From Thauera aminoaromatica S2 (GTDB lineage: Bacteria; Pseudomonadota; Gammaproteobacteria; Burkholderiales; Rhodocyclaceae): a DNA stretch of 59,350 nt. The notes below the pieces were generated by a model, which saw only the letters and a list, made by a program, of their open reading frames with translations, did no database searches and had not been told where the DNA came from. Made by a program: the position numbers and the translations under genes. The stretch lies in the NCBI RefSeq assembly GCF_000310185.1, contig NZ_AMXD01000006.1:1-59350 (forward strand), written 5' to 3'. Every line of letters begins with the position of its first letter. Within the stretch, counting starts at the first letter, position 1. Of this stretch, positions 1 to 59,350 are shown in pieces.

Positions 1-64
1 TCGCTTCCGGACCTTCCCGGCTGCAGATCCAACCGGCCAGGATAGTTGTCGTCGACCGGTCAGG

Positions 65-592
65 TTAATTGTCGCCGGCCACGGTGGCGGTGACCTCGAT
101 GAGTCTCACGTCTGCCAGCTTGGCTGGATCCAGCAACACGGGGCGTTCATCTTCAATGCACCGGTCATCCCATGTTGCACGCCTACTGCCTTGCATTAGC
201 GGGAACCAAGCACCTTTGCCCACCGTTTCGTCGGTTGCGTCATCGTGATTGATCTGGTTCGCTCGCTGAGCCGAGAGCCTGAAGTTGTCCCAAGAGAATG
301 CGAGCCAAGGGTAGCCGTCGTCGCTATCGGTGTCGGAGCGCTTGGCCTGCTTTTTCGGACGATAGTGGTCAACGTCCATGAAGGAGTGGACGCAGTCACT
401 CTCGGAGTACCAGCACTTGCCGTAGGACATCTTGGACAGGTAGCGAGCGAACGCACGCCAGATGCGCTTCTTCTTCTCAATGAATGCAGCACGTTGTTCA
501 GCAGGCAACGCCTCCAGCTCCGCTTGTGCTCGCTCGGCGACGCGCAACACCTTCTCCGGAATGAGTTTCGGGTCTCGGCGCACGAAGATCAC
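65..592 (-). CDS. HNH nuclease of a Septu-like pair (PtuB-like), probably 3'-truncated
   Basis: A 175-residue protein with an HNH core: Cys60 in KC-WYSE, DVDHYRPK at residues 73-80 (the HNH histidine), then a WDNF segment and LLDP at 153-156. These are hallmarks of the TIGR02646/PtuB type of HNH protein that accompanies an AAA-type ATPase. The start overlaps the upstream ATPase stop by 4 bp, so the two are translationally coupled. Two things are odd. The paired cysteines usual after the first Cys and in the later CxxC-like position are replaced (YSE; ANQIN), so zinc binding may be lost. Relatives also usually continue well past the LLDP motif, whereas this protein stops about 20 residues later, which suggests a broken 3' end. 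Nuclease function is inferred from family, not shown. Confidence 0.72.
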   Translation of the reverse strand: MIFVRRDPKLIPEKVLRVAERAQAELEALPAEQRAAFIEKKKRIWRAFARYLSKMSYGKCWYSESDCVHSFMDVDHYRPKKQAKRSDTDSDDGYPWLAFSWDNFRLSAQRANQINHDDATDETVGKGAWFPLMQGSRRATWDDRCIEDERPVLLDPAKLADVRLIEVTATVAGDN

Positions 593-2181
593 GACTTCGC
601 CTCCGACACCATTAGTTGCTGAATTAGTGTCTTCATTGCGCGCTGCCGCGCTTCAATGTCAGCCGCGGTGAGCGGCGGCCGGTCGGCGTAGCGCACGTCG
701 TGCCAGGCCCGCAGGAAGTCTTGGTAAAGCGGCTCACGATCCTCATTCAAGAAGCCCAGGCGCGCCAGTTGATCGTTCAGCTCAATCAGCCTTCGCTGCT
801 GACCATCGTCCCGCTTGGGCGCTTGCACAAGCTCATTGCGCTCGTCCACCAGGCGCTGAGTTTCGACGTCTAGGCTGGTCGCCAGACCGAAGATCTCGGT
901 CAGCGTGGCCGTGAAGCCCATGCCTCGCGGGTCGGCGTAGGGCGCGGCTGCGGTCACGCGGCCATCGTCGGTTTGGGCAATCACTCGCACCTCGTCTCGC
1001 GACAACGCCGAGATCGTCAGCGGGTTGTGGGAGGTCAGCACGATGTGGCAGTGGTCCTTCTCGGCCGCGATGCCCGTCCAGTCCTCGATCAGCTTCAGAT
1101 AGCTGTGCTGCCAGTGTGGGTTGAGGTGCGTGTCGGGCTCGTCCAGCAGGAAAAGCGCGCGCTTGCCGCGTGAGACGCGGATGAGGCCCAGAACCATTAG
1201 CAGCTGCCGTTCGCCGTCGGACAGGTCGGCAAAGCCCACGTCGCCGCTGGTGTCGTTGCTGCGCGTAACCCAAACCTGGATCTCGCGCACCAGGTCGGAG
1301 ATGTCCATCGCCTCCAGAGCGTAAAACATCTCGCGCTCGTTCTTGAATTGCTCGGCCAGCTGCTGCAGCCGCGCCAGCGATGGCAGGAAGGCAGCGAACT
1401 GTGGCTCCACCTGCTTCTTGTCGCGGTAGTCGTCCACTGCGTTGCCTTCCAGCGCAAACGGGTGAAAGGCCAGTTCCTTGAAGCGGCGCGCGGCGCGGCC
1501 AGCGGGTCCGCCGGCGCCCCACAGGTCGTCGGCGCTGGTCTTCCGGCCCTTGGCGAACCAGGGTTCGCGGAACAGTGCCAGCAGCGAGTGAAAGCCGGTG
1601 ATGCCCAGGCGACCGGCCAGCTCGGCGGTGACCTTGGGGTCTGGAAAGGCGAACAGCGCCAGCATTGCCAGCACGCCATGGATGGGTCGGCAGTAGAAGA
1701 GGCGTCGGGCTTCCTGTGCCTTGGCGACCTTCGCTTCGTTGTCCTCGAGCTTGATGTCGTCGTAGTAGCGCCGCTGGTGGCTGTCGAACAACGCCTCCAG
1801 TCGGCGGCTGCCGCCGGAGTAGTAGCCGAACACCAGGTCCGGAAACCACTCCGTCTTGCGCTTCTCGAACTCGGTGCGCTTAACCTCCTGCCCGTTGACC
1901 CGAATCGCGGGTTCGTCGGGAAAGTTGCTCAGGCACACGCTGGGCGGATTCGGGACCGCCGGCCCCTGCGGCTGGATGCGGTAGGTCACCCGGTAGTGAA
2001 AGCGCGGCTCGTTGCGCCGCAGGTCCACCCAGCGGAAGACCTGGGTGATGGCCTCGATGAGGTTGGACTTGCCGGCGCCGTTCTGGCCGATCAGCACCGT
2101 GGTGAGCTGGCGCTCATCGAAGTCCAGCTCCAGCCCGCGAAGGTTCTTGAAGCCGTCGATGCTGACCTTATCCAGCCGCAT
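589..2181 (-). CDS. AAA/ABC-type ATPase of a Septu-like pair (PtuA-like)
   Basis: A 530-residue OLD/RecF-like ATPase. Walker A is GQNGAGKS at residues 32-39, right after the N-terminal strand typical of SMC-like ATPases. An ABC signature (LSDGERQLL) sits near residue 340 and a Walker B/D-loop (LLDEPDTHL) about 25 residues later, followed by a SHNP switch histidine segment. In Septu and related systems such an ATPase partners a small HNH nuclease, which is the next gene here. The start lies inside the 3' end of hsdS (14-bp overlap), so the pair is embedded in the restriction-modification transcript. Phage-sensing or nuclease control is inferred from family and context. Confidence 0.8.
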   Translation of the reverse strand: MRLDKVSIDGFKNLRGLELDFDERQLTTVLIGQNGAGKSNLIEAITQVFRWVDLRRNEPRFHYRVTYRIQPQGPAVPNPPSVCLSNFPDEPAIRVNGQEVKRTEFEKRKTEWFPDLVFGYYSGGSRRLEALFDSHQRRYYDDIKLEDNEAKVAKAQEARRLFYCRPIHGVLAMLALFAFPDPKVTAELAGRLGITGFHSLLALFREPWFAKGRKTSADDLWGAGGPAGRAARRFKELAFHPFALEGNAVDDYRDKKQVEPQFAAFLPSLARLQQLAEQFKNEREMFYALEAMDISDLVREIQVWVTRSNDTSGDVGFADLSDGERQLLMVLGLIRVSRGKRALFLLDEPDTHLNPHWQHSYLKLIEDWTGIAAEKDHCHIVLTSHNPLTISALSRDEVRVIAQTDDGRVTAAAPYADPRGMGFTATLTEIFGLATSLDVETQRLVDERNELVQAPKRDDGQQRRLIELNDQLARLGFLNEDREPLYQDFLRAWHDVRYADRPPLTAADIEARQRAMKTLIQQLMVSEAKS

Positions 2182-3766
2182 GCCCGGGCTCCAGCGTGGT
2201 CTGGTTGTCCTTCACGTGGCCTTGCGCCACCTCCCAAGCGAGTTGCTTGTAGAAGTCGGCGACGGGCAACTCGGCCACCTTGAACAGTGCTTCGGCGCTG
2301 GCGGGCGTGCCGATGCGGTGCAGGTGCGCGGCCAGGTAGGGCTGACCCGTCACGTCGTCGTCCTGGCGGCTCTTGGTCATGGCGGCGGTTTCCTTCGGGG
2401 CACGGGGTGGGCGGCCGCGGCGCGGTGTGGTTGCCGAGGCGGCATGCGGGGGCGCTGCGCGTTGGGCGGCAATACGGGCCAGCAAGACGCTGGCCGGCTC
2501 GTCGGTGGGATCTTGCGGAACCAAGTCGCCGCGGAAGGCTTTGGCGAGAGTGAGCGAGGGAAGCTTCCGTGTCTTGCCTGTTGCCGCAGCGACGCGAGAA
2601 TCGATGGTGTCGGCAAAAGCGAACAGTTCTCCAACTCGATGAACGATCTGAGCTTGTTCGGGCCCTTCTGGCAGGCGTAGTGGAATTCCGCGCACCTTGG
2701 ACAAGTTCAGATTTGGCTGCGCGCCGCCTTCCGCAAGCGCGCGCGTTTGCTCGTACTGCGACAAGAGTGCAAGCTTGACGAAGGCGGCGTTGGCTTGCTG
2801 CTCATCGACAGTTATCGCAGCGCAGGCCTGATTGATGGTCGCGTCAATTCGAAGCTCGCTGACTTGCCCACGAGTCTTCCCTTCACCGTACATAGCAATG
2901 ATCAGTGTCCCGGGGCGGTAGACCCTGAGCCTGTGTGCATCGATTGCCGCTTTAGTCACGTACTGGTCGGCAGAGTCGATGTAAGGGCGACTCGTGGCCG
3001 CGCTTGTCACCCAAGGGGTCCCGGTCTCTGCGTAGAAGTTGCTGTTTGATCGAAGAGGGGTGGATCCAGTCCCAACTTCCGCGACGTCAGCAATCGTCCT
3101 CGCCGACCAAGTATCTAAGCCCACTCCTTGTTCGGCCCGCCAGACTTCAGTCAGGTCGCCAGAAAGCGCAGACGAGAGAACCAGCTTTCGAAACCGCTTG
3201 AGCAACGCCGGAATGGCCTCCAGGCGGTCCTGACAGGCCTGGATACGCGCCAGCAGGGCCTCGAGTTGGTCGGCGATGCGGGCCTGTTCTGCCAGCGGCG
3301 CAACGAGGACAGGATACTTGGCTACGCGACTTGGCTGGGCGCGGGTCAGGGAGCCGCCTACGCCGGAGACCTCGCTGCACAAGAGCGACCGGAATGACGG
3401 TTCGCTGAAGTAGTGCTTCGCGAACCGCGGCACCATGGCGTCAGATCGGAACCCGATCCACTCTGACGAGGCAATTTGCTCGTGATCGCGACGGGTACCG
3501 ACTGTCCAAACACGATTAATGCGGGGGTTGATCTTGCAGACCAGGACGTCACCAGGCCTGACGGTCTGCTTCGTCGAGCCGATCGCACGTCCCGGTAGCT
3601 GCTCGGGGTGCTTTGTTGGGAAGCTCGGCACGCTGTAGAGCTCAAAGACTTCGTCTGGCCGTGTCGCGGGGTTTACCGTGCTGCCGCTAAACGAGTTGAG
3701 TTCACCGAATGACGCGACGTCCCAGCCTGCGGGAAGATCGCTGGCCTGTGGAGCGGAATCGATCAT
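2168..3766 (-). CDS. hsdS: Type I restriction-modification specificity subunit HsdS
   Basis: 532 residues with two target-recognition domains joined by coiled-coil spacers. TRD1 covers roughly residues 12-150 (LPAGWDVASFGEL opening, then a PGDVLVCKI strand pair). TRD2 starts near residue 210 and contains the typical GTLIIAMYGEGKTRG segment. The spacers carry AEQARIADQLEALLARI and EQAQIVHRVGELF, the standard HsdS repeats. The protein sets the DNA sequence recognised by the HsdM and HsdR complex. The start shares an ATGA with the hsdM stop. The C-terminus is extended by about 90 residues with a basic GRPPRAPK linker and a compact tail (LPVADFYKQLAWEV), longer than minimal HsdS proteins. Confidence 0.93.
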   Translation of the reverse strand: MIDSAPQASDLPAGWDVASFGELNSFSGSTVNPATRPDEVFELYSVPSFPTKHPEQLPGRAIGSTKQTVRPGDVLVCKINPRINRVWTVGTRRDHEQIASSEWIGFRSDAMVPRFAKHYFSEPSFRSLLCSEVSGVGGSLTRAQPSRVAKYPVLVAPLAEQARIADQLEALLARIQACQDRLEAIPALLKRFRKLVLSSALSGDLTEVWRAEQGVGLDTWSARTIADVAEVGTGSTPLRSNSNFYAETGTPWVTSAATSRPYIDSADQYVTKAAIDAHRLRVYRPGTLIIAMYGEGKTRGQVSELRIDATINQACAAITVDEQQANAAFVKLALLSQYEQTRALAEGGAQPNLNLSKVRGIPLRLPEGPEQAQIVHRVGELFAFADTIDSRVAAATGKTRKLPSLTLAKAFRGDLVPQDPTDEPASVLLARIAAQRAAPPHAASATTPRRGRPPRAPKETAAMTKSRQDDDVTGQPYLAAHLHRIGTPASAEALFKVAELPVADFYKQLAWEVAQGHVKDNQTTLEPGHAAG

Positions 3767-5355
3767 GCGATTGCCCCTTCGCCATCTTCCGCCGAATCAT
3801 CTGCAACTACGGCCTCCAAAACTGCGTCCGGGTCCTCGCCCAGCTCCTCAAGCAGTGAGCGCAACTCAGAGACCGCGGCGTTCAGCTCTTTGAGCGCAAG
3901 GCCAGCTAAGAGCGAGGGGTCGTCTCGCGACTGGTCTGTTGAGGCAGCGCCGCTGTCCTTCAGCCAACTGATATCCAGGCTGTCGCCCCGCTGTGCGATC
4001 TGCTCGCGCGTGAAGCGGCGCCAGCGCCCGGCCTCGCCGGTATCCTGGCGCGCGGCCAGCGCCGCCGGTCCGCCGCGCGGGTCGCTGCCGAACACATCTT
4101 CGAACTTGTCCCGCGGCTGGCTGGCCGGGACATCGGGCGGCGTGCGGAAGTAGTCGCGCGTGAAGGGCGTGCGCTTGCCGAAGGCGGGCATGTTGGCCCG
4201 CATGTCATACACCCACACTTCCTTGGTGTTGCCCTTGTCGGTATCGCCGCGGGTGAAGAACAGCACGTTGGTCTTCACGCCCTGGGCGTAGAAGATGCCG
4301 GTGGGCAGGCGCAGGATGGTGTGCAGGTTGCACTTGTCCATCAGGTCGCGCCGGATGTCGGCGCCGATGTTGCTCTCGAACAGCACGTTGTCGGGCAGCA
4401 CCACGGCGGCCCGGCCGCCAGGCTTGAGGGCGCGGTAGATGTGCTGCAGGAAGGCGAACTGCTTGTTGCTGGTCTCGAAGGTGAGGTCGCCGCGCGTGGG
4501 CAGACCGCCGCCCTTCTTTGTGCCGAAGGGCGGATTGCTGAGGATGAGCGTGGCCGGAGGCAGGCCTTTGTGGTCATCGCTCAGTGTGTCGCCATAGGTC
4601 ACGCCGCCTTCGATGCCATGCAGCAGCATGTTCATCAGCGCCAGGCGGTGCGTGTCCTGCACCAGCTCCATGCCGTGGAAGGTCTGGTGCCGGTACTTGC
4701 GCTGCGCCTCGTCGCTGAGGCTGTCGAAGTCGTTGTGCTGGCGCAGGTAGTTGTTGGCCGCGATCAGAAAGCCGCAGGTGCCGGCTGCAGGGTCCTGGAT
4801 CACGTCGCCCAGCTGCGGCTTCATCACGCTGACGATGCTGTCGATCAGGTGGCGCGGGGTGAAGTACTGGCCGGCGCCGCTCTTCTTCTCGCCGGCGTTG
4901 CGCTCCAGAAGGTCTTCGTACAGGTCGCCCAGGTCGTCGCGGTCGACGCTGTACCAGTCCAGGCGGTCGATGTCGGTCACCAGCTTGCTCAGCGTGGCCG
5001 GCTTGGTGATGAAGGTGTTGGCGTTGGCGTAGATCTCCTGCACGGCACCGCGGCCATGCAAGCCGTAGTCCAGCAGCATCTCTTTGTAGAGGTCGAGCCG
5101 GTCCGGCGCCGAGGCACCGAGCAGATCGTCCCAGCGGGTGCCGGCTTGCTCTTCCTTGGGGGAGCCCTGCTTCTTGTCTTTGGCCTTCCAGATCCTGAGC
5201 CGCTCCTCCTGGCCTGTCTCCTTCATCATCTTCAGGAACAGCAGGTAGGTCAGCTCGCTCAGGTACTGGTGGTAGGTGACGCCGTCGTCGCGCAGCACGT
5301 GGCAAAGCGACCAGAGCTTGGCGCCGATGTCGAGTGCGGCAGTGGGGTTGGACAT
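3763..5355 (-). CDS. hsdM: Type I restriction-modification methyltransferase HsdM
   Basis: An N6-adenine DNA methyltransferase of about 530 residues. The N-terminal HsdM_N helical domain is followed by the SAM-binding motif DPAAGTCGFL near residue 191 and the catalytic NPPFG near residue 275. With HsdS it forms the modification enzyme, and with HsdR the restriction complex. I place the start at the ATG opening MSNPTAAL; an in-frame TTG five codons upstream is also possible, and neither has a strong purine-rich ribosome site, so translation may be coupled to hsdR, which ends about 25 bp upstream. The stop overlaps the hsdS start. Confidence 0.94.
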   Translation of the reverse strand: MSNPTAALDIGAKLWSLCHVLRDDGVTYHQYLSELTYLLFLKMMKETGQEERLRIWKAKDKKQGSPKEEQAGTRWDDLLGASAPDRLDLYKEMLLDYGLHGRGAVQEIYANANTFITKPATLSKLVTDIDRLDWYSVDRDDLGDLYEDLLERNAGEKKSGAGQYFTPRHLIDSIVSVMKPQLGDVIQDPAAGTCGFLIAANNYLRQHNDFDSLSDEAQRKYRHQTFHGMELVQDTHRLALMNMLLHGIEGGVTYGDTLSDDHKGLPPATLILSNPPFGTKKGGGLPTRGDLTFETSNKQFAFLQHIYRALKPGGRAAVVLPDNVLFESNIGADIRRDLMDKCNLHTILRLPTGIFYAQGVKTNVLFFTRGDTDKGNTKEVWVYDMRANMPAFGKRTPFTRDYFRTPPDVPASQPRDKFEDVFGSDPRGGPAALAARQDTGEAGRWRRFTREQIAQRGDSLDISWLKDSGAASTDQSRDDPSLLAGLALKELNAAVSELRSLLEELGEDPDAVLEAVVADDSAEDGEGAIA

Positions 5356-5379
5356 GGATCGAGAGTTCAAGAAGGAGGG

Positions 5380-8300
5380 TCAGCGGTTGGCAGCTTCGGG
5401 CGGCAAGGCCCAGAGCGCGTCGTTGAAGGCGTCGAGCACGGGCTGAAGTTGGCCGTTGAAGACCTTGTCCAGCCGGTTAAAGCCTCCACCTTCGCGCTTG
5501 AAGATCAAGTCGGGGTCGTCGATGGCGGAGCGGTCCACCAGCACATTGGCCTTGGTCTGCGCAGCGATGCGCTTGAGCCAGTCGCGCTGCGGTGTGCTCC
5601 AGGGCTTGCCTGCAGGCGGATGCGCCAGCAGATGCTGCAAGGCCCGGTCGACGCGCTCCACATAGGGGACCAGGGCATCGCCGATGGCTGCCTGGCGGAT
5701 GTAGCCCACGATGCGCGCCGCGATGTCCTGGTTGGTCAGCTCGCGCCAGGCCGAGGCGAGGCTGGTTTCGGTGAAGCCGGCCTGGTCCAGCGCCAAGACC
5801 AGTTCGCGCAGCTGCGCGCGGGTCAACTCGCGTGGCCGTGTCAGCACGGTCACCAGCGCCGGAATCTGGTTGCCCTGCGTCTTGATGAACTCGCTGAAGG
5901 CGCGGATGTAGTCGTCGGGCTTCTTGCCCTTGCCGTAGCCGCGCTCGGCACGGTCGAAGGCATCGGTGTGCTCTGAAATGAACATCTCGCGCTCGGGGCC
6001 ATCGCTTCGGCGGTCGAGCAGCTCGCCCAGTTCCGGGTTCTGCACGAACCACGCCGCCACATCGGCCAGTGGCATCGCCTTCAGCTTCTGGACGAAGGCC
6101 TGCACCGACATACCCGCCTTGGCCTCGAAGTCCTGCCGGTTCTTGTCGGTGAGGTGGCGCTTCTTGGCCTGCAGCTTGGCCAGGAACTGGTCGCGCACCA
6201 GTTCGGTGGCCGATTCATCCTTCAGTGTGGCCAGCTCCTGCGAAAGCTGAGTGAAGGTGATCTTCGGGTTTACGACGACGGGTTTCATGGCCGTCATGTC
6301 GCCAATGGCCTCGAAGATGCGGACCGCATCGAACACGCGGAAAGCGTCCTTCACGTCGGTGCCGCCAAAGTTACAGAGCCGCGTCGCGCGGCCCAGCATC
6401 TGGTCGAACAGGATGCGGCTGTTCACTTGGCGCAGGAACACCAGGTTGCAGATCTCGGGCACATCGACGCCCGTGGTCAGCAGGTCGACGGTGACAGCGA
6501 CATTCGGCAGGCGCTCGTTCTTGTAGCGGCGGATCAGCTGCAAGGGCTTGTCGGCCGCGCCGGTGATCTTGATGACGGCGTCGTCCTCGACCGCGCCGTA
6601 CTGCGCGGCGAAGGCCTTCTTCAACAAGTCCACCACCATGTCGGCGTGGCTGTCGCTGACGCAGAAGATCAAGGTCTTGCGGCGGGAGGCCGGGTCCAGT
6701 TCTTGTGCCAGGTAGGTGCAGACCACCTCGTTGAAGGGACGCGTGATGACCTTGCGGTTGAAGTCATCGACCTTGAGCTTGATCTCGTCGGGCGTCTTGA
6801 ACAGCTCGATCTGCTGGCGGGCGGTGTTGTAGACCTTGACCTCTTCGCCGGCCTTCCACGCAATGCCCTGCCCGGAGAGCAGGGTATGCACCTGGATTGG
6901 TGGCTCGTAGTCCACCAGATAGCCGTCGACCACGGCTTCGCGGTAGCCGTAGGCGAAGACGGGCGTACCGAAGATTTGCGTGGTGTGAAGGGCGGGTGTG
7001 GCGGTGAGGCCGACCTTCACCGCGTCGAAGTAGTCCAGCACACGTCGGTACTTGGACACGTAGTCGTCGTAGCCACGGAAGCTCAGCTCGGTGTCTGACA
7101 GCTCACGGTCCAGCAGGTAGCCGCGGTGGCACTCGTCGACGATGATGCAGTCGTACTGGTCGATGGGCGGCGGCGGCGTGCCGTCGCTGGGGTACAGCAC
7201 ACGCTGCACCATGCCTTGCACGGTGGCCAGGTGCACGGCGGTGTCGTCGTCGGGCGCCTGGACCTCCAGCTCCTTGATGCCGAAGATGTCGGCAAAGGTC
7301 TGCAGGCGTTCCATGCGCGTGTCCTTGAACGCGTTGGCGGCCTGCTCGCCCAGGGCCGAGCGGTCGACGAGGAACAGGATGCGCCTGAAGCGTTTGGCCT
7401 TGAGCAGGCGGTAGATCAGTGCGATGCAGGTCTTGGTCTTGCCGGTGCCCGTGGCCATGGCCAGCAGGATGGCGCGCTGCCCATCGCGGATGCTGGCTTC
7501 GGTGGCCAGGATGGCGCGCTGCTGGTAGGGCCGAAGCGGGAAGCCGAAATCAAACGGCGCATTGGCGAGTTCGGTGTGCGCGCGGTCGTCGTCACGCTGT
7601 AGCAGGGCGTTGAGGCCTTCCGGCGTGTACCAGCCGTCGAGGGCGTGACCCAGGTTCGCGGGCCGACGCAGGTCGCAAAACCAGACGCCGCTTCGCTCCG
7701 CGAGCTGCCGCAAGTACGGGCGGCCGTTGGACGAAAACACAAAGGGAACTCGAAATTCCGCGTTGGCCCCAAAATTGCTCAGGGGCAGTTCCACCTCGGG
7801 CGATACCCGGAAGCCGCGGCTGTAGCGCTTGGCCTGCTGCAATGCGGCTGATACATCGATGTTCTTGCGCTTGGCCTCCACGATGGCCACCGGCATGAGG
7901 TCGATGAACAACGCATAGTCGGCTGGCCCGGTCTCGGTGGGCCATTCGGCGATGGCGAGGTTTTGACCGCGTTGGGGACGTATCCCCCTGGCAAATGTGA
8001 TGCGAGCCGAATCGACCGTCCAGCCTGCGAGGGCAAGCTGTTGGTCGATGAGCCTGCGAGTGTCGCCTTCGCTGATCTGGATGACAGCGGCCGCCGAATC
8101 TGCTGCTGCCACGAACTTGGCAATGACTTGGGGCGGCGCGGCTGCAGCTTGGGCTTGGAGTACCTCCAGCCGCTGGAGCAGTTCGGCCTTTGCCGCTTCG
8201 GCCTCGGCAGCCATGGTTTCCCAGACAGCGCTGTCGTCCTCGGCTTGTCGGATCTGGACTTGAATCTGATCAAGCGCCTGAGCCGCATCTTTCTGTGCGG

Positions 8301-8793
8301 CGCGATACTGGCTCAGCTCGGCGCGAAGTGCATCGAGCTCGGTTTTCAGTTCTGCACTCTCGTTTGCCGGGGGCGCTGGCGGCTGGAACGGGCCTGACTT
8401 GAAGGCCGGGTCTTTGAAGGTCCGATGGAACCACACGCCGAGTTGCCAGCTAAGCCGAAGGCCCAGCAACGCCGTGCGATGGTCGCCACTCAAGCAATGG
8501 TTCGCGTCGTTACCTGCCTTGCGCACCTCGGCGAACAAGGCCCCAACTTCGCGTGGAACGATTCCCTTGTCCTGCAATCTCCGGAGCAGGTCGACCTGCT
8601 TCTCGTCAGGCGACGTATAGATTCCCACCTTCGACGCTGCGAGCTGCGCGAGCAGCTCCGTCAGTTGGCGAAGCTTCAGGAGGCAAGTGTTCGGGTCATC
8701 AGAAAAATAGCGCTCGGCGAGCATCCCTAGGCGCACCAATTGCTGGTCGTGCACCTTGAGATGTCCGAAATTCGATGGCATGTCGCCAAACAT
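5380..8793 (-). CDS. hsdR: Type I restriction enzyme R subunit HsdR, DUF4145-containing
   Basis: 1,137 residues from an ATG (MFGDMPSNF) preceded by AAAGG; the open frame extends 61 codons further upstream but those residues are low-complexity and overlap the gene before. Order of domains: an N-terminal DUF4145-like helical region with a coiled coil (about 1-220); the HSDR_N nuclease core ending in VEAKR (about residue 306, the PD-(D/E)xK lysine); a superfamily 2 motor with ATGTGKT (about 448), DECHRG (about 553) and GLTATPA; helicase C; and an EcoEI-type C-terminal domain. It translocates DNA and cleaves unmethylated targets. Order hsdR-hsdM-hsdS is consistent with a single transcript from upstream of the RHH gene. 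Confidence 0.93.
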   Translation of the reverse strand: MFGDMPSNFGHLKVHDQQLVRLGMLAERYFSDDPNTCLLKLRQLTELLAQLAASKVGIYTSPDEKQVDLLRRLQDKGIVPREVGALFAEVRKAGNDANHCLSGDHRTALLGLRLSWQLGVWFHRTFKDPAFKSGPFQPPAPPANESAELKTELDALRAELSQYRAAQKDAAQALDQIQVQIRQAEDDSAVWETMAAEAEAAKAELLQRLEVLQAQAAAAPPQVIAKFVAAADSAAAVIQISEGDTRRLIDQQLALAGWTVDSARITFARGIRPQRGQNLAIAEWPTETGPADYALFIDLMPVAIVEAKRKNIDVSAALQQAKRYSRGFRVSPEVELPLSNFGANAEFRVPFVFSSNGRPYLRQLAERSGVWFCDLRRPANLGHALDGWYTPEGLNALLQRDDDRAHTELANAPFDFGFPLRPYQQRAILATEASIRDGQRAILLAMATGTGKTKTCIALIYRLLKAKRFRRILFLVDRSALGEQAANAFKDTRMERLQTFADIFGIKELEVQAPDDDTAVHLATVQGMVQRVLYPSDGTPPPPIDQYDCIIVDECHRGYLLDRELSDTELSFRGYDDYVSKYRRVLDYFDAVKVGLTATPALHTTQIFGTPVFAYGYREAVVDGYLVDYEPPIQVHTLLSGQGIAWKAGEEVKVYNTARQQIELFKTPDEIKLKVDDFNRKVITRPFNEVVCTYLAQELDPASRRKTLIFCVSDSHADMVVDLLKKAFAAQYGAVEDDAVIKITGAADKPLQLIRRYKNERLPNVAVTVDLLTTGVDVPEICNLVFLRQVNSRILFDQMLGRATRLCNFGGTDVKDAFRVFDAVRIFEAIGDMTAMKPVVVNPKITFTQLSQELATLKDESATELVRDQFLAKLQAKKRHLTDKNRQDFEAKAGMSVQAFVQKLKAMPLADVAAWFVQNPELGELLDRRSDGPEREMFISEHTDAFDRAERGYGKGKKPDDYIRAFSEFIKTQGNQIPALVTVLTRPRELTRAQLRELVLALDQAGFTETSLASAWRELTNQDIAARIVGYIRQAAIGDALVPYVERVDRALQHLLAHPPAGKPWSTPQRDWLKRIAAQTKANVLVDRSAIDDPDLIFKREGGGFNRLDKVFNGQLQPVLDAFNDALWALPPEAANR

Positions 8794-8818
8794 CGGTAGC
8801 CTTTCTCGGAGGCTGGCG

Positions 8819-9022
8819 TTACCTGCGAGATGCCGAGGAATGGCGCTGTCCGGGGGACGTGACCGGCGGCGTAACGATGCCGTGATCACGACAATAGCTG
8901 AGCACCATGACCTCCAACATAGACGCAACGCTGCGCCTCTCGACCTCCGCGGCCGTCGACAGCGCGGCTTTGACATCGGGCGGGACTCGGGCGCTGACCA
9001 CCTCGGTCTTACTCACTGCCAC
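8819..9022 (-). CDS. Small ribbon-helix-helix-like protein, first gene of the RM operon
   Basis: 67 residues from a GTG with an AGGAG six bases upstream. The pattern VVSARVPPDVKAALSTAAE followed by SVASMLEVMV matches the strand-helix-helix pattern of MetJ/Arc/CopG-type (RHH) DNA-binding proteins. It ends 25 bp before hsdR and is on the same strand, so it probably shares the promoter and may regulate the restriction operon. The C-terminal 15 residues look disordered. Function is inferred only from fold pattern and position. Confidence 0.6.
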   Translation of the reverse strand: MAVSKTEVVSARVPPDVKAALSTAAEVERRSVASMLEVMVLSYCRDHGIVTPPVTSPGQRHSSASRR

Positions 9023-9732
9023 GGCGGAACTCCTGTGTGAAAAACGCTAGCAGATTGCAAGGATAACCTATCCCCTTTCGCGATCGGCCCTGGGGTGTCC
9101 TGCTGCCCGTTTCATCGCCGGCGTCCCGAAGGGACTCAAATCCTCCAGCGAGGTCTTTCCAAGAATGACTATGCGCTGCATGGAAGCACATTCACGTCTT
9201 CGTGGCCGACTGCGGTCTTTGATAGGACAAGCCTGGTCGACGTCTTCCACGTCTGTTGCTCTCGTTCATCGGGTAGGTAGGCTGCCTTCGAGTCGCCAAA
9301 CGGCTGAACGGGCGGTCACCGGCGTATTGTCGCCTGTTCCGACACGGCCCATCCGCTGCCGTGATGGGGGCGCTTCCAGTCGCCCCCATCACCACGTCCG
9401 AGTCACCACCCTCGCCGATAAGAATCGGGTTACTTGCTTACGCCACCAACCGCGGCGACGCCAGATTTCTACGAAAACTGAACGCCGCTAACAGCCCGAT
9501 TGGGCGCGGCAGGCCGACGACAGCAACGGCCAAACAACCGCCATCCCGAGACCGCGCCGACCAGACCGGTCAACCTGGACGCCCGCGAGAATGAATGCCA
9601 CGGATCGAACTCCGTCCTGACCTTCGTACCCTTCACCACCGTGATCAACACGAACGCCGGACCCGCGTCGCGTCACAAACATCCGCCTCGCCCCCGGGCG
9701 TTCTGCGGCCGTGGTCTTGTGAGGCTAACCCC
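9023..9732. other. Gene-free stretch upstream of the restriction operon
   Basis: About 700 bp between the RHH gene and the RES toxin. Short open frames exist on both strands but none has a credible ribosome site or a recognisable protein pattern. It should hold the promoter of the minus-strand RM/Septu operon. The only strong structure is a 12-bp perfect hairpin in its middle, listed separately. No tRNA or other RNA gene was recognised. Confidence 0.5.
9361..9392. repeat. 12-bp perfect inverted repeat (hairpin)
   Basis: GTGATGGGGGCG is followed, after an 8-base loop, by its exact reverse complement CGCCCCCATCAC. There is no adjacent T-run on either strand, so an intrinsic terminator is unlikely; an operator, a recombination site or a relic of an inserted element are alternatives. 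Confidence 0.7.
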
Positions 9733-10188
9733 TCACCCGAACAGCCGCCGATCCCACACCACCGCCTCCGGCGCACCCACCCTCACCCTGGAAAAATCCG
9801 GGTGCGCCGGGTTCACGACCGCATTGAACTCCAGCCGCGCCACCACCGACGGCACCACCAGCACCAGGCTTCGCCTCGACGCCAGCCCGTCGTCGCCGAA
9901 CTGCCGCGCCGCGCCGCTATCTTCTGCATCCCAGCCGTCGGGCAAGCTCGCCTGCTCATGCCGCTCGACCAGCGCATCCTCGTCGGGCACCTCGGCGATC
10001 ACGATCTGCTGCGTGCCGGGAATGCGTCCGATGCCGGCATGGGCGAGGATCTCGAGCATCGCGCAGGCGGAACTCAAAGAACCATAGATGGCGGGATGCC
10101 CCGGGCTGTTCCAGCGCCCGCCCAGCAGCGCGGCGCCGGTTCCGTCCCAGATCGGGTGACGCCGGTCGGCGATGCGGTAGACGCGCAT
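9733..10188 (-). CDS. RES-domain toxin
   Basis: 151 residues starting MRVYRIADRRHP. It contains the RES-family landmarks: an N-terminal R-x-Y-R strand, GGRWNSPGHPAIY, SSACAMLEILAH with the conserved Glu, and the C-terminal strand LEFNAVVNPAHPDF. RES proteins (ParT/MbcT family) deplete NAD+ or ADP-ribosylate targets. Start and antitoxin stop overlap by one base (TGATG), so the pair is coupled. An alternative start ten codons upstream lies inside the antitoxin gene. Confidence 0.9.
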   Translation of the reverse strand: MRVYRIADRRHPIWDGTGAALLGGRWNSPGHPAIYGSLSSACAMLEILAHAGIGRIPGTQQIVIAEVPDEDALVERHEQASLPDGWDAEDSGAARQFGDDGLASRRSLVLVVPSVVARLEFNAVVNPAHPDFSRVRVGAPEAVVWDRRLFG

Positions 10189-10616
10189 CAGGCGGCGATG
10201 CCGTAGAAGAACCTCCACAGCAGGGTCTCGACCCGGCGCGCGCCCAGCTCGGTCATCGCGACCTCGAGCGGAGGCTGCCCGCCCAGCATCGCGTGCGGTG
10301 CGTGCAGGAAGGCGAGCGCGTCCTCGTCCGAGTTCCAGACGTGGCGGGCGGTGGCATAGACGCGGGCGAGGCGCTCGATCTTTTCGGATTCGGTGGGGCT
10401 GAGACGGTCGCGGCGGCGCTTGAAGGTGGCTTCGGGAACGACGCGGTGGAGCAGGATGCGGCGCTCGTCGGGGTTGCGCCCCAGGCGCTCGACGCCTGCC
10501 TTGAGGGCGGCCTTGGGGAGGCCTTCGGCGACTTGCTCGTCGAGTTCGGCAAACGAGTGCGGCGCCGGCGCGAGCGCCATCACTGCGGCGATCTGCTCAG
10601 GGGTGACGAGTTGCAC
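10188..10616 (-). CDS. Xre/ParS/MbcA-type antitoxin (DUF2384)
   Basis: 142 residues from a GTG with GGAG eight bases upstream. The C-terminal half carries the MbcA/ParS/Xre toxin-binding pattern (VWNSDEDALAFLHAPHAMLGGQPPLE-like: an acidic helix, then H-x-x-LGG-x-P, then a helix). The N-terminal part is helical and likely binds DNA. It neutralises the RES protein encoded next and probably represses the operon through the inverted repeat just upstream. Confidence 0.9.
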   Translation of the reverse strand: MQLVTPEQIAAVMALAPAPHSFAELDEQVAEGLPKAALKAGVERLGRNPDERRILLHRVVPEATFKRRRDRLSPTESEKIERLARVYATARHVWNSDEDALAFLHAPHAMLGGQPPLEVAMTELGARRVETLLWRFFYGIAA

Positions 10617-10626
10617 GGCGGCGGCT

Positions 10627-10669
10627 CCGGTATCACATGACGACCTGAATATGGATCATGTGATACCGG
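10627..10669 (-). promoter_or_regulatory. Toxin-antitoxin operator, 14-bp perfect inverted repeat with -10 element
   Basis: CCGGTATCACATGA and its exact reverse complement TCATGTGATACCGG are separated by 15 bp and lie just upstream of the antitoxin start. The spacer holds CATATT on the minus strand (10648-10653), a plausible -10. The outer arm ends at the Tn7-like left end, so the position where the -35 should be is now transposon sequence (GGAACA). Autoregulation by the antitoxin is inferred from the usual behaviour of Xre/RES operons. Confidence 0.75.
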
Positions 10670-10670
10670 A
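10666..10670. repeat. Left copy of 5-bp target site duplication CCGGA
   Basis: CCGGA directly abuts the left terminus (TGTTCCGCGC) and recurs immediately outside the right terminus. A 5-bp duplication is the Tn7-superfamily signature. Confidence 0.85.
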
Positions 10671-10819
10671 TGTTCCGCGCAATTAAAGTCGAAAACTTCG
10701 CTTCAGCCCCGACGAGGACTCCATCGCCACCTCACGCAACGTTAGTCACGGGAAAAGTCGAAAACAAGAGCAAGCGGTGAGGCAGGCTTGCGCGGGTCTT
10801 GAACAATATAGTCGAAAAC
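10671..10819. repeat. Left end of Tn7-like element with three spaced transposase-site repeats
   Basis: The terminus is followed by three direct copies of the AGTCGAAAAC core (10681-10696, 10751-10765, 10805-10819) spaced about 70 and 54 bp apart. Three separated sites over about 150 bp is the layout of a Tn7 left end. Confidence 0.8.
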
Positions 10820-11026
10820 AGCCCTTTCGCAGTATCCGGAACCGCTGGCCGAGCACCCCAGTTTGCTTTCTTGGCCTGGCCGGGCGAACTCACCATGGAC
10901 TTCCGCTTACGGTAGAGTAGAGATGTGGCGCGGTAGCAGTAGGTTCGGTTTGTCTGTTATCCGCCCCTTTCGTCTGGCGGTGCCCAAGTAACCTTGCCTT
11001 AACCCCGTTTCCACATCCCCCTCATC

Positions 11027-11059
11027 GAACCGGACGTGCAGATTTCCCGCATCCGGCTC
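11027..11059 (-). ncRNA. Group II intron domain V
   Basis: The minus strand reads GAGCCGGATGCGGGAAA followed by TCTGCACGTCCGGTTC: the conserved catalytic hairpin, with GAGCCGGA pairing to TCCGGTTC, the internal bulge and a GAAA-type tetraloop. It lies 12 bp past the maturase stop codon, where domain V is expected. Confidence 0.85.
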
Positions 11060-11071
11060 TCAGACAAGACA

Positions 11072-12397
11072 TCACGCCTTCGCCCACGCCTTGTTGCGCC
11101 CGCCCAGGCTGGCAAGACCGAAGTACCCGTAAAGGTGCGAGAGTGGATAATTCCCGCCCTTGCTTCGCCTGACCTTGTATTTGTTGCGCAACCACCGACG
11201 CAACCGCGTCGCCGTGTAGCTGTCGAGCGCACGATAGGCGCGGCTCACGGTCCCTACACTGAAGTAGTTCGCCCAGCCGCGCAGCGCACGGTTCAACTTG
11301 CCCACCAACTCCGTGGTCTCTTGCCAACCCGTTCTCAGATCGGTCAGCGCATGGATCTTCTCGACCATGCGCCGGATACTCTTCTTCGACGGCCACAGGG
11401 CAATCCGAGCCTTCCCTGTTTGCGCCGAGTACCGTCTTCCGAACGTGTAACCCAGAAAGTCGAACTCGCCTTCCGGGACCTTGCAGATTCGTGTCTTCTC
11501 CTCGTTCACCGTCAGCTTCAGTTTGCCCATGATCTGGCGCATTCGCTGCAAGGCTTCTTCCGCCTTGCCACGTTTGCATAGGATCACGAGGTCGTCGGCG
11601 TAGGTGACGATTCGACTGCCAAGGCTGCGCTCCAGCCCGAGCTTCTTCCACCCCAACACAAAACGCCGCATATACAGATTCGACAGCAACGGCGAGATTG
11701 GGGAACCTTGCGGGATGCCGCGCGCGTTGTCCTTGGCCTCGGTCGTACGCTTCTTCCTTCCTCGGGAATCAGTCTCTTCGACGGTACATTCCAGCCACAT
11801 CTTGATCAGATGCAGCACACGCCGATCAACGATGCGTCGCGCAAGCGACAGCATCAGTTCGGCATGCGGAATGCTGCCAAAGTAGTCCGCGAGGTCGGCG
11901 TCAACGGCGTCCGTATGACCGCGGTACAGGCGTTCCTCTACCTCCTTCGCCGCCTGCTGGGCATTGCGGCCCTGCCGGTAAGCGTACTGCTCGGGAGGGA
12001 GATCGGCTTCGAAGATCGGCTCGAGCACCAGCATTGCTGCTGTCATGCAGACCCGATCCCGCAGGGTCGAGATTCCCAGTGGCCTGAGCTTGCCGTTGGC
12101 CTTCGGGATGAACACTCTCCGAATAGGGTCCGGTCGGTAGCTCTCCTCTTTGAGGGCAACCGCCAGTTCGTCCAGCCATCGCCGCACCCCATACGCTTCG
12201 ACGTCGGCAAAGTCCTGACGATCCACGCCCGGCGCGCCCTTGTTTGAGCGGCACTGCGCATAGGCATGGGCCAGAATGTCTTGCCGGTAAATCTTGTCGT
12301 ACAGGACGTAGAAACGATAGCCGGATTCCGACTTCGCTTTCGCGTGTAACGCCATCTGCAGTTTCTGAACACTGATCGGAGTTGATAGGTTGCCCAA
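11072..12397 (-). CDS. ltrA: Group II intron reverse transcriptase/maturase
   Basis: 441 residues. Reverse-transcriptase blocks are in order: a [13 protein letters not shown] opening, [47 protein letters not shown], the catalytic YADD and [13 protein letters not shown] maturase/X domain ([18 protein letters not shown], then [12 protein letters not shown]) closes the protein. There is no C-terminal HNH endonuclease domain, so mobility would use the replication fork or another primer. It assists splicing and retrohoming of its own intron. Confidence 0.95.
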
Positions 12398-12895
12398 TCT
12401 CCACGTCCCTCACTACGTCTTGCGTTGATCTTGAATCAAGGCCCCTTCCCTCCACCGGCATTACCCGGCTTCCCCGGTACTACGGGCCTCTCCGCCACCC
12501 CAAGCCGCCCGGACCGTCTCTCACGAGCGTCCGGTTGGTCATCCCTGACCACGCCAAGGGGCTTCCCGTGTTGCGTGCGCTTTCCTTGTGTACATGCTGT
12601 CGCCACTACCCCGGCACAGCGACTGGCGGTCCTACCTTGCTCATCCGTCCAGCCGTATCAGCCTTCCCCGAAAGGGTCGTCGGGTCAGCCTGTGCATCGT
12701 CTTTTTCGAGGCTTACTCAGCGTTCACTCGCGTTACGGCCTGCACACTCGCGCTGCCACCGAATTTTGTGGCCCGCTTAACCGAAGGCTTCAGCCATTTC
12801 GTTACCTCCATGACTGCTCCGGTTGCTTCCGGCTGGAGCATTTCGCCGGGTGGGGCTTTCACCCACTGGAAAAGCGCCGCCTTTGCACGGCGCAC

Positions 12896-13120
12896 ACCCA
12901 CAAGAGACACTCATGGCGTAGCTGGTCCTGTGGCAGGTCTCTGCGTGAAGCAGGCAGCCCAACGCACATAGGCCACGGGCCGCTACTGTTCAGCTTTGTT
13001 CGACGCCTGCCCCTTCCCCGTGCCGATGAAGGTTCGACCCGTGCCTGTGGGCAGGCGTTGGACAAAGCCCGGGGGAGGAAACCGCGAAACGAGGCGAGGC
13101 TGTTCAGTCGGGGCTCGGCG
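12896..13120. other. Intron 5' exon flank with a 10-bp inverted repeat
   Basis: No convincing gene. ACGCCTGCCC (13003-13012) and its reverse complement GGGCAGGCGT (13049-13058) form a hairpin of about 56 bases. The region lies between the intron and the IS91-like element and is probably remnant exon or IS sequence. Confidence 0.5.
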
Positions 13121-13344
13121 TTATGGGCATTTGAGCGCCGCCCAATCGCGCAGGTACGCGATGTGCGTGGTGCTGCGCCAGGCGCCGCGTGTTGCGTGAA
13201 GGCGTTGCCCGCCCTCGGTTGCGCGGGCGAGGTCCGCGCGGCGCGGCTTGTGATGTGAATGCCAGTGGCGGGCGCAGCGGGTCTTGACCAGGCCCGTCCG
13301 AACGGGTGCTGGCGGAAGGCTGCGGGCGTGGAAGCGATGCCCGA

Positions 13345-14553
13345 TCATGAGGTCACCCCACGGAGTGGTGGCGCGCGGATCGTCGCACCCCGAGCAAAGG
13401 TTTCGATCACGCGCATCACCGATCCACAGCAGCGACACACGAAGCCGGTGGTGGGCGTGGTCGACAGCGCGGTGGCTTCCGGCGCCGAGGCGATGGTGCA
13501 TGGCTCGTCTGGAGGCGTTGCGCCAAGCAGTTCCCGCGCACGTGCCAGGTGCTGCCGCCGTCCCGCGTTGGCGAGCAGTCCGTAGTGCCGGATGCGGTGG
13601 AAGCCGCACGGCAGCACGTGCAGCAGGAAACGGCGCATGAACTCCCCGGCGGTGAGCGTCATCGTCTTGTGGCGGGTGCGCCCCTCGGCGCGATAGTCCT
13701 TCCAGCGGAAGGAGACGCAGCCCCCGTCGAGGGAGACCAGGCGACGGTTCGAGATCGCCACTCGATGGGTGTAGCGCGACAGGTAGGCGAGCACCGCCTC
13801 GGGGCCGGCGAAGGGCCGCTTGGCATAGACGACCCATTCGCTCGTGCGCAGCGGCGCGAGCCAGCGCAGGAACGCGGCCATTTGTGCCAGCGGGGCGAAC
13901 TCGCCGAAGAAGCTCAGCACGCCGGCGTGATGCGCCTTCGCCAGCTCTTCCAGGAAACGCCGCCGGAACAGCCGCGAGAGCACGCGGACCGGCAAGAAGA
14001 AGCCATGCCGGCAGGCAATCCAGCGTTGCCCGTCGGCCGACAGGCCGCCGCCGGGGACGATGCCGTGCACGTGCGGGTGGTGCGTCATCGCCGAACCCCA
14101 CGTGTGCAGCACGAGCGTGGCGCCGATCGTCGCGCCGAGGTGCTTCGGATCGGCAGCGATGGTGAGCAGCGTCTCGGCGGCGACCTCGAACAGCAGCCGA
14201 TAGACGAGCGCCTTGTTGGTGTAGGCGAATGCGCTGATCGGCGCCGGCAGCGTGAAAACCACGTGGTAATACTCGACCGGCAGCAGATCCGCCTGCCGGG
14301 CCTCGAGCCAACGCTGGGCGGCCCGCGCCTGACACTTCGGGCAGTGCCGGTTGCGGCACGAGTTGTAGCTGATGTCGATCTGCTCGCAGGCCTCACAGCG
14401 CAGCACATGCCCACCCAGCGCCGCAGTGCGGCACTGTTCGATGGCCGACATGACCTTCAACTGCCCGAGGCTCAAGTGATCGTGCTGGGCGAGACGCCAC
14501 GCCGGCCCGAAGGCGCGGAAGATGTCCGCGACCTCCAGTGCGGAGCGGACCAC
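13345..14553 (-). CDS. IS91-family HUH (Y2) transposase
   Basis: 402 residues from a GTG. The N-terminal zinc cluster is CEACEQIDISYNSCRNRHCPKC. The rolling-circle core shows HHPHVHGIVPGGG (the HUH pair) and, further on, YLSRYTHRVAISNRRL with the catalytic tyrosine region. Full length for the family. It nicks and unwinds one strand at the origin end. The gene begins 7 bp after the recombinase gene ends and is probably co-transcribed with it. Confidence 0.93.
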   Translation of the reverse strand: MVRSALEVADIFRAFGPAWRLAQHDHLSLGQLKVMSAIEQCRTAALGGHVLRCEACEQIDISYNSCRNRHCPKCQARAAQRWLEARQADLLPVEYYHVVFTLPAPISAFAYTNKALVYRLLFEVAAETLLTIAADPKHLGATIGATLVLHTWGSAMTHHPHVHGIVPGGGLSADGQRWIACRHGFFLPVRVLSRLFRRRFLEELAKAHHAGVLSFFGEFAPLAQMAAFLRWLAPLRTSEWVVYAKRPFAGPEAVLAYLSRYTHRVAISNRRLVSLDGGCVSFRWKDYRAEGRTRHKTMTLTAGEFMRRFLLHVLPCGFHRIRHYGLLANAGRRQHLARARELLGATPPDEPCTIASAPEATALSTTPTTGFVCRCCGSVMRVIETFARGATIRAPPLRGVTS

Positions 14554-14560
14554 GATGCGC

Positions 14561-15436
14561 CTACGCCGACTGCAAGGTCTCCAGCGGACTGACGACTTCG
14601 CGCAGCAGGTCGGTGGCGACCTGGGTGTAGATCACCGTGGTGTCGAGTTTCTTGTGGCCGAGCAGCGCCTGGATGATGCGGATGTCGACCTTCTGCTCGA
14701 GCAGGTGGGTCGCGAAGCAGTGGCGAAGCGTGTGCATCGACACCCGCTTGTCGATGCCGGCCGCCAGGGCGGCGGCCTGAACAGCGCGATTGAGTTGGCG
14801 CGGGCTCAGTGACTCGATCGGGTTGAGGCCCGGGAACAACCAGCCGCCATCGAGCATTTTGCCCTGCGCCCGGGCGACCCGCCACCACACGCGCAACCGC
14901 TCCAGCAGCAGGGGCGAGAGCATCGCGTAGCGATCCTTGCGGCCTTTGCCTTGCTCGACCCGCAGGGTCATGCGCCCGCTGTCGACGTCGCTGACCTTGA
15001 GCGAGACCACTTCGCTCGCTCGCAGTCCGGTCGCGTAGGCGAGCGACAGCGCCGTCTGGTGCTTGAGATTGTTGCAGGCGGCGATCAGGCGCGCGACCTC
15101 CTCGCGGCTGAGCACCACCGGCAAGCGCTGCGGCAGCCGGACCGGCTGCATTCGTGCCATCAACTCGCCGCGTTGAAGCGTGATATCGAAGAAGAACTTC
15201 AGCCCGCTGATGGCGGCGTTGAGCGACATCGGCGAGGTGCCGGTATCGACCAGGTGCAACTGGTAGTTGCGCAGGTCCTCCACCGTGGCGCTATCGGGCG
15301 CGCGCCCCAGATAGCGCGTGAACCGGCACACCGCACGGATGTACGCACTCTGCGTCTTGGGGGTGAGCTTGCGCATCCGCATGTCGTCGAGCATGCGCTG
15401 GCGCAAGGGGCTGACGGGACGAGTCGGGGTGTCCAT
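14561..15436 (-). CDS. Tyrosine recombinase/integrase of the IS91-like element
   Basis: 291 residues, start supported by AGGAG. The N-terminal SAM-like core-binding domain (KTQSAYIRAVCRFTRYLG) is followed by a catalytic domain with Arg in GLRASEVVSL, Lys in GKGRKDR, HTLRHCFATHLLE (H-x-x-R) and the nucleophile in TVIYTQV. All catalytic residues are present. Such XerD-like proteins accompany a subgroup of IS91 elements, where they may resolve intermediates. Confidence 0.92.
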   Translation of the reverse strand: MDTPTRPVSPLRQRMLDDMRMRKLTPKTQSAYIRAVCRFTRYLGRAPDSATVEDLRNYQLHLVDTGTSPMSLNAAISGLKFFFDITLQRGELMARMQPVRLPQRLPVVLSREEVARLIAACNNLKHQTALSLAYATGLRASEVVSLKVSDVDSGRMTLRVEQGKGRKDRYAMLSPLLLERLRVWWRVARAQGKMLDGGWLFPGLNPIESLSPRQLNRAVQAAALAAGIDKRVSMHTLRHCFATHLLEQKVDIRIIQALLGHKKLDTTVIYTQVATDLLREVVSPLETLQSA

Positions 15437-15578
15437 GGCTTGCTCCTGTCGAAAATGAGGCCGATTGCCTCATCTCCCACCATGGCAAGCCTGCTGCCGA
15501 TGGAAACCACGAACTTCGATGCTCGTCACGAGCGGTTCAGCACACCCCTACCGCGCGAGCGGTTTAGTCCCCTGGCCG

Positions 15579-16916
15579 TTATGAACAGCTATCCATAACG
15601 GTCATGGTAAGGCCAACGCTCGTCGTTCCGGCAGCTGACCGCACAAAGGTGGCGCCGCCATGCATTCGCGCGATCGCAGCTACGATCGCCAAGCCGAGCC
15701 CGTGGTTATGGTCGCGATGTTCGCGGGCCCCATCAACCCGATAAAAGCGGTCGAATAGACGAGGCAAATGCTCCGGGGGGATGACAGGGCCCGTGTTGCT
15801 GACAGACAGGCAAATGCGGCCATCTGCGTCCTGCTTGATATCGACCTCGATCACCGATCCGCGCTCTGCAAAACGGGTCGCATTGGCGAGCAGGTTCGAG
15901 AGCGCACGCCTAACCAACCCAGCATCGACTGTGCCCATGCCGTCACCGCGTAAGCGCGCAGTCACGCCGGCCTCCTGCATTGACGCTTCGTGGAATTCGA
16001 TGACCTCGGACACCAGTTCGGCCAGGCTATCCACACGGTGGCGACGGGCGCGCTCCCCGCGATCGGCCCGGGACAAGAACAACATGTCATTGACCAGCCC
16101 CGCTAAAAGTTGAAGATCCTCGAGGTTCGATCCGAGCACATCGCGCAGTTCGGCGACATCGCGCTGACGACTCAGAGCTAGCTCGGTCTCACCAATCAAG
16201 GTCGCCAGCGGTGTGCGCAGCTCGTGAGCGACATCGGCGTTGAACCCTTCCAGTTGTTGATATGCGCGGTTCAATCGAACCAGGAGCGCGTTGAATTGTG
16301 TGACCAACGGCTGAAGCTCCTGTGCCTGGGCGGAGCCGTCAAGCGGCTGTCCAACGCTTTCCGGGCTTAGGGCCGCTGCTTGTCGAGCCAGGTCGCGAAC
16401 AGGCAAGAGCGCTCTACGAACGAGCCATGCGCCGCCCACTGAGATGGCCGCCGCTCCACCAAGGGCGCTCGCGAGTAGCGTCCAGGCCAACTGCTCCAAA
16501 AGCAGCGCGTCGGCGCTGCTGTCGAGCATCAATTCGGCGCGCAGCATGGTTGTGGGCGACCATGGCACGGAGATTTCGAACTCATCCCGCCGCAGGATTG
16601 CGCCGGGGCTTGAACGCGCCGGAGTTGCGTACAGAAGAGCGTCAGATCCCTGGATCAGCCGTAACTCGAGGTTGGCATGGCCCACAAAGAAGTCGTCGAG
16701 CTTGTGACGCAGGCTCGGCAACGCGTCCCGCGTTGCAATCTCGCCGACGAGATGGCGCACTATGTCCCGCTTGTGCCGCAGTTCGTCCGTCTGCTTGTTG
16801 GAGAGATTTAGACTCGCGCCCACGTAAACGATCGAGCAGACCAAGCCGAGCCCCAGCGAGGCCAGCACGGCGAGCCACCACGATAACCAGCGGCTAAGCG
16901 AACGCGGATTGCGCAT
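15579..16916 (-). CDS. czcS: Metal-responsive sensor histidine kinase (CzcS/CopS-like)
   Basis: 445 residues. A transmembrane helix near residues 10-32, a periplasmic sensor of about 130 residues, a second helix (LLASALGGAAAISVGGAWLV), HAMP, the HisKA box DVAHELRTPLATLIGE, and HATPase motifs NLLANATRFAERG and GLGLAIVAAIARMHGG. It phosphorylates the response regulator encoded directly upstream. Its last residues (MDSCS) end at the putative IS91 insertion point, so the natural C-terminus may have been swapped for a few residues. Metal identity is inferred from the neighbouring czc genes. Confidence 0.88.
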   Translation of the reverse strand: MRNPRSLSRWLSWWLAVLASLGLGLVCSIVYVGASLNLSNKQTDELRHKRDIVRHLVGEIATRDALPSLRHKLDDFFVGHANLELRLIQGSDALLYATPARSSPGAILRRDEFEISVPWSPTTMLRAELMLDSSADALLLEQLAWTLLASALGGAAAISVGGAWLVRRALLPVRDLARQAAALSPESVGQPLDGSAQAQELQPLVTQFNALLVRLNRAYQQLEGFNADVAHELRTPLATLIGETELALSRQRDVAELRDVLGSNLEDLQLLAGLVNDMLFLSRADRGERARRHRVDSLAELVSEVIEFHEASMQEAGVTARLRGDGMGTVDAGLVRRALSNLLANATRFAERGSVIEVDIKQDADGRICLSVSNTGPVIPPEHLPRLFDRFYRVDGAREHRDHNHGLGLAIVAAIARMHGGATFVRSAAGTTSVGLTMTVMDSCS

Positions 16917-16918
16917 TC

Positions 16919-17605
16919 TCAGGGCTTCCGGTCCTCAAGGACGTATCCCATGCCGCGCACGGTATGCAACAACTTCTTCTCGAAAGCGTCGTCGATCTTG
17001 CCGCGCAACCGGCGCACCGCAACTTCGACCACGTTCGTATTGCTGTCGAAATTCATGTCCCACACCTGCGCTGCAAGCGCGGTACGGGAAAGGACCTGCC
17101 CTTGCCGGCGCAGCAGCAACGTCAGCAACGTGAACTCCTTGGCGGTCAGGTCGAGGCGCTGCCCGGATCGTGACGCCTTGCGCCGAACCAGGTCGAGTTC
17201 GAGGTCCGCCAAACGGAGCACCGTTGAATCCTGGCTATCCGAGCGCAAGGCACCGCGCCGCAACAAGGCCTGCACGCGAGCGAGCAACTCGGACAGAGCA
17301 AACGGCTTCACCAGGTAATCGTCGGCACCCGCCTGCAGGCCTCTGACCCGATCCTCGACCTCGTCCCGCGCGGTCAGCATCAGGACGGGTACGTGTTTGC
17401 CCCGACGCAGTTCTTGCAAGACGGCATAGCCATCCAGCCCCGGAAGCATGACGTCGAGGAGGACGAGGTCGTAATGCCCTTCGGTCGCGAGATAGCGGCC
17501 ATCCGTGCCGCTGTGCGCGACATCCACGATGTAATTGCTTTCGGTGAGCGCCCTGCGTAGGTATTCGGCGAGCTTGGGTTCGTCTTCCACAACCAGAATC
17601 TTCAT
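16919..17605 (-). CDS. czcR: OmpR-family response regulator (CzcR/CopR-like)
   Basis: 228 residues. The receiver domain has the DE pair near the N-terminus, the phospho-acceptor in [12 protein letters not shown] and Lys in [13 protein letters not shown]. The C-terminal winged helix ends in [15 protein letters not shown]. It ends 2 bp before the kinase start, so the two form one operon, divergent from the czc structural genes. A 7-2-7 inverted repeat in the divergent promoter is its likely site. Confidence 0.92.
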
Positions 17606-17639
17606 GCAGCGATTATCGCGGAGATGCCGAAACCATCAC

Positions 17640-17655
17640 ATTACGAAATCGTAAT
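17640..17655. promoter_or_regulatory. Putative CzcR/CopR box
   Basis: ATTACGA-AA-TCGTAAT, a perfect 7-bp dyad with a 2-bp centre, lies 34 bp upstream of czcR and about 120 bp upstream of the DUF4148 gene. It resembles the TTAC...GTAA sites bound by copper/zinc two-component regulators, and would control both divergent transcripts. Confidence 0.7.
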
Positions 17656-17774
17656 CTGGCAGTTCGCGATTCGACGAGGATGGACCCTTAAAGTCCGCGA
17701 CGTGTTCGGTGCAAGGCGACGCCAAGCGGCTTATGCCGAACGCCACCTCTCACGTTGAACGAAGGAGTCTCGTC

Positions 17775-18113
17775 ATGTCGAAAACCCGCACCACTGCCCT
17801 TTTTTCGCTTCTTGCTGCCGTCCTTGTCGTTCCTGCGGCTGCGCAAGCCAGCTCGCTGTGGCATCCCGCTCCCGGCGAGCAGGGGTTCACGTTCCATCCG
17901 GATCACTCCACGAGCACGAAAACCCGCGCCGAGGTGTTGCGCGAGCTCGAACAGGCAAAGGCCGATGGCAGCTATTTCTACCTGCAGCGTGGCCTCGCGG
18001 TGCCCTCGCGTGCTTCCGGACCCGGCAAGACCCGTGCAGAAGTCCTCAAGGAGCTGGTCGACATGACCCCGACAGAGCGCGCGTACATGAATGAACTGTA
18101 CAGTGGCTCCTGA
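17775..18113 (+). CDS. Secreted DUF4148-family protein
   Basis: 112 residues; the start is set by AGGAG eight bases upstream, not by the longer in-frame ATG. A signal peptide (about residues 1-26, cleaved after AQA) precedes two copies of the TRAEVL-x-EL motif, which defines DUF4148. Periplasmic small proteins of this type are often found in metal-response clusters of Betaproteobacteria. Function unknown. Confidence 0.85.
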   Translation: MSKTRTTALFSLLAAVLVVPAAAQASSLWHPAPGEQGFTFHPDHSTSTKTRAEVLRELEQAKADGSYFYLQRGLAVPSRASGPGKTRAEVLKELVDMTPTERAYMNELYSGS

Positions 18114-18246
18114 AGCCACCTATCGGCGCGAGACGTCGGGCCGTCCAGGCGTTTCGCCCAGCAGGTTCTCGTAAAGCGCCGTTTGGTCTGCCCATTGGTA
18201 CCGTCGCTGTCGACGATAGCAAATCCTTATTGATAGAATCCGCGCC

Positions 18247-18597
18247 ATGCGTCGTTGGCTTGCGATTTTCCTCTTGATCCTGCTGCCTGCCCAACTGAGT
18301 TGGGCGGCGGTGGGCGATTACTGCGCGCACGAATCCGGTGCCGCAGCCAATCATTTTGGTCATCACGCGCATCGTCACACCGAAGATGCAAAAGGCAAGG
18401 AAAAAGGGGGCTTGACGAAGGGCGCACACACAGACTGCGCATCGTGCCAGGTGGTGGGCTCTTCAGCAGTAACGAGTGAGCCCAGCGCGCTATTCACACA
18501 GCATCAGGCATCCCTCCCCATCGGCGTCACACCTGGGTGCTCACTTGCGGAGCATCCCGCAGAGCCCGAACGCCCTAAATGGGCCCGCCCAGCCTGA
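18247..18597 (+). CDS. czcI: CzcI-like periplasmic protein
   Basis: 116 residues. A hydrophobic signal peptide (MRRWLAIFLLILLPAQLSWA) is followed by GDYCAHE, a His-rich stretch (HFGHHAHRHTED) and CASCQ, the pattern of CzcI, which precedes czcC in cobalt-zinc-cadmium efflux operons. It is thought to act in regulation or metal capture. Confidence 0.8.
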   Translation: MRRWLAIFLLILLPAQLSWAAVGDYCAHESGAAANHFGHHAHRHTEDAKGKEKGGLTKGAHTDCASCQVVGSSAVTSEPSALFTQHQASLPIGVTPGCSLAEHPAEPERPKWARPA

Positions 18598-18635
18598 TCG
18601 GCAGGGCGGTCGCCTTCATTCCCTCTTGATGTTCC

Positions 18636-18685
18636 TACCGCTTTGAGCGGTAGCGTCACGCGTCCATTGCGATCGGTCCGATCGC
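18636..18685. promoter_or_regulatory. Two short perfect inverted repeats upstream of czcC
   Basis: TACCGCT-TTG-AGCGGTA and, 16 bp on, GCGATCGG-T-CCGATCGC. They lie between czcI and czcC and could be a weak attenuator/terminator and an operator. Neither has a T-run. Confidence 0.45.
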
Positions 18686-18727
18686 CCTCTGCCGATTCCC
18701 CGTGTCTTTACATCAACGGAGAATTGG

Positions 18728-19996
18728 ATGTTTCAGCAACTTCGTCTCAAATGGCTGCCTGGGCTAATGCTCGGCCTTGCCGTCAATGGTGCCTGGGCGC
18801 AGCAGCCCGCCCCCCCGGCTCCAAGTACCGCCCTATCCCTCAAGCACGCTTTCGAGGCAGCATGGGCACGCCAGCCTGAAGCGCTGTCGCTCACGACTCA
18901 ACAGGAAGCGGCGCAAGCGCGCCGCGACAGTGCCGACAGTTGGTTTGTCGAACCGCCCGCCCTAGAGGTAGCCGGAAAAACCGATCAGTTGGACAGCAAT
19001 CGCGGGAGCCGTGAGTACGAGGTCGGCATCGCGGTTCCGATCTGGCTGTCGGGCGAACGTTCGAGCACTGCAGCCCTCGCCACTGCCGAAATAGCTGCCA
19101 CGGCGAGCCGGGCTCGCGGCGCGCAGTTGCGCACCGCTGCAGCGGTACGCACAGCATATTGGGATTGGCAACGCGCGCGCGTAGATGTGACGCTGGCGAG
19201 GGCGGGTCTCGAGAACGCCCGCGAACTGGCCGCCGACGTGGCCAAGCGCATCAAGGCGGGTGATCTGGCGCGCGCAGATCAGCATCAGGCCGACGGTGTG
19301 CAAGCTACAGCTGAAGCCGCCGTCGCCGAGGCAGAAAGCGCCCTTGCAGATGCTGCACAGCAGTTGCGCACGCTCACTGGAATCGGGCCAGAACGCTCAT
19401 CCGGCGGGGTGTCTGCGCCGGAGCCCGTCCCGTCCGCTGCGACACCGACACAGATTCTTGAGACGGCGCACCCTGCAGTGGCCGAGCTGCGTGATCGGGT
19501 CGACGTTGCGCGGCGCACGATGACCCTTGCCAGCGTTCAGGGCCGCGCGAATCCGGAGTTGAGTGTCACGACCACCCGCGAACGCGGCGCATCGGGTGAA
19601 TCCTGGGAACAGACAGTCACGCTGGGCTTGCGCATTCCGCTTGGTTCCGGTTCGCGCAGCCGGTCCCGCGTTGCAAGCGCCAATGCAGAGGCCATCGAGG
19701 CCGAGGCGCAACTCCAGATCGAACTCGAACGTCTGCTGGCCGAAACAGAGATGGCGCACCAGCGCGTCGAATTGAGACGGCAGCAGGTCGCCGCTGCTGA
19801 ACGGCGCTCCGACCTCGCACAGGCGTCACGCGGCTTCTTCGAGAAGGCGTTCCGCCTCGGTGAGGCCGATCTGCCGACCCGTCTGCGCATCGAATTCGAG
19901 GCGGCCGAGGCCGAACGCGAGCGCGCGCGCGCGCGTATTGATCTGGCAGCCGCCATCTCGGCCCAGCGCCAAGCGTTGGGCCTGCTTCCCGAATGA
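18728..19996 (+). CDS. czcC: CzcC-like outer membrane efflux protein (TolC family)
   Basis: 422 residues with a signal peptide ending AWA-QQ. Two long OEP coiled-coil repeats follow, rich in Ala/Glu/Arg heptads, with strand segments such as YEVGIAVPIWLSGERS and QTVTLGLRIPLGSGSRSRS, which are typical of the beta-barrel parts. It forms the outer channel of a tripartite RND metal exporter together with CzcB and CzcA. Ribosome site GGAGAATTGG. The operon continues into the next two genes, but the pump gene czcA is missing. Confidence 0.9.
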   Translation: MFQQLRLKWLPGLMLGLAVNGAWAQQPAPPAPSTALSLKHAFEAAWARQPEALSLTTQQEAAQARRDSADSWFVEPPALEVAGKTDQLDSNRGSREYEVGIAVPIWLSGERSSTAALATAEIAATASRARGAQLRTAAAVRTAYWDWQRARVDVTLARAGLENARELAADVAKRIKAGDLARADQHQADGVQATAEAAVAEAESALADAAQQLRTLTGIGPERSSGGVSAPEPVPSAATPTQILETAHPAVAELRDRVDVARRTMTLASVQGRANPELSVTTTRERGASGESWEQTVTLGLRIPLGSGSRSRSRVASANAEAIEAEAQLQIELERLLAETEMAHQRVELRRQQVAAAERRSDLAQASRGFFEKAFRLGEADLPTRLRIEFEAAEAERERARARIDLAAAISAQRQALGLLPE

Positions 19997-20013
19997 ATAA
20001 CAGGATCCCCAAA

Positions 20014-20577
20014 ATGAAATCCACTCATACCCTCGCGGCATGGAGCCTCGCTGCCGTGCTTGCCGGGCTTGCCCCGCAAACGCTGGCCGGTGACGGACAC
20101 GACCATGGAGAAGCGCCCGCGACCACAGCGGGCCCGGCATTGCCGCGATTTACCGCCGTCTCGGAACTCTTCGAGCTGGTCGGCGTAGTGAATGGCAAGA
20201 ACGTCACCGTCTATCTTGACCACTTCGCTGACAACAGTCCGGTCAAGGACGCAAAGGTCGATCTGGAACTCGATGGGAAGGCCGTTGCGCTCTCGCCCCA
20301 TGCCGACGGTGAGTTCGAGGCCACGCTCGAGGAGACGCTCAAGCCGGGTGTCGTCTCTGTCACGGCAACGGTGATTGCCGGTCAGGACGCCGATTTGCTC
20401 GCTGGTGAGCTCGACTTGCATGAGACCGCCGCCGAGGCGCACGAAGAGGTTGCCGAATTGGACATGAAACCCTACGCAATTGGGGCAGGCGCGGGGGGGC
20501 TTGTGCTAGGCCTCATCGGCTGGGTTGTGCTTCGCAAGGGGAATTCGCGTAATCGCTCGACTGGAGGTGCCGCATGA
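20014..20577 (+). CDS. His-containing membrane-anchored protein of the czc operon
   Basis: 187 residues. A signal peptide (TLAAWSLAAVLAGLAPQTLA) is followed by GDGHDHGE, a metal-binding-like His/Asp stretch, then a beta-rich domain resembling the N-terminal module of CzcB (FELVGVVNGKNVTVYLDHFADNSPVKDA). A C-terminal transmembrane helix (GAGAGGLVLGLIGWVVL) closes it. An in-frame ATG seven codons upstream overlaps the czcC stop, but the start chosen gives a proper signal peptide. The stop overlaps the czcB start (ATGA). Probably a periplasmic metal-binding partner of the pump. Confidence 0.75.
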   Translation: MKSTHTLAAWSLAAVLAGLAPQTLAGDGHDHGEAPATTAGPALPRFTAVSELFELVGVVNGKNVTVYLDHFADNSPVKDAKVDLELDGKAVALSPHADGEFEATLEETLKPGVVSVTATVIAGQDADLLAGELDLHETAAEAHEEVAELDMKPYAIGAGAGGLVLGLIGWVVLRKGNSRNRSTGGAA

Positions 20578-21056
20578 AGCTGAGCGTACTGTTTGCTGCG
20601 CTGGCGCTGGTATCGGCCAGTGCCTCGTGGAATGCCTTTGCTGGCGAAGGCCATGATCATGGCGATGAAGGTCCGGTTGTGGCAGGAGGCAATGGGCCAC
20701 AACGGCAAGCCGATGGCAGTGTCTTTCTGCCCAAGCCGGCACAACGCCAGATCGGTGTTCGCACGTTGGTTACGGAAGCCGGCGAATTGCCGCGTACCAC
20801 CGCGCTGGCCGGCAAGGTGGTCATGGACCCGAATGCCGGCGGAAAGGTGCAGGCCATGGTGGCTGGGCGCCTGGAGGCGGGCCCGCAGGGGTTGCCAAGC
20901 GTCGGTCAGGCCGTGAAGAAGGGGGACGTGCTGGCTTACGTCAGTCCTTCGACGGACCAGATCGAGCGGTCTAACCAGATGGCGCAATTGGCCGAGCTGC
21001 ACGCGGCCAGGGCCCTTGTGGAAAAGCGCCTTGCGCGTCTGTCGGCGCGCGTCTAA
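20574..21056 (+). pseudogene. czcB: czcB (RND membrane-fusion protein), 3' part lost at an IS21 copy
   Basis: The reading frame begins with a signal peptide and GEGHDHGDEG, followed by the membrane-fusion N-terminal strand and hairpin start (PKPAQRQIGVRTLV, VMDPNAGGKVQAMVAGRLEAGPQGLPSVGQAVKKGD, VEKRLARLSAR). It runs into the IS21 terminus and stops after 160 residues; family members are about 400-500. The lipoyl/hairpin remainder and all of czcA are absent on the other side of the IS, so the efflux system cannot work as encoded here. Confidence 0.88.
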
Positions 21057-21215
21057 AACTACCCAGCGGTGCGCGTTGAATTTTACCCAGGCACTTTAGT
21101 TGCCCGTCATGCAGCAACTGCTTTTCAGTTTAGTCGAGTTACCGTTCGTGAGTGTGCGCAGAGAAGCCCGCGAAGGGCGTAGCCCGAAGCGGGCTTCTCT
21201 GCGCGGGCGCCGGGA

Positions 21216-22013
21216 TCAGAACGGCTCGTCCTCGGTGAGGGGGCCGCGCTTGCGCTGCTCGCGGTCCTTGATCCGCGACCGCGCGCTGGCCGAGCTCTGA
21301 CGGAAGCGATAGGACTCGTTCCCGGTCTCGACGATATGGCAGTGATGGGTGAGCCGGTCGAGCAGTGCCGTGGTCATCTTTGCGTCGCCGAACACGCTGG
21401 CCCATTCACCGAAGCTCAGGTTGGTCGTGATCATCACGCTGGTGTGCTCGTACAGCTTCGAGAGCAGATGGAACAGCAGCGCTCCGCCGCTCTGGCTGAA
21501 CGGCAGGTAACCCAGCTCATCGAGAATCACCAGGTCCATGCGCAGCAGCGAGAAGGCGAGCTTGCCGGCTTTGCCGGCCGCCTTCTCCTGCTCGAGCAGA
21601 TTGACCAGATCAACGGTCGAGTAAAACCGCACCCGCTTGCCGTGCTGGGTGATCCCCGACACCCCCAGGGCCGTGGCCAAATGCGACTTGCCTGTGCCGG
21701 TGCCACCGATGAAGACGACGTTGTGAGCCTGCGCGGTGAAGTCGAGTGTGGCGAGTTCCTGAATCAACGCCCGCTCCACCTTCGACTGCTCGAAGTCGAA
21801 CCCGGCCAGATCCCGATGCACCGGGAAGCGGGCCGCCTGCAGTTGATAGCGGATCGAGCGCAGGTGACGGTCGGTATGCTCGGCCTCGAGCAGGTGCTCG
21901 AGCAGCCAACCCGAACTCTGACACCCGAGATCACTCGTGGACACCAGCTCCGCCCAGGCGTCGGCCATCCCGTACAGGCGCAGGGCTTTCAGTTCGGCAA
22001 GCACATCACGCAT
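21216..22013 (-). CDS. istB: IS21 helper ATPase IstB
   Basis: 265 residues with Walker [10 protein letters not shown], Walker [12 protein letters not shown] and sensor segment [12 protein letters not shown], a DnaC-like AAA+ ATPase. The start overlaps istA (ATGA). It loads on target DNA and activates the IstA transposase. Intact. Confidence 0.95.
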
Positions 22014-23507
22014 GGCTCACCTCCGCACGCAGCCGGTCGTAACGCTGCGGGTCCGCCACCGGTGTTTCGCTCAGGGTCAGTACCGTGTCGACGGTCGGCG
22101 TGGCAGGGGCCGACTTCAGGCGATTGAGCACGTTCTCGATGTGCTCGGGGCTGGGGCGGCCCGCTTCGAGCGCCAACTCCACCGCCACGATGACCGCCCC
22201 CAGGCCATGCTGAGGCACGGCGGCGAGCACCTTCGCCATGACCCGATCTCCGCCTTCGCGCTTGAGCAGCAGTGCGCGCAGCGTCTGCAGTGGCGCGGGC
22301 ATGTCGGCGAAGGGTGCGCCGTTCCTGAGCGCACCGGGCTTGCGCTCGATCAGCGGCAGATAGTGCTGCCAGTCGTAGCGCGCTTCGTTGCGCGTGAAGC
22401 TGCGCACGTGACGGGCCACGACGGTGTCGTGCGCGACGAGCTCGATCTGCTCGGGATACACCCGGATGCCGACCATCTGCCCCACCAACTCGCACGGCGC
22501 CGAATAGCGGCAGCGCTCGAACGTGACCAGGCAGGTGCTCGACACCTTGCCGAGCGTCTCCACGTAGCCGTCGAAGGGCGTGATCATCGGCATCAGGCTG
22601 GGCTGCTCCTGCTCGAGCATTTCCGCCAGGCTGAGGTCGTACTCCGGATGCTTGAGCTCATGCCACAGGCTGCGACACTTCGCCAGCAACCACAGGTTCA
22701 GCTCGGTGAAGGAACCAAAGCGCGTCTCGGCCGCCTCCTGCCAGATCCGCCGTCGGCTGTCCTGCACGTTCTTCTCGACGACGCCTTTCTCCCAACCGCT
22801 GGCGACGTTGCAGAAGTCCGGCTCGAACAGGTAGTGCGAGGCCATCGCCGCAAAGCGTGTATTGACCACCCGCGCCTTGCCTTTCTTCACCCGGTCGACG
22901 GCGGTCTTCATGTTGTCGTAGATCCCGCGCCGGGCTACGCCGCCGAGCGCGGCAAACGCCCGCGCGTGCGCATCGAACAGCATCTCGTGGCTCTGCGTCG
23001 GATACGCCTGCACGACAAAGGCACGGCTGTAGCACAGCTTCAGGTGCGCCACGAGCACCTTGCGCCACACCCCACCGATGACCAGATGCTCCTCGCTCCA
23101 GTCGAACTGGTGCGCCCCTCTCCCGGCTCGAACTGCAGCGGAACGAAGGCCTTCGCGACCGATGCACCGCCTTCGGCCTTCCAGCGCCGGATGAACTCGG
23201 TGACGCGGCTGTAATCGCCGTCGAACCCCTGCACCTGCAACTGCCCAAACAACTTCAGCGCCGTGCGCCGGTCCCGTTGCGGTCGCCGCGCATCGGTCTC
23301 CAACATCTTGACCAGCTGCGCCGCGTACGGCGCGATCTTGGTGTCGCCGACCCTGCGCTGGTACTTCGGGTCAACCCCTTCAGGCGCCTTCAGCCACTTG
23401 CGGATCGTCTTGCGCGTCAGCCCCGTGCGACGCTCGATCTCCGAGAGCGTGAGCCCCTCCCGGTAGTACAGCCTTCTGACCTTCCCCAGCAGATTCATGG
23501 TGATCAT
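22006..23507 (-). pseudogene. istA: IS21 transposase IstA, disrupted by one frameshift
   Basis: The N-terminal part (helix-turn-helix LTLSEIERRTGLTRKTIRKWL, then DDE domain entry VAKAFVPLQFEPGE) runs in one frame to about 23115 and the rest (VWRKVLVAHLKLCYSRAF, GIYDNMKTAVDRV, the WEKGVVEKNV segment with the catalytic Glu) in another. Restoring one G in the CGCCCCTC run at 23112-23119 would join them through a HQFDWSEEH-like stretch that contains the expected catalytic Asp. This copy is therefore probably inactive unless the base is a sequencing error. Confidence 0.85.
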
Positions 23508-23614
23508 CTCCTCGGTTCCCCGCTCCTCGACGGAAGCGGCGGAGGTTAATCACCTGGGTACTTTTCAGCGCGCAGACCCCGCGAAATCTGGGTAGTTTTC
23601 AGTGCGCGTCAACA

Positions 23615-23754
23615 GTCAGCAGGACCACGCGATCGAACCGCTCGTGAGCGAGCAGCGCTGAAGCGATCGGACCGGGCCGCTCACGGTCATCAGCCTCGGC
23701 CGCTTGATGGTCCGCCGCCCCGATCCAGGCGAAGAGCCAGGATTCTTGCGTCAT
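23615..23754 (-). pseudogene. 5' fragment of a gene truncated by IS21, CARF/RtcR-like N-terminus
   Basis: Reading from an ATG at 23754 the frame gives about 46 residues, with WLFAWIGAADHQAAEA and then GPIASALLAHERFDRVVLL, running straight into the IS21 terminus. The pattern (an opening strand, a G-P-I-x-x-x-L helix, then FDxVVLL) resembles the first strand-helix-strand of CARF-type N-terminal domains of sigma-54 activators. A short palindrome, TACGGT-T-ACCGTA, lies just upstream of the start. The assignment is tentative; the truncation is clear. Confidence 0.45.
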
Positions 23755-24002
23755 GGAGACATGATACGGTTACCGTACCTCCCAGGGAAATAATCTTCCC
23801 TTGAGAGAAGATCTCGCTCAGACTCAAGCAGAGTGAGCGGACGGAGAGAACGCCTCCCATCTCGTAGGAGAACGGCCCCGGGCCGACCGCCGACGCCCGC
23901 AAGGGCCGGGATCCCGACTGGGTTTTCGATAGCGAAGACTAATTATGCGAATATCCTGACAAAGCGCCGTACAAAGGTGATGACACTCATGACAAGAGCA
24001 AC

Positions 24003-25166
24003 CTAGGTCTCGATCGAGAGTGATGAGTTCCGGTTCGCACTACCTGTCTCTGCCTGCAACCCGGTCAGGAAAGCATCGAGCAGCTCATGGCAGCGAATGC
24101 CGCGCACCTGGCGCGACTCGGGGATGCCGAAGTAGCTGCAGCTGAGGCCTGCGGAACATGCAAATTCAGAGAGCAGGGCGTCGTATTCGCTCGTCCGACT
24201 GCCCGACCCCATGCTCCCGAAAGTCACTAAGCAGGTGCTGTCTCCATGGGGGTGATGCCGCAGGAAGGCAATTGCGCGAGCCAGGCGATAACACCTCGGA
24301 GCAGGATAGCTGCGCTCGATGAATGCCAAACGCTTGCTCGGATCTTTCGGGATGAGTCCCATCGCCGGATGGGGAATCAGTTCCCCACAATCCTGAAGGT
24401 TCAGACCTTCCCGCTCTTCGTCCTCGCCGTGCGGGGGTGAGTCAACAGGATCATGAGGCTGCCTGGCATTCTGTAGATCCAGCTGATCCCGTCGCTGTTC
24501 TTCAGCCGCCAGCCTCCTCTCGCGTAACTGCTGCGCCAGGCGGGCCTGGTCGACATGGAAAACCCATCGCCGGATAGCGTCATCGGCCTTCAGTGCCAGC
24601 TCGAGTGACACAAGCGTCCAGCCGCCAAGCCGGTACATCCCGGAAAGGTCGAACTCCAGGGTCGAGACACCATAGCCCTGAAGCCGAACCTGCTTCAGAT
24701 CATCAACAGCGTGAGTCACCCTGACTTCGCACCAAACCTGCTCGCCCTGTCCGTTGTACAGGACGACATCGGGCCGCACTGCACCGGCCCCGCGGAATGT
24801 GGAACGCGACTGCTCATCCGGCAACTCGGTGTGAACGACATCAAACGTGCGACCGGGGAGCGAATCCTGCAGGCCTCCATCCCGGACGATGAGGGCGGGA
24901 AGCTCAATCTGCCGCCAGGCGGCGATGATGTACCGGGCGGCCGCATGGAGTGCGCTCTCCCGCCCGCCCTCACAGGTCGCAGCAGCACTGCCCGCGACAT
25001 AGTGGGAAAAGTGGTGCCGGTTCTTTCGGCCCTTTCTCGCCTGGAGGGTGGCGCCGCAGCTGGGGCAGATGCAGTCACAGGCGAGTCCGCGCTCGACCAT
25101 CGTGATGTCGACCATGCGGCCCGTAGTGCGTGATAGGGCAAAATCAAGGCCTTCGTCATTTTTCAT
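24003..25166 (-). CDS. CoiA-like predicted nuclease
   Basis: 387 residues from an ATG with GGAGC upstream. The N-terminal zinc-ribbon-like part (CDCICPSCGATLQARKG) and HHFSHY are the hallmark of the CoiA family. A PD-(D/E)xK-like core follows (RPDVVLYNGQGEQVWCEVRVTH, then LQGYGVSTLEFDL). CoiA proteins promote recombination during transformation, but solitary versions on mobile elements are often unassigned and may be nucleases in DNA processing or defence. The C-terminal 150 residues have no motif I recognise. It is divergent from the next gene with only about 32 bp between starts. Confidence 0.65.
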   Translation of the reverse strand: MKNDEGLDFALSRTTGRMVDITMVERGLACDCICPSCGATLQARKGRKNRHHFSHYVAGSAAATCEGGRESALHAAARYIIAAWRQIELPALIVRDGGLQDSLPGRTFDVVHTELPDEQSRSTFRGAGAVRPDVVLYNGQGEQVWCEVRVTHAVDDLKQVRLQGYGVSTLEFDLSGMYRLGGWTLVSLELALKADDAIRRWVFHVDQARLAQQLRERRLAAEEQRRDQLDLQNARQPHDPVDSPPHGEDEEREGLNLQDCGELIPHPAMGLIPKDPSKRLAFIERSYPAPRCYRLARAIAFLRHHPHGDSTCLVTFGSMGSGSRTSEYDALLSEFACSAGLSCSYFGIPESRQVRGIRCHELLDAFLTGLQAETGSANRNSSLSIET

Positions 25167-25198
25167 CGGAATGCTCCATGAGTACCAAGGACGCACCC

Positions 25199-26305
25199 AT
25201 GCTCGACGCGACGCTTCAGCTAGACGAGGGCAGACTGAGGGAAGACTCTGGAAGGACGCCGGAAACCACCGACGTTTCAGCAATTTATGACCGTTCTGTG
25301 CTGTTGATGCAGGCCGCTGCCGTGGGTGCGGACGCTGCGTCTGGTGCCCGCGAAAGTGGCTGGAAGGGCGATTGGTTGGTGCTCTTGCAAGCACTCTGCA
25401 AACTGACGGTGACGCAAGCTTCAGCGGGCGATCCCGCCCCCCTTTTCACGGCCGAGCGTCTTCGTCAGGAGATCGCATCCCTCGTCGGAGATCCTGAGGC
25501 CCAGTGGTGGTCGGACGAGTCGGACACAGCCCGAAAGAAATTCACCAATGCCTGGAGAGCACTCGAGAACGACATCGGGCGCATCGAGGAAAACCTTTGT
25601 GGGCGCGCGATCAGCTCGCGCGTCGCCGGCATCGTTACGCTTTCTACGCCAACTCGGTTGGGTACCACGAACGCGATGGGCTACGGCTTGAGCGTCTCAC
25701 CGATTGCCCTGCCGGCCACAGCGGCAGCCGAGCCACCACCAATCACCAATGCGCCTGTGGGCCAGCTGCCAGCAAACTGCCCGATAGACTACTTGGAGGA
25801 AATGGAGGCCTACCCAATCCCTGGCCTGAAGAAGCCGTTGAAGATCTCGCTCTCTGGCTGGCGCGCTGCACTGATCACCCTACCCGTGGTGATCGGACTC
25901 GCCATCGCCGGGCTACTGAGTTGGTTCCTGCTTGCACTTCTCGCATCCGACGTATCCCCGCGAGCACTGCTGCAGGCAGCGGTGCTGACCGGCGTCATCG
26001 GAGGACTGGTTGCCTGGTTGTGTCATCCCTTCTACACCCTGATCCATGACCGGATCGTCCGCGCACCCACCTTCCTCGAAGCGAGGCTACCCCTCGGGCA
26101 CGTCCTGCTCATCCGCCGAGAAGGCGAGGACCGCGTCTTGCGCATGGTGCGCTACACGGCGACATGCCCGGTTTGCGAAGGAGAGATCACTATCGAGAAA
26201 GGGCGGCGACGGCTCCGCGGACGCCTGATCGGGGAGTGTGGTCGCAATCCGGTTGAACACGTCTTCTCATTCGATTTCATTACGAGAAAGGGCGAACGCC
26301 TTTGA
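25199..26305 (+). CDS. Membrane protein with a C-terminal zinc-ribbon-like module, unknown
   Basis: About 368 residues. I choose the ATG with AAGGA seven bases upstream; an ATG seven codons earlier has no good site. The N-terminal half is soluble and helical (WWSDESDTARKKFTNAWRAL). Two transmembrane helices (ITLPVVIGLAIAGLLSWFLL; AAVLTGVIGGLVAWLCHPF) follow, and then a cytosolic tail with CPVC and a later Cys (GECG). I do not recognise the family. Its tight divergent pairing with the CoiA-like gene suggests the two act together. Confidence 0.6.
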   Translation: MLDATLQLDEGRLREDSGRTPETTDVSAIYDRSVLLMQAAAVGADAASGARESGWKGDWLVLLQALCKLTVTQASAGDPAPLFTAERLRQEIASLVGDPEAQWWSDESDTARKKFTNAWRALENDIGRIEENLCGRAISSRVAGIVTLSTPTRLGTTNAMGYGLSVSPIALPATAAAEPPPITNAPVGQLPANCPIDYLEEMEAYPIPGLKKPLKISLSGWRAALITLPVVIGLAIAGLLSWFLLALLASDVSPRALLQAAVLTGVIGGLVAWLCHPFYTLIHDRIVRAPTFLEARLPLGHVLLIRREGEDRVLRMVRYTATCPVCEGEITIEKGRRRLRGRLIGECGRNPVEHVFSFDFITRKGERL

Positions 26306-26616
26306 GGAGAGACTCAGGAGAGAGCCCGCCTTGGCTCGGCCCACAGCCCTCCGTCCAGCCGAATCACGCGTTGCCCAATGCGCTTGCAACGGAGGCTGAT
26401 CCACCTCGGGATAACCACCTCGAACTGCGCGTCGAGGGCCCATTCGACACCGTGTTGGCCCCGGTCTTCCCCCATGGCTACTGGTCGTGGCAATGAATTG
26501 AGATCTCATCGTTCATCAGCGACTACGCTATTACGAAAGGCGTAGCCGCGCCTTCTTGCGCGGTACCATACGGATTTGGCACACAACGGTGCCGACCCTT
26601 CGAAAGAGCATCCTCC
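26306..26616. other. Intergenic stretch, possible 64-codon ORF
   Basis: A frame starting at a TTG that overlaps the preceding stop (TTGA) runs to 26496, ending in HGYWSWQ. It has no recognisable homology pattern and may be a coupled small gene or chance. The rest should hold the promoter of the H-NS-like gene. Confidence 0.35.
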
Positions 26617-27069
26617 ATGACCCATCTTGCCGACTACAGCCTTCCTCAGCTCAAACAACTCCAGACGCGCATCTCCAAGGAGATTGAGAAGCGCGAAAGT
26701 AACACCAAGGCGTCCCTGCTGAAGCGCCTACGCAAGTTGGCCCAGGAAGAAGGCATCAGCCTGGAGGATCTGCTGGGTCGAGGCACGGAGGCGACCGCCT
26801 CGGCGACAAAGCGTGGGCGTCCCGCCGCAAAGACCGTTTCGGCGAAGAAGGAGCCGTTGGCGGCCAAGTACCGCAACCCCAACAATCTCGAACAATCGTG
26901 GTCTGGGCGTGGCCGCAAGCCGGGCTGGTTCGAAGCATGGGTGGCGAATGGCGGCACCATCGCTGCCCTGGAGCACGCCGCGAGCGTGGCGAAGAAGGGA
27001 CGCCGTGGTGCGCTCTCCGTAGAGCCGGTCGCTGCCGAGCCAGTCCCCACAGCACCCGCTGCGACGTAA
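26617..27069 (+). CDS. H-NS-family xenogeneic silencer
   Basis: 150 residues. The N-terminal coiled coil (LPQLKQLQTRISKEIEKRES) oligomerises. A linker (TKRGRPAAK) is basic. The C-terminal H-NS DNA-binding motif is YRNPNNLEQSWSGRGRKPGW followed by FEAWVANGG, with the GRGRKP minor-groove loop. It is expected to bind and silence AT-rich DNA such as the low-GC genes downstream in the same element. Confidence 0.92.
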   Translation: MTHLADYSLPQLKQLQTRISKEIEKRESNTKASLLKRLRKLAQEEGISLEDLLGRGTEATASATKRGRPAAKTVSAKKEPLAAKYRNPNNLEQSWSGRGRKPGWFEAWVANGGTIAALEHAASVAKKGRRGALSVEPVAAEPVPTAPAAT

Positions 27070-27120
27070 GTCAAAGCCGGATGCGGACGCGCCAGACTCG
27101 GCTGTTCTGATTCAAGCACC

Positions 27121-27810
27121 GTGTGCGGCAGATACGCGCTCTACGGCCCCATCTCACGCCTGAGTGAACGGTTCTCGGCCAGCATCGACGAAATGCCGGC
27201 CGAATTCGGGCCGCGCTACAACGCTGCCCCGATGCAGATGCTACCCGTCGTCCGCCAACGCCCCGGCGGTGAGCGCGTGGCGCACCTGCTGCGCTGGGGC
27301 CTAATCCCGGGTTGGGCCAAGGACCCGAGCATCGCCACCCGGCTCATCAATGCGCGCGGCGAGACGCTGGCCGAAAAGCCCGCCTTCCGCACCGCCTACA
27401 GGGCGCGCCGCTGCATCGTGCCGGCGTCCGGCTTCTACGAATGGAAGGCGATCCCCGGCGGCAAGCAGCCCTATTACATCCACCCCGCCAACGACGAACT
27501 GTTGGGCTTTGCCGGCCTGTGGGAACGATGGATTAGCCCCGAGGGCACACCGATCGACACCTTCACCGTCATCACCACCGCAGCAAACGAGACCCTGCAG
27601 GCGCTGCACGAGCGCATGCCGGTGATCCTGCAGCCCGGGGATTACGGCCCGTGGCTGAACCGCGACACCGCGCCGGAGCGGCTGGTCCAACTCCTTGCCC
27701 CCGGCCCGGACGCCATGCTGAGCATGCATTCGGTGTCGAAGGCGGTCGGCAACGTCCGCAACGAAGGCGCGCAATTGATCGCGCCCGAGCCCGTCCGGCA
27801 GCCGCGCTGA
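27121..27810 (+). CDS. yedK: SOS response-associated peptidase (SRAP, YedK/HMCES)
   Basis: 229 residues from a GTG; MCGRYALYG exposes catalytic Cys2 after Met removal. Also present: NARGETLAEKPAF (the abasic-site Asn), GFYEWK (Glu) and HERMPVIL (His). SRAP proteins form a covalent thiazolidine link with abasic sites in single-stranded DNA, protecting them during replication. On mobile elements they may accompany single-stranded DNA intermediates. Length is normal for the family. Confidence 0.93.
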   Translation: MCGRYALYGPISRLSERFSASIDEMPAEFGPRYNAAPMQMLPVVRQRPGGERVAHLLRWGLIPGWAKDPSIATRLINARGETLAEKPAFRTAYRARRCIVPASGFYEWKAIPGGKQPYYIHPANDELLGFAGLWERWISPEGTPIDTFTVITTAANETLQALHERMPVILQPGDYGPWLNRDTAPERLVQLLAPGPDAMLSMHSVSKAVGNVRNEGAQLIAPEPVRQPR

Positions 27811-28446
27811 CCCCGCGCAGTTATCCAGCCCTCCTGTGGATAAGGTTGGGGGTAGCGGCTGGGAAGTTGAGCCAAGCCCTTGTGCGGAAGGGGATCCGGT
27901 CGGCTGCTGTAAAAACGGGCGGCCGCGGCGACGCATGCCGCGCGGGGTTTGGACCCCACCGTGGCCAGGCATTCGGCCTGACCTGACGCCCACCATCTGG
28001 CTCGACTCGCGATCAACGACAGCTATGTGGTCACGGTTTCCAATAGCCGAAGCCGGCCACTAGCTGCCGGTGACCGTTACATTTCACTTGCGGGTCTATG
28101 GGGCTCGTCTAGATTGAAGCCATGGGATGACGGGGGCTCTTGTTGGCCATAAGGTCCCCGTCGAGCTGCCCGGTTGGATGTCTGCTCCTTTACCAAGGCC
28201 ACCGCACTTTCTCGGCACCGTCTTCGGCGCCGCCCGCCAAGGTTTGCCGCTTCCAGCCCCGCCAGCCAGCACGACTGCAGCGTAGGGGCTGAACGATTAC
28301 CGTCGATGATGCAGGTTGATCGTCCGTTCAAATTGACATCTTGGCTAATCTCATCTTGATTACACGGACGCAGGGTTGATTGTGTTTGCTGCCCACGACC
28401 TTGCCCGTCGACCCGAGCGCACACGTCTTGTCAAGGGGAATGGAAC
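27811..28446. other. Gene-free 636-bp stretch with a DnaA-box-like dyad and a duplicated segment
   Basis: TTATCCA (27821-27827) and TGGATAA (27837-27843) form a dyad whose second half is a perfect DnaA box (TGTGGATAA). There is no iteron array, so an origin is unlikely on this evidence. Further on lies one of two copies of a 73-bp segment (listed separately). No credible coding frame was found. Confidence 0.5.
28062..28134 (+). repeat. Dispersed 73-bp repeat, copy 1
   Basis: Starts AGCTGCCGGTG and contains TTACATTTCAC and GCTCGTCTA. It is about three-quarters identical, without gaps, to a second copy at 33751-33823. Each copy lies a few hundred bases upstream of a plus-strand gene (the SGNH hydrolase; the SLATT-like gene). 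Confidence 0.7.
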
Positions 28447-29229
28447 ATGGCTGCATACTGGGATGAAGCATCGATGCAGCGCGCTCACGCGACGCCAAGC
28501 ATTCTCGGGATCGGGGACTCGTGGTTCTGGTACCCCTTTCCCGGCGGCAGTTTAATCAGCTATCTGGGGCCGCTCGTCGACAAGAAGGAACATACCGTGC
28601 TGGTGTGCGGAATGAATGGAGCCGAGGCGTTCGACTACGTCGACGGAAAGTACAAGAACCTGATTACCGGTGCGCTTCGCCGGTATGGGCGCAGTCTTTC
28701 CGCGGTGTTCATCAGCGGCGGCGGCAACGATTTCGCTGGCTTCAACGATATGCGGCCGCTGCTGAATTTAGACTGCTCTAACGCCCAACGGGCCGCCGAC
28801 TGCTTCCGGAACGGAGACGGTGGGCTCGGACGCTTTCTGGAGAGCATGGATCAGTACTACCGGAGGCTGATCGGGCTGATCTACACCCTTACCTCGCTCG
28901 ACTGCCTGATCGTCATGCACTCCTACGATTACGCCATTCCGGATGGACGGGGCGTAATGCGCGGCAAAGGCTGGCTCAAACCCGCCCTTGTGGACGCCGG
29001 CGTGCCGGAGCCACTGCAGAGCGACTGTGTGCGTTATCTGATCGACGCCTTTCACGCGATGCTGACGGATATCGCCTCCACTGATCCATCACACCTGCTG
29101 ATCGTAGACAGCCGCGGAACGCTTGCGGAGAGGGATTGGGCGAACGAATTGCATCCGAAGGGAGCGGGATTCAGGAAGATCGTCAGGGAGCGCTGGAAAC
29201 CCGTGCTGGAATCGGAGAATTTGGCTTGA
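28447..29229 (+). CDS. SGNH/GDSL-family hydrolase
   Basis: 260 residues. Block I is GIGDSWFWYP (nucleophile Ser in GDSW), block II has Gly in CGMNGAEAFDY, block III is GGGNDFAG (Asn) and block V is NELHPKGAGF (His). No signal peptide is visible, so the enzyme is probably cytosolic. SGNH enzymes cleave esters of lipids or carbohydrates. It is followed within 30 bp by a PhoD-like phosphoesterase gene, suggesting an operon. The DNA is less GC-rich from here to about 31960 than in the flanks. Confidence 0.8.
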   Translation: MAAYWDEASMQRAHATPSILGIGDSWFWYPFPGGSLISYLGPLVDKKEHTVLVCGMNGAEAFDYVDGKYKNLITGALRRYGRSLSAVFISGGGNDFAGFNDMRPLLNLDCSNAQRAADCFRNGDGGLGRFLESMDQYYRRLIGLIYTLTSLDCLIVMHSYDYAIPDGRGVMRGKGWLKPALVDAGVPEPLQSDCVRYLIDAFHAMLTDIASTDPSHLLIVDSRGTLAERDWANELHPKGAGFRKIVRERWKPVLESENLA

Positions 29230-29259
29230 CGCCGAAGATCGGACCGAAGGAAGACGAAA

Positions 29260-30207
29260 ATGAAGACCGAACGAATCGCGTTCACCTCCTGTATCCGATA
29301 CGAAGCATTTCCTAATCAACCCCAATGGCAGGATGTGAAGATGGCGAGCCCGGACCACCTGCTCTTGCTGGGCGATCAGATTTATATGGACTATGGGCTG
29401 TGGCCATTTTCACAGGAATGGAACGAGAAGCCGAAGACTTATTCCGACGCGGATTTCGAATCCATCATGTCTTCGAAGTATCGGGCTCAATGCAACGAGC
29501 CAAACTTTCTAGATTTGGCGAAACTTATAAGCTCGAGGAACGGCCGGATTTGCGCGGTTTGGGATGATCATGACTTTGCATGGAACAACGCTCGGGGAGC
29601 CGATGTCCCAGAATCCAAGAAGAAAATATCGCTTAAACTTTTCAAAGAGTGGTTTCCGCCAGTGCAAGAACGGCTTGGTGAAATCTTTCAAGCCTTTGAC
29701 ACTGAGTTGGCCAGAGTGATTATGCTCGACGTCCGCAGCCATTCTCGCAAGCCGAATAAGTTATCGCTCTTAAAGCATAAGTTTAGCAGCGAATCCGATC
29801 TCCTGGGTGAGGCGCAATTCGAGTTTCTGGAACGTGAACTGAATACCGAAGGCGAAAAACCCTTCACCATAGTCTGCTCCGGACTGACGTTACGCTATGG
29901 GGACGAGAACTGGATAAAGTATTCTAATGACTTCTTCCGGCTCATCGGTGCAATCAAGGACAGCAAGAAGCGGATCATCTTTCTCGGGGGCGACATACAC
30001 AGGAATGCACTTGTCCCACCAAGTGAAACAATTCCATTTTACGAAGTCATTTCATCGGGCTTCGCGGTCAACTACCTGGGCCTCGGGATTCCGCAGGACG
30101 ATCGAAACAATTGGGGTTTGCTGGATTTGTCAGAATCAGGGGCGGCAACGGTGACGCTATACTGCCATGGAGCCACGGATCTTAATACACCCACGCGTAT
30201 CTTTTAG
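29260..30207 (+). CDS. PhoD-like metallophosphoesterase
   Basis: 315 residues. Motifs in order: FTSCIRYEAFPNQPQW, LLLLGDQIYMDYG (metal Asp), VWDDHDFAWNN (DDHD), MLDVRSHSRKPN, and FLGGDIHRNALVP (GDxHxN). This is the core of PhoD/alkaline phosphatase D-type phosphodiesterases, which use Fe/Ca and act on phosphodiesters including phospholipid or teichoic acid backbones. There is no Tat or Sec signal, unlike secreted PhoD. Low-GC codon use. Confidence 0.8.
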   Translation: MKTERIAFTSCIRYEAFPNQPQWQDVKMASPDHLLLLGDQIYMDYGLWPFSQEWNEKPKTYSDADFESIMSSKYRAQCNEPNFLDLAKLISSRNGRICAVWDDHDFAWNNARGADVPESKKKISLKLFKEWFPPVQERLGEIFQAFDTELARVIMLDVRSHSRKPNKLSLLKHKFSSESDLLGEAQFEFLERELNTEGEKPFTIVCSGLTLRYGDENWIKYSNDFFRLIGAIKDSKKRIIFLGGDIHRNALVPPSETIPFYEVISSGFAVNYLGLGIPQDDRNNWGLLDLSESGAATVTLYCHGATDLNTPTRIF

Positions 30208-30665
30208 GAGCTGAATGCAAAACCATCCGGGGCGGTATTCCTCGTCGTGGCTGGAGCGTTATGGATGCATCGTGCTTGATGGCAGGCGGGCTTCTGTCAG
30301 GAAGCCAACTTCTGTGGCCTTGCGTTGCGTCGCTGGCTTCCGGCCCAAGTTTCCGTTTGAGCTTCGCCATAGCGTCTTGGGGCGTTGCTGCGCCAGAAGT
30401 GGACAGTGAGGGATGGCCCCGTAAAGCCGGCGCCCTCCATCTACATGCGATAGGCTGAATGCATTTCTTGGTTGCTGGACTTGCTGATCTGTGATCGAGG
30501 GCGGAACGGGCTGCTTGAGAAGGTAAAGGGCTTTTCTAAGCAGGATCTTCGTATACGTTTATTCCGATGCCACGGAGTTCAGCGGATGTTACGCAGCAAA
30601 TCCGTAGCCCTCAAAAAGCTTGTCCGCTCACTGCTGTCCAATGTTTATCGCCGACAGGAGCAATC
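30208..30665. other. Gene-free 458-bp stretch
   Basis: Short frames on both strands lack ribosome sites and family patterns. Nothing regulatory was recognised beyond the likely promoter of the following membrane-protein gene. Confidence 0.5.
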
Positions 30666-31205
30666 ATGTCATCAGATGTACTTTGGGCGATTTTTATTTC
30701 AATGGGCGTTCTCGTTGCTTCTTTAAGATTTGGCCTATTTAGGCAGTCGAAGCTCAGTCCCATCACATACGATGCGGAGTCGTTCTTCGCAGTCCAGCGC
30801 CTCTTTTTTGCGGCAGGCGTGCTTCCGGTGCTGGCCTTCATGCTCATGCTTAGTTTCGCCGTCTACTTCAGAATAGGCCAAGAGGGAAACCCGATCAACG
30901 CCGGGCAAGAGGTCTTCGACTCGATGGTCAAGGTAATTCCTCCAGTCATCACATTGGTTCTTGGGTATTATTTTTGCCGGCAAATTGTTTCAACCAGAGC
31001 GATGGCTAAAAAAGCGCCTAGTGGGGCCGCTCAAACCTCGAAGGAAATAAAGAACAAAGAGGTCAACCCTGGGGGAGAACCAGAGTCCGCCCCCCTGCTC
31101 CGAAACCTCCTGTGTCCCCGCCGTTCCCACCATCAAGTACACCGTCTCAACCTGCTTCATCAGGTACCTAGACCAGTGAGGCGACCCCAAGTAGACCGGC
31201 CATGA
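30666..31205 (+). CDS. Small membrane protein upstream of the lipase
   Basis: 179 residues from an ATG with AGGAG four bases upstream. Three hydrophobic helices are visible: LWAIFISMGVLVASLRFGLF, FFAAGVLPVLAFMLMLSFAVYF and VIPPVITLVLGYYFC. A basic low-complexity tail follows. The stop overlaps the lipase start (ATGA), so the two are coupled. No family recognised; a membrane partner or immunity-type role is possible. Confidence 0.6.
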   Translation: MSSDVLWAIFISMGVLVASLRFGLFRQSKLSPITYDAESFFAVQRLFFAAGVLPVLAFMLMLSFAVYFRIGQEGNPINAGQEVFDSMVKVIPPVITLVLGYYFCRQIVSTRAMAKKAPSGAAQTSKEIKNKEVNPGGEPESAPLLRNLLCPRRSHHQVHRLNLLHQVPRPVRRPQVDRP

Positions 31206-31963
31206 AAAATATCAGCGCATCCGATTACGAGCGGTATGCAATTCTCTGTGAGCTTGCCTATCCTAGCGTCTTCAATCACAAACTCTACGGCTACGAAGAG
31301 CAGAAGATGATTCACGATAGATTTGGCAGAGCCTTTGGAAGAGTCCTTTGGAACGCTGCTGAAGTAGTTCTGTTGTTTCGCGGAACTCGCGATTTTTTTG
31401 CGGATTGGTACACAAACATCCGCGTGTTTCCAAAGCGCGTTCAAGTAGCGGATAAAAAATGCTTCGTGCATGGTGGTTTCATTGATGCGCTGGGAACATA
31501 TGATAAAAGCCAGTCAAAACCAGCGTTTGAGTATCTCGTTGAAATCTTGACTCCTCTCTTGAGGAGCGACCGACGATTCGTCATAACCGGTCACTCTTTG
31601 GGAGGGGCTCTCGCCGTCTTGGGTGCAGCGAAGCTATCTGGCAGTTTTCCAGGTCGCATCAATGCCGTCTTTACGTTCGGACAACCCGCTGTTGGAGGCG
31701 ACGAATTCCGAAAGGCATATCCGTTAAAAGAAATAACACATCGAGTTTGTGCCGGCATCGATATTGTCACTTTTCTTCCAGGGCCGTTCTTTAGGCATGT
31801 TGGAAGACAGCTCTGGATTCACGACGGTATTATTCATCAAGATGTTCATTGGGCTACAAGAATACTCAAAACATTACGACTCGCAGCGATACGTATCGTT
31901 GCTGATCACAGCATGAGAAGGTATGTTGCCTACAAACACCTCTTCGAAAGAGATGTGAAGTGA
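31202..31963 (+). CDS. Class 3 lipase (alpha/beta hydrolase)
   Basis: 253 residues. AEVVLLFRGTRDFFADWYTNI is the conserved strand and oxyanion region of fungal-type class 3 lipases; VITGHSLGGALAVLGA holds the nucleophile; GIDIVTFLPG carries the acid; a late His follows in SMRRYVAYKH or nearby. No signal peptide, so it would act inside the cell, with the adjacent three-helix membrane protein as its translationally coupled partner. Confidence 0.85.
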   Translation: MKNISASDYERYAILCELAYPSVFNHKLYGYEEQKMIHDRFGRAFGRVLWNAAEVVLLFRGTRDFFADWYTNIRVFPKRVQVADKKCFVHGGFIDALGTYDKSQSKPAFEYLVEILTPLLRSDRRFVITGHSLGGALAVLGAAKLSGSFPGRINAVFTFGQPAVGGDEFRKAYPLKEITHRVCAGIDIVTFLPGPFFRHVGRQLWIHDGIIHQDVHWATRILKTLRLAAIRIVADHSMRRYVAYKHLFERDVK

Positions 31964-32130
31964 TCTAACTTTGCGGTCGACTCGGACGCGACACAAGTGG
32001 CACCCCCTTTCACCTTGGGCGTGGAGTGACCGCTTTCAGCGAACACCGATGGGCGGAGTGGGTCGGCCTGAGACGGTCGTGGGTGGCCTTCCGAGGTGCT
32101 GCGTGGGTTCGGCCCTGGAGGTCTTAGTCC

Positions 32131-33747
32131 GGCCGAGGCTGTGTAAAAACAGCGGCGTTGGTATGATATAGGCATTTCTAGCCTGGTGTGATGCCATGAA
32201 GCGATTCGTCGAAGGACAGAGCCGCACACAGGGGGCCTTGCTGCCCGAGTCGCTGGACGACTTCGTTGCTGAGGCCAATCCCGTTCGGGTCATCGATGTC
32301 TTCGTCGATGAGCTCGATCTTCGCAAACTCGGCTTCACTGGCGTCGATCCAGCGGCCACAGGACGCCCCGCCTATCATCCGGCTGTGCTGCTCAAGCTCT
32401 ACATCTACGGCTACCTGAATCGGATCCAATCGAGCCGGCGCCTTGAGCGCGAGGCGCAACGCAACCTGGAGTTGATGTGGCTGCTGGGCCGCTTGATGCC
32501 TGACTTCAAGACCATCGCCAACTTCCGCAAGGACAACCCGAAGGGGATCCGTGGCGTTTGTCGTCAGTTCGTGGTGCTGTGCCGCGAACTTGGACTGTTC
32601 GCCGAGGCTGTGGTCGCAATCGACGGCAGCAAGTTCAAGGCTGTCAATAACCGAGATCGAAACTTCACCAGCGCCAAGTTGCAGCGGCGAATGCAGGAGA
32701 TCGAGTCGAGCATCGAGCGTTACCTCGTTGAGATGGACAGCGCTGACCGGCAAGAGCCCGCCGTGGCCCAAGCGAAGAAGGAACGGCTGGCCGACAAGAT
32801 CACCACCCTGAAGGCCCGGATGAAGGAGCTCGAAGCGATTGGCGTCCAACTCGAGAGCACACCTGACAAGCAGATCTCCCTGACAGATCCCGACGCCCGA
32901 TCCATGAAGACTCGAGGCACGGGCATCGTCGGCTATAACGTCCAGACGGCCGTTGAGACCAAGCACCACCTGATCGTGGCGCATGAAGTCACAAACGACG
33001 GGCTCGACCGGGATCAATTGAGCACGATGGGCAAGCTGGCTCGTAAGGCGATGCAGGTGGATTCCCTCACGGCGATTGCTGATCGGGGCTATTTCAAGAG
33101 CGAGGAGATCCTCGCCTGCCACAAAGCCGGCATCGTGCCGCTTGTTCCGAAGAGCGCTACATCCAACGCAAAGGCCCATGGGCGCTTTGATCGCGCAGAT
33201 TTCGTGTATGACCGCGAGAACGACGAGTATGTTTGCCCCGCCGGCGAGCGCCTGATCTGGCGCTTCGCCAGAGTGGAAGGCGGGCTCATGATGAACCGCT
33301 ACTGGAGTTCATCTTGCCCGCGATGCCCGATAAAGAGCCAGTGCACACCCAGCGACTACCGGCGTGTGAGCCGTTGGGCGCACGAGGAGGAGCTTGAGGT
33401 GATGCAGGCGCGGCTGGATAAGGCACCCGATAGCATGCGCATCCGACGACGGACCGTCGAACATCCCTTCGGTACATTGAAGGCCTGGATGGGCGTGACG
33501 CACTTCCTCACCAAGGGCCTTGAGCGCGTCCGAACCGAGATGAGCCTGCATGTTCTAGCGTACAACTTGAAGCGAGTGATGAAGCTGATGGGAAATGAAG
33601 CGCTTATGACGGCAATTCGGGCCTGATGGGGTTTTTTTACGTCACCTGACGTGCCAATTCAAGGCATCGAATGACTTGAATTGCACGAGGTGGCGAGAAG
33701 CCGCCGCCGGTCGTTGCGGCCGTAGCCGTTTTTACACAGCCTCGGCC
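32131..33747 (+). mobile_element. IS1182-family insertion sequence
   Basis: Perfect 20-bp terminal inverted repeats (GGCCGAGGCTGTGTAAAAAC and its complement) bracket one transposase gene. No direct duplication is seen: the left flank is TAGTCC and the right flank AGGAGC. The right end abuts copy 2 of the dispersed 73-bp repeat. Confidence 0.9.
32196..33626 (+). CDS. IS1182-family DDE transposase
   Basis: 476 residues. The N-terminal helical domain (RPAYHPAVLLKLYIYGYLNRIQSS; LMPDFKTIANFRKDN) is typical of the IS5/IS1182 group. The catalytic core shows VAIDGSKFKA, ITAIADRGYF and, near the C-terminus, RRRTVEHPFGTLKAWMG with the Glu. Cys residues in CPRCPIKSQC follow the IS1182 pattern. Intact. 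Confidence 0.95.
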   Translation: MKRFVEGQSRTQGALLPESLDDFVAEANPVRVIDVFVDELDLRKLGFTGVDPAATGRPAYHPAVLLKLYIYGYLNRIQSSRRLEREAQRNLELMWLLGRLMPDFKTIANFRKDNPKGIRGVCRQFVVLCRELGLFAEAVVAIDGSKFKAVNNRDRNFTSAKLQRRMQEIESSIERYLVEMDSADRQEPAVAQAKKERLADKITTLKARMKELEAIGVQLESTPDKQISLTDPDARSMKTRGTGIVGYNVQTAVETKHHLIVAHEVTNDGLDRDQLSTMGKLARKAMQVDSLTAIADRGYFKSEEILACHKAGIVPLVPKSATSNAKAHGRFDRADFVYDRENDEYVCPAGERLIWRFARVEGGLMMNRYWSSSCPRCPIKSQCTPSDYRRVSRWAHEEELEVMQARLDKAPDSMRIRRRTVEHPFGTLKAWMGVTHFLTKGLERVRTEMSLHVLAYNLKRVMKLMGNEALMTAIRA

Positions 33748-33996
33748 AGGAGCTGCCGGTGTCCCTTACATTTCACCTGCAAGTTCATGGCGCTCGTCTA
33801 TGTTGAACCAATGACATGGCGGTAGGCTTGTGTCGCATTCAGAAAAGGAAATGGCCATTGCGGCGGATTGTCTGGAAACGCCCGATCGTTGTTGGATGGA
33901 TCGCTGTGGTTGCCGAAGCCTCTTTCGGACGAACGATGAGGCGGTGAAGACAGCCGCATGCCGATACCTGCAAGTTTCACGAAGGGGCAATTCATC
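33627..33996. other. Intergenic stretch holding the IS1182 right end and repeat copy 2
   Basis: Contains the IS1182 right terminus, then the dispersed 73-bp repeat, then about 170 bp upstream of the SLATT-like gene. No coding frame supported. Confidence 0.5.
33751..33823 (+). repeat. Dispersed 73-bp repeat, copy 2
   Basis: Gapless match to 28062-28134, sharing AGCTGCCGGTG, TTACATTTCAC and GCTCGTCTA. Begins three bases after the IS1182 terminus. Confidence 0.7.
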
Positions 33997-34422
33997 ATGG
34001 ATGAAGATCAAAATCGTGCAGCGTTGATTGATAAGATAGAAACGCGGAAATCACACAGCGAAAAATGGGCTGGCTATGATTTCACTCTTGCTCAAACGTT
34101 TCTATGGCTAGCAATCTTGTCCAGTTTTTCTACGGCAATTTTGGCTGCAGCAGTGGAAGTGCCAAAACTTGTCCTAGGATTTCTTGCTGCCATACCGGGT
34201 CTCGCCATCCTCGTCGAGCAGAATTTTTCATTCGCTCGACGAGCACGTTGGCATTGGGAAATGGTCGCCAAACTCGATCAGTTAAGCAATCAGCTCCGAT
34301 TTGAGGGAGCGAAGGTTGAAGATGTTTCGAGGCAACTCGGAGTGCTTGGCGTTGCGATGGAAGACAAGTTTCCAGCAATCAACCACGACGGACTCTCAGA
34401 AAAGCCACCTTCTCCCAAATGA
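33997..34422 (+). CDS. SLATT-like two-helix membrane protein
   Basis: 141 residues. A basic/acidic N-terminal helix, two adjacent transmembrane helices (FLWLAILSSFSTAILAA; LVLGFLAAIPGLAILV) and a cytosolic helical tail with WHWEMVAKLDQLSNQLRFE are the SLATT pattern. SLATT proteins are predicted pore-forming effectors of nucleotide-activated or NTPase-linked defence systems. No dedicated sensor gene is adjacent; an ISAs1 copy follows 50 bp later and may have removed it. Confidence 0.6.
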   Translation: MDEDQNRAALIDKIETRKSHSEKWAGYDFTLAQTFLWLAILSSFSTAILAAAVEVPKLVLGFLAAIPGLAILVEQNFSFARRARWHWEMVAKLDQLSNQLRFEGAKVEDVSRQLGVLGVAMEDKFPAINHDGLSEKPPSPK

Positions 34423-34475
34423 GCCCCAACCTTCCGATCCATCGAACCTCCGGCAATCTCCGGGCAATCGCACCT

Positions 34476-35588
34476 TCATGTCATAACGCCAAGCAGCTCG
34501 GCGCGAAACTCGTCATTCGTCGCAGCCAGCATGCGCTTGGATTTGATGCTCGCCTTGCGCGTCGTGTTGAGCCGCAGCAGGTTCATCACGATGTGGCGGA
34601 CGATGGCCAGGTTGTTGGCGGCGTAGCCGCTGCGAACGCGTGACTGATCCTCGTTGAACTGCACATCCAGGCACCAATGAAGCCGATTCTCGATCTCCCA
34701 GTGACTGCGTACGGCCCGAGCGATGCGCTCGGCGTCGGCGGGCAGGCTGCTGATGTAGAAGACGCGCTCGGTGCTGGTGTGTTCGCCCACGGTGCGAATG
34801 CGCTCGACCACCGCGAAACTGGCCAGGTCCTGCCAGTCCTCGGACTTGTAGAGGCGATCGATCGCGGCGTAGGCGCGGCATCGACGGATTTCGATGCGAC
34901 CGTGGTCCTTGATCGTGGTCTCATGGATCGAGCTTGGTGTCAGCGGCTCTCGCGGATCGATGTCGGCAAACAGGATCGAATCGTGCAGGTTCGGATGGTT
35001 CTCCTTCACACACAGCACGTAATGCGCGCTGCGCTCGCGGATCGTGCGGGCGATCTTCGTCTGGGTGCCCATTGCGTCGATCGTCACCACGCAGCCCTCA
35101 ATCGCCAGTTTGGCAAGCAGTTCGGGAATCGCGGTGATCTCATTCGACTTCTCGGCGGTTGCCGTCTGGCCCAGCACGACGCCCATGCCAGCCGCGAATG
35201 CGCTGACCAGGTGCAGCGGACTGGCGTCGGTCTTGCCCTTGCCGCCCGAGCGCCGGCTGGTCCTGCCGTCGATCGCGACGACCGTATCCCCGGCCAGCGC
35301 CGGCACCACCATGCCCACCCAGCGCCGGAACGCGGACTCGAACTCGTCCGGCGCGATCAGGCCGAACACGCGTCCGATCGTGTCGTGAGACGGGATGCCG
35401 TGCTCAAGCTGCATGAAACCTCGCAGCCAATCGAGCTTGGCCTCTGCCCACAGTTCGATGTCCACGAAGTCCTCCACGCCCGAGAGCACCGCGCACACCG
35501 CCGCCGTGAGCAACTCGGCTAGGTCGTGGCGGATCTGGCGCGCGCTGCGCGGGTCGGAAATCGCGACGAACACCTGCGTCAGCGGCAT
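34476..35588 (-). CDS. ISAs1-family transposase
   Basis: 370 residues from MPLTQVFVAI; six more codons upstream are open. The DDE_Tnp_1-associated N-terminal domain (DPRSARQIRHDLAELLTAAVCAVLSG; EHGIPSHDTIGRVFGLI) precedes the core with VVAIDGRTSRRSG, VVTIDAMGTQ and, late, SHWEIENRLHWCLDVQFNEDQ, which holds the catalytic Glu. Complete. Terminal repeats could not be fixed with confidence. Confidence 0.93.
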   Translation of the reverse strand: MPLTQVFVAISDPRSARQIRHDLAELLTAAVCAVLSGVEDFVDIELWAEAKLDWLRGFMQLEHGIPSHDTIGRVFGLIAPDEFESAFRRWVGMVVPALAGDTVVAIDGRTSRRSGGKGKTDASPLHLVSAFAAGMGVVLGQTATAEKSNEITAIPELLAKLAIEGCVVTIDAMGTQTKIARTIRERSAHYVLCVKENHPNLHDSILFADIDPREPLTPSSIHETTIKDHGRIEIRRCRAYAAIDRLYKSEDWQDLASFAVVERIRTVGEHTSTERVFYISSLPADAERIARAVRSHWEIENRLHWCLDVQFNEDQSRVRSGYAANNLAIVRHIVMNLLRLNTTRKASIKSKRMLAATNDEFRAELLGVMT

Positions 35589-36187
35589 GACGTTTCCTGC
35601 CTTCATGGGATGCCCAAAAAGGTAGGAAACTACACAAGTTATGACGCTGTGAACAGGGGTCTCACAAGGTCATGAAAGTTAACAAGTTATGGATTTGAAC
35701 TATGCAAAATCGGTGCGATTGCCCTGCCGGCAATCTGCACTTGCCTTCGTCCGGTGATTTCCGACGTTGAGCGACTGCTTTCCGCAAAGCCCAACGACGG
35801 CATCGGGTCGGCAGCACTCGGCGACGAACGGCTGCTTCCGGGAAGTGAAAAATCAACGACCGCTTTTCGGCGATGAACTCGAAGAGATGTCAGTCGCATT
35901 CCGACCCAGACCCGGCATCCGGACTTCCCCGAAGCCGCCGCTGAGCACAGGGGTCTTCTGTGAGTTTCGCTGCCACGAAGCTGCCGTTCGTGACCTCACG
36001 ACTCCGGCCATTAGCAGTCAGCGGATCAACCACCTGAAAGCCGTCATTCGCGATTTCGGCGCAGCACTGCCTAGACGGAAGTCTGGCGGGTGACGCGCTA
36101 CTCATCGATCATTGTAGGGAGCGCGAGAGTAGTATCGGACATCTCGAACATCCCGGGATTCATTGAACCCAACACGCAGGGGGATAA
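35589..36187. other. Gene-free stretch between ISAs1 and the SIR2 gene
   Basis: No supported coding frame. It holds an attC-like remnant (listed separately), the ISAs1 flank and the presumed promoter of the SIR2-HerA operon. Confidence 0.5.
35765..35810 (+). repeat. attC-like remnant
   Basis: 46 bp matching, without gaps and at 39 positions, the 3' half of the integron attC at 40827-40872. It includes the CGTTGA...TTT-CC-C-AAAGC...CAACG hairpin and GGGTCG. The match ends at the G that in an attC precedes TTAGG, the recombination point. Confidence 0.55.
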
Positions 36188-37504
36188 ATGCCAGAGGCAG
36201 AGGCGAGCAAAGCGCGGTTCTCGTTCTTCAAGGGTGGCGACGATGTGGTCGCCCCAAAGGGCGGCGAAGATTTCGACTGGGAGAAGGGCGTACTGCGTGT
36301 GCGTGAAAACCTGCATGACGCCCTCAATGCCAAGAACCTGGCGTTCCTGTTCGGGTCAGGATGCTCTTCATTGGTGGTTGATGGCACGCAGCGGGGTATC
36401 GACACGATGGCGCCGCTGGCCAAGGAGTTCCTCGGAGCTGCTCCGGGCTTTGATGACACGCGGTTTCCCAGTGGAGCAGAGCGCGAGGCGCTGACGAAGT
36501 ACCTCGGCTTCGATCTGAAAGCCGACGAGTTCGCATCGAACCTCGAACGGCTCATGGAGGTGCTGTACAGCTTCCAGTTTGTGCTGAAGCGAAGCGCCAG
36601 CGAGGAGATGGCAAAGGGTACGGCTGCGGTCGATTCGCTGATCGAAAAGGTGACTGCGTTTGTCACCCAGAAGTGTTCGGAAGCGCCCTTCTCCAAAGGT
36701 GACCCGGCGATCGTGGACCTGTATCAGGCCTTCTACCGGAAGTTGGTCTACAGGGACCGGACGCTGCCGCGGCCATGGATCTTCACTACGAACTACGACC
36801 TCCTTAGCGAAACGGCGCTAGACCGGCTCGGGATGCCATACTGCAACGGCTTCTCAGGGACCATCGAGCGCAGGTTCAATCCGACGACCTACCGGTACGC
36901 GCTGGCCGAGCAACTCGATCTCACGAGTCGCAAGTGGGCAGCGGTTGACAGCTTCATCTACCTGTGCAAGTTGCACGGTTCGATCAACTGGATCGAAGAG
37001 GGCGGAAGCCTGTTTCCGATCCGGGAGGTTCCTGCGGTTGCGGCTACCAAAGGCAGCCGGGTCATGATCTATCCGACACCCATGAAGCAGAACGCCAGCT
37101 TCGGGTCGCCGTACTCGGACCTGTTCCGGGAGTTCCAAGGACGGATCGTACGAGACCAGAGCGTCCTGTTCGTAGTTGGATACAGCTTCAGTGACGAGCA
37201 CGTCAACAACCTGATCTTCCAGGCGCTCACCATACCGACATTCCGCCTGGTGGCGTTTCTGCCGCCCGACGCCGCAGGGGTAACGCAGAAGCTTCGTTCA
37301 CTGCACGATCCCCGAATCTGGTTGATAGGTGGAGCTGGCCCGAAGGGTGGGACCAAGGCGCACTACTTCGACACCTTCGTCGAGAAGTTCATGCCTGAGT
37401 CTCCAGCCGACAAGGTCGATACCGCCGTGAAGAAGGTCCTGGAGGAGCTGATCGCACAGGGTGTCAGGACGGCACCAAACGAGGAAAACGGCCATGACGA
37501 CTGA
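36188..37504 (+). CDS. SIR2-domain NADase of a SIR2-HerA defence system
   Basis: 438 residues; GGGGG lies just upstream of the ATG. SIR2-type NAD-binding motifs: AFLFGSGCSS near residue 54, WIFTTNYDLL near 199, CKLHGSINW near 260 and LFVVGYSFSDEHVNN near 331. The preceding N-terminal 40 residues are specific to SIR2 proteins paired with HerA. In such systems SIR2 degrades NAD+ on phage infection, in complex with HerA. The stop overlaps the HerA gene by 11 bp. Confidence 0.88.
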   Translation: MPEAEASKARFSFFKGGDDVVAPKGGEDFDWEKGVLRVRENLHDALNAKNLAFLFGSGCSSLVVDGTQRGIDTMAPLAKEFLGAAPGFDDTRFPSGAEREALTKYLGFDLKADEFASNLERLMEVLYSFQFVLKRSASEEMAKGTAAVDSLIEKVTAFVTQKCSEAPFSKGDPAIVDLYQAFYRKLVYRDRTLPRPWIFTTNYDLLSETALDRLGMPYCNGFSGTIERRFNPTTYRYALAEQLDLTSRKWAAVDSFIYLCKLHGSINWIEEGGSLFPIREVPAVAATKGSRVMIYPTPMKQNASFGSPYSDLFREFQGRIVRDQSVLFVVGYSFSDEHVNNLIFQALTIPTFRLVAFLPPDAAGVTQKLRSLHDPRIWLIGGAGPKGGTKAHYFDTFVEKFMPESPADKVDTAVKKVLEELIAQGVRTAPNEENGHDD

Positions 37505-39497
37505 TGACCGGCGCCGAGCGATCGGCAAGGTGGTGTCGGTGGCGGCCGACCGCCTGGTGGTGGAGCTGCATGGTGGGACTGCCAACTTCACTGTTGTCGG
37601 CTTCGACGATGTCCACTACGTCGCACGGCTCGGCTCGTTCGTCGTGATGCCGGCTCAAGCGGAGTACGTGGTCGCGGAGGTCGTCGGGTTGCGGGAGAAG
37701 GACGCTCCCTCGTCTCGCAGTGCGCAAGGCGAATCGACAGAACTAGACAAGGCAGGTTCAGCCAAGTACCTGGACCTGGTTCCAGTGGGCATGCTCCCCC
37801 AGAGGCGCGATGGAGCGTTCAGGTTCGGAGTTTCAACGTTTCCGTCCCTATATGCCGATGCGCTCTACGTGCTCGACGAGGAGCTCGACAGGATCTTCGA
37901 AGTCCAAAGCGCTACCGAGATCGTTCCGCCGCCGATGGGCAACGGCGAGGCGACCCGGTACAACGCGCTGTCGATCGGCACGTCGGTTGTCTTTCAAGAC
38001 TACGCCGTCAAAGTCAGAGTCGATGAGTTCTTCGGCGGCCACTCCGCTGTTCTGGGCAACACCGGCAGCGGCAAGTCGTGCACGGTCGCCACCCTTCTCC
38101 AGTCGTTGTTCGAGAAGAGAGACGAGTTCTTCGCGAGAGGTGCCACGTTCCTTCTCCTGGACGTCAACGGTGAGTACCGTTCGGCGTTCAGCGAACTGCC
38201 TCAGTCTGTGAAACGGCGGTATCTGAAGCTCGAGGCTGATCCAAGTTCTCCGGCCGCCGCACCAGCGGACGCGGCAGAGACGACCGCTGTGTTTCGACTG
38301 CCTCACTGGTTCATGACGGTAGAGGAGTGGGAACTCCTGCTGCGTGCCAGCGAGCGGACGCAACAGCCAGTCCTGCGATCAGCGCTCGGGCTGGTAACGC
38401 TGTTCTCGGCCGAAGGGGGCAACCAAGAAGCGCTCGAGAAGCTCAAGAACCACATCCTCGCAAAGTGCCTCCTCTACGTGCTGAACTCGGCTGACAGCCC
38501 TGCGGCAAAGGCTGATCGCGTTACAGCCTTGCTGTCATCGTTCGAGACGGCAGCGTTAACTCTCAAAGCTGCGAAGCCTTTGCTTGGGCTCAATTTCGGG
38601 ACGATGCCGGAGTTGCAACGGTTGATTCAGATGTTCGAAGCGCAACTGGATGAAGACGTCACGGTGCCGAACTACTCGAACAAGAGCTTTCGATTCGAGG
38701 ACCTCGAGCAGGCGTTTGACCTGGCGCTTCTCTACGAGGAAGCGCACGGCAACATGCAGATCCGGGACTACTGCTCCCAGATGATCACGCGATTCAAGTG
38801 GATTCGGGAGCGCGATGAATTTGCGTTCCTGCGGGTGCCGCCTGAGCAGCTTCAGGAGCACGAGCGGAACGTAGCGCAGTTTGTCGAGCGATGTATTGGT
38901 CTTTCCCGGCTGGATGGCAAGTTCCAGAAGTCCGCTCAAGTAATCGTGCTTGACATGAACGAAGCGGGGGATGAGGTCGTCGAGGTAGCGTCGGCTGTCA
39001 TTGCAAGGCTGATCTTCGACCGGCTGCGCCGAGCGGAACCGAGGAACCAGACGCCGATCAACCTTGTCCTGGAGGAGGCCCACCGGTACGTCGCGGAGCG
39101 TTCGTCGGGCTATGCGATCGATGCAAGTCGCATCTTTCAGCGGATAGCCAAGGAGGGACGGAAGTACGGCCTGTTCCTAATGGTCGCCTCGCAACGGCCA
39201 AGCGAGCTGTCGAAGACGGTACTGTCGCAGTGCTCGAACTTTGTCGTGCATCGCATCCAGAATCCTGACGACCTTCAGCACATCCGGCAGATGACCCCCT
39301 TCGTATCCGATAGCGTGATGAAGCGTCTGCCGTCATTGCCGAAGCAGCACGCATTGATCTTTGGCAACGCGGTCAATCTACCGACGACGTTCAAAGTCCG
39401 GGACGTGAAACCGAAGCCGAAGAGCGATGACGCAGCGATTCGGGAGTTGTGGTTTCGGCCAGCCGGCAAAGAGGCAGAACTGCAGGTACCAGAATGA
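37494..39497 (+). CDS. herA: HerA-type ATPase of a SIR2-HerA defence system
   Basis: 667 residues from an ATG with AGGAAA upstream. An N-terminal beta-barrel HAS domain (GKVVSVAADRLVVELHGG) leads to the FtsK/HerA motor: Walker A GNTGSGKS near residue 187 and Walker B VLEEAH near 523, then a sensor/arginine-finger region (FLMVASQRPSELSKTVLSQCSNFVVHR). HerA forms hexamers that in this system bind and control the SIR2 enzyme, and can also drive DNA translocation or nuclease activity. Confidence 0.92.
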   Translation: MTTDDRRRAIGKVVSVAADRLVVELHGGTANFTVVGFDDVHYVARLGSFVVMPAQAEYVVAEVVGLREKDAPSSRSAQGESTELDKAGSAKYLDLVPVGMLPQRRDGAFRFGVSTFPSLYADALYVLDEELDRIFEVQSATEIVPPPMGNGEATRYNALSIGTSVVFQDYAVKVRVDEFFGGHSAVLGNTGSGKSCTVATLLQSLFEKRDEFFARGATFLLLDVNGEYRSAFSELPQSVKRRYLKLEADPSSPAAAPADAAETTAVFRLPHWFMTVEEWELLLRASERTQQPVLRSALGLVTLFSAEGGNQEALEKLKNHILAKCLLYVLNSADSPAAKADRVTALLSSFETAALTLKAAKPLLGLNFGTMPELQRLIQMFEAQLDEDVTVPNYSNKSFRFEDLEQAFDLALLYEEAHGNMQIRDYCSQMITRFKWIRERDEFAFLRVPPEQLQEHERNVAQFVERCIGLSRLDGKFQKSAQVIVLDMNEAGDEVVEVASAVIARLIFDRLRRAEPRNQTPINLVLEEAHRYVAERSSGYAIDASRIFQRIAKEGRKYGLFLMVASQRPSELSKTVLSQCSNFVVHRIQNPDDLQHIRQMTPFVSDSVMKRLPSLPKQHALIFGNAVNLPTTFKVRDVKPKPKSDDAAIRELWFRPAGKEAELQVPE

Positions 39498-39611
39498 GCG
39501 TGTTCTCGTGCTTGAGCGGTTTGTATGAGCGTCTGCTCTTGCTTCAGCCGTGAGGCGGCTGTGGGTCGAAACCGATCAGTAACGAAGAAGACCATTTAGG
39601 CGGAAGAATTT

Positions 39612-39992
39612 GTGCAAGAGAATGAAGTTTTGAGTCAAAGAGCGACGGGAGTTACGTCAGTGAATCAATGGTCAGATTGGCTTCCTTTCCCGGATCCAAG
39701 GAAGTGTGAAATACTTATAGCGCCATACGGGCCGGGTGTGTATGAACTTCGAAATCGAGAGACGAATGAGTTCGTTCTTCGCGGCATGGGAAGCAATTGC
39801 GCGTACCGAATGAGCAGTCTTTTACCTGCGCCTCTTGGCCAAGGCGCACGGAACAACGCAAATAAGCGGCAATATGTTCTCTCTCATCTGCCAGAAGTTG
39901 AGTATCGATGCATTGCATGTGTATCCCCCAGTGAGGCCAAGGCGCTCGAGAGAGAGCGCAAGAAGGAGCAGCCATGTTTGTTCAATACGTGA
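39612..39992 (+). CDS. GIY-YIG-like small protein
   Basis: 126 residues from a GTG with GGAAG upstream. GPGVYELRN replaces the GIY...YIG strands; VLRGMGSNCAYRMSSL supplies a G-x-x-x-x-x-R helix and SEAKALERERK carries the Glu expected of the fold. Short single-domain GIY-YIG proteins are often DNA- or RNA-processing nucleases in defence and mobile DNA. It follows HerA in the same direction with about 110 bp between. Confidence 0.5.
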   Translation: MQENEVLSQRATGVTSVNQWSDWLPFPDPRKCEILIAPYGPGVYELRNRETNEFVLRGMGSNCAYRMSSLLPAPLGQGARNNANKRQYVLSHLPEVEYRCIACVSPSEAKALERERKKEQPCLFNT

Positions 39993-40046
39993 AAACGATA
40001 ATATCGTATGACATGTCGCGCAGTTCGGCCGCCGGCTCTCTTGGCG

Positions 40047-40872
40047 TTAGGTATGCAACATGAAGGTTCCATTCATACCCGCCGATAAACTGAAGAGACA
40101 GTACGGTGTGTTCGGTCACTTTTACTCACTCCAGCTCCCGGCTGTCGCGCCTCAAAAGTGTCGAAGTGTTCTCGAGATTTCAGCAACAACAGCTGGAAAT
40201 AGCCCGATAGCAGATGCCGTGTTCGTAATGATGAACCCAGGCTCATCTCGACCCGTCCAGGAAACGAGTCACTCCGTCAGTTCAGACCAAGTATCGGGGA
40301 TGTTGGCGAACCTTGTGCCTACAGTTCCGGATATGACGCAATATCAAGTTATGCGCATCATGTATTTCAAGGGCTGGCAGAATGTCAAAGTGATCAACCT
40401 TTCTGATCTTCGTGACCCTCAAAGTGGTGCCTTCGCAGAACGTTACGTCCAGCTTGAGAAGGATTCGGGTACCACGGTTCACTCAATCTTTTCCCCCGAA
40501 CGCGCGGCTCAGCTAAAGCGGTATCTATCGCGGAAGCCTGGGGGGCCTATCGTTTGTGCGTGGGGTGTAAGCGACGACCTCAATCCTCTCATCGAACGGG
40601 CAAGTAAATCACTGGCGCAAGAGATGGGGGTTACGGGCTTGGAAAAGCCAGGAAATGCAGGAAGATATTTCCATCCGCTTCCCTCGCTCCAGCGTCAGAG
40701 GGAGCAATGGGTAATTGAAATGTTGGAGCGATTGAATGCCTAGCAATTCGTTGCAAAGAACACCTAACTTGCTGCGCGAACGGGGTTCGTCCCGTGCTGC
40801 GCACTCCAGCTCGCGGTGAGCACGAGCGTTGAACGACAGCTTTCCTCAAAGCTCAACGGCTGCAACGGGTCG
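40047..40872 (+). mobile_element. Single integron-type gene cassette
   Basis: Bounded by GTTAGGT (crossover G/TT) immediately upstream of the gene start and by an attC ending in GTTAGGG after it. One gene fills the cassette and begins 8 bp after the core site, the standard compact cassette layout. No integron integrase is present in the window. Confidence 0.65.
40060..40743 (+). CDS. Cassette-borne DUF1643-like protein
   Basis: 227 residues. AVFVMMNPGSSRPVQE and the following dinucleotide-like helix VMRIMYFKGWQNVKVINLSDLRDP match the DUF1643 pattern, in which an N-P-S/T motif starts a Rossmann-like fold. GPIVCAWGV follows later, and FHPLP lies near the C-terminus. DUF1643 proteins have unknown function and are frequent in integrons and defence islands. 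The stop codon TAG lies inside the attC R'' box. Confidence 0.6.
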   Translation: MKVPFIPADKLKRQYGVFGHFYSLQLPAVAPQKCRSVLEISATTAGNSPIADAVFVMMNPGSSRPVQETSHSVSSDQVSGMLANLVPTVPDMTQYQVMRIMYFKGWQNVKVINLSDLRDPQSGAFAERYVQLEKDSGTTVHSIFSPERAAQLKRYLSRKPGGPIVCAWGVSDDLNPLIERASKSLAQEMGVTGLEKPGNAGRYFHPLPSLQRQREQWVIEMLERLNA

Positions 40873-40878
40873 TTAGGG
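40738..40878 (+). repeat. attC recombination site of the cassette
   Basis: R'' GCCTAGC - 5 bp AATTC - L'' GTTGCAA at the 5' side; L' CTGCAAC - 5 bp GGGTC - R' GTTAGGG at the 3' side. L'' and L' are complementary at 6 of 7 bases and R''/R' at 5 of 7, with equal 5-bp spacers. The centre contains an AGCTTT/AAAGCT hairpin. Total 141 bp, within the known attC range. CAATTCGTT is also the usual attC opening. Confidence 0.75.
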
Positions 40879-40881
40879 TAA

Positions 40882-41106
40882 CTTGCTAGTTTCGGAAACC
40901 GGCCATTCTTATCGCATACAGCCGAGCGGAATCGAGCGACACCATTGGCCGAACTGCTGTGTGACGGTGATTTTCAAGTCGATTACCAGTTGCTAAGCGT
41001 TCAGCCACTTCCAAGCTGGATCCAAGAGTCGATCCCGTCTGACAAAACAGTACTCAACTGCCGCCCTCTGAATGACGAAGACGCAAAGTTTATGAGCACC
41101 ACCTAG
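40882..41106 (+). pseudogene. Open 75-codon stretch without a good start, possible gene remnant
   Basis: The frame is open from just after the attC to a TAG at 41106, ending NCRPLNDEDAKFMSTT. There is no ATG near the beginning and only a TTG near the middle, and it overlaps the end of the opposite-strand gene by 4 bp. Its composition is coding-like; it may be a gene whose 5' end was lost when the cassette inserted. Confidence 0.35.
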
Positions 41107-41690
41107 ATCTCATCAGAACGATCAACGATCTCAAGCTTGAACTGCCAGCCCTCGAACGCCGACAGCATACGCCCGAAGTCATTCCATGAGATTTCACGGC
41201 CATCAATCACGAGCAGAGGGGTCCGCTCCACCGCAGACTCATCCCAATCGATACGCCCCCGCACCGTCTGCTCAGCGATCTCAGTTTTCTCGCCTTCAGT
41301 CGCCAGATGCCTGATCGAGAGCAAACGGCGAAGTCGTGCGATCAGCTTCGCAAGCAATGCAAGTAGCTCTTGCTCAGGATTCCCGATTACCTGGCACTGA
41401 TAGCCTGACGGGCGACCATCGCGAAGTTCAAAGGCATCCAGAACAACGATGTTCCCATGAAGACGCGTTCGGAAGAAGAAACGATGCGTTTCCCCTACGC
41501 TGTCCGTGAGGTCGATCGGCTCGAGCGGGATATCTTCAAAGTGCGCAAGACCCCCTAGCCGGGCAACGTCCGCGTTGAAGCATCGAGTACAAAGCTGGCG
41601 ACAGCTTCCTTCGGCACCGCGATAACTGACGATGTCGTAGTGCGGCGTAAGCTGGCCACAGCTCTCGCATGGAATCGTGTCTTGGTCCAT
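41103..41690 (-). CDS. Zinc-ribbon protein of unknown function at the element's right end
   Basis: 195 residues from an ATG with GAGGGGG upstream. An N-terminal CESCG...CTRCF pair suggests a treble-clef zinc site, followed by a beta-rich domain (THRFFFRTRLHGNIVVLDAFEL), a helix, and a C-terminal ISWNDFGRMLSAFEGWQFKLEI segment. I do not recognise the family. In complete Tn7-like elements the tns genes begin near this end; this protein shows no TnsA-like nuclease motif. Confidence 0.65.
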   Translation of the reverse strand: MDQDTIPCESCGQLTPHYDIVSYRGAEGSCRQLCTRCFNADVARLGGLAHFEDIPLEPIDLTDSVGETHRFFFRTRLHGNIVVLDAFELRDGRPSGYQCQVIGNPEQELLALLAKLIARLRRLLSIRHLATEGEKTEIAEQTVRGRIDWDESAVERTPLLVIDGREISWNDFGRMLSAFEGWQFKLEIVDRSDEI

Positions 41691-41793
41691 CACGCCCCCT
41701 CGATGTGCCTTCATTTTTGAAGCTTGCTCCGCCGGCCAGTTGCTGGCGATACCCAGGCTGATCGCCGGGCGCCGTGGCGTCAGAGCACGCCCG

Positions 41794-41826
41794 AAAAAAA
41801 CGCCCGAGGGACTCCCCGGGCGTTTT
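41794..41826 (-). terminator. Rho-independent terminator at the right end
   Basis: On the minus strand CGCCCG-GGG-AGT-CCC-CGGGCG (one unpaired T) is followed by seven Ts. It would stop transcription leaving glmS after it crosses the three right-end repeats. The plus strand also has TTTT after the stem, so it may work both ways. The stem overlaps the innermost end repeat by one base. Confidence 0.85.
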
Positions 41827-41887
41827 CGACTTTATTGACCTGTTCTCGACTTTATTGCCACGTTGTCGACTTTATTTGCGCGGAACA
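41822..41887. repeat. Right end of Tn7-like element with three tandem 20-bp repeats
   Basis: GTT-N-TCGACTTTATT occurs at 41822, 41842 and 41862, an exact 20-bp period, and then the terminus TTTGCGCGGAACA. Tightly packed sites are characteristic of Tn7 right ends. The last element base lies next to CCGGA. Confidence 0.85.
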
Positions 41888-41892
41888 CCGGA
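41888..41892. repeat. Right copy of target site duplication CCGGA, attTn7 position
   Basis: Immediately outside the right terminus, 17 bp beyond the glmS stop codon when read on the minus strand. Confidence 0.85.
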
Positions 41893-41909
41893 TATCAAGT
41901 ACTACGTCT

Positions 41910-43736
41910 TCACTCGACAGTGACCGACTTCGCGAGGTTGCGGGGCTTATCCACGTCCGTCCCCTTCACCAGCGCCGCGTGGTACGACAGCAGCTGCAGC
42001 GGGATCACGTGCAGCACCGGCGACAGCATGCCGTAGTGCTCGGGCATGTGCAGGATGTGCACGCCTTCCGACTCGGGGATCTCGCTGCCCGCGTCGGCGA
42101 AGACGTAGAGCTCGCCGCCGCGCGCGCGGACTTCCTGCAGGTTGGACTTGAGCTTTTCGAGCAGCTCGTCGGCCGGGGACACGGCGATCACCGGCATGTC
42201 CTTGTCCACCAGGGCGAGCGGGCCGTGCTTGAGCTCGCCGGCGGCGTAGGCTTCGGCGTGGATGTAGGAGATCTCCTTGAGCTTGAGCGCGCCTTCCATG
42301 GCGATCGGCCAGTGGCTGCCGCGGCCCAGGAAGAGCGCGTGCTCCTTGCCGGCGAAGCGCTGCGCCCACTGCTCGATCTCGGGCTCGAGCTCGAGCACCT
42401 TCTGCACCGCGACCGGCAGGTGGCGCAGCGCGGCGAGGCGGCGCTCCTCGTCTTCGGCGGACAGGCGGCCGTTGATCTTGGCGAGCGCGAGCGTGAGCAG
42501 CGCGAAGGCGGCGAGCTGGGTGGTGAAGGCCTTGGTGGAGGCGACGCCGATCTCGGGGCCGGCGCGGGTGATGAAGCGCAGCGCGGTCTCGCGCACGATG
42601 GCGGATTCGGGCACGTTGCAGATCGCCAGCGTGCGCTGCATGCCGAGCGCCTTGGCGTGCTTGAGCGCGGCCAGGGTGTCGGCGGTCTCGCCCGACTGCG
42701 AGATGACCACGACCAGGGTGTCGGGGTCGGGGACGGACTCGCGGTAGCGGTATTCGCTGGCGATCTCGACGGTGACCGGCAGCTTGGCGATGGATTCGAT
42801 CCAGTAGCGCGCGACCAGGCCGGCGTGGTAGCTGGTGCCGCAGGCGAGCACGAGCACGCGGCGCACACTGTCGAAGACTTCGCCCGCGCGCGCGCCGAAG
42901 TGCTGCGGGGTGATGCCGGCACCGCCGGCGATCAGCTCCAGCGTCTGCGCCAGGGCCTGCGGCTGCTCGAAGATTTCCTTCTGCATGTAGTGGCGGAACT
43001 TGCCGAGTTCGACCGCGTCGGCCGACAGGCTGGAGATGTGCACCTCGCGCTCGACCGGGCTGCCGTCGGAGCGGATCACGATGTAGCTGTCGCGGCGCAG
43101 CTCGGCGAGGTCGCCGTCTTCCAGATAGACGATCTTGCGCGTGACCTGCAGCAGCGCGGCGGTGTCGGAGGCGGCGTACATGCCGTCCTCGCCGATGCCG
43201 AGCAGCAGCGGCGAGCCGCGGCGCGCGACGATGACGCGGAAGGGGTCGGCCTCGGCGACCACGCCGATGGCGTAGGCGCCGACGAGCTCGTTGGTGGCCT
43301 GGCGCACGGCCTCGAAGAGGTCGGTGTTGGCCTGCAGCTTGTAGTGGACCAGGTGGGCGATGGCCTCGGTGTCGGTCTCGGACTCGAAGACGTAGCCCTT
43401 GCCCTGCAGGTCGGCCTTGATGGATTCGAAGTTCTCGATGATGCCGTTATGCACCACGGCGAGGCCGCCCGAGATGTGCGGGTGGGCGTTGCGCTCGGAG
43501 GGCACGCCGTGGGTGGCCCAGCGCGTGTGCGCGATGCCGATGTGGGCGGAGAGCTGGCGCGCATCGGCGAGCGCGGCGAGCTCGGCCACGCGGCCGCAGG
43601 AGCGCAGGCGGGTGAGCTCGCCGGCGAGCACGGCGAGGCCGGCCGAGTCGTAGCCGCGGTACTCGAGCTTGCGCAGGCCCTCGAGCAGGACCGGGACGAC
43701 GTTGTTGGTTGCGATTGCGGTGACGATGCCACACAT
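41910..43736 (-). CDS. glmS: Glutamine--fructose-6-phosphate aminotransferase
   Basis: 608 residues from the ATG giving [12 protein letters not shown], with Cys2 as the glutaminase nucleophile; AAGGAAG lies upstream. The glutaminase domain includes HTRWATHG and HNGIIEN, and two SIS isomerase domains include [17 protein letters not shown] and the C-terminal LAKSVTVE. It makes glucosamine-6-phosphate for cell wall synthesis. The final codons form the conserved TnsD recognition region, and the element is inserted just past them. Confidence 0.97.
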
Positions 43737-43807
43737 GGCGGGGCTTCCTTGTCGGTCTTTGGATTCGGTGCGGAGGGCGGGGCGGGCGGATCGGCTGGCG
43801 GAGGGGC

Positions 43808-45169
43808 TCAGCGCGGCTGCTTGACCGGGCGCTTCCAGTGTTCGAGGCTGATCTGCTTGCTGCGCGACACGGTGAGCTGTCCGGCGGGGGCGTCCTTGGT
43901 GAGCGTGGTGCCGGCGCCCAGGGTGGCGCCGCGGCCCACGCGCACCGGCGCGACGAGCTGGGTGTCGGAGCCGATGAAGACCTCGTCCTCGATGATGGTG
44001 CGGTGCTTGTTGGCGCCGTCGTAGTTGCAGGTGATGGTGCCGGCGCCGATGTTGACCTTGCTGCCGACGTCGGCGTCGCCCACGTAGGCGAGGTGGTTGG
44101 CCTTGGAGTGGTCGGCGATGACGCTGTTCTTGATCTCGACGAAGTTGCCCAGGTGCACGTCGGTGCCGAGCACGGTGCCGGGGCGGGTGCGGGCGTAGGG
44201 CCCGATCACGCAGGCCTGGCCCATGGTGGTGCTGTCGACGTGGCTGAAGGGCTCGAGCCGGGTACCGGCGCCGATGCGGGCGTCGCGGACGACGCAGTTG
44301 GCACCGATGCGTACGCCGTCGCCGAGCTCGACCTCGCCTTCGAAGACGCAATTGACGTCGATCTCGACGTCGCGCCCGACCGTGAGCGTGCCGCGCACGT
44401 CGATGCGCGCCGGGTCGATCAGGGTGACGCCCTCTTCCATCAGGCGGCGGGCGATGTTGCCCTGGTGGATGCGCTCGAGCTCGGCGAGCTGCATCTTGTT
44501 GTTGACGCCCAGCGTCTCGGCGAAGGCGTCGGGCTGCACGGTCGTCACCTCGACGCCGTCGGCCACGGCCAACCCGATGATGTCGGTGAGGTAGTACTCG
44601 CCCTGGGCGTTGTCGTTGCCGATGCGGCCGAGCCAGGCGCGCAGGTGGCGGACCGGGGCGACCAGGATGCCGGTGTTCACCTCGCGCACCTTGCGCTCCG
44701 CGTCGGAGGCGTCCTTCTCCTCGACGATGCGCACCACCTTGCCGGCGGCGTCGCGCAGGATGCGGCCGTAGCCGGTCGGGTTGTCCATCTCGACGGTGAG
44801 CAGCGCCAGGCGCGCGTCGCCGGCGGCGGCGACCAGGCGGCGCAGCGTGGGCACGCCGATCAGCGGCACGTCGCCGTACAGCACCAGGGCCACGTGCTCG
44901 TCGTCGAGGTGGGGCAGCGCCTGCTGCACCGCATGACCGGTACCGAGCTGCGGCTCCTGCCGCGCCCAGGCCAGGTCGACGGCATCGAGGCGCTCGCGCA
45001 CCACTTCACCCCCATGGCCGTACACCACGCAGACGCGCTGGGCGTCGAGCGTGCGGGCGGCATCGAGCACGTGGGCCAGCATCGGCTTGCCGGCGATGGG
45101 TTGGAGGACCTTGGGCAGGACCGAGCGCATGCGCTTGCCCTGGCCGGCAGCGAGAACGACGACTTGCAT
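43808..45169 (-). CDS. glmU: Bifunctional GlcNAc-1-P uridyltransferase/glucosamine-1-P acetyltransferase
   Basis: 453 residues starting [16 protein letters not shown], the nucleotidyltransferase signature; the open frame upstream of this ATG is not coding-like. The N-terminal pyrophosphorylase (residues about 1-230: [18 protein letters not shown]) is followed by a left-handed beta-helix of hexapeptide repeats with [12 protein letters not shown]. It makes UDP-GlcNAc from the glmS product. glmS follows 71 bp later on the same strand. Confidence 0.97.
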
Positions 45170-45445
45170 GGTTGATTCCGTGGCGAAATGAGGAGATTCG
45201 ACAGGTTTCGGGCGCACAACCGACCCCATCCGCGCCCGCAGATCGTAAAAACGCGCGGAGTCTAGCACGCGACCCGCGCAGCCAATCGTGAGCAATCGCA
45301 TGGTGCGGGCATGAAAAACATCCGCGCCGCAAGGAAACGTGCGTGTGATTGACGCATTGCACAATTCGATCGTTTTAGCGCATGTGGCAGTCACATACAA
45401 GGTCTAGAATCGCGTGTTGCAATGCATCCAAGAACGAGAGTTGCC

Positions 45446-46852
45446 ATGAAAGCTCCTGCCGCACAACAGATGATCCAGAACCGCACCTTCGACGAGATCC
45501 AGGTGGGCGACTTCGCCCAGCTCGTCCGCACGCTGCGCCCCGAGGACATCCACCTGTTCGCCGCCATGTCGGGCGACGTCAACCCGACCCACGTCGATCT
45601 CGAATACGCACGCTCCAGCCAGTTCCGCGAGGTCGTCGGCCACAGCATGTGGGGCAGCACGCTGATCTCCACCGTGCTCGGCACCGAGTTCCCCGGCCCC
45701 GGCACGGTGTACGTGTCGCAGGGGCTGAACTTCTGGCGCCCGATCACGATCGGCGACACGCTGACGATCACGGTCACCTGCAAGGAAAAGTTCGAGCACA
45801 ACCACCACATCATCTTCGACTGCCTGGCGGTGAACCAGGACGGTCTCAAGGTGATCGACGGCATCGCCGAGGTGATGGCGCCGACCGAGAAGATCTCGCG
45901 CGCGCGCGTCGTGCTGCCCGAGGTCACCGTGTCCGACCGCGAGCTGCGCTACCGCCACCTGCTGTCGGTGTCGGCCGGCCTGTCGCCGATCCCGATCGCG
46001 GTGGCCCACCCCTGCGACCGCGAATCCCTGCTCGGCCCGGTCCAGGCGGCACGCGCCGGCCTGGTCGAGCCGATCCTGGTCGGCCCCGAGTCGCGCATCC
46101 GCGCCGTGGCCGAAGAACACGAGATCGACATCAAGGGCCTGCGCATCGTCGACACCGAACACAGCCACGCCTCGGCCGAGGTGGCCGTCGCCCTGTGCCG
46201 CGACGGCGGCGCCGAGGCGCTGATGAAGGGCTCGCTGCACACCGACGAGATGATGAGCCAGGTGATCAAGCACCTGCGCACCGGCCGCCGCATCAGCCAC
46301 GTCTTCCTCGCCGACGTGCCGACCTACCCGCACCCGCTGATGATCACCGACGCGGCGATCATGATCGAGCCCACCCTCGAGGATAAGGTCGACATCATCC
46401 AGAACGCGATCGAGCTCGCCCACATCCTCGGCCTGCCCGAACCCAAGGTGGCGATCCTGTCGGCGGTCGAGACCGTGACCTCGAAGATCCGCTCGACGAT
46501 CGACGCCGCCGCGCTGTGCAAGATGGCCGACCGCGGCCAGATCAAGGGTGGCCTGCTCGACGGCCCGCTCGCCTTCGACAACGCGGTGTCGCTGGTCGCC
46601 GCCAAGACCAAGGGCATCAAGTCGGTCGTGGCCGGCAACGCCGACATCCTGGTGGTGCCCGACCTCGAGTCCGGCAACATGGTCGCCAAGCAGCTCGAAT
46701 ATCTCGCCAACGCGCTGATGGCCGGCGTGGTGCTGGGCGCGCGCGTGCCGATCGTGCTGACCAGCCGTGCCGACACCGCCGAGACGCGCACCGCGTCGTG
46801 CGCGGTCGTGCAGCTGATGGCCCACAAGAAGCGCGAGGCCCTGAAGGCATGA
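45446..46852 (+). CDS. Bifunctional MaoC-type enoyl-CoA hydratase/phosphate acetyltransferase
   Basis: 468 residues. An N-terminal MaoC hot-dog domain (about 1-150; FAAMSGDVNPTHVD) is fused to a C-terminal phosphate acetyl/butyryltransferase (about 170-468; HPCDRESLLGPVQAA, MKGSLHTDEMM, TDAAIMIEPTLEDKVDI). The second part converts acyl-CoA plus phosphate to acyl phosphate, which AckA, encoded next with an ATGA overlap, turns into ATP. The start at MKAPAAQ has GAGAG upstream. It is divergent from glmU across 276 bp, which contain a TTGACG-like -35. Confidence 0.93.
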   Translation: MKAPAAQQMIQNRTFDEIQVGDFAQLVRTLRPEDIHLFAAMSGDVNPTHVDLEYARSSQFREVVGHSMWGSTLISTVLGTEFPGPGTVYVSQGLNFWRPITIGDTLTITVTCKEKFEHNHHIIFDCLAVNQDGLKVIDGIAEVMAPTEKISRARVVLPEVTVSDRELRYRHLLSVSAGLSPIPIAVAHPCDRESLLGPVQAARAGLVEPILVGPESRIRAVAEEHEIDIKGLRIVDTEHSHASAEVAVALCRDGGAEALMKGSLHTDEMMSQVIKHLRTGRRISHVFLADVPTYPHPLMITDAAIMIEPTLEDKVDIIQNAIELAHILGLPEPKVAILSAVETVTSKIRSTIDAAALCKMADRGQIKGGLLDGPLAFDNAVSLVAAKTKGIKSVVAGNADILVVPDLESGNMVAKQLEYLANALMAGVVLGARVPIVLTSRADTAETRTASCAVVQLMAHKKREALKA

Positions 46853-48033
46853 AGGCCGTCCTCGTTCTCAATGCGGGCTCGTCGAGCCTGAAGTTCGCGC
46901 TCTACCCGGTCGACGGTGACGTGGCCGCCGCGCCGGCGGTGTCCGGCCAGGTCGAAGGCATCGGCGCCAGACCCGAGGTCACCTTCAAGACCGCCGCGGG
47001 CGAACGCATCCAGGAGCCGGTGGTGACCGGCGGCAGCCAGGGCGAACAGCATCGCGACGCGCTCGAGCACGTCTTCGCGCTGCTCGTCCGCCACAACCCG
47101 GCGCTCGACATCGTCGCCGCCGGCCACCGCATCGTGCACGGCGGCGAGCACTACAGCGCGCCGACCCGGCTGGACGAGGCGGTGCTGCGCACGCTCGACA
47201 CCTTCGTGCCGCTCGCCCCGCTGCACCAGCCGCACAACCTGCGCGCGGTGCGCGCGGTCGCCACGCTGATGCCGCAGGTGCCGCAGGTGGGCTGCTTCGA
47301 CACCGCCTTCCACCGCACCCAGCCGGCGGTCGCGCAGGCCTTCGCGCTGCCGCGCAGGCTGTCGGCCGAGGGCATCAAGCGCTACGGCTTCCACGGCCTG
47401 TCCTACGACTACGTCGCGCGCCAGCTGCCGGCAGTGGTCGGCGAGCGCGCCCGCGGCGCGGTGGTGATCGCCCACCTCGGCAACGGCGCGTCGATGTGCG
47501 CGCTGCGCGACGGTCGCAGCGTCGCGTCGACGATGGGCTTCACCGCGGTCGAGGGCCTGATGATGGGCACCCGCACCGGCAGCCTCGACCCCGGCGTGAT
47601 GCTCTACCTGATGGAGCAGAAGGGCATGGACGCCAAGGCGCTCACCAGCCTGCTCTACAAGGAATCGGGCCTGCTCGGCGTGTCGGGCATCAGCCAGGAC
47701 ATGCGCACCCTGCTCGCCTCCGACGCCCCCGAGGCCAAGGAAGCGGTGGACCTGTTCTGCTACCGCATCGCGCGCGAGCTCGGCTCGCTGGCTGCGGCGG
47801 CGGGCGGGCTGGACGCGCTGGTGTTCACCGGCGGCATCGGCGAGCACGCCGCGCCGGTGCGCGAGAAGGTGGCCGCGCTGGCGGCGTGGATGGGCATCGA
47901 GGTCGACCCCGCCGCCAACGCCGACCACGCCCGCCGCATCGACACCGCGGCCAGCCGCGTCGCGGTCGCCGTGGTGCCGACCAACGAAGAGCGCATGATC
48001 GCGCGCTACACGGCGGAGACGCTGGGGCTGTAG
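46849..48033 (+). CDS. ackA: Acetate kinase
   Basis: 394 residues from MKAVLVLNAGSSSLKFALY. Kinase landmarks: HRIVHGGEHY, FHGLSYDY, HLGNGASMCALRDGRSVASTMG, MGTRTGSLDPG and FTGGIGEHA. It transfers phosphate from acyl phosphate to ADP. A few bases overlap the preceding pta domain gene. Confidence 0.96.
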   Translation: MKAVLVLNAGSSSLKFALYPVDGDVAAAPAVSGQVEGIGARPEVTFKTAAGERIQEPVVTGGSQGEQHRDALEHVFALLVRHNPALDIVAAGHRIVHGGEHYSAPTRLDEAVLRTLDTFVPLAPLHQPHNLRAVRAVATLMPQVPQVGCFDTAFHRTQPAVAQAFALPRRLSAEGIKRYGFHGLSYDYVARQLPAVVGERARGAVVIAHLGNGASMCALRDGRSVASTMGFTAVEGLMMGTRTGSLDPGVMLYLMEQKGMDAKALTSLLYKESGLLGVSGISQDMRTLLASDAPEAKEAVDLFCYRIARELGSLAAAAGGLDALVFTGGIGEHAAPVREKVAALAAWMGIEVDPAANADHARRIDTAASRVAVAVVPTNEERMIARYTAETLGL

Positions 48034-48089
48034 GCGGCGCGGGCGGCGCGCATCGGCCAGCGCCGGCGCGCCGCGCTTCATCCATCGGC

Positions 48090-48326
48090 CGGATCGCGAC
48101 TTGCGTCGCTCCTACAAGATCCTCGCCGGATCGCGACTCGCGTCGCTCCTACAAGACCCTCGCCGGATCGCGACTTGCGTCGCTCCTACAAGACCCTCGC
48201 CGGATCGCGACTCGCGTCGCTCCCACAAGACCCCGCCGGATCGCGACTTGCGTCGCTCCTACGCCCCGCATGCGGGCACGGGGGTCGGGGGCGCTGTGGG
48301 AGCGACGCAAGTCGCGATCGCGGCCT
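48090..48326. repeat. REP-like tandem array
   Basis: Five head-to-tail copies of a 36-37-bp unit (CGGATCGCGACTTGCGTCGC then TCCTACAAGACCCTCGC) start at 48090, 48127, 48164, 48201 and 48237. One inverted partial copy ending in GACGCAAGTCGCGATC closes the array at about 48296-48322. The copies differ mainly by T/C at one position. This is the extragenic palindrome type common in high-GC Proteobacteria; it fills most of the gap between ackA and ggt. Confidence 0.88.
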
Positions 48327-48450
48327 CTCGACCCGCGCAGTCCGCCCTCCCCGCGCGATCCTTTCGCCCCAATCCACCCGGGTATTCCCGCCTTGGGCAT
48401 ACCCTGCGGCCGGTGCTACCGTCATGCTCCCCAGCACGACGGAGCACACC

Positions 48451-50190
48451 ATGAAAAGGCAAACCCTCCTCGCCACCGCGCTCATGATGGCGGCGTTCGG
48501 CGCCCTGGCGAAGCAGCCGGTCGACACCGGCCACGGCGGCGCGGTCGCCACCATCTCGCACGAGGCCAGCCTGGCCGCGATGCAGATCCTCGACGCCGGC
48601 GGCAACGCCATCGACGCCGCGGTGGCCGCGGCGGCCGCGCTCGGCGTCACCGACCCGTTCAGCTGCGGCATCGGCGGCGGCGGCTTCATGCTGATCTACT
48701 CCGCGAAAGACCGGCGCGTGATCGCCATCGACCACCGCGAGGTCGCCCCGGCGAGCTTCCACCCCGGCGTCTTCCTCGACGCCGAGGGCAAGGAGATGGA
48801 CTGGAAGGCCACCGTGCCCAACGGCATCTCGGTCGGGGTGCCCGGCACGGTGCGCGGCTGGCACGAGGCGCTGACGCGCTACGGCACGATGGGCTTCGAC
48901 AAGGTGCTCGCGCCCGCCATCCGGGTGGCCGAAGAAGGCTTCGCGGTCGGCCCCAACTTCCACCGCATCAACAAGATCAACGAGGCCAAGTTCGCGCGCT
49001 TCTCCACCGCGTCGGCGCTCTACCTGCAGGACGGCAAGGCGCTGCCGGTGGGCACGCGTTTCCGCAACCCCGAGCTCGCGCAGACCTACCGCGATATCGC
49101 GCGCGGCGGGGTGAAGGCCTTCTACGAGGGCCCGATCGCGGCGAGCATGGTGGCGGCGGTGAACCACCCGCCGGTCACGCCCGGCACGAGCGTGATCGCC
49201 GGCGGCCTCACCATGGCCGACCTGAAGGACTACGAGGCGCGCATCCGTCCGCCGATCCGCTCGACCTATCGTGGCTACGAGATCCACGGCATGCCTGCGC
49301 CCTCGAGCGGCGGCATCGCGATCGCGCAGGCGCTCAACCTGCTCGAGACCTTCGACCTCGCCGGCAAGCCGCGCGCCGAGATCGAGCACCTCTACCTCGA
49401 GGCCTCGCGCCTGGCCTTCGCCGACCGCAACGCCTACGTGGCCGACGAGGAGTTCGTGGATGTGCCCAAGGACGGCCTGCTGTCGAAGGCCTACGCGCGC
49501 GAGCGCGCGCGGCAGATCGGCGCCCGCGCGGCGCCGGGCAAGGTCGCGGCGGGCGACCCCTACCCCTTCGAGGACGACCGCTCGGTGCCGCTGCGCCCGC
49601 AGCCGAAGCCGCTCGCGCAGGAGTCGATGCATACCACCCACCTCACGGTGTCCGACCGCGAGGGCAACGTGGTCGCCTACACCTTCACCATCGAGGACTG
49701 GGGCGGCAGCGGCATCGTGGTGCCGGGGCGCGGCTTCCTGCTCAACAACGAGCTCACCGACTTCGACTTCAGCGGCCCCCACCCCAACCTGCCCGAGGCC
49801 TTCAAGCGCCCGCGCTCGAGCATGAGCCCGACCATCGTGCTGAAGGACGGCGCGCCCGCGTTCACGATCGGCTCGCCCGGCGGCTCGACCATCATCACCA
49901 CCGCGCTGCAGACCATCGTCAATCACGTCGACCTGGGCATGAGCCTGGCCGACGCGCTCGCCGCCCCGCGCATGAGCCAGCGCAACGGCGAGACGACCCT
50001 GGTCGAGACCCTGCTTGGCTTCCCGGGCAGCGAGCAGGCCAAGGCGCTGGAGGCGAAGGGCCACAAGTGGCGCGAGACCGACCAGATCGGCGCCGCCAAC
50101 GCCATCCGCTTCAACCCCGACGGCACGGTGACCGCGGTCAGCGAGCCGCTGCGCCACGGCGGCGGCAGCGCGATCGTGCAGAAGCAGTGA
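48451..50190 (+). CDS. ggt: Gamma-glutamyltransferase
   Basis: 579 residues with a signal peptide (LLATALMMAAFGALA) and GGAG upstream of the ATG. The proenzyme features are GGNAIDAAVAAAAALGVTDPFSCGIGGGGFML, the autoprocessing Thr in MHTTHLTVSD and the SPGGSTIITTALQ loop. The periplasmic enzyme cleaves glutathione and transfers gamma-glutamyl groups. Length and motifs complete. Confidence 0.95.
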   Translation: MKRQTLLATALMMAAFGALAKQPVDTGHGGAVATISHEASLAAMQILDAGGNAIDAAVAAAAALGVTDPFSCGIGGGGFMLIYSAKDRRVIAIDHREVAPASFHPGVFLDAEGKEMDWKATVPNGISVGVPGTVRGWHEALTRYGTMGFDKVLAPAIRVAEEGFAVGPNFHRINKINEAKFARFSTASALYLQDGKALPVGTRFRNPELAQTYRDIARGGVKAFYEGPIAASMVAAVNHPPVTPGTSVIAGGLTMADLKDYEARIRPPIRSTYRGYEIHGMPAPSSGGIAIAQALNLLETFDLAGKPRAEIEHLYLEASRLAFADRNAYVADEEFVDVPKDGLLSKAYARERARQIGARAAPGKVAAGDPYPFEDDRSVPLRPQPKPLAQESMHTTHLTVSDREGNVVAYTFTIEDWGGSGIVVPGRGFLLNNELTDFDFSGPHPNLPEAFKRPRSSMSPTIVLKDGAPAFTIGSPGGSTIITTALQTIVNHVDLGMSLADALAAPRMSQRNGETTLVETLLGFPGSEQAKALEAKGHKWRETDQIGAANAIRFNPDGTVTAVSEPLRHGGGSAIVQKQ

Positions 50191-50294
50191 GGCGGCACCG
50201 GCCCGGGCGCGAAGACCAGGCCGCGCGGCGCGAATCGCGGCCGCGGCCTGCCGGGGGCGCCTGCAGGGCCGGCGTCCTTGTCGAAACCGAACCT

Positions 50295-52067
50295 TCAGGC
50301 CGGCTCGCCGTGGAAGCGGAAGCCGCCGCGGCCATCGTGCTTGACGGCATAGAGCGCGGCGTCCGCGCGGCGCTGCAGTTCCCCGGCGTCGGCGTCGTCC
50401 TGCGGACCGAGGGCGATGCCGACCGAGGCGCCGATGTGCGCGACGCCCTCGCCGAGCTCGAAGGGCAAGGCCATGGCGGCGCAGATGCGCTCGGCCACCT
50501 CGGCGGCATCCTCGCGGCCGCCGACCTCGCCGAGGATCACCGCGAACTCGTCGCCGCCCAGGCGCGCCACCGTGTCGGAGGCGCGCACGCACAGTTCCAG
50601 GCGGCGGCCGACCTCGACCAGCAGCGCGTCGCCGGCGAGGTGGCCGAAGCGGTCATTGACGCCCTTGAAGTGGTCGAGGTCGACCAGCATCAGCGCGAAA
50701 CGCTCGCCATGGCGTAGCGCGCTGGCGATCGCCGACTGCAGCCGATCCTCGAACAGGCGGCGGTTGGGCAGGCCGGTGAGCGCATCGTGGTTGGCGCGGA
50801 AGCGCAGCTTCTCCTCGGTCTGCTTGCGCGAGGTGATGTCGGTCATCGTGGCGACGAAGCCCTCGGGCGCGTCGGCCTCGCCGATCCGCACCGCCGACAT
50901 CCACTGCACGTACAGGTCGCCGTCCTTGCGCCGGTTCCACACCTCGCCCTGCCAGCGTCCGGCGGCGGCCAGCGTGGCGAGGAGCTCGCGGAAGAAGGCC
51001 CGGTCGTGGCGCCCCGAGCCGAGCATGGACGGCTTGCGGCCAAGGACTTCTTCGGCCGCGTAGCCGGTGATTTCGCAGAAGGCGGGGTTCACCTGGACGA
51101 TGCGCAGCGCGGCGTCGAGCAGCATGATGCCCTCGGCGGCACTGTCGAAGATCGCGCGGTAGCGCGACTCGCTCGCCGCCAGGCGCTGCTCGCTGCGCCG
51201 GTGCAGGTCGACCTCGCCGGCGAGGCGGCGGTTGGCCTCGGCGAGTTCGACGGTGCGCCGCTCGATCAGACGCTCCTGCTCGGCGTTGATCCGCCGCACC
51301 TGGACGACATGGCGCCGGTTGGCACGCAGCAGGCCGTGCATCAGGCCGGCGGCGAGCAGCCCGGCGAGCAGATAGACGAAGACCGCGCGCATGCGCAGCT
51401 GATCGCGCCGGGCGATCAGCACCTCGGCAGGCATCGTCACCGAGATGCCGCCGCGGATGTCGCCCACCTGGTAACCCTGCTCTGCATGACACTGCAGGCA
51501 GGGCTCGCGCACCAGCAAGGGTGCCATGTAGCGATGCGCCGGGCCGCTTCCGCCCTCGCCGCCGCCCTCCACCAGCGCCAGCACCTCGGTCTCGCCGGCC
51601 TCGAACCGCGCGAGCGCCATCGCCTCCCAGGCGTCGGGACGGTTCTCGGGTCGGATCGGCTTGAGGCTGGTGAGGTGCAGGCGCGCGCCCTCCGCGTGCA
51701 GGGCGAGGTCGGCGATCTGCCGCGTCATGTAGGCCGGGTTGACCATGGTCAGGCGCACGCCGTCGGTGGTCTGCAGGTCGCGCGCCGGGTGCTTCAGCCA
51801 AGGGTTCGGCTGGGTGCTCTCGTCCACCACGACATACACCCCGCCATGCCTGGCGTTCCACTCGCGGGTGGTCTGGATCAGCGAGAACAGCGCCGCACCG
51901 CGTTCGCGGGCGATCGCGACGACGCTGCGGTCGATCAGCCGCCATTCGAGCACCAGCAACGTTCCGAACAGCAGCGCGCCGCAGAGGTAGATGAGCGCGA
52001 CGACGCGCAGGGGATGCGCATCGCCGGATGCGGACTCCGACGCCATGTCATCGCCTCCGGTGGTCAT
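50295..52067 (-). CDS. Heme-motif sensor diguanylate cyclase (DUF3365-PAS-GGDEF)
   Basis: 590 residues. A transmembrane helix (VVALIYLCGALLFGTLLVLEW), a periplasmic Tll0287-like/DUF3365 domain with CLQCH (a c-type heme attachment motif), a second helix (VYLLAGLLAAGLMHGLL), a coiled coil, a PAS domain (FDSAAEGIMLLDAALRIVQVN) with its PAC tail, and a GGDEF domain (LTGLPNRRLFEDRL; RLGGDEFAVIL) with an intact catalytic motif. It likely couples periplasmic redox or gas state to cyclic di-GMP synthesis. Confidence 0.93.
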   Translation of the reverse strand: MTTGGDDMASESASGDAHPLRVVALIYLCGALLFGTLLVLEWRLIDRSVVAIARERGAALFSLIQTTREWNARHGGVYVVVDESTQPNPWLKHPARDLQTTDGVRLTMVNPAYMTRQIADLALHAEGARLHLTSLKPIRPENRPDAWEAMALARFEAGETEVLALVEGGGEGGSGPAHRYMAPLLVREPCLQCHAEQGYQVGDIRGGISVTMPAEVLIARRDQLRMRAVFVYLLAGLLAAGLMHGLLRANRRHVVQVRRINAEQERLIERRTVELAEANRRLAGEVDLHRRSEQRLAASESRYRAIFDSAAEGIMLLDAALRIVQVNPAFCEITGYAAEEVLGRKPSMLGSGRHDRAFFRELLATLAAAGRWQGEVWNRRKDGDLYVQWMSAVRIGEADAPEGFVATMTDITSRKQTEEKLRFRANHDALTGLPNRRLFEDRLQSAIASALRHGERFALMLVDLDHFKGVNDRFGHLAGDALLVEVGRRLELCVRASDTVARLGGDEFAVILGEVGGREDAAEVAERICAAMALPFELGEGVAHIGASVGIALGPQDDADAGELQRRADAALYAVKHDGRGGFRFHGEPA

Positions 52068-52113
52068 GCTTCATTCTATGGAGAAAGCGCGCATGGAAGC
52101 GTGACACCTTTCC

Positions 52114-53994
52114 TCACGCGGGGCAGGCGGGATGAAGCGGCGTGCCGTCCTCGGCCTCCTCGCCGAGGAAGCCGCCGCTCTGGTGCGCCCACAGCCGCGC
52201 ATAGAGGCCGCCGCGGGCGAGCAGGCTGTGGTGGTCGCCCTCCTCCACGATGCGGCCCTTGTCCATCACCACCAGGCGATCCATCGCCGCGATGGTGGAC
52301 AAGCGGTGCGCGATCGCCACCACGGTCTTGCCTTCCATCAGGCGATACAGGCTGGCCTGGATGGCGGCCTCGACCTCGGAGTCGAGCGCGCTGGTGGCCT
52401 CGTCGAGCAGCAGGATGGGCGCGTCCTTCAGCATCACGCGCGCGATCGCAATGCGCTGGCGCTGGCCGCCGGAGAGCTTCACGCCGCGCTCGCCGACGTG
52501 GGCGTCGTAGCCGCTGCGACCCTTGGGGTCGGTAAGGCCGAGGATGAACTCGTGCGCCTCGGCCCGCTTCGCGGCGGCGATCATGTCGGCGTCGGTGGCG
52601 TCGGGGCGGCCGTAGAGGATGTTGTCGCGCACCGAGCGGTGCAGCAGCGAGGTGTCCTGGGTGACCATGCCGATCTGCGCGCGCAGGCTGTCCTGCGTCA
52701 CGCCGGCGATGTCCTGGCCGTCGATCAGGATGCGGCCCTGCTCGAGATCGTAGAAGCGCAGCAGCAGGTTCACCAGGGTCGACTTGCCCGCGCCCGAGCG
52801 CCCGACCACGCCGATCTTCTCGCCCGGACGGATGGTCAGCGTGAAGTCGTCGATCACCCGCCGCGCCTGCGGCCCGGTGGCGCCGTAGGCGAACACGAGC
52901 CGCTCGAAGCGCACCTCGCCGCGGCTCACCACCAGCGCCTTGGCGTCGCTACGGTCGACCACCGCATGCGGGCGCGACAAGGTGTTGATGCCGTCCTGCA
53001 CGGTGCCGACGTTCTCGAACAGCGAGGCCATCTCCCACATCACCCAGTGCGACATGCCGTTCAGGCGCAGCGCCATCGCGGTCGCCGCCGCCACCGCGCC
53101 GACCCCGACCTCGCCCTGGCTCCACAGCCACAGCGTCGTGCCGCCGGTGGCGAGGATCAGCCCCATCGACAGGCTGTGATTGACGATCTCGATGCCGCTC
53201 ACCAGGCGCATCTGCGCATGCACGGTGCCGAGGAACTCCTGCATCGCGCCGCGCGCGTAGCCGGCCTCGCGGCCGGCGTGGGAGAACAGCTTGACGGTGG
53301 CGATGTTGGTGTAGGCGTCGGTGATGCGCCCGGTCATCAGCGCGCGCGCGTCGGCCTGGGCGCGCGACACCTTCGACAGGCGCGGCACGAACCAGCGCAG
53401 CGCCAGCACATAGAGCGCCAGCCAGCCGAGGAAGGGTGCGAGCAGCCAGGCGTCGAAGCTCGCCACCACCGCGGTCATGGTGAAGAAGTAGATGCTCACG
53501 AACACCAGGATGTCGGTAAGGATCAGGCAGGTGTCGCGCACCGCGAGCGCGGTCTGCATGACCTTGGCCGACACCCGGCCGGCGAACTCGTCCTGGTAGA
53601 AGCTCATGCTCTGGCCGAGCATCAGGCGGTGGAAGCGCCAGCGCAGCCGCATCGGGAAGTTGCCCGCCAGGCTCTGGTGCTTGAGCAGGGTCTGCACCGC
53701 CACCAGCACGATGCTGCCGAGGATGATGGCCGCGAGCAGCAGCAGGGTGCCGCCCTCGTCCGCCCACAGGCGCGCGGGCTCGACCGCGGCCAGCCAGTCG
53801 ACCACGCGGCCGAGCATGGCGAACAGCAGGGCCTCGAAGGCGCCGATGGTCGCGGTGAGCAGCATCATGCCGAGGATGAAGGGCCGCATGCCCTCGGTGC
53901 CCGCCCACAGGAAGGCGAAGAAGCCGCGCGGCGCGGGGCCGGGGGCGGCTTCGGGATAGGGGTCGACGCGGCGTTCGAACCAGCTGAAAGGCAC
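52114..53994 (-). CDS. ABC transporter, fused membrane and ATPase domains
   Basis: 626 residues from a GTG preceded by GGAGAG. Six-helix transmembrane region (about 40-350), then an ATPase with Walker A GRSGAGKST, signature LSGGQRQRIAIARV and Walker B ILLLDEATSALD, ending in an H-loop IAHRLSTI. An MsbA/multidrug-type homodimeric exporter. The substrate is not evident. Confidence 0.93.
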   Translation of the reverse strand: MPFSWFERRVDPYPEAAPGPAPRGFFAFLWAGTEGMRPFILGMMLLTATIGAFEALLFAMLGRVVDWLAAVEPARLWADEGGTLLLLAAIILGSIVLVAVQTLLKHQSLAGNFPMRLRWRFHRLMLGQSMSFYQDEFAGRVSAKVMQTALAVRDTCLILTDILVFVSIYFFTMTAVVASFDAWLLAPFLGWLALYVLALRWFVPRLSKVSRAQADARALMTGRITDAYTNIATVKLFSHAGREAGYARGAMQEFLGTVHAQMRLVSGIEIVNHSLSMGLILATGGTTLWLWSQGEVGVGAVAAATAMALRLNGMSHWVMWEMASLFENVGTVQDGINTLSRPHAVVDRSDAKALVVSRGEVRFERLVFAYGATGPQARRVIDDFTLTIRPGEKIGVVGRSGAGKSTLVNLLLRFYDLEQGRILIDGQDIAGVTQDSLRAQIGMVTQDTSLLHRSVRDNILYGRPDATDADMIAAAKRAEAHEFILGLTDPKGRSGYDAHVGERGVKLSGGQRQRIAIARVMLKDAPILLLDEATSALDSEVEAAIQASLYRLMEGKTVVAIAHRLSTIAAMDRLVVMDKGRIVEEGDHHSLLARGGLYARLWAHQSGGFLGEEAEDGTPLHPACPA

Positions 53995-54060
53995 GGCGGC
54001 TCTCCGTGATGGGTCCGGCCTGTGACCGGCCGGATGGGCCGCGGGTGCCCGCGGCAAAGC

Positions 54061-54084
54061 AAAAAGCCCCGCGCGTGGCGGGGC
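54061..54084 (-). terminator. Rho-independent terminator after ahpF
   Basis: Minus strand GCCCCGC...GCGGGGC with a 5-base loop, followed by TTTTTGC. It lies about 50 bp past the ahpF stop and separates it from the ABC transporter gene. Confidence 0.85.
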
Positions 54085-54131
54085 GGGGTTCGCGGCTGCC
54101 GCCACCCGCGCAGGAGGGCGGCGGGCCGGGC

Positions 54132-55691
54132 TTACATGGTCGGCGCGCTGCTGCGGATCAGGTGGTCGAAGGCGGACAGCGAAGCCTTGGCACCTTCGCC
54201 CATGGCGATGATGATCTGCTTGTACGGCACCGTGGTGCAGTCGCCGGCGGCGAAGATGCCCGGCACCGAGGTCTGGCCCTTGGCGTCCACGATCACCTCG
54301 CCGAAGCGCGACAGTTCGAGCGTGCCCCTGAGGAAGTCGGTGTTGGGCAGCAGGCCGATCTGCACGAAGATGCCTTCGAGCTCGAGACGGTGCTCGGCGT
54401 TGGTCTTGCGATCCTTGTACACCAGGCCATTCACCTTGTCGGCACCGGTGACCTCGGTGGTCTGCGCGCTCTTGATCACGCTGACGTTGGGCAGGCTGTA
54501 GAGCTTCTTCTGCAGCACGGCGTCGGCGCGCAGGTCGTCGGCGAACTCGAGCAGGGTCACGTGGGCGACCACGCCGGCGAGGTCGATCGCGGCCTCGACG
54601 CCGGAGTTGCCGCCGCCGATCACCGCCACGCGCTTGCCCTTGAACAGCGGGCCGTCGCAGTGCGGGCAGTAGGCCACGCCCTTGCCGCGGAACTCCTTCT
54701 CGCCGGGCACGTTCATCTCGCGCCAGCGCGCACCGGTGGCGACGATCACGGTCTTGGCCTTGAGGCTGGCGCCGTTCTCCATCTTCACCTCGTGCTGGTT
54801 CTCGCCCGGCACCACGCCGGCAACGCGCTGCAGGTTCATGACGTCGACTTCGTATTCCTTGACGTGCTCCTCCAGGCTGGCGACCAGCTTGGGGCCTTCG
54901 GTGTACTTCACCGAAATGAAGTTCTCGATCGCCAGCGTGTCCATGACCTGGCCGCCGAAGCGCTCGGCCACCACGCCGGTGCGGATGCCCTTGCGCGCGG
55001 CGTAGATCGCCGCCGCCGCGCCGGCCGGTCCGCCCCCCACGACAAGCACGTCGAAGGCCGGCTTCTCGGAGAGCTTCCTGGCGTCGCGCGCCGCGGCGCC
55101 GGTGTCGACCTTGGCGAGGATCTGGCCGAGCTCGAGGCGGCCCTGGTCGAACTCCTCGCCGTTCAGGTACACCGTCGGCACCGCCATGATCTGGCGCTCC
55201 TCGACTTCCTTCTGGAACAGCGCGCCATCGATCATGGTGTGGCGGATCTTCGGGTTGAGCACCGCCATCAGGTTGAGCGCCTGCACCACGTCCGGGCAGT
55301 TGTGGCAGGACAGCGAGATGTAGGTCTCGAAGTTCAGCTCGACGTCGAGGTTCCTGATCTGCTCGATCACCTCGGCCTCGACCTTGGGCGGGTAGCCGCC
55401 GGCCTGCAGCAGGGCGAGGATCAGGGAGGTGAACTCGTGGCCCATGGGCAGGCCTGCGAAGCGCACGCGCGCCTCGCCGCCGCGCGGTCCGACCGAGAAC
55501 GAGGGCTTGCGTTCGTCGTCATCGCGACGCTCGACCAGGGTGATCAGCTTCGACTGCTCGGTGACGTCGTGCAGCAGCTCGAGCAGTTCCTTCGACTTCG
55601 GACCATCATCCAGCGACGCCACGATCTCGATCGGCTGCGTCACCCGCTCCAGGTAGGCTTTCAGTTGAGTCTTGATGTTGGCGTCCAGCAT
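54132..55691 (-). CDS. ahpF: Alkyl hydroperoxide reductase subunit F
   Basis: 519 residues, starting [14 protein letters not shown] with GGGGAG upstream. The N-terminal tandem thioredoxin-like domain has CHNC; then come the FAD-binding [17 protein letters not shown], the redox CPHC ([12 protein letters not shown]), NADH-binding [12 protein letters not shown] and GIFAAGDC. It passes electrons from NADH to AhpC, encoded about 130 bp upstream on the same strand. Confidence 0.97.
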
Positions 55692-55822
55692 GATGGTCAC
55701 TCCCCTTCTGTTTTGCGACCGCCGCTGTTTACGGCAGTCCGGATACGACGCAGCCGGCGCGTGGCCGGCTGCGGAGCTTGCGCCCCGGACCACGGCGGTC
55801 CGGGGAAAGGTGCAGCACTGCC

Positions 55823-56386
55823 TTAGATCTTGCCGACCAGGTCGATCGACGGGGCCAGCGTGGCTTCGCCTTCCTTCCACTTCGCCGGGCACACTTCGTT
55901 CGGGTGCGAGGCGACGTACTGGGCGGCCTTGAGCTTGCGCACGGTCTCGGTCACGTCACGGGCGATGGCGTTGTCGTGCACTTCCATCGTCTTGATGACG
56001 CCTTCCGGGTCGATCACGAAGGTGCCGCGCAGGGCCAGGCCGGCTTCCTCGATATGCACGCCGAAGGCGCGGGTCAGCTGGTGGGTCGGATCGCCGACCA
56101 GCGGGAACTTGGCCTTGCCGACGGCCGGCGAAGTCTCGTGCCAGACCTTGTGCGAGAAGTGGGTGTCGGTGGTGACGATGTAGACCTCTGCGCCGGCCTT
56201 CTGGAACTCGGCGTAGTGCTCGGCCGCGTCCTCGATCTCGGTCGGGCAGTTGAAGGTGAAGGCGGCCGGCATGAAGATCACCACGGACCACTTGCCCTTC
56301 ATGCTCGCATCGGAGACTTCGACGAACTTGCCGTTGTGGAAGGCCTGGGCTTTGAACGGTTGAACCTGGGTGTTGATCAGCGACAT
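55823..56386 (-). CDS. ahpC: Alkyl hydroperoxide reductase subunit C (peroxiredoxin)
   Basis: 187 residues from [17 protein letters not shown] is ten bases upstream. Peroxidatic Cys in [14 protein letters not shown], resolving Cys in [11 protein letters not shown]. Reduces organic and hydrogen peroxides with AhpF. Usually under OxyR; I could not fix a full OxyR site in the upstream 120 bp. Confidence 0.97.
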
Positions 56387-56618
56387 CTGTAATCCTCCAG
56401 AAGGGTTGTTGGAACGGTTCGGTGCAACTCGATGGAGCAAAGTTTAGACCGGTTCCTTGAATTGCTCTAATTGATTATGGAGATCCAGTCGATTGGAGGT
56501 CCCTATGGACTCGCGATTACCGGAGTGCATCGTCGATCGCGCCGCCACCGCCCGGGACAACGTCCGCGGGCAGCGTGCAAACGACGATCGAATGTAACTG
56601 GGGACGGATGACGAAAGT

Positions 56619-57515
56619 TCAAGTGCCGGCGAGATGCCGCCGCACCGAGATCGCCGCGCCCAGCCAGCCGAGGAAGGCCGCGAAGGCGACGATCGCCAGG
56701 CTGGCCTCGGGCTCGGGCCCGCTCAGCGCGAAGACGGCGCCGTAGGTCTCGGCGAGCCGCGCCACCGGGGCGGCGAGCGCCTCGATGCCGAGCGCCATGG
56801 TGCCGAGCGCGACGAGACCGCCGAGCGCGCCCTGCAGGCCGCCGAACCAGTAGAAGGGGCGGCGGATGAAGGGATCGGTGGCGCCGAGCAGCCGGCTCAC
56901 CGCGATCTCCTGGCGCTGGGTGAGGATCTGCAGGCGAATGGTGTTGAAGGTGACCACCACCAGCGCGAAGCCGAGCAGGCCGGCGAGCATCAGCACCGCC
57001 GAACGTCCAAGCCCGAGCAGCGCATGCAGGCGCTCGACCCAGGCCGAGTCGAGCTGCACGTGCGCCACCTTGGGCCAGGAGCGCATGCGCTCGGCCATGC
57101 GCTCGAACAGCGCCGGATCCTCGCGGCGCGGCGCGAGCACGAAGGCGTCGGGCAGCGGGTTGGCCTTGAGCCCGCCGAGCACGTCGCCCAGGCCTGCAGC
57201 CTCGAGCTGGCGCAAGCCCTCGTCGCGTGGCACGAAGCGGTAGCTGGCGAGTTCGCTCTCGCCTTTCAGGCGCTGCTCGATCGCGGCGACCTCGGCCGCG
57301 CCGGCGTTCATGTCCAGGAACAGGCTGATCTCGGGCGTGCCGGAGACGCCGCGCGCCAGCGAGCCGAGGTTGTCGAGGAGCAGGTAGCCGCCGCCCGGCA
57401 GCGACAGCGCGATGCCGACCACCAGTGCCGACAGCAGGGTGCCTACGGGCTGCGACACCAGCCGGTGCAGTGCGTGACGGATCGCACGCAGGTGCAGGTA
57501 GAACCAGTTGATCAC
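56619..57515 (-). CDS. ftsX: Cell-division membrane protein FtsX
   Basis: 298 residues from a GTG overlapping the ftsE stop. Four transmembrane helices (SALVVGIALSLPGGGYLLL; VLMLAGLLGFALVVVTF; ALGGLVALGTMALGIEALA; ASLAIVAFAAFLGWLGAAI) flank a large periplasmic loop that, in the FtsEX complex, activates septal peptidoglycan hydrolases. C-terminal RQEIAVSRLLGATDPFIRRPF is conserved. Confidence 0.95.
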   Translation of the reverse strand: MINWFYLHLRAIRHALHRLVSQPVGTLLSALVVGIALSLPGGGYLLLDNLGSLARGVSGTPEISLFLDMNAGAAEVAAIEQRLKGESELASYRFVPRDEGLRQLEAAGLGDVLGGLKANPLPDAFVLAPRREDPALFERMAERMRSWPKVAHVQLDSAWVERLHALLGLGRSAVLMLAGLLGFALVVVTFNTIRLQILTQRQEIAVSRLLGATDPFIRRPFYWFGGLQGALGGLVALGTMALGIEALAAPVARLAETYGAVFALSGPEPEASLAIVAFAAFLGWLGAAISVRRHLAGT

Positions 57516-58210
57516 GCCGCAACCTCCTCCTGCGCCGGCCGTCCGCCCGGGCGCGAGTCCTCGACCAGCTGCCCCTTGGCCAGCACGAGCCGGCGCGGCC
57601 GGCTGGCGGCGAACAGGCTGGCGTCGTGGGTGGACACGAGCACGGTGACGCCGGCCTGGTTGAAGGAGCGGAACAGTGCCGCGATGTCGGCGGCGTAGGC
57701 GGGGTCGAGGTGGGCGGTGGGCTCGTCGGCGATGAGGATCGACGGCCGGTTGACGATCGCGCGCGCGATCGCCACGCGCTGCTGCTCGCCGCCCGACAGA
57801 CCCGCCGGCATCTCCTTGCCACGCCCGTCCAGGCCCACGCGCTCGAGCGCGGCCGCCACCCGCTTCGCGGCGTCGGCCGCGGGGTGGCCGGTGATCACCA
57901 GCGGCAGCATCACGTTGTCGTAGACGTTGCGGTCGAACAGCAGCCGGCTCTCCTGCAGCACCAGGCCGAGGTTGCGGCGCAGGTAGGGGATGGCCGTGCG
58001 CGGCAGGTGCGACACGTCCTGACCGTTGATCAGCACACGACCGGCGGTCGGGCGCTCGATGACCGGGATGAGCTTGAACAGCGTGCTCTTGCCCGCGCCG
58101 GAATGGCCGGAGAGCACGACCAGCTCGCCATGGCGGATCTCGAAGCTGACGCCCGCCAGCGCCGTGTAGCCGCCCGCATAGCGCTTGGCCACGTCCTCGA
58201 AGACGATCAT
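57512..58210 (-). CDS. ftsE: Cell-division ATP-binding protein FtsE
   Basis: 232 residues with Walker A GHSGAGKST, signature LSGGEQQRVAIARAIV and Walker B ILIADEPTAHLD. The MIVFEDVAKRYAGG start is typical of FtsE. Start overlaps the ftsY stop by 3 bp and stop overlaps the ftsX start, so ftsY-ftsE-ftsX is one operon. Confidence 0.96.
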   Translation of the reverse strand: MIVFEDVAKRYAGGYTALAGVSFEIRHGELVVLSGHSGAGKSTLFKLIPVIERPTAGRVLINGQDVSHLPRTAIPYLRRNLGLVLQESRLLFDRNVYDNVMLPLVITGHPAADAAKRVAAALERVGLDGRGKEMPAGLSGGEQQRVAIARAIVNRPSILIADEPTAHLDPAYAADIAALFRSFNQAGVTVLVSTHDASLFAASRPRRLVLAKGQLVEDSRPGGRPAQEEVAA

Positions 58211-59350
58211 CTGCGCGCTTCCGCTCCCGCCTTGACCGCACCGGCACCCGGCTCGAAGAGCGCATCGACGAACTCGCGCGCCTTGAACGGCTGCAGGTCG
58301 TCGATGCCCTCGCCGACGCCGATGAAGCGCAGCGGCTTGGGGCACTGGCGCGCGATCGCCGCCAGCACGCCGCCCTTGGCGGTGCCGTCGAGCTTGGTGA
58401 CCACCAGGCCGGTGACGCCGATCGCCTTGTCGAAGGCCTTCACCTGGGCGAGCGCGTTCTGGCCGATGTTGGCGTCGAGCACCAGCAGCACCTCGTGCGG
58501 CCCGCTCGGGTCGGCCTTGGCGATCACCCGGCGCACCTTGGCGATCTCTTCCATGAGGTGGAGCTGGGTGGGCAGGCGGCCGGCGGTGTCGGCGAGCACG
58601 ACGTCGATCTTGCGCGCACGTGCGGCGTTGATGGCGTCGAAGATCACCGCCGCGGCGTCGCCGCTGTCCTGCGCCACCACGGTGACGTTGTTGCGCTCGC
58701 CCCAGGTCATCAGCTGCTCGCGCGCGGCGGCGCGGAAGGTGTCGCCCGCGGCGAGCAGCACGCTCTTGCCATGGGCCTGGAAGTACTTGGCCAGCTTGCC
58801 GATCGAGGTCGTCTTCCCGGAGCCGTTGACGCCCGCGATCATGATGATGAAGGGGCGATGACCTGCGACCTCGAGCGGCGCTTCGAGCGGCGCGATGATC
58901 TCGTGCAGGCCGTCGGCGAGCGCCTTCTGCAGCTGGTCGGCGGTCTCCAGGCGGTCGCGCTTCCAGCGCCGGCGCAGGTCGTCGATCAGGTGCTGGGTGG
59001 CGTCGACGCCGCAGTCGGCCATCAGCAGGGTGGATTCGAGCTCCTCGAGCAGGTCCTCGTCGATCTTGCGCAGGCCGAACAGGCTCGCCAGCCCTCCGCC
59101 GATCTGGTTTCGAGTGCGCGCGAGGCCGGCCTTGAGGCGCTCGGTCCACGACTTCTTCGCGACCGCGGCGGCGGCGGACGGCTCCGGCTCCGGCTCCGGC
59201 TCGGCTTCGGGTTCGGCTTCGATCGCCGGCTCGACCGCGACGGGGGCTTCGGGCGTCGACTCGCCCGGGGGTTCCGGCTGCGGCTCGGGCACGGCTTCGG
59301 CTGGCGCCTGCGCAGCGGGCTCCGGCTCGGCAAGGGCCGCCGCCTCGGCG
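58207..59350 (-). CDS. ftsY: Signal recognition particle receptor FtsY (5' part outside window)
   Basis: The NG domain is complete: N-domain four-helix bundle, G1 GVNGSGKTTSIGKLA, DTFRAAAREQL, DTAGRLPTQ, TKLDGTAKGG and the closing GVGEGIDDLQPF. Upstream lies a long acidic Pro/Glu/Ala region (PEPEPEPS) typical of the proteobacterial A domain. The frame stays open past the last in-window GTG (59292) to the window edge, so the true start lies outside. It docks ribosome-SRP complexes at the membrane. Confidence 0.95.
   Translation of the reverse strand, partial: AEAAALAEPEPAAQAPAEAVPEPQPEPPGESTPEAPVAVEPAIEAEPEAEPEPEPEPSAAAAVAKKSWTERLKAGLARTRNQIGGGLASLFGLRKIDEDLLEELESTLLMADCGVDATQHLIDDLRRRWKRDRLETADQLQKALADGLHEIIAPLEAPLEVAGHRPFIIMIAGVNGSGKTTSIGKLAKYFQAHGKSVLLAAGDTFRAAAREQLMTWGERNNVTVVAQDSGDAAAVIFDAINAARARKIDVVLADTAGRLPTQLHLMEEIAKVRRVIAKADPSGPHEVLLVLDANIGQNALAQVKAFDKAIGVTGLVVTKLDGTAKGGVLAAIARQCPKPLRFIGVGEGIDDLQPFKAREFVDALFEPGAGAVKAGAEARR

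Follow-up and report, generated by a model that had tools for sequence, protein, structure and literature searches.

A Tn7-like island without tns genes beside glmS in Thauera aminoaromatica S2

Main finding

A 31,217-bp island occupies positions 10671-41887 of the window, by which we mean the whole 59,350-nucleotide stretch of Thauera aminoaromatica S2 DNA that was analysed. Very probably, the island belongs to a betaproteobacterial lineage of Tn7-like transposons with end repeats of the form GTTTTCGACTTTAWT and has lost its own tns genes. This reading is based on the ends of the element, the target duplication, the existence of empty sites, the fixed position beside glmS and relatives that carry the same ends together with TnsA, TnsB, TnsC and two TniQ/TnsD proteins. 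Because the tns genes are absent from the window element and present in these same-end relatives, it is best described as a tns-less derivative of Tn7-like transposons and not as an autonomous member. It is, in short, a stranded or borrowed-enzyme member of an already known kind of mobile element.

Element boundaries, ends and insertion site

Inverted TGT...ACA termini accompanied by a 5-bp target duplication are a hallmark of Tn7-like transposons, and both are present here (Table 1). The left terminus at 10671 reads TGTTCCGCGCAATTAAAGTCGAAAAC and the right terminus, reversed from 41887, reads TGTTCCGCGCAAATAAAGTCGACAAC; the two are identical at 26 of their first 30 positions, and a copy of CCGGA adjoins each. 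A second hallmark, arrays of approximately 20-bp repeats that are widely spaced at the left end and closely spaced at the right end, is also found, and these repeats are putative transposase sites. On the left, AAAGTCGAAAAC-type repeats start at 10685, 10754 and 10808 (spacing 69 and 54), and on the right, GTTnTCGACTTTATT repeats start at 41822, 41842 and 41862 (spacing 20 and 20). The left-end geometry recurs in three other loci (L138, L133 and L150, offsets 14, 82 and 136, compared with 14, 83 and 137 in the window) and at a left end (G157, offsets 14, 82 and 137) whose contig also carries a lineage TnsB. When the whole genome was searched for the paired 20-bp repeat with up to three mismatches, the window element was the sole place found, and a reversed control pattern gave no match.

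The right end lies proximal to glmS, with 22 bp between the stop codon and the terminus. A fixed distance past this target gene, with the right end proximal, is a third hallmark of Tn7-like elements, and it extends to the relatives: a glmS tail no more than 120 bp away was recognised for 34 distinct right ends, and 33 of them are placed 22-25 bp beyond the stop codon. The start of glmS given in Table 1 was chosen because the homology of its relatives begins near residue 205 of the over-long ORF. Most directly, two congeners (L250 and L251), with flanks 96.3-98.5% identical to the window, hold the exact empty site, uninterrupted and with a single CCGGA, so the bounds of the element are correct. 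These results bear out the initial annotation, which had described near-identical inverted TGT termini, the CCGGA duplication, three spaced left and three 20-bp-period right repeats, and insertion 22 bp past the glmS stop with the compact end proximal, and had proposed the comparison with empty sites in which the termini indeed delimit the insertion.

Table 1. Features of the island and its flanks, in window coordinates
Feature	Position	Strand	Basis or remark
Target duplication CCGGA, left copy	10666..10670	.	Occurs once in empty sites L250, L251
Left end: terminus TGTTCCGCGCAA and three end-repeats, offsets 14, 83, 137	10671..10820	+	Repeat geometry
Group II intron; its ORF 11072-12397 encodes a reverse transcriptase/maturase	10912..12868	-	RVT_1, GIIM, TIGR04416; outer limits approximate
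IS91 family transposase, passenger	13345..14553	-	NF033538
Tyrosine recombinase adjoining IS91 transposase, passenger	14561..15436	-	Domain match
Histidine kinase and response regulator	15579..17605	-	Domain matches
TolC-type outer membrane gene, unassigned ORF and likely truncated RND membrane-fusion gene	18728..21056	+	RND match weak, E 1.3e-4
IS21-type insertion sequence	21040..23620	-	Domain and copy match
SRAP protein, cargo	27121..27810	+	Domain match
IS1182-type transposase, passenger	32196..33626	+	92.6% to Thauera plasmid stretch annotated IS1182
ISAs1 family transposase, passenger	34476..35606	-	Domain match
SIR2 and HerA anti-phage defence pair	36188..39497	+	PADLOC SIR2 E 7e-206, HerA E 2e-294
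Terminator-like hairpin immediately within right end, overlapping innermost end-repeat	41797..41826	.	
Right end, adjoining glmS: three end-repeats, 20-bp period, offsets 14, 34, 54 from terminus	41822..41887	-	Repeat geometry
Target duplication CCGGA, right copy	41888..41892	.	Sequence
glmS, attTn7 target gene	41910..43739	-	Start inferred; listed ORF reaching 44351 over-long

Cargo and passengers

The interior of the island combines cargo with several passenger mobile elements. The group II intron, whose RNA is matched by RF00029 at 10912-11061 and RF02003 at 12728-12868, is placed just inside the left end. A block at 15613-21040 is collinear with part of the glmS element in another genome (G037, locus L031); the alignment falls into three pieces of 72-75% DNA identity, and in G037 the matching efflux block adjoins a full-length RND pump and adaptor. 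A second copy of the IS21 element, 99.96% identical, interrupts a TnsA-like ORF on contig C142 of the window's genome. Cargo held in common with a 5.6-kb element (G034) was considered as a sign of joint descent and rejected: the common block proved to be IS21, so similarity of the ends alone stands between that element and the window. A plasmid origin for the island's right-hand 18.3 kb was likewise rejected, the best places of all seven matching plasmid records lying inside the IS1182 stretch.

Absence of tns genes from the window and its genome

TnsA, TnsB and TnsC with a TniQ/TnsD selector complete the hallmarks of Tn7-like elements; they are found in the same-end relatives and not in the window element. 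Pfam named no tns gene among 29 island ORFs (overlapping ORFs included in part), and tblastn of 20 lineage Tns proteins against all frames of the whole window revealed no tns remnant (best E 0.049), in agreement with the initial annotation, which had recognised none. Neither TniQ nor lineage TnsB was found in the window's genome, where the sole tns-type match is a truncated TnsA-like gene from another lineage. The assembly comprises 317 contigs, and the gaps between them could conceal a helper, though completeness is 99.9%. We also considered a hidden conserved transposase common to the elements, comparing 19 end-adjoining stretches of at most 20 kb each (four below 16 kb; L039 and L045 outside the element); this candidate was dropped, as the widest cluster consisted of two-component regulators, at eight loci including the window.

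Relatives with the same ends and their tns genes

Relatives with tns genes adjoining or between the same ends, which the initial annotation had proposed to look for, do exist, and they encode tnsABC and tniQ/tnsD. The complete example is an element of about 58 kb at glmS in a Hydrogenophaga MAG (G270), with both ends (the right one next to glmS), a spacing of 68 bp between left-end repeats, a flanking GTCAG duplication on each side, and tnsD, tniQ, tnsC, tnsB and tnsA as gene content. In Duganella and HGW-Betaproteobacteria-6, the family end adjoins tniQ, followed by tnsABC, and in G157 a left end shares its contig with lineage TnsB and TnsC. Altogether, a family end is present in the DNA examined at four of the eight known lineage TnsB loci. 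Several points weigh against the proposed explanation: no more than one complete autonomous glmS relative was found, the elements of Duganella and HGW-6 occupy sites other than glmS and their left ends were not seen, and the four remaining lineage TnsB loci (G037, G249, G245 and G571) have no family end in the DNA examined, in part because their contigs stop.

The lineage TnsB proteins match Tn7 TnsB (7pik) with E 1.1e-35 and 1.4e-34, and acidic residues D325, D413 and E448 are invariant across 10 aligned TnsBs; lineage TnsC matches Tn7 TnsC with E 3.7e-14. Together with the fixed distance, the termini and the duplication, these Tn7-related proteins of same-end relatives uphold the identification of a Tn7-like element at attTn7. 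The further suggestion of a separate Tn7-like lineage stands in part: the end motif is the lineage's own, but a transposase from outside the Tn7 family is contradicted by the match of TnsB to 7pik.

Other sources of transposase were examined and set aside. None of 12 stretches around TnsB genes from outside the lineage (L094-L098, L100-L104, L106 and L107) has a paired end repeat, and these loci were rejected as helpers. Mu-transpos_C (PF09299) failed as a TnsB marker, matching in 8/20 and 13/29 genomes yet missing lineage TnsB; because the latter has no Pfam match at all, negatives with PF09299 were disregarded, and a profile built from four lineage TnsBs was used in its place. Plasmids were dismissed as a source of lineage TnsB, since the 1602 matching records, out of 72,556, all fall below 60% identity, with 26-31% among the 15 listed. 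Vogesella and G037 were not retained as clear cases of a helper and a tns-less element in one genome, as contig breaks hide the linkage. Finally, groES was discarded as a second target at an inverted repeat, as the gene there is rpoH; a second target of the lineage likely lies upstream of rpoH.

From these comparisons, a course of events can be proposed. A TnsABC machine of the lineage would have cut and pasted the element, binding end repeats that are putative TnsB sites, while TnsD would have read the end of glmS and so placed the right end 22 bp past its stop. The element's own tns genes, which lie near the left end in the complete relative, would then have been lost, probably through rearrangements involving the group II intron, IS91 and IS21 passengers. 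The present copy carries efflux genes, the SIR2-HerA defence pair and other cargo, and would be immobile unless a lineage helper supplied TnsABC and TnsD in trans.

Loss of tns genes versus movement in trans

The initial annotation had offered two options, loss of the tns genes or movement in trans, and the main competitor takes up the second: the island would be a satellite transposon, which entered the genome already tns-less and was moved by the TnsABCD of a since-vanished helper. The same way of life would then apply to many tns-less members of the family. We regard this as unlikely. In its favour, the window copy has two intact ends, although its genome yielded neither lineage TnsB nor TniQ. 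Likewise in its favour, a sample of 249 family genomes contains 20 with paired right-end repeats, at glmS in 18, where the initial annotation had proposed to look for them, and full-length lineage TnsB (profile >700 bits) occurs in three of the same genomes, one of which also has repeats; in an order sample of 399 genomes the numbers are six, one and none with both. The window's genus is represented in the family sample by eight genomes, none with lineage TnsB and two with repeats. These counts give no clean ratio, for two of the three family genomes with TnsB escaped the end pattern, and no more than four (family) or two (order) candidates per genome were scored for TnsB. Eight of 48 repeat matches in genome contigs (Firmicutes, Bacteroidota and Actinobacteriota) were taken as chance, there being no second repeat in the 60 adjoining bases.

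Against movement in trans, no tns-less element was found to recur as one unit in two genera; the elements have in common end blocks of about 200-340 bp and passenger genes, plus an efflux block in the case of G037. Moreover, two glmS elements retain tns pieces, and several decayed ends occur elsewhere, as expected for stranded copies. One of the two (G122) is flanked by a GCAAT duplication on both sides and comes from a genome in which no TniQ was found; it still contains a tnsA piece of 139 aa, 50% identical to a lineage TnsA over 128 aa. The other, in Ramlibacter, keeps tnsD pieces. Because of these pieces, the evidence favours loss of tns genes over life as a satellite. Two points weigh against loss from the window copy itself, which is therefore no more than probable: no tns remnant is left in the element, and the insertion took place after two congeners (96-98% identity) had diverged, so that time for a complete loss was limited.

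Two further readings are highly improbable. A composite or tandem island would extend leftwards beyond 10671 to take in the RES-Xre pair and the type I restriction genes, which are accessory genes on the side opposite glmS, but the xre-RES stretch directly follows glmS in two element-free congeners, four more have the same flank beside glmS, and no end repeat (at most one mismatch) lies within 1-10670. Insertion by the tyrosine recombinase, with the end repeats incidental, draws on an integrase ORF within the island whose domain is full-length, but that ORF adjoins the IS91 transposase and not an element end, the 5-bp duplication, TGT termini, repeat arrays and recurrence of these arrays in tnsABC elements favour a Tn7-type transposase, and the empty sites with a clean 5-bp duplication largely contradict it.

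Comparison with known systems

Tn7 targets glmS, places its compact right end adjoining the gene, generates a 5-bp duplication and has TGT termini, and the window element resembles it in each of these respects. The lineage TnsB and TnsC are sequence relatives of those of Tn7, whereas the end repeat appears unlike that of Tn7. In complete relatives of the lineage, tnsD and tniQ face tnsC-tnsB-tnsA, with TnsB of 740-860 aa; the window copy differs in having no tns genes. It also has three left and three right repeats, while Tn7 is described with three TnsB sites on the left and four on the right (PMC8649781).

The tns-bearing relatives encode two TniQ-domain proteins and TnsABC, as do the dual tniQ-tnsD elements of Faure et al. 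(2023, PMC10293859), although the passages of that account consulted do not name this lineage. As described there, the survey begins from TnsC, so tns-less members would fall outside it by design. Similarly, the end-mapped Tn7-like elements of Benler et al. (2021, PMC8649781) are described, in the sections consulted, as having arrays of approximately 20-bp repeats at both ends and defence and mobile genes as cargo. The method given in those sections scans around tnsB, and tns-less elements would therefore escape it.

Implications

The end sequence of the element allows Tn7-like islands to be found without their tns genes, and in a first end-based count, in one family sample, the ends outnumber the matching transposase several-fold. 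It is doubtful, though conceivable, that the glmS site in Rhodocyclaceae-type bacteria is colonised by tns-less islands, from a fraction of a kb to 31 kb and with one set of ends, that are satellites of rare autonomous elements and are moved in trans by TnsABCD. If true, such a population would be invisible to surveys that begin from tns proteins. The complete glmS relative is now at hand as a direct test partner for movement in trans, and if many of these islands were so moved, Tn7-like elements would have satellites, like phages and conjugative elements.

Structure of the glmS element and its empty site

The window element is a real, well-bounded and recent Tn7-like insertion at attTn7, and it belongs, without tns genes of its own, to a Tn7-related lineage that has its own end motif. 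In the window, which is contig C6 of a 4.28-Mb genome (317 contigs, 99.9% complete), it occupies 31,217 bp, and its G+C content is 60%, with 64% in the left flank and 70% in the right. The termini, duplication, end repeats and position behind glmS described in the initial annotation were all recovered by direct sequence check. A 513-bp query from the 3' end of glmS matched 23 of 29 genomes of the genus, and 22 of these matches are at the glmS locus proper. Two of these congeners (G282 and G287) carry an uninterrupted site, in which glmS is followed by a single CCGGA and then by the window's left flank. Locus L250 matches window 41887-43899 at 96.3% and 9534-10671 at 97.3% on adjoining stretches, and L251 matches 41887-43898 at 96.4% and 10272-10671 at 98.5%. 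The duplication and termini thus do delimit the insertion, as had been proposed. Because the left flank joins glmS in these empty sites, the RES-Xre stretch left of the island is what natively adjoins glmS in this group; the type I restriction genes lie outside the element.

Inspection by eye of the sequence flanking the 22 loci identified family-type ends after glmS, some of them decayed, in eight more congeners (G296, G103, G291, G279, G280, G281, G283 and G284); the G291 locus (L263) shares 1,473 identical bp with that of Thauera sp. UWPOB_THAU1 (L146), which makes Thauera the most likely genus. In the congener G214, a stretch 90% identical to the SRAP region of the island stands roughly 0.6 kb beyond glmS, and no family end was seen near it at this locus, so the glmS site collects accessory genes by other routes too.

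Coordinates of the element and of related features
Feature	Sequence	Position
Tn7-like element	window	10671-41887
Type I restriction genes	window	2168-8976
Terminator-like hairpin	window	41797-41826
SRAP region of island	window	27088-27885
SRAP copy, G214	L253	2606-3403
Right end plus left-type repeat, G175	L033	168-330
Variant repeats, G119 contig C47	L105	1474-1610
rpoH-side end region	L111	3318-3374
rpoH-side end region	L116	
rpoH-side end region	L131	3526-4477
rpoH-side end region	L132	129-1082
Right end, Hydrogenophaga MAG	G270	29.5 kb
tnsD, tniQ, tnsC, tnsB, tnsA, Hydrogenophaga MAG	G270	76.6-84.3 kb
Left end, Hydrogenophaga MAG	G270	87.9 kb
Broken TnsB pieces, G074 contig C33	L295	6650-7295
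TnsA-like ORF with the IS21 that cuts it, window's genome, contig C142	L322	2214-5376

Distribution and regularity of the ends

The paired right-end repeat, sought with at most two mismatches, is present in 20 of 249 genomes of the window's family, the window's own included, spread over 12 of 68 genera. As a control, the reversed pattern matched a single family genome (G131, five occurrences). The proposed search beside glmS proved productive, with the right end adjoining this gene in 18 of the 20 repeat-bearing genomes and lying elsewhere in G213 and G078. An evenly drawn order-level sample yielded the paired repeat in 6 of 399 genomes, again counting the window's. A scan of GTDB genome contigs with one terminal repeat plus the terminus returned 48 stretches, 40 of which come from Betaproteobacteria or, once, an unplaced proteobacterium; the remaining eight, which belong to distant phyla, appear to be chance matches.

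Across the fetched loci, a glmS tail within 120 bp accompanies 34 distinct right ends; 33 of these ends lie 22-25 bp, and one 29 bp, past the glmS stop. Where three sites were found, the geometry of the left end is as regular, with offsets of 14, 82 and 136 in L133, L138 and L150, 14, 82 and 137 in G157, and 14, 83 and 137 in the window. Directly inside the right end of the window element, and of some of its relatives, lies a terminator-like hairpin, counted at 15/29 glmS-side right ends, 2/12 other right ends and 0/11 left ends, with thresholds set after examples had been seen and rows that are not independent. This hairpin may replace the glmS terminator displaced by insertion.

Several variant arrangements were also observed. 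Loci L038 (G150) and L110 (Hylemonella gracilis) carry a second right-type end, inverted, on the far side, as if two right ends bound the element. Beside glmS in G175, the distance from a right end to a left-type repeat is no more than about 160 bp; this is a MITE-like remnant whose outer terminus has decayed. Near a TniQ piece in G119, variant repeats TTTACGACTTTAT are spaced 53 bp apart and a third follows beyond them. Their spacing is that of a left end of the family but their core has changed, and they perhaps represent the end of a sister lineage.

A likely second target near rpoH

In four genomes (two Dechloromonas, HGW-Betaproteobacteria-6 and MAG AG28), 29-31 bp separate the terminus from an inverted repeat, TTAGCACTC-N9-GAGTGCTAA, which we take to be of the CIRCE type and which stands upstream of a gene. 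This gene is rpoH in the three cases submitted (TIGR02392, E of 3e-119 or lower); in the fourth it has a similar beginning. This site is likely a second target of the lineage and, as HGW-Betaproteobacteria-6 encodes tnsABC and two tniQ genes, the promoter side of rpoH may be recognized by one of the lineage's selectors.

Transposition genes of relatives

Pfam searches of ten chosen end-side ORFs identified a TniQ or TnsD gene adjoining the end in Vogesella aquatica (L143), Duganella sp. sic0402 (L123) and HGW-Betaproteobacteria-6 (L131), and larger stretches from the latter two (L213 and L214) have tnsA, tnsB and tnsC behind it. The lineage TnsB has no Pfam match and aligns with Tn7 TnsB (7pik) at E 1.1e-35 and 1.4e-34; the Duganella TnsC aligns with Tn7 TnsC at E 3.7e-14. 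Identity to the Duganella TnsB is 41-44% for the other three lineage proteins vs 16-22% for six from other lineages, and the three catalytic acids are unchanged in all ten aligned sequences.

The relatives with tns genes between such ends that the initial annotation had proposed to seek do exist: a Hydrogenophaga MAG (G270) carries both ends on one contig, the right one beside glmS, with duplication GTCAG at each and five tns genes between them, and is a complete relative at the window's own target site. Full-length lineage TnsB is encoded at eight known loci, with a family end in the DNA examined at four (G157, G250, G251 and G270) and none in that examined at G037, G245, G249 and G571, partly because contigs stop. 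Broken lineage-like TnsB pieces, in overlapping stretches with a stop, occur in G074, a family genome unmatched by the paired-repeat pattern.

Loss of tns genes or movement in trans

Within the window's genome, neither TniQ nor the lineage TnsB profile found a match, nor did Mu-transpos_C, a marker uninformative for this lineage. One TnsA-like ORF (213 aa) scores at best E 2.2 against the lineage Tns set and shares 36-37% identity with TnsA-like genes from G119 and G150; by these similarities it belongs to another Tn7-like lineage, and an IS21 copy 99.96% identical to the island's has taken the place of its end. With TniQ and lineage TnsB unmatched and the TnsA-like ORF foreign and cut, these searches found no complete Tn7-type machine.

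We consider loss of the tns genes the probable explanation. In the glmS element of G122 (24.6 kb, duplication GCAAT on both sides, outer left triplet ATA instead of ACA), whose genome has no TniQ match, the stretch immediately within the right end contains a 139-aa piece of lineage tnsA, and a Ramlibacter glmS element has tnsD pieces in that position; both count for loss. A remnant search of 41 element-side stretches (L268, where no end was found, being left out) recovered pieces in these two, whole genes in HGW-Betaproteobacteria-6 and Vogesella, and nothing in 37; many of the stretches searched span just a portion of their element. The tns genes of G270 lie near the left end, and on that side the window element contains a group II intron, an IS91 paired with a recombinase, and an IS21-cut efflux operon. 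About 5.4 kb of this efflux region aligns, in order, with the G037 glmS element, in which a full-length RND pump and adaptor sit next to the matching block, so that the window's cargo looks trimmed.

The less probable, though serious, alternative is a satellite life, in which the window element was moved in trans by another element's machinery. In its favor, full-length lineage TnsB (profile score >700 bits) occurs in 3/249 family genomes (G037, G157 and G245) vs the 20 with repeats, overlapping in one, and in 1/399 of the order sample vs 6, overlapping in none; all are lower bounds, as the end pattern missed G157 and G245 and the TnsB searches scored the best few candidates per genome. Against it, none of the tns-less elements examined recurred as a single unit in a second genus.

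Significance

The Tn7-like surveys of Benler et al. 2021 (PMC8649781) and Faure et al. 2023 (PMC10293859) start from TnsB and TnsC, respectively, and tns-less members therefore fall outside them. Among the open-access literature matches listed, nothing concerned this end family or Tn7-like islands of Rhodocyclaceae that lack tns genes, although such work may exist elsewhere in print. The mechanism of the window element is ordinary, and the element is useful as an end-first marker.
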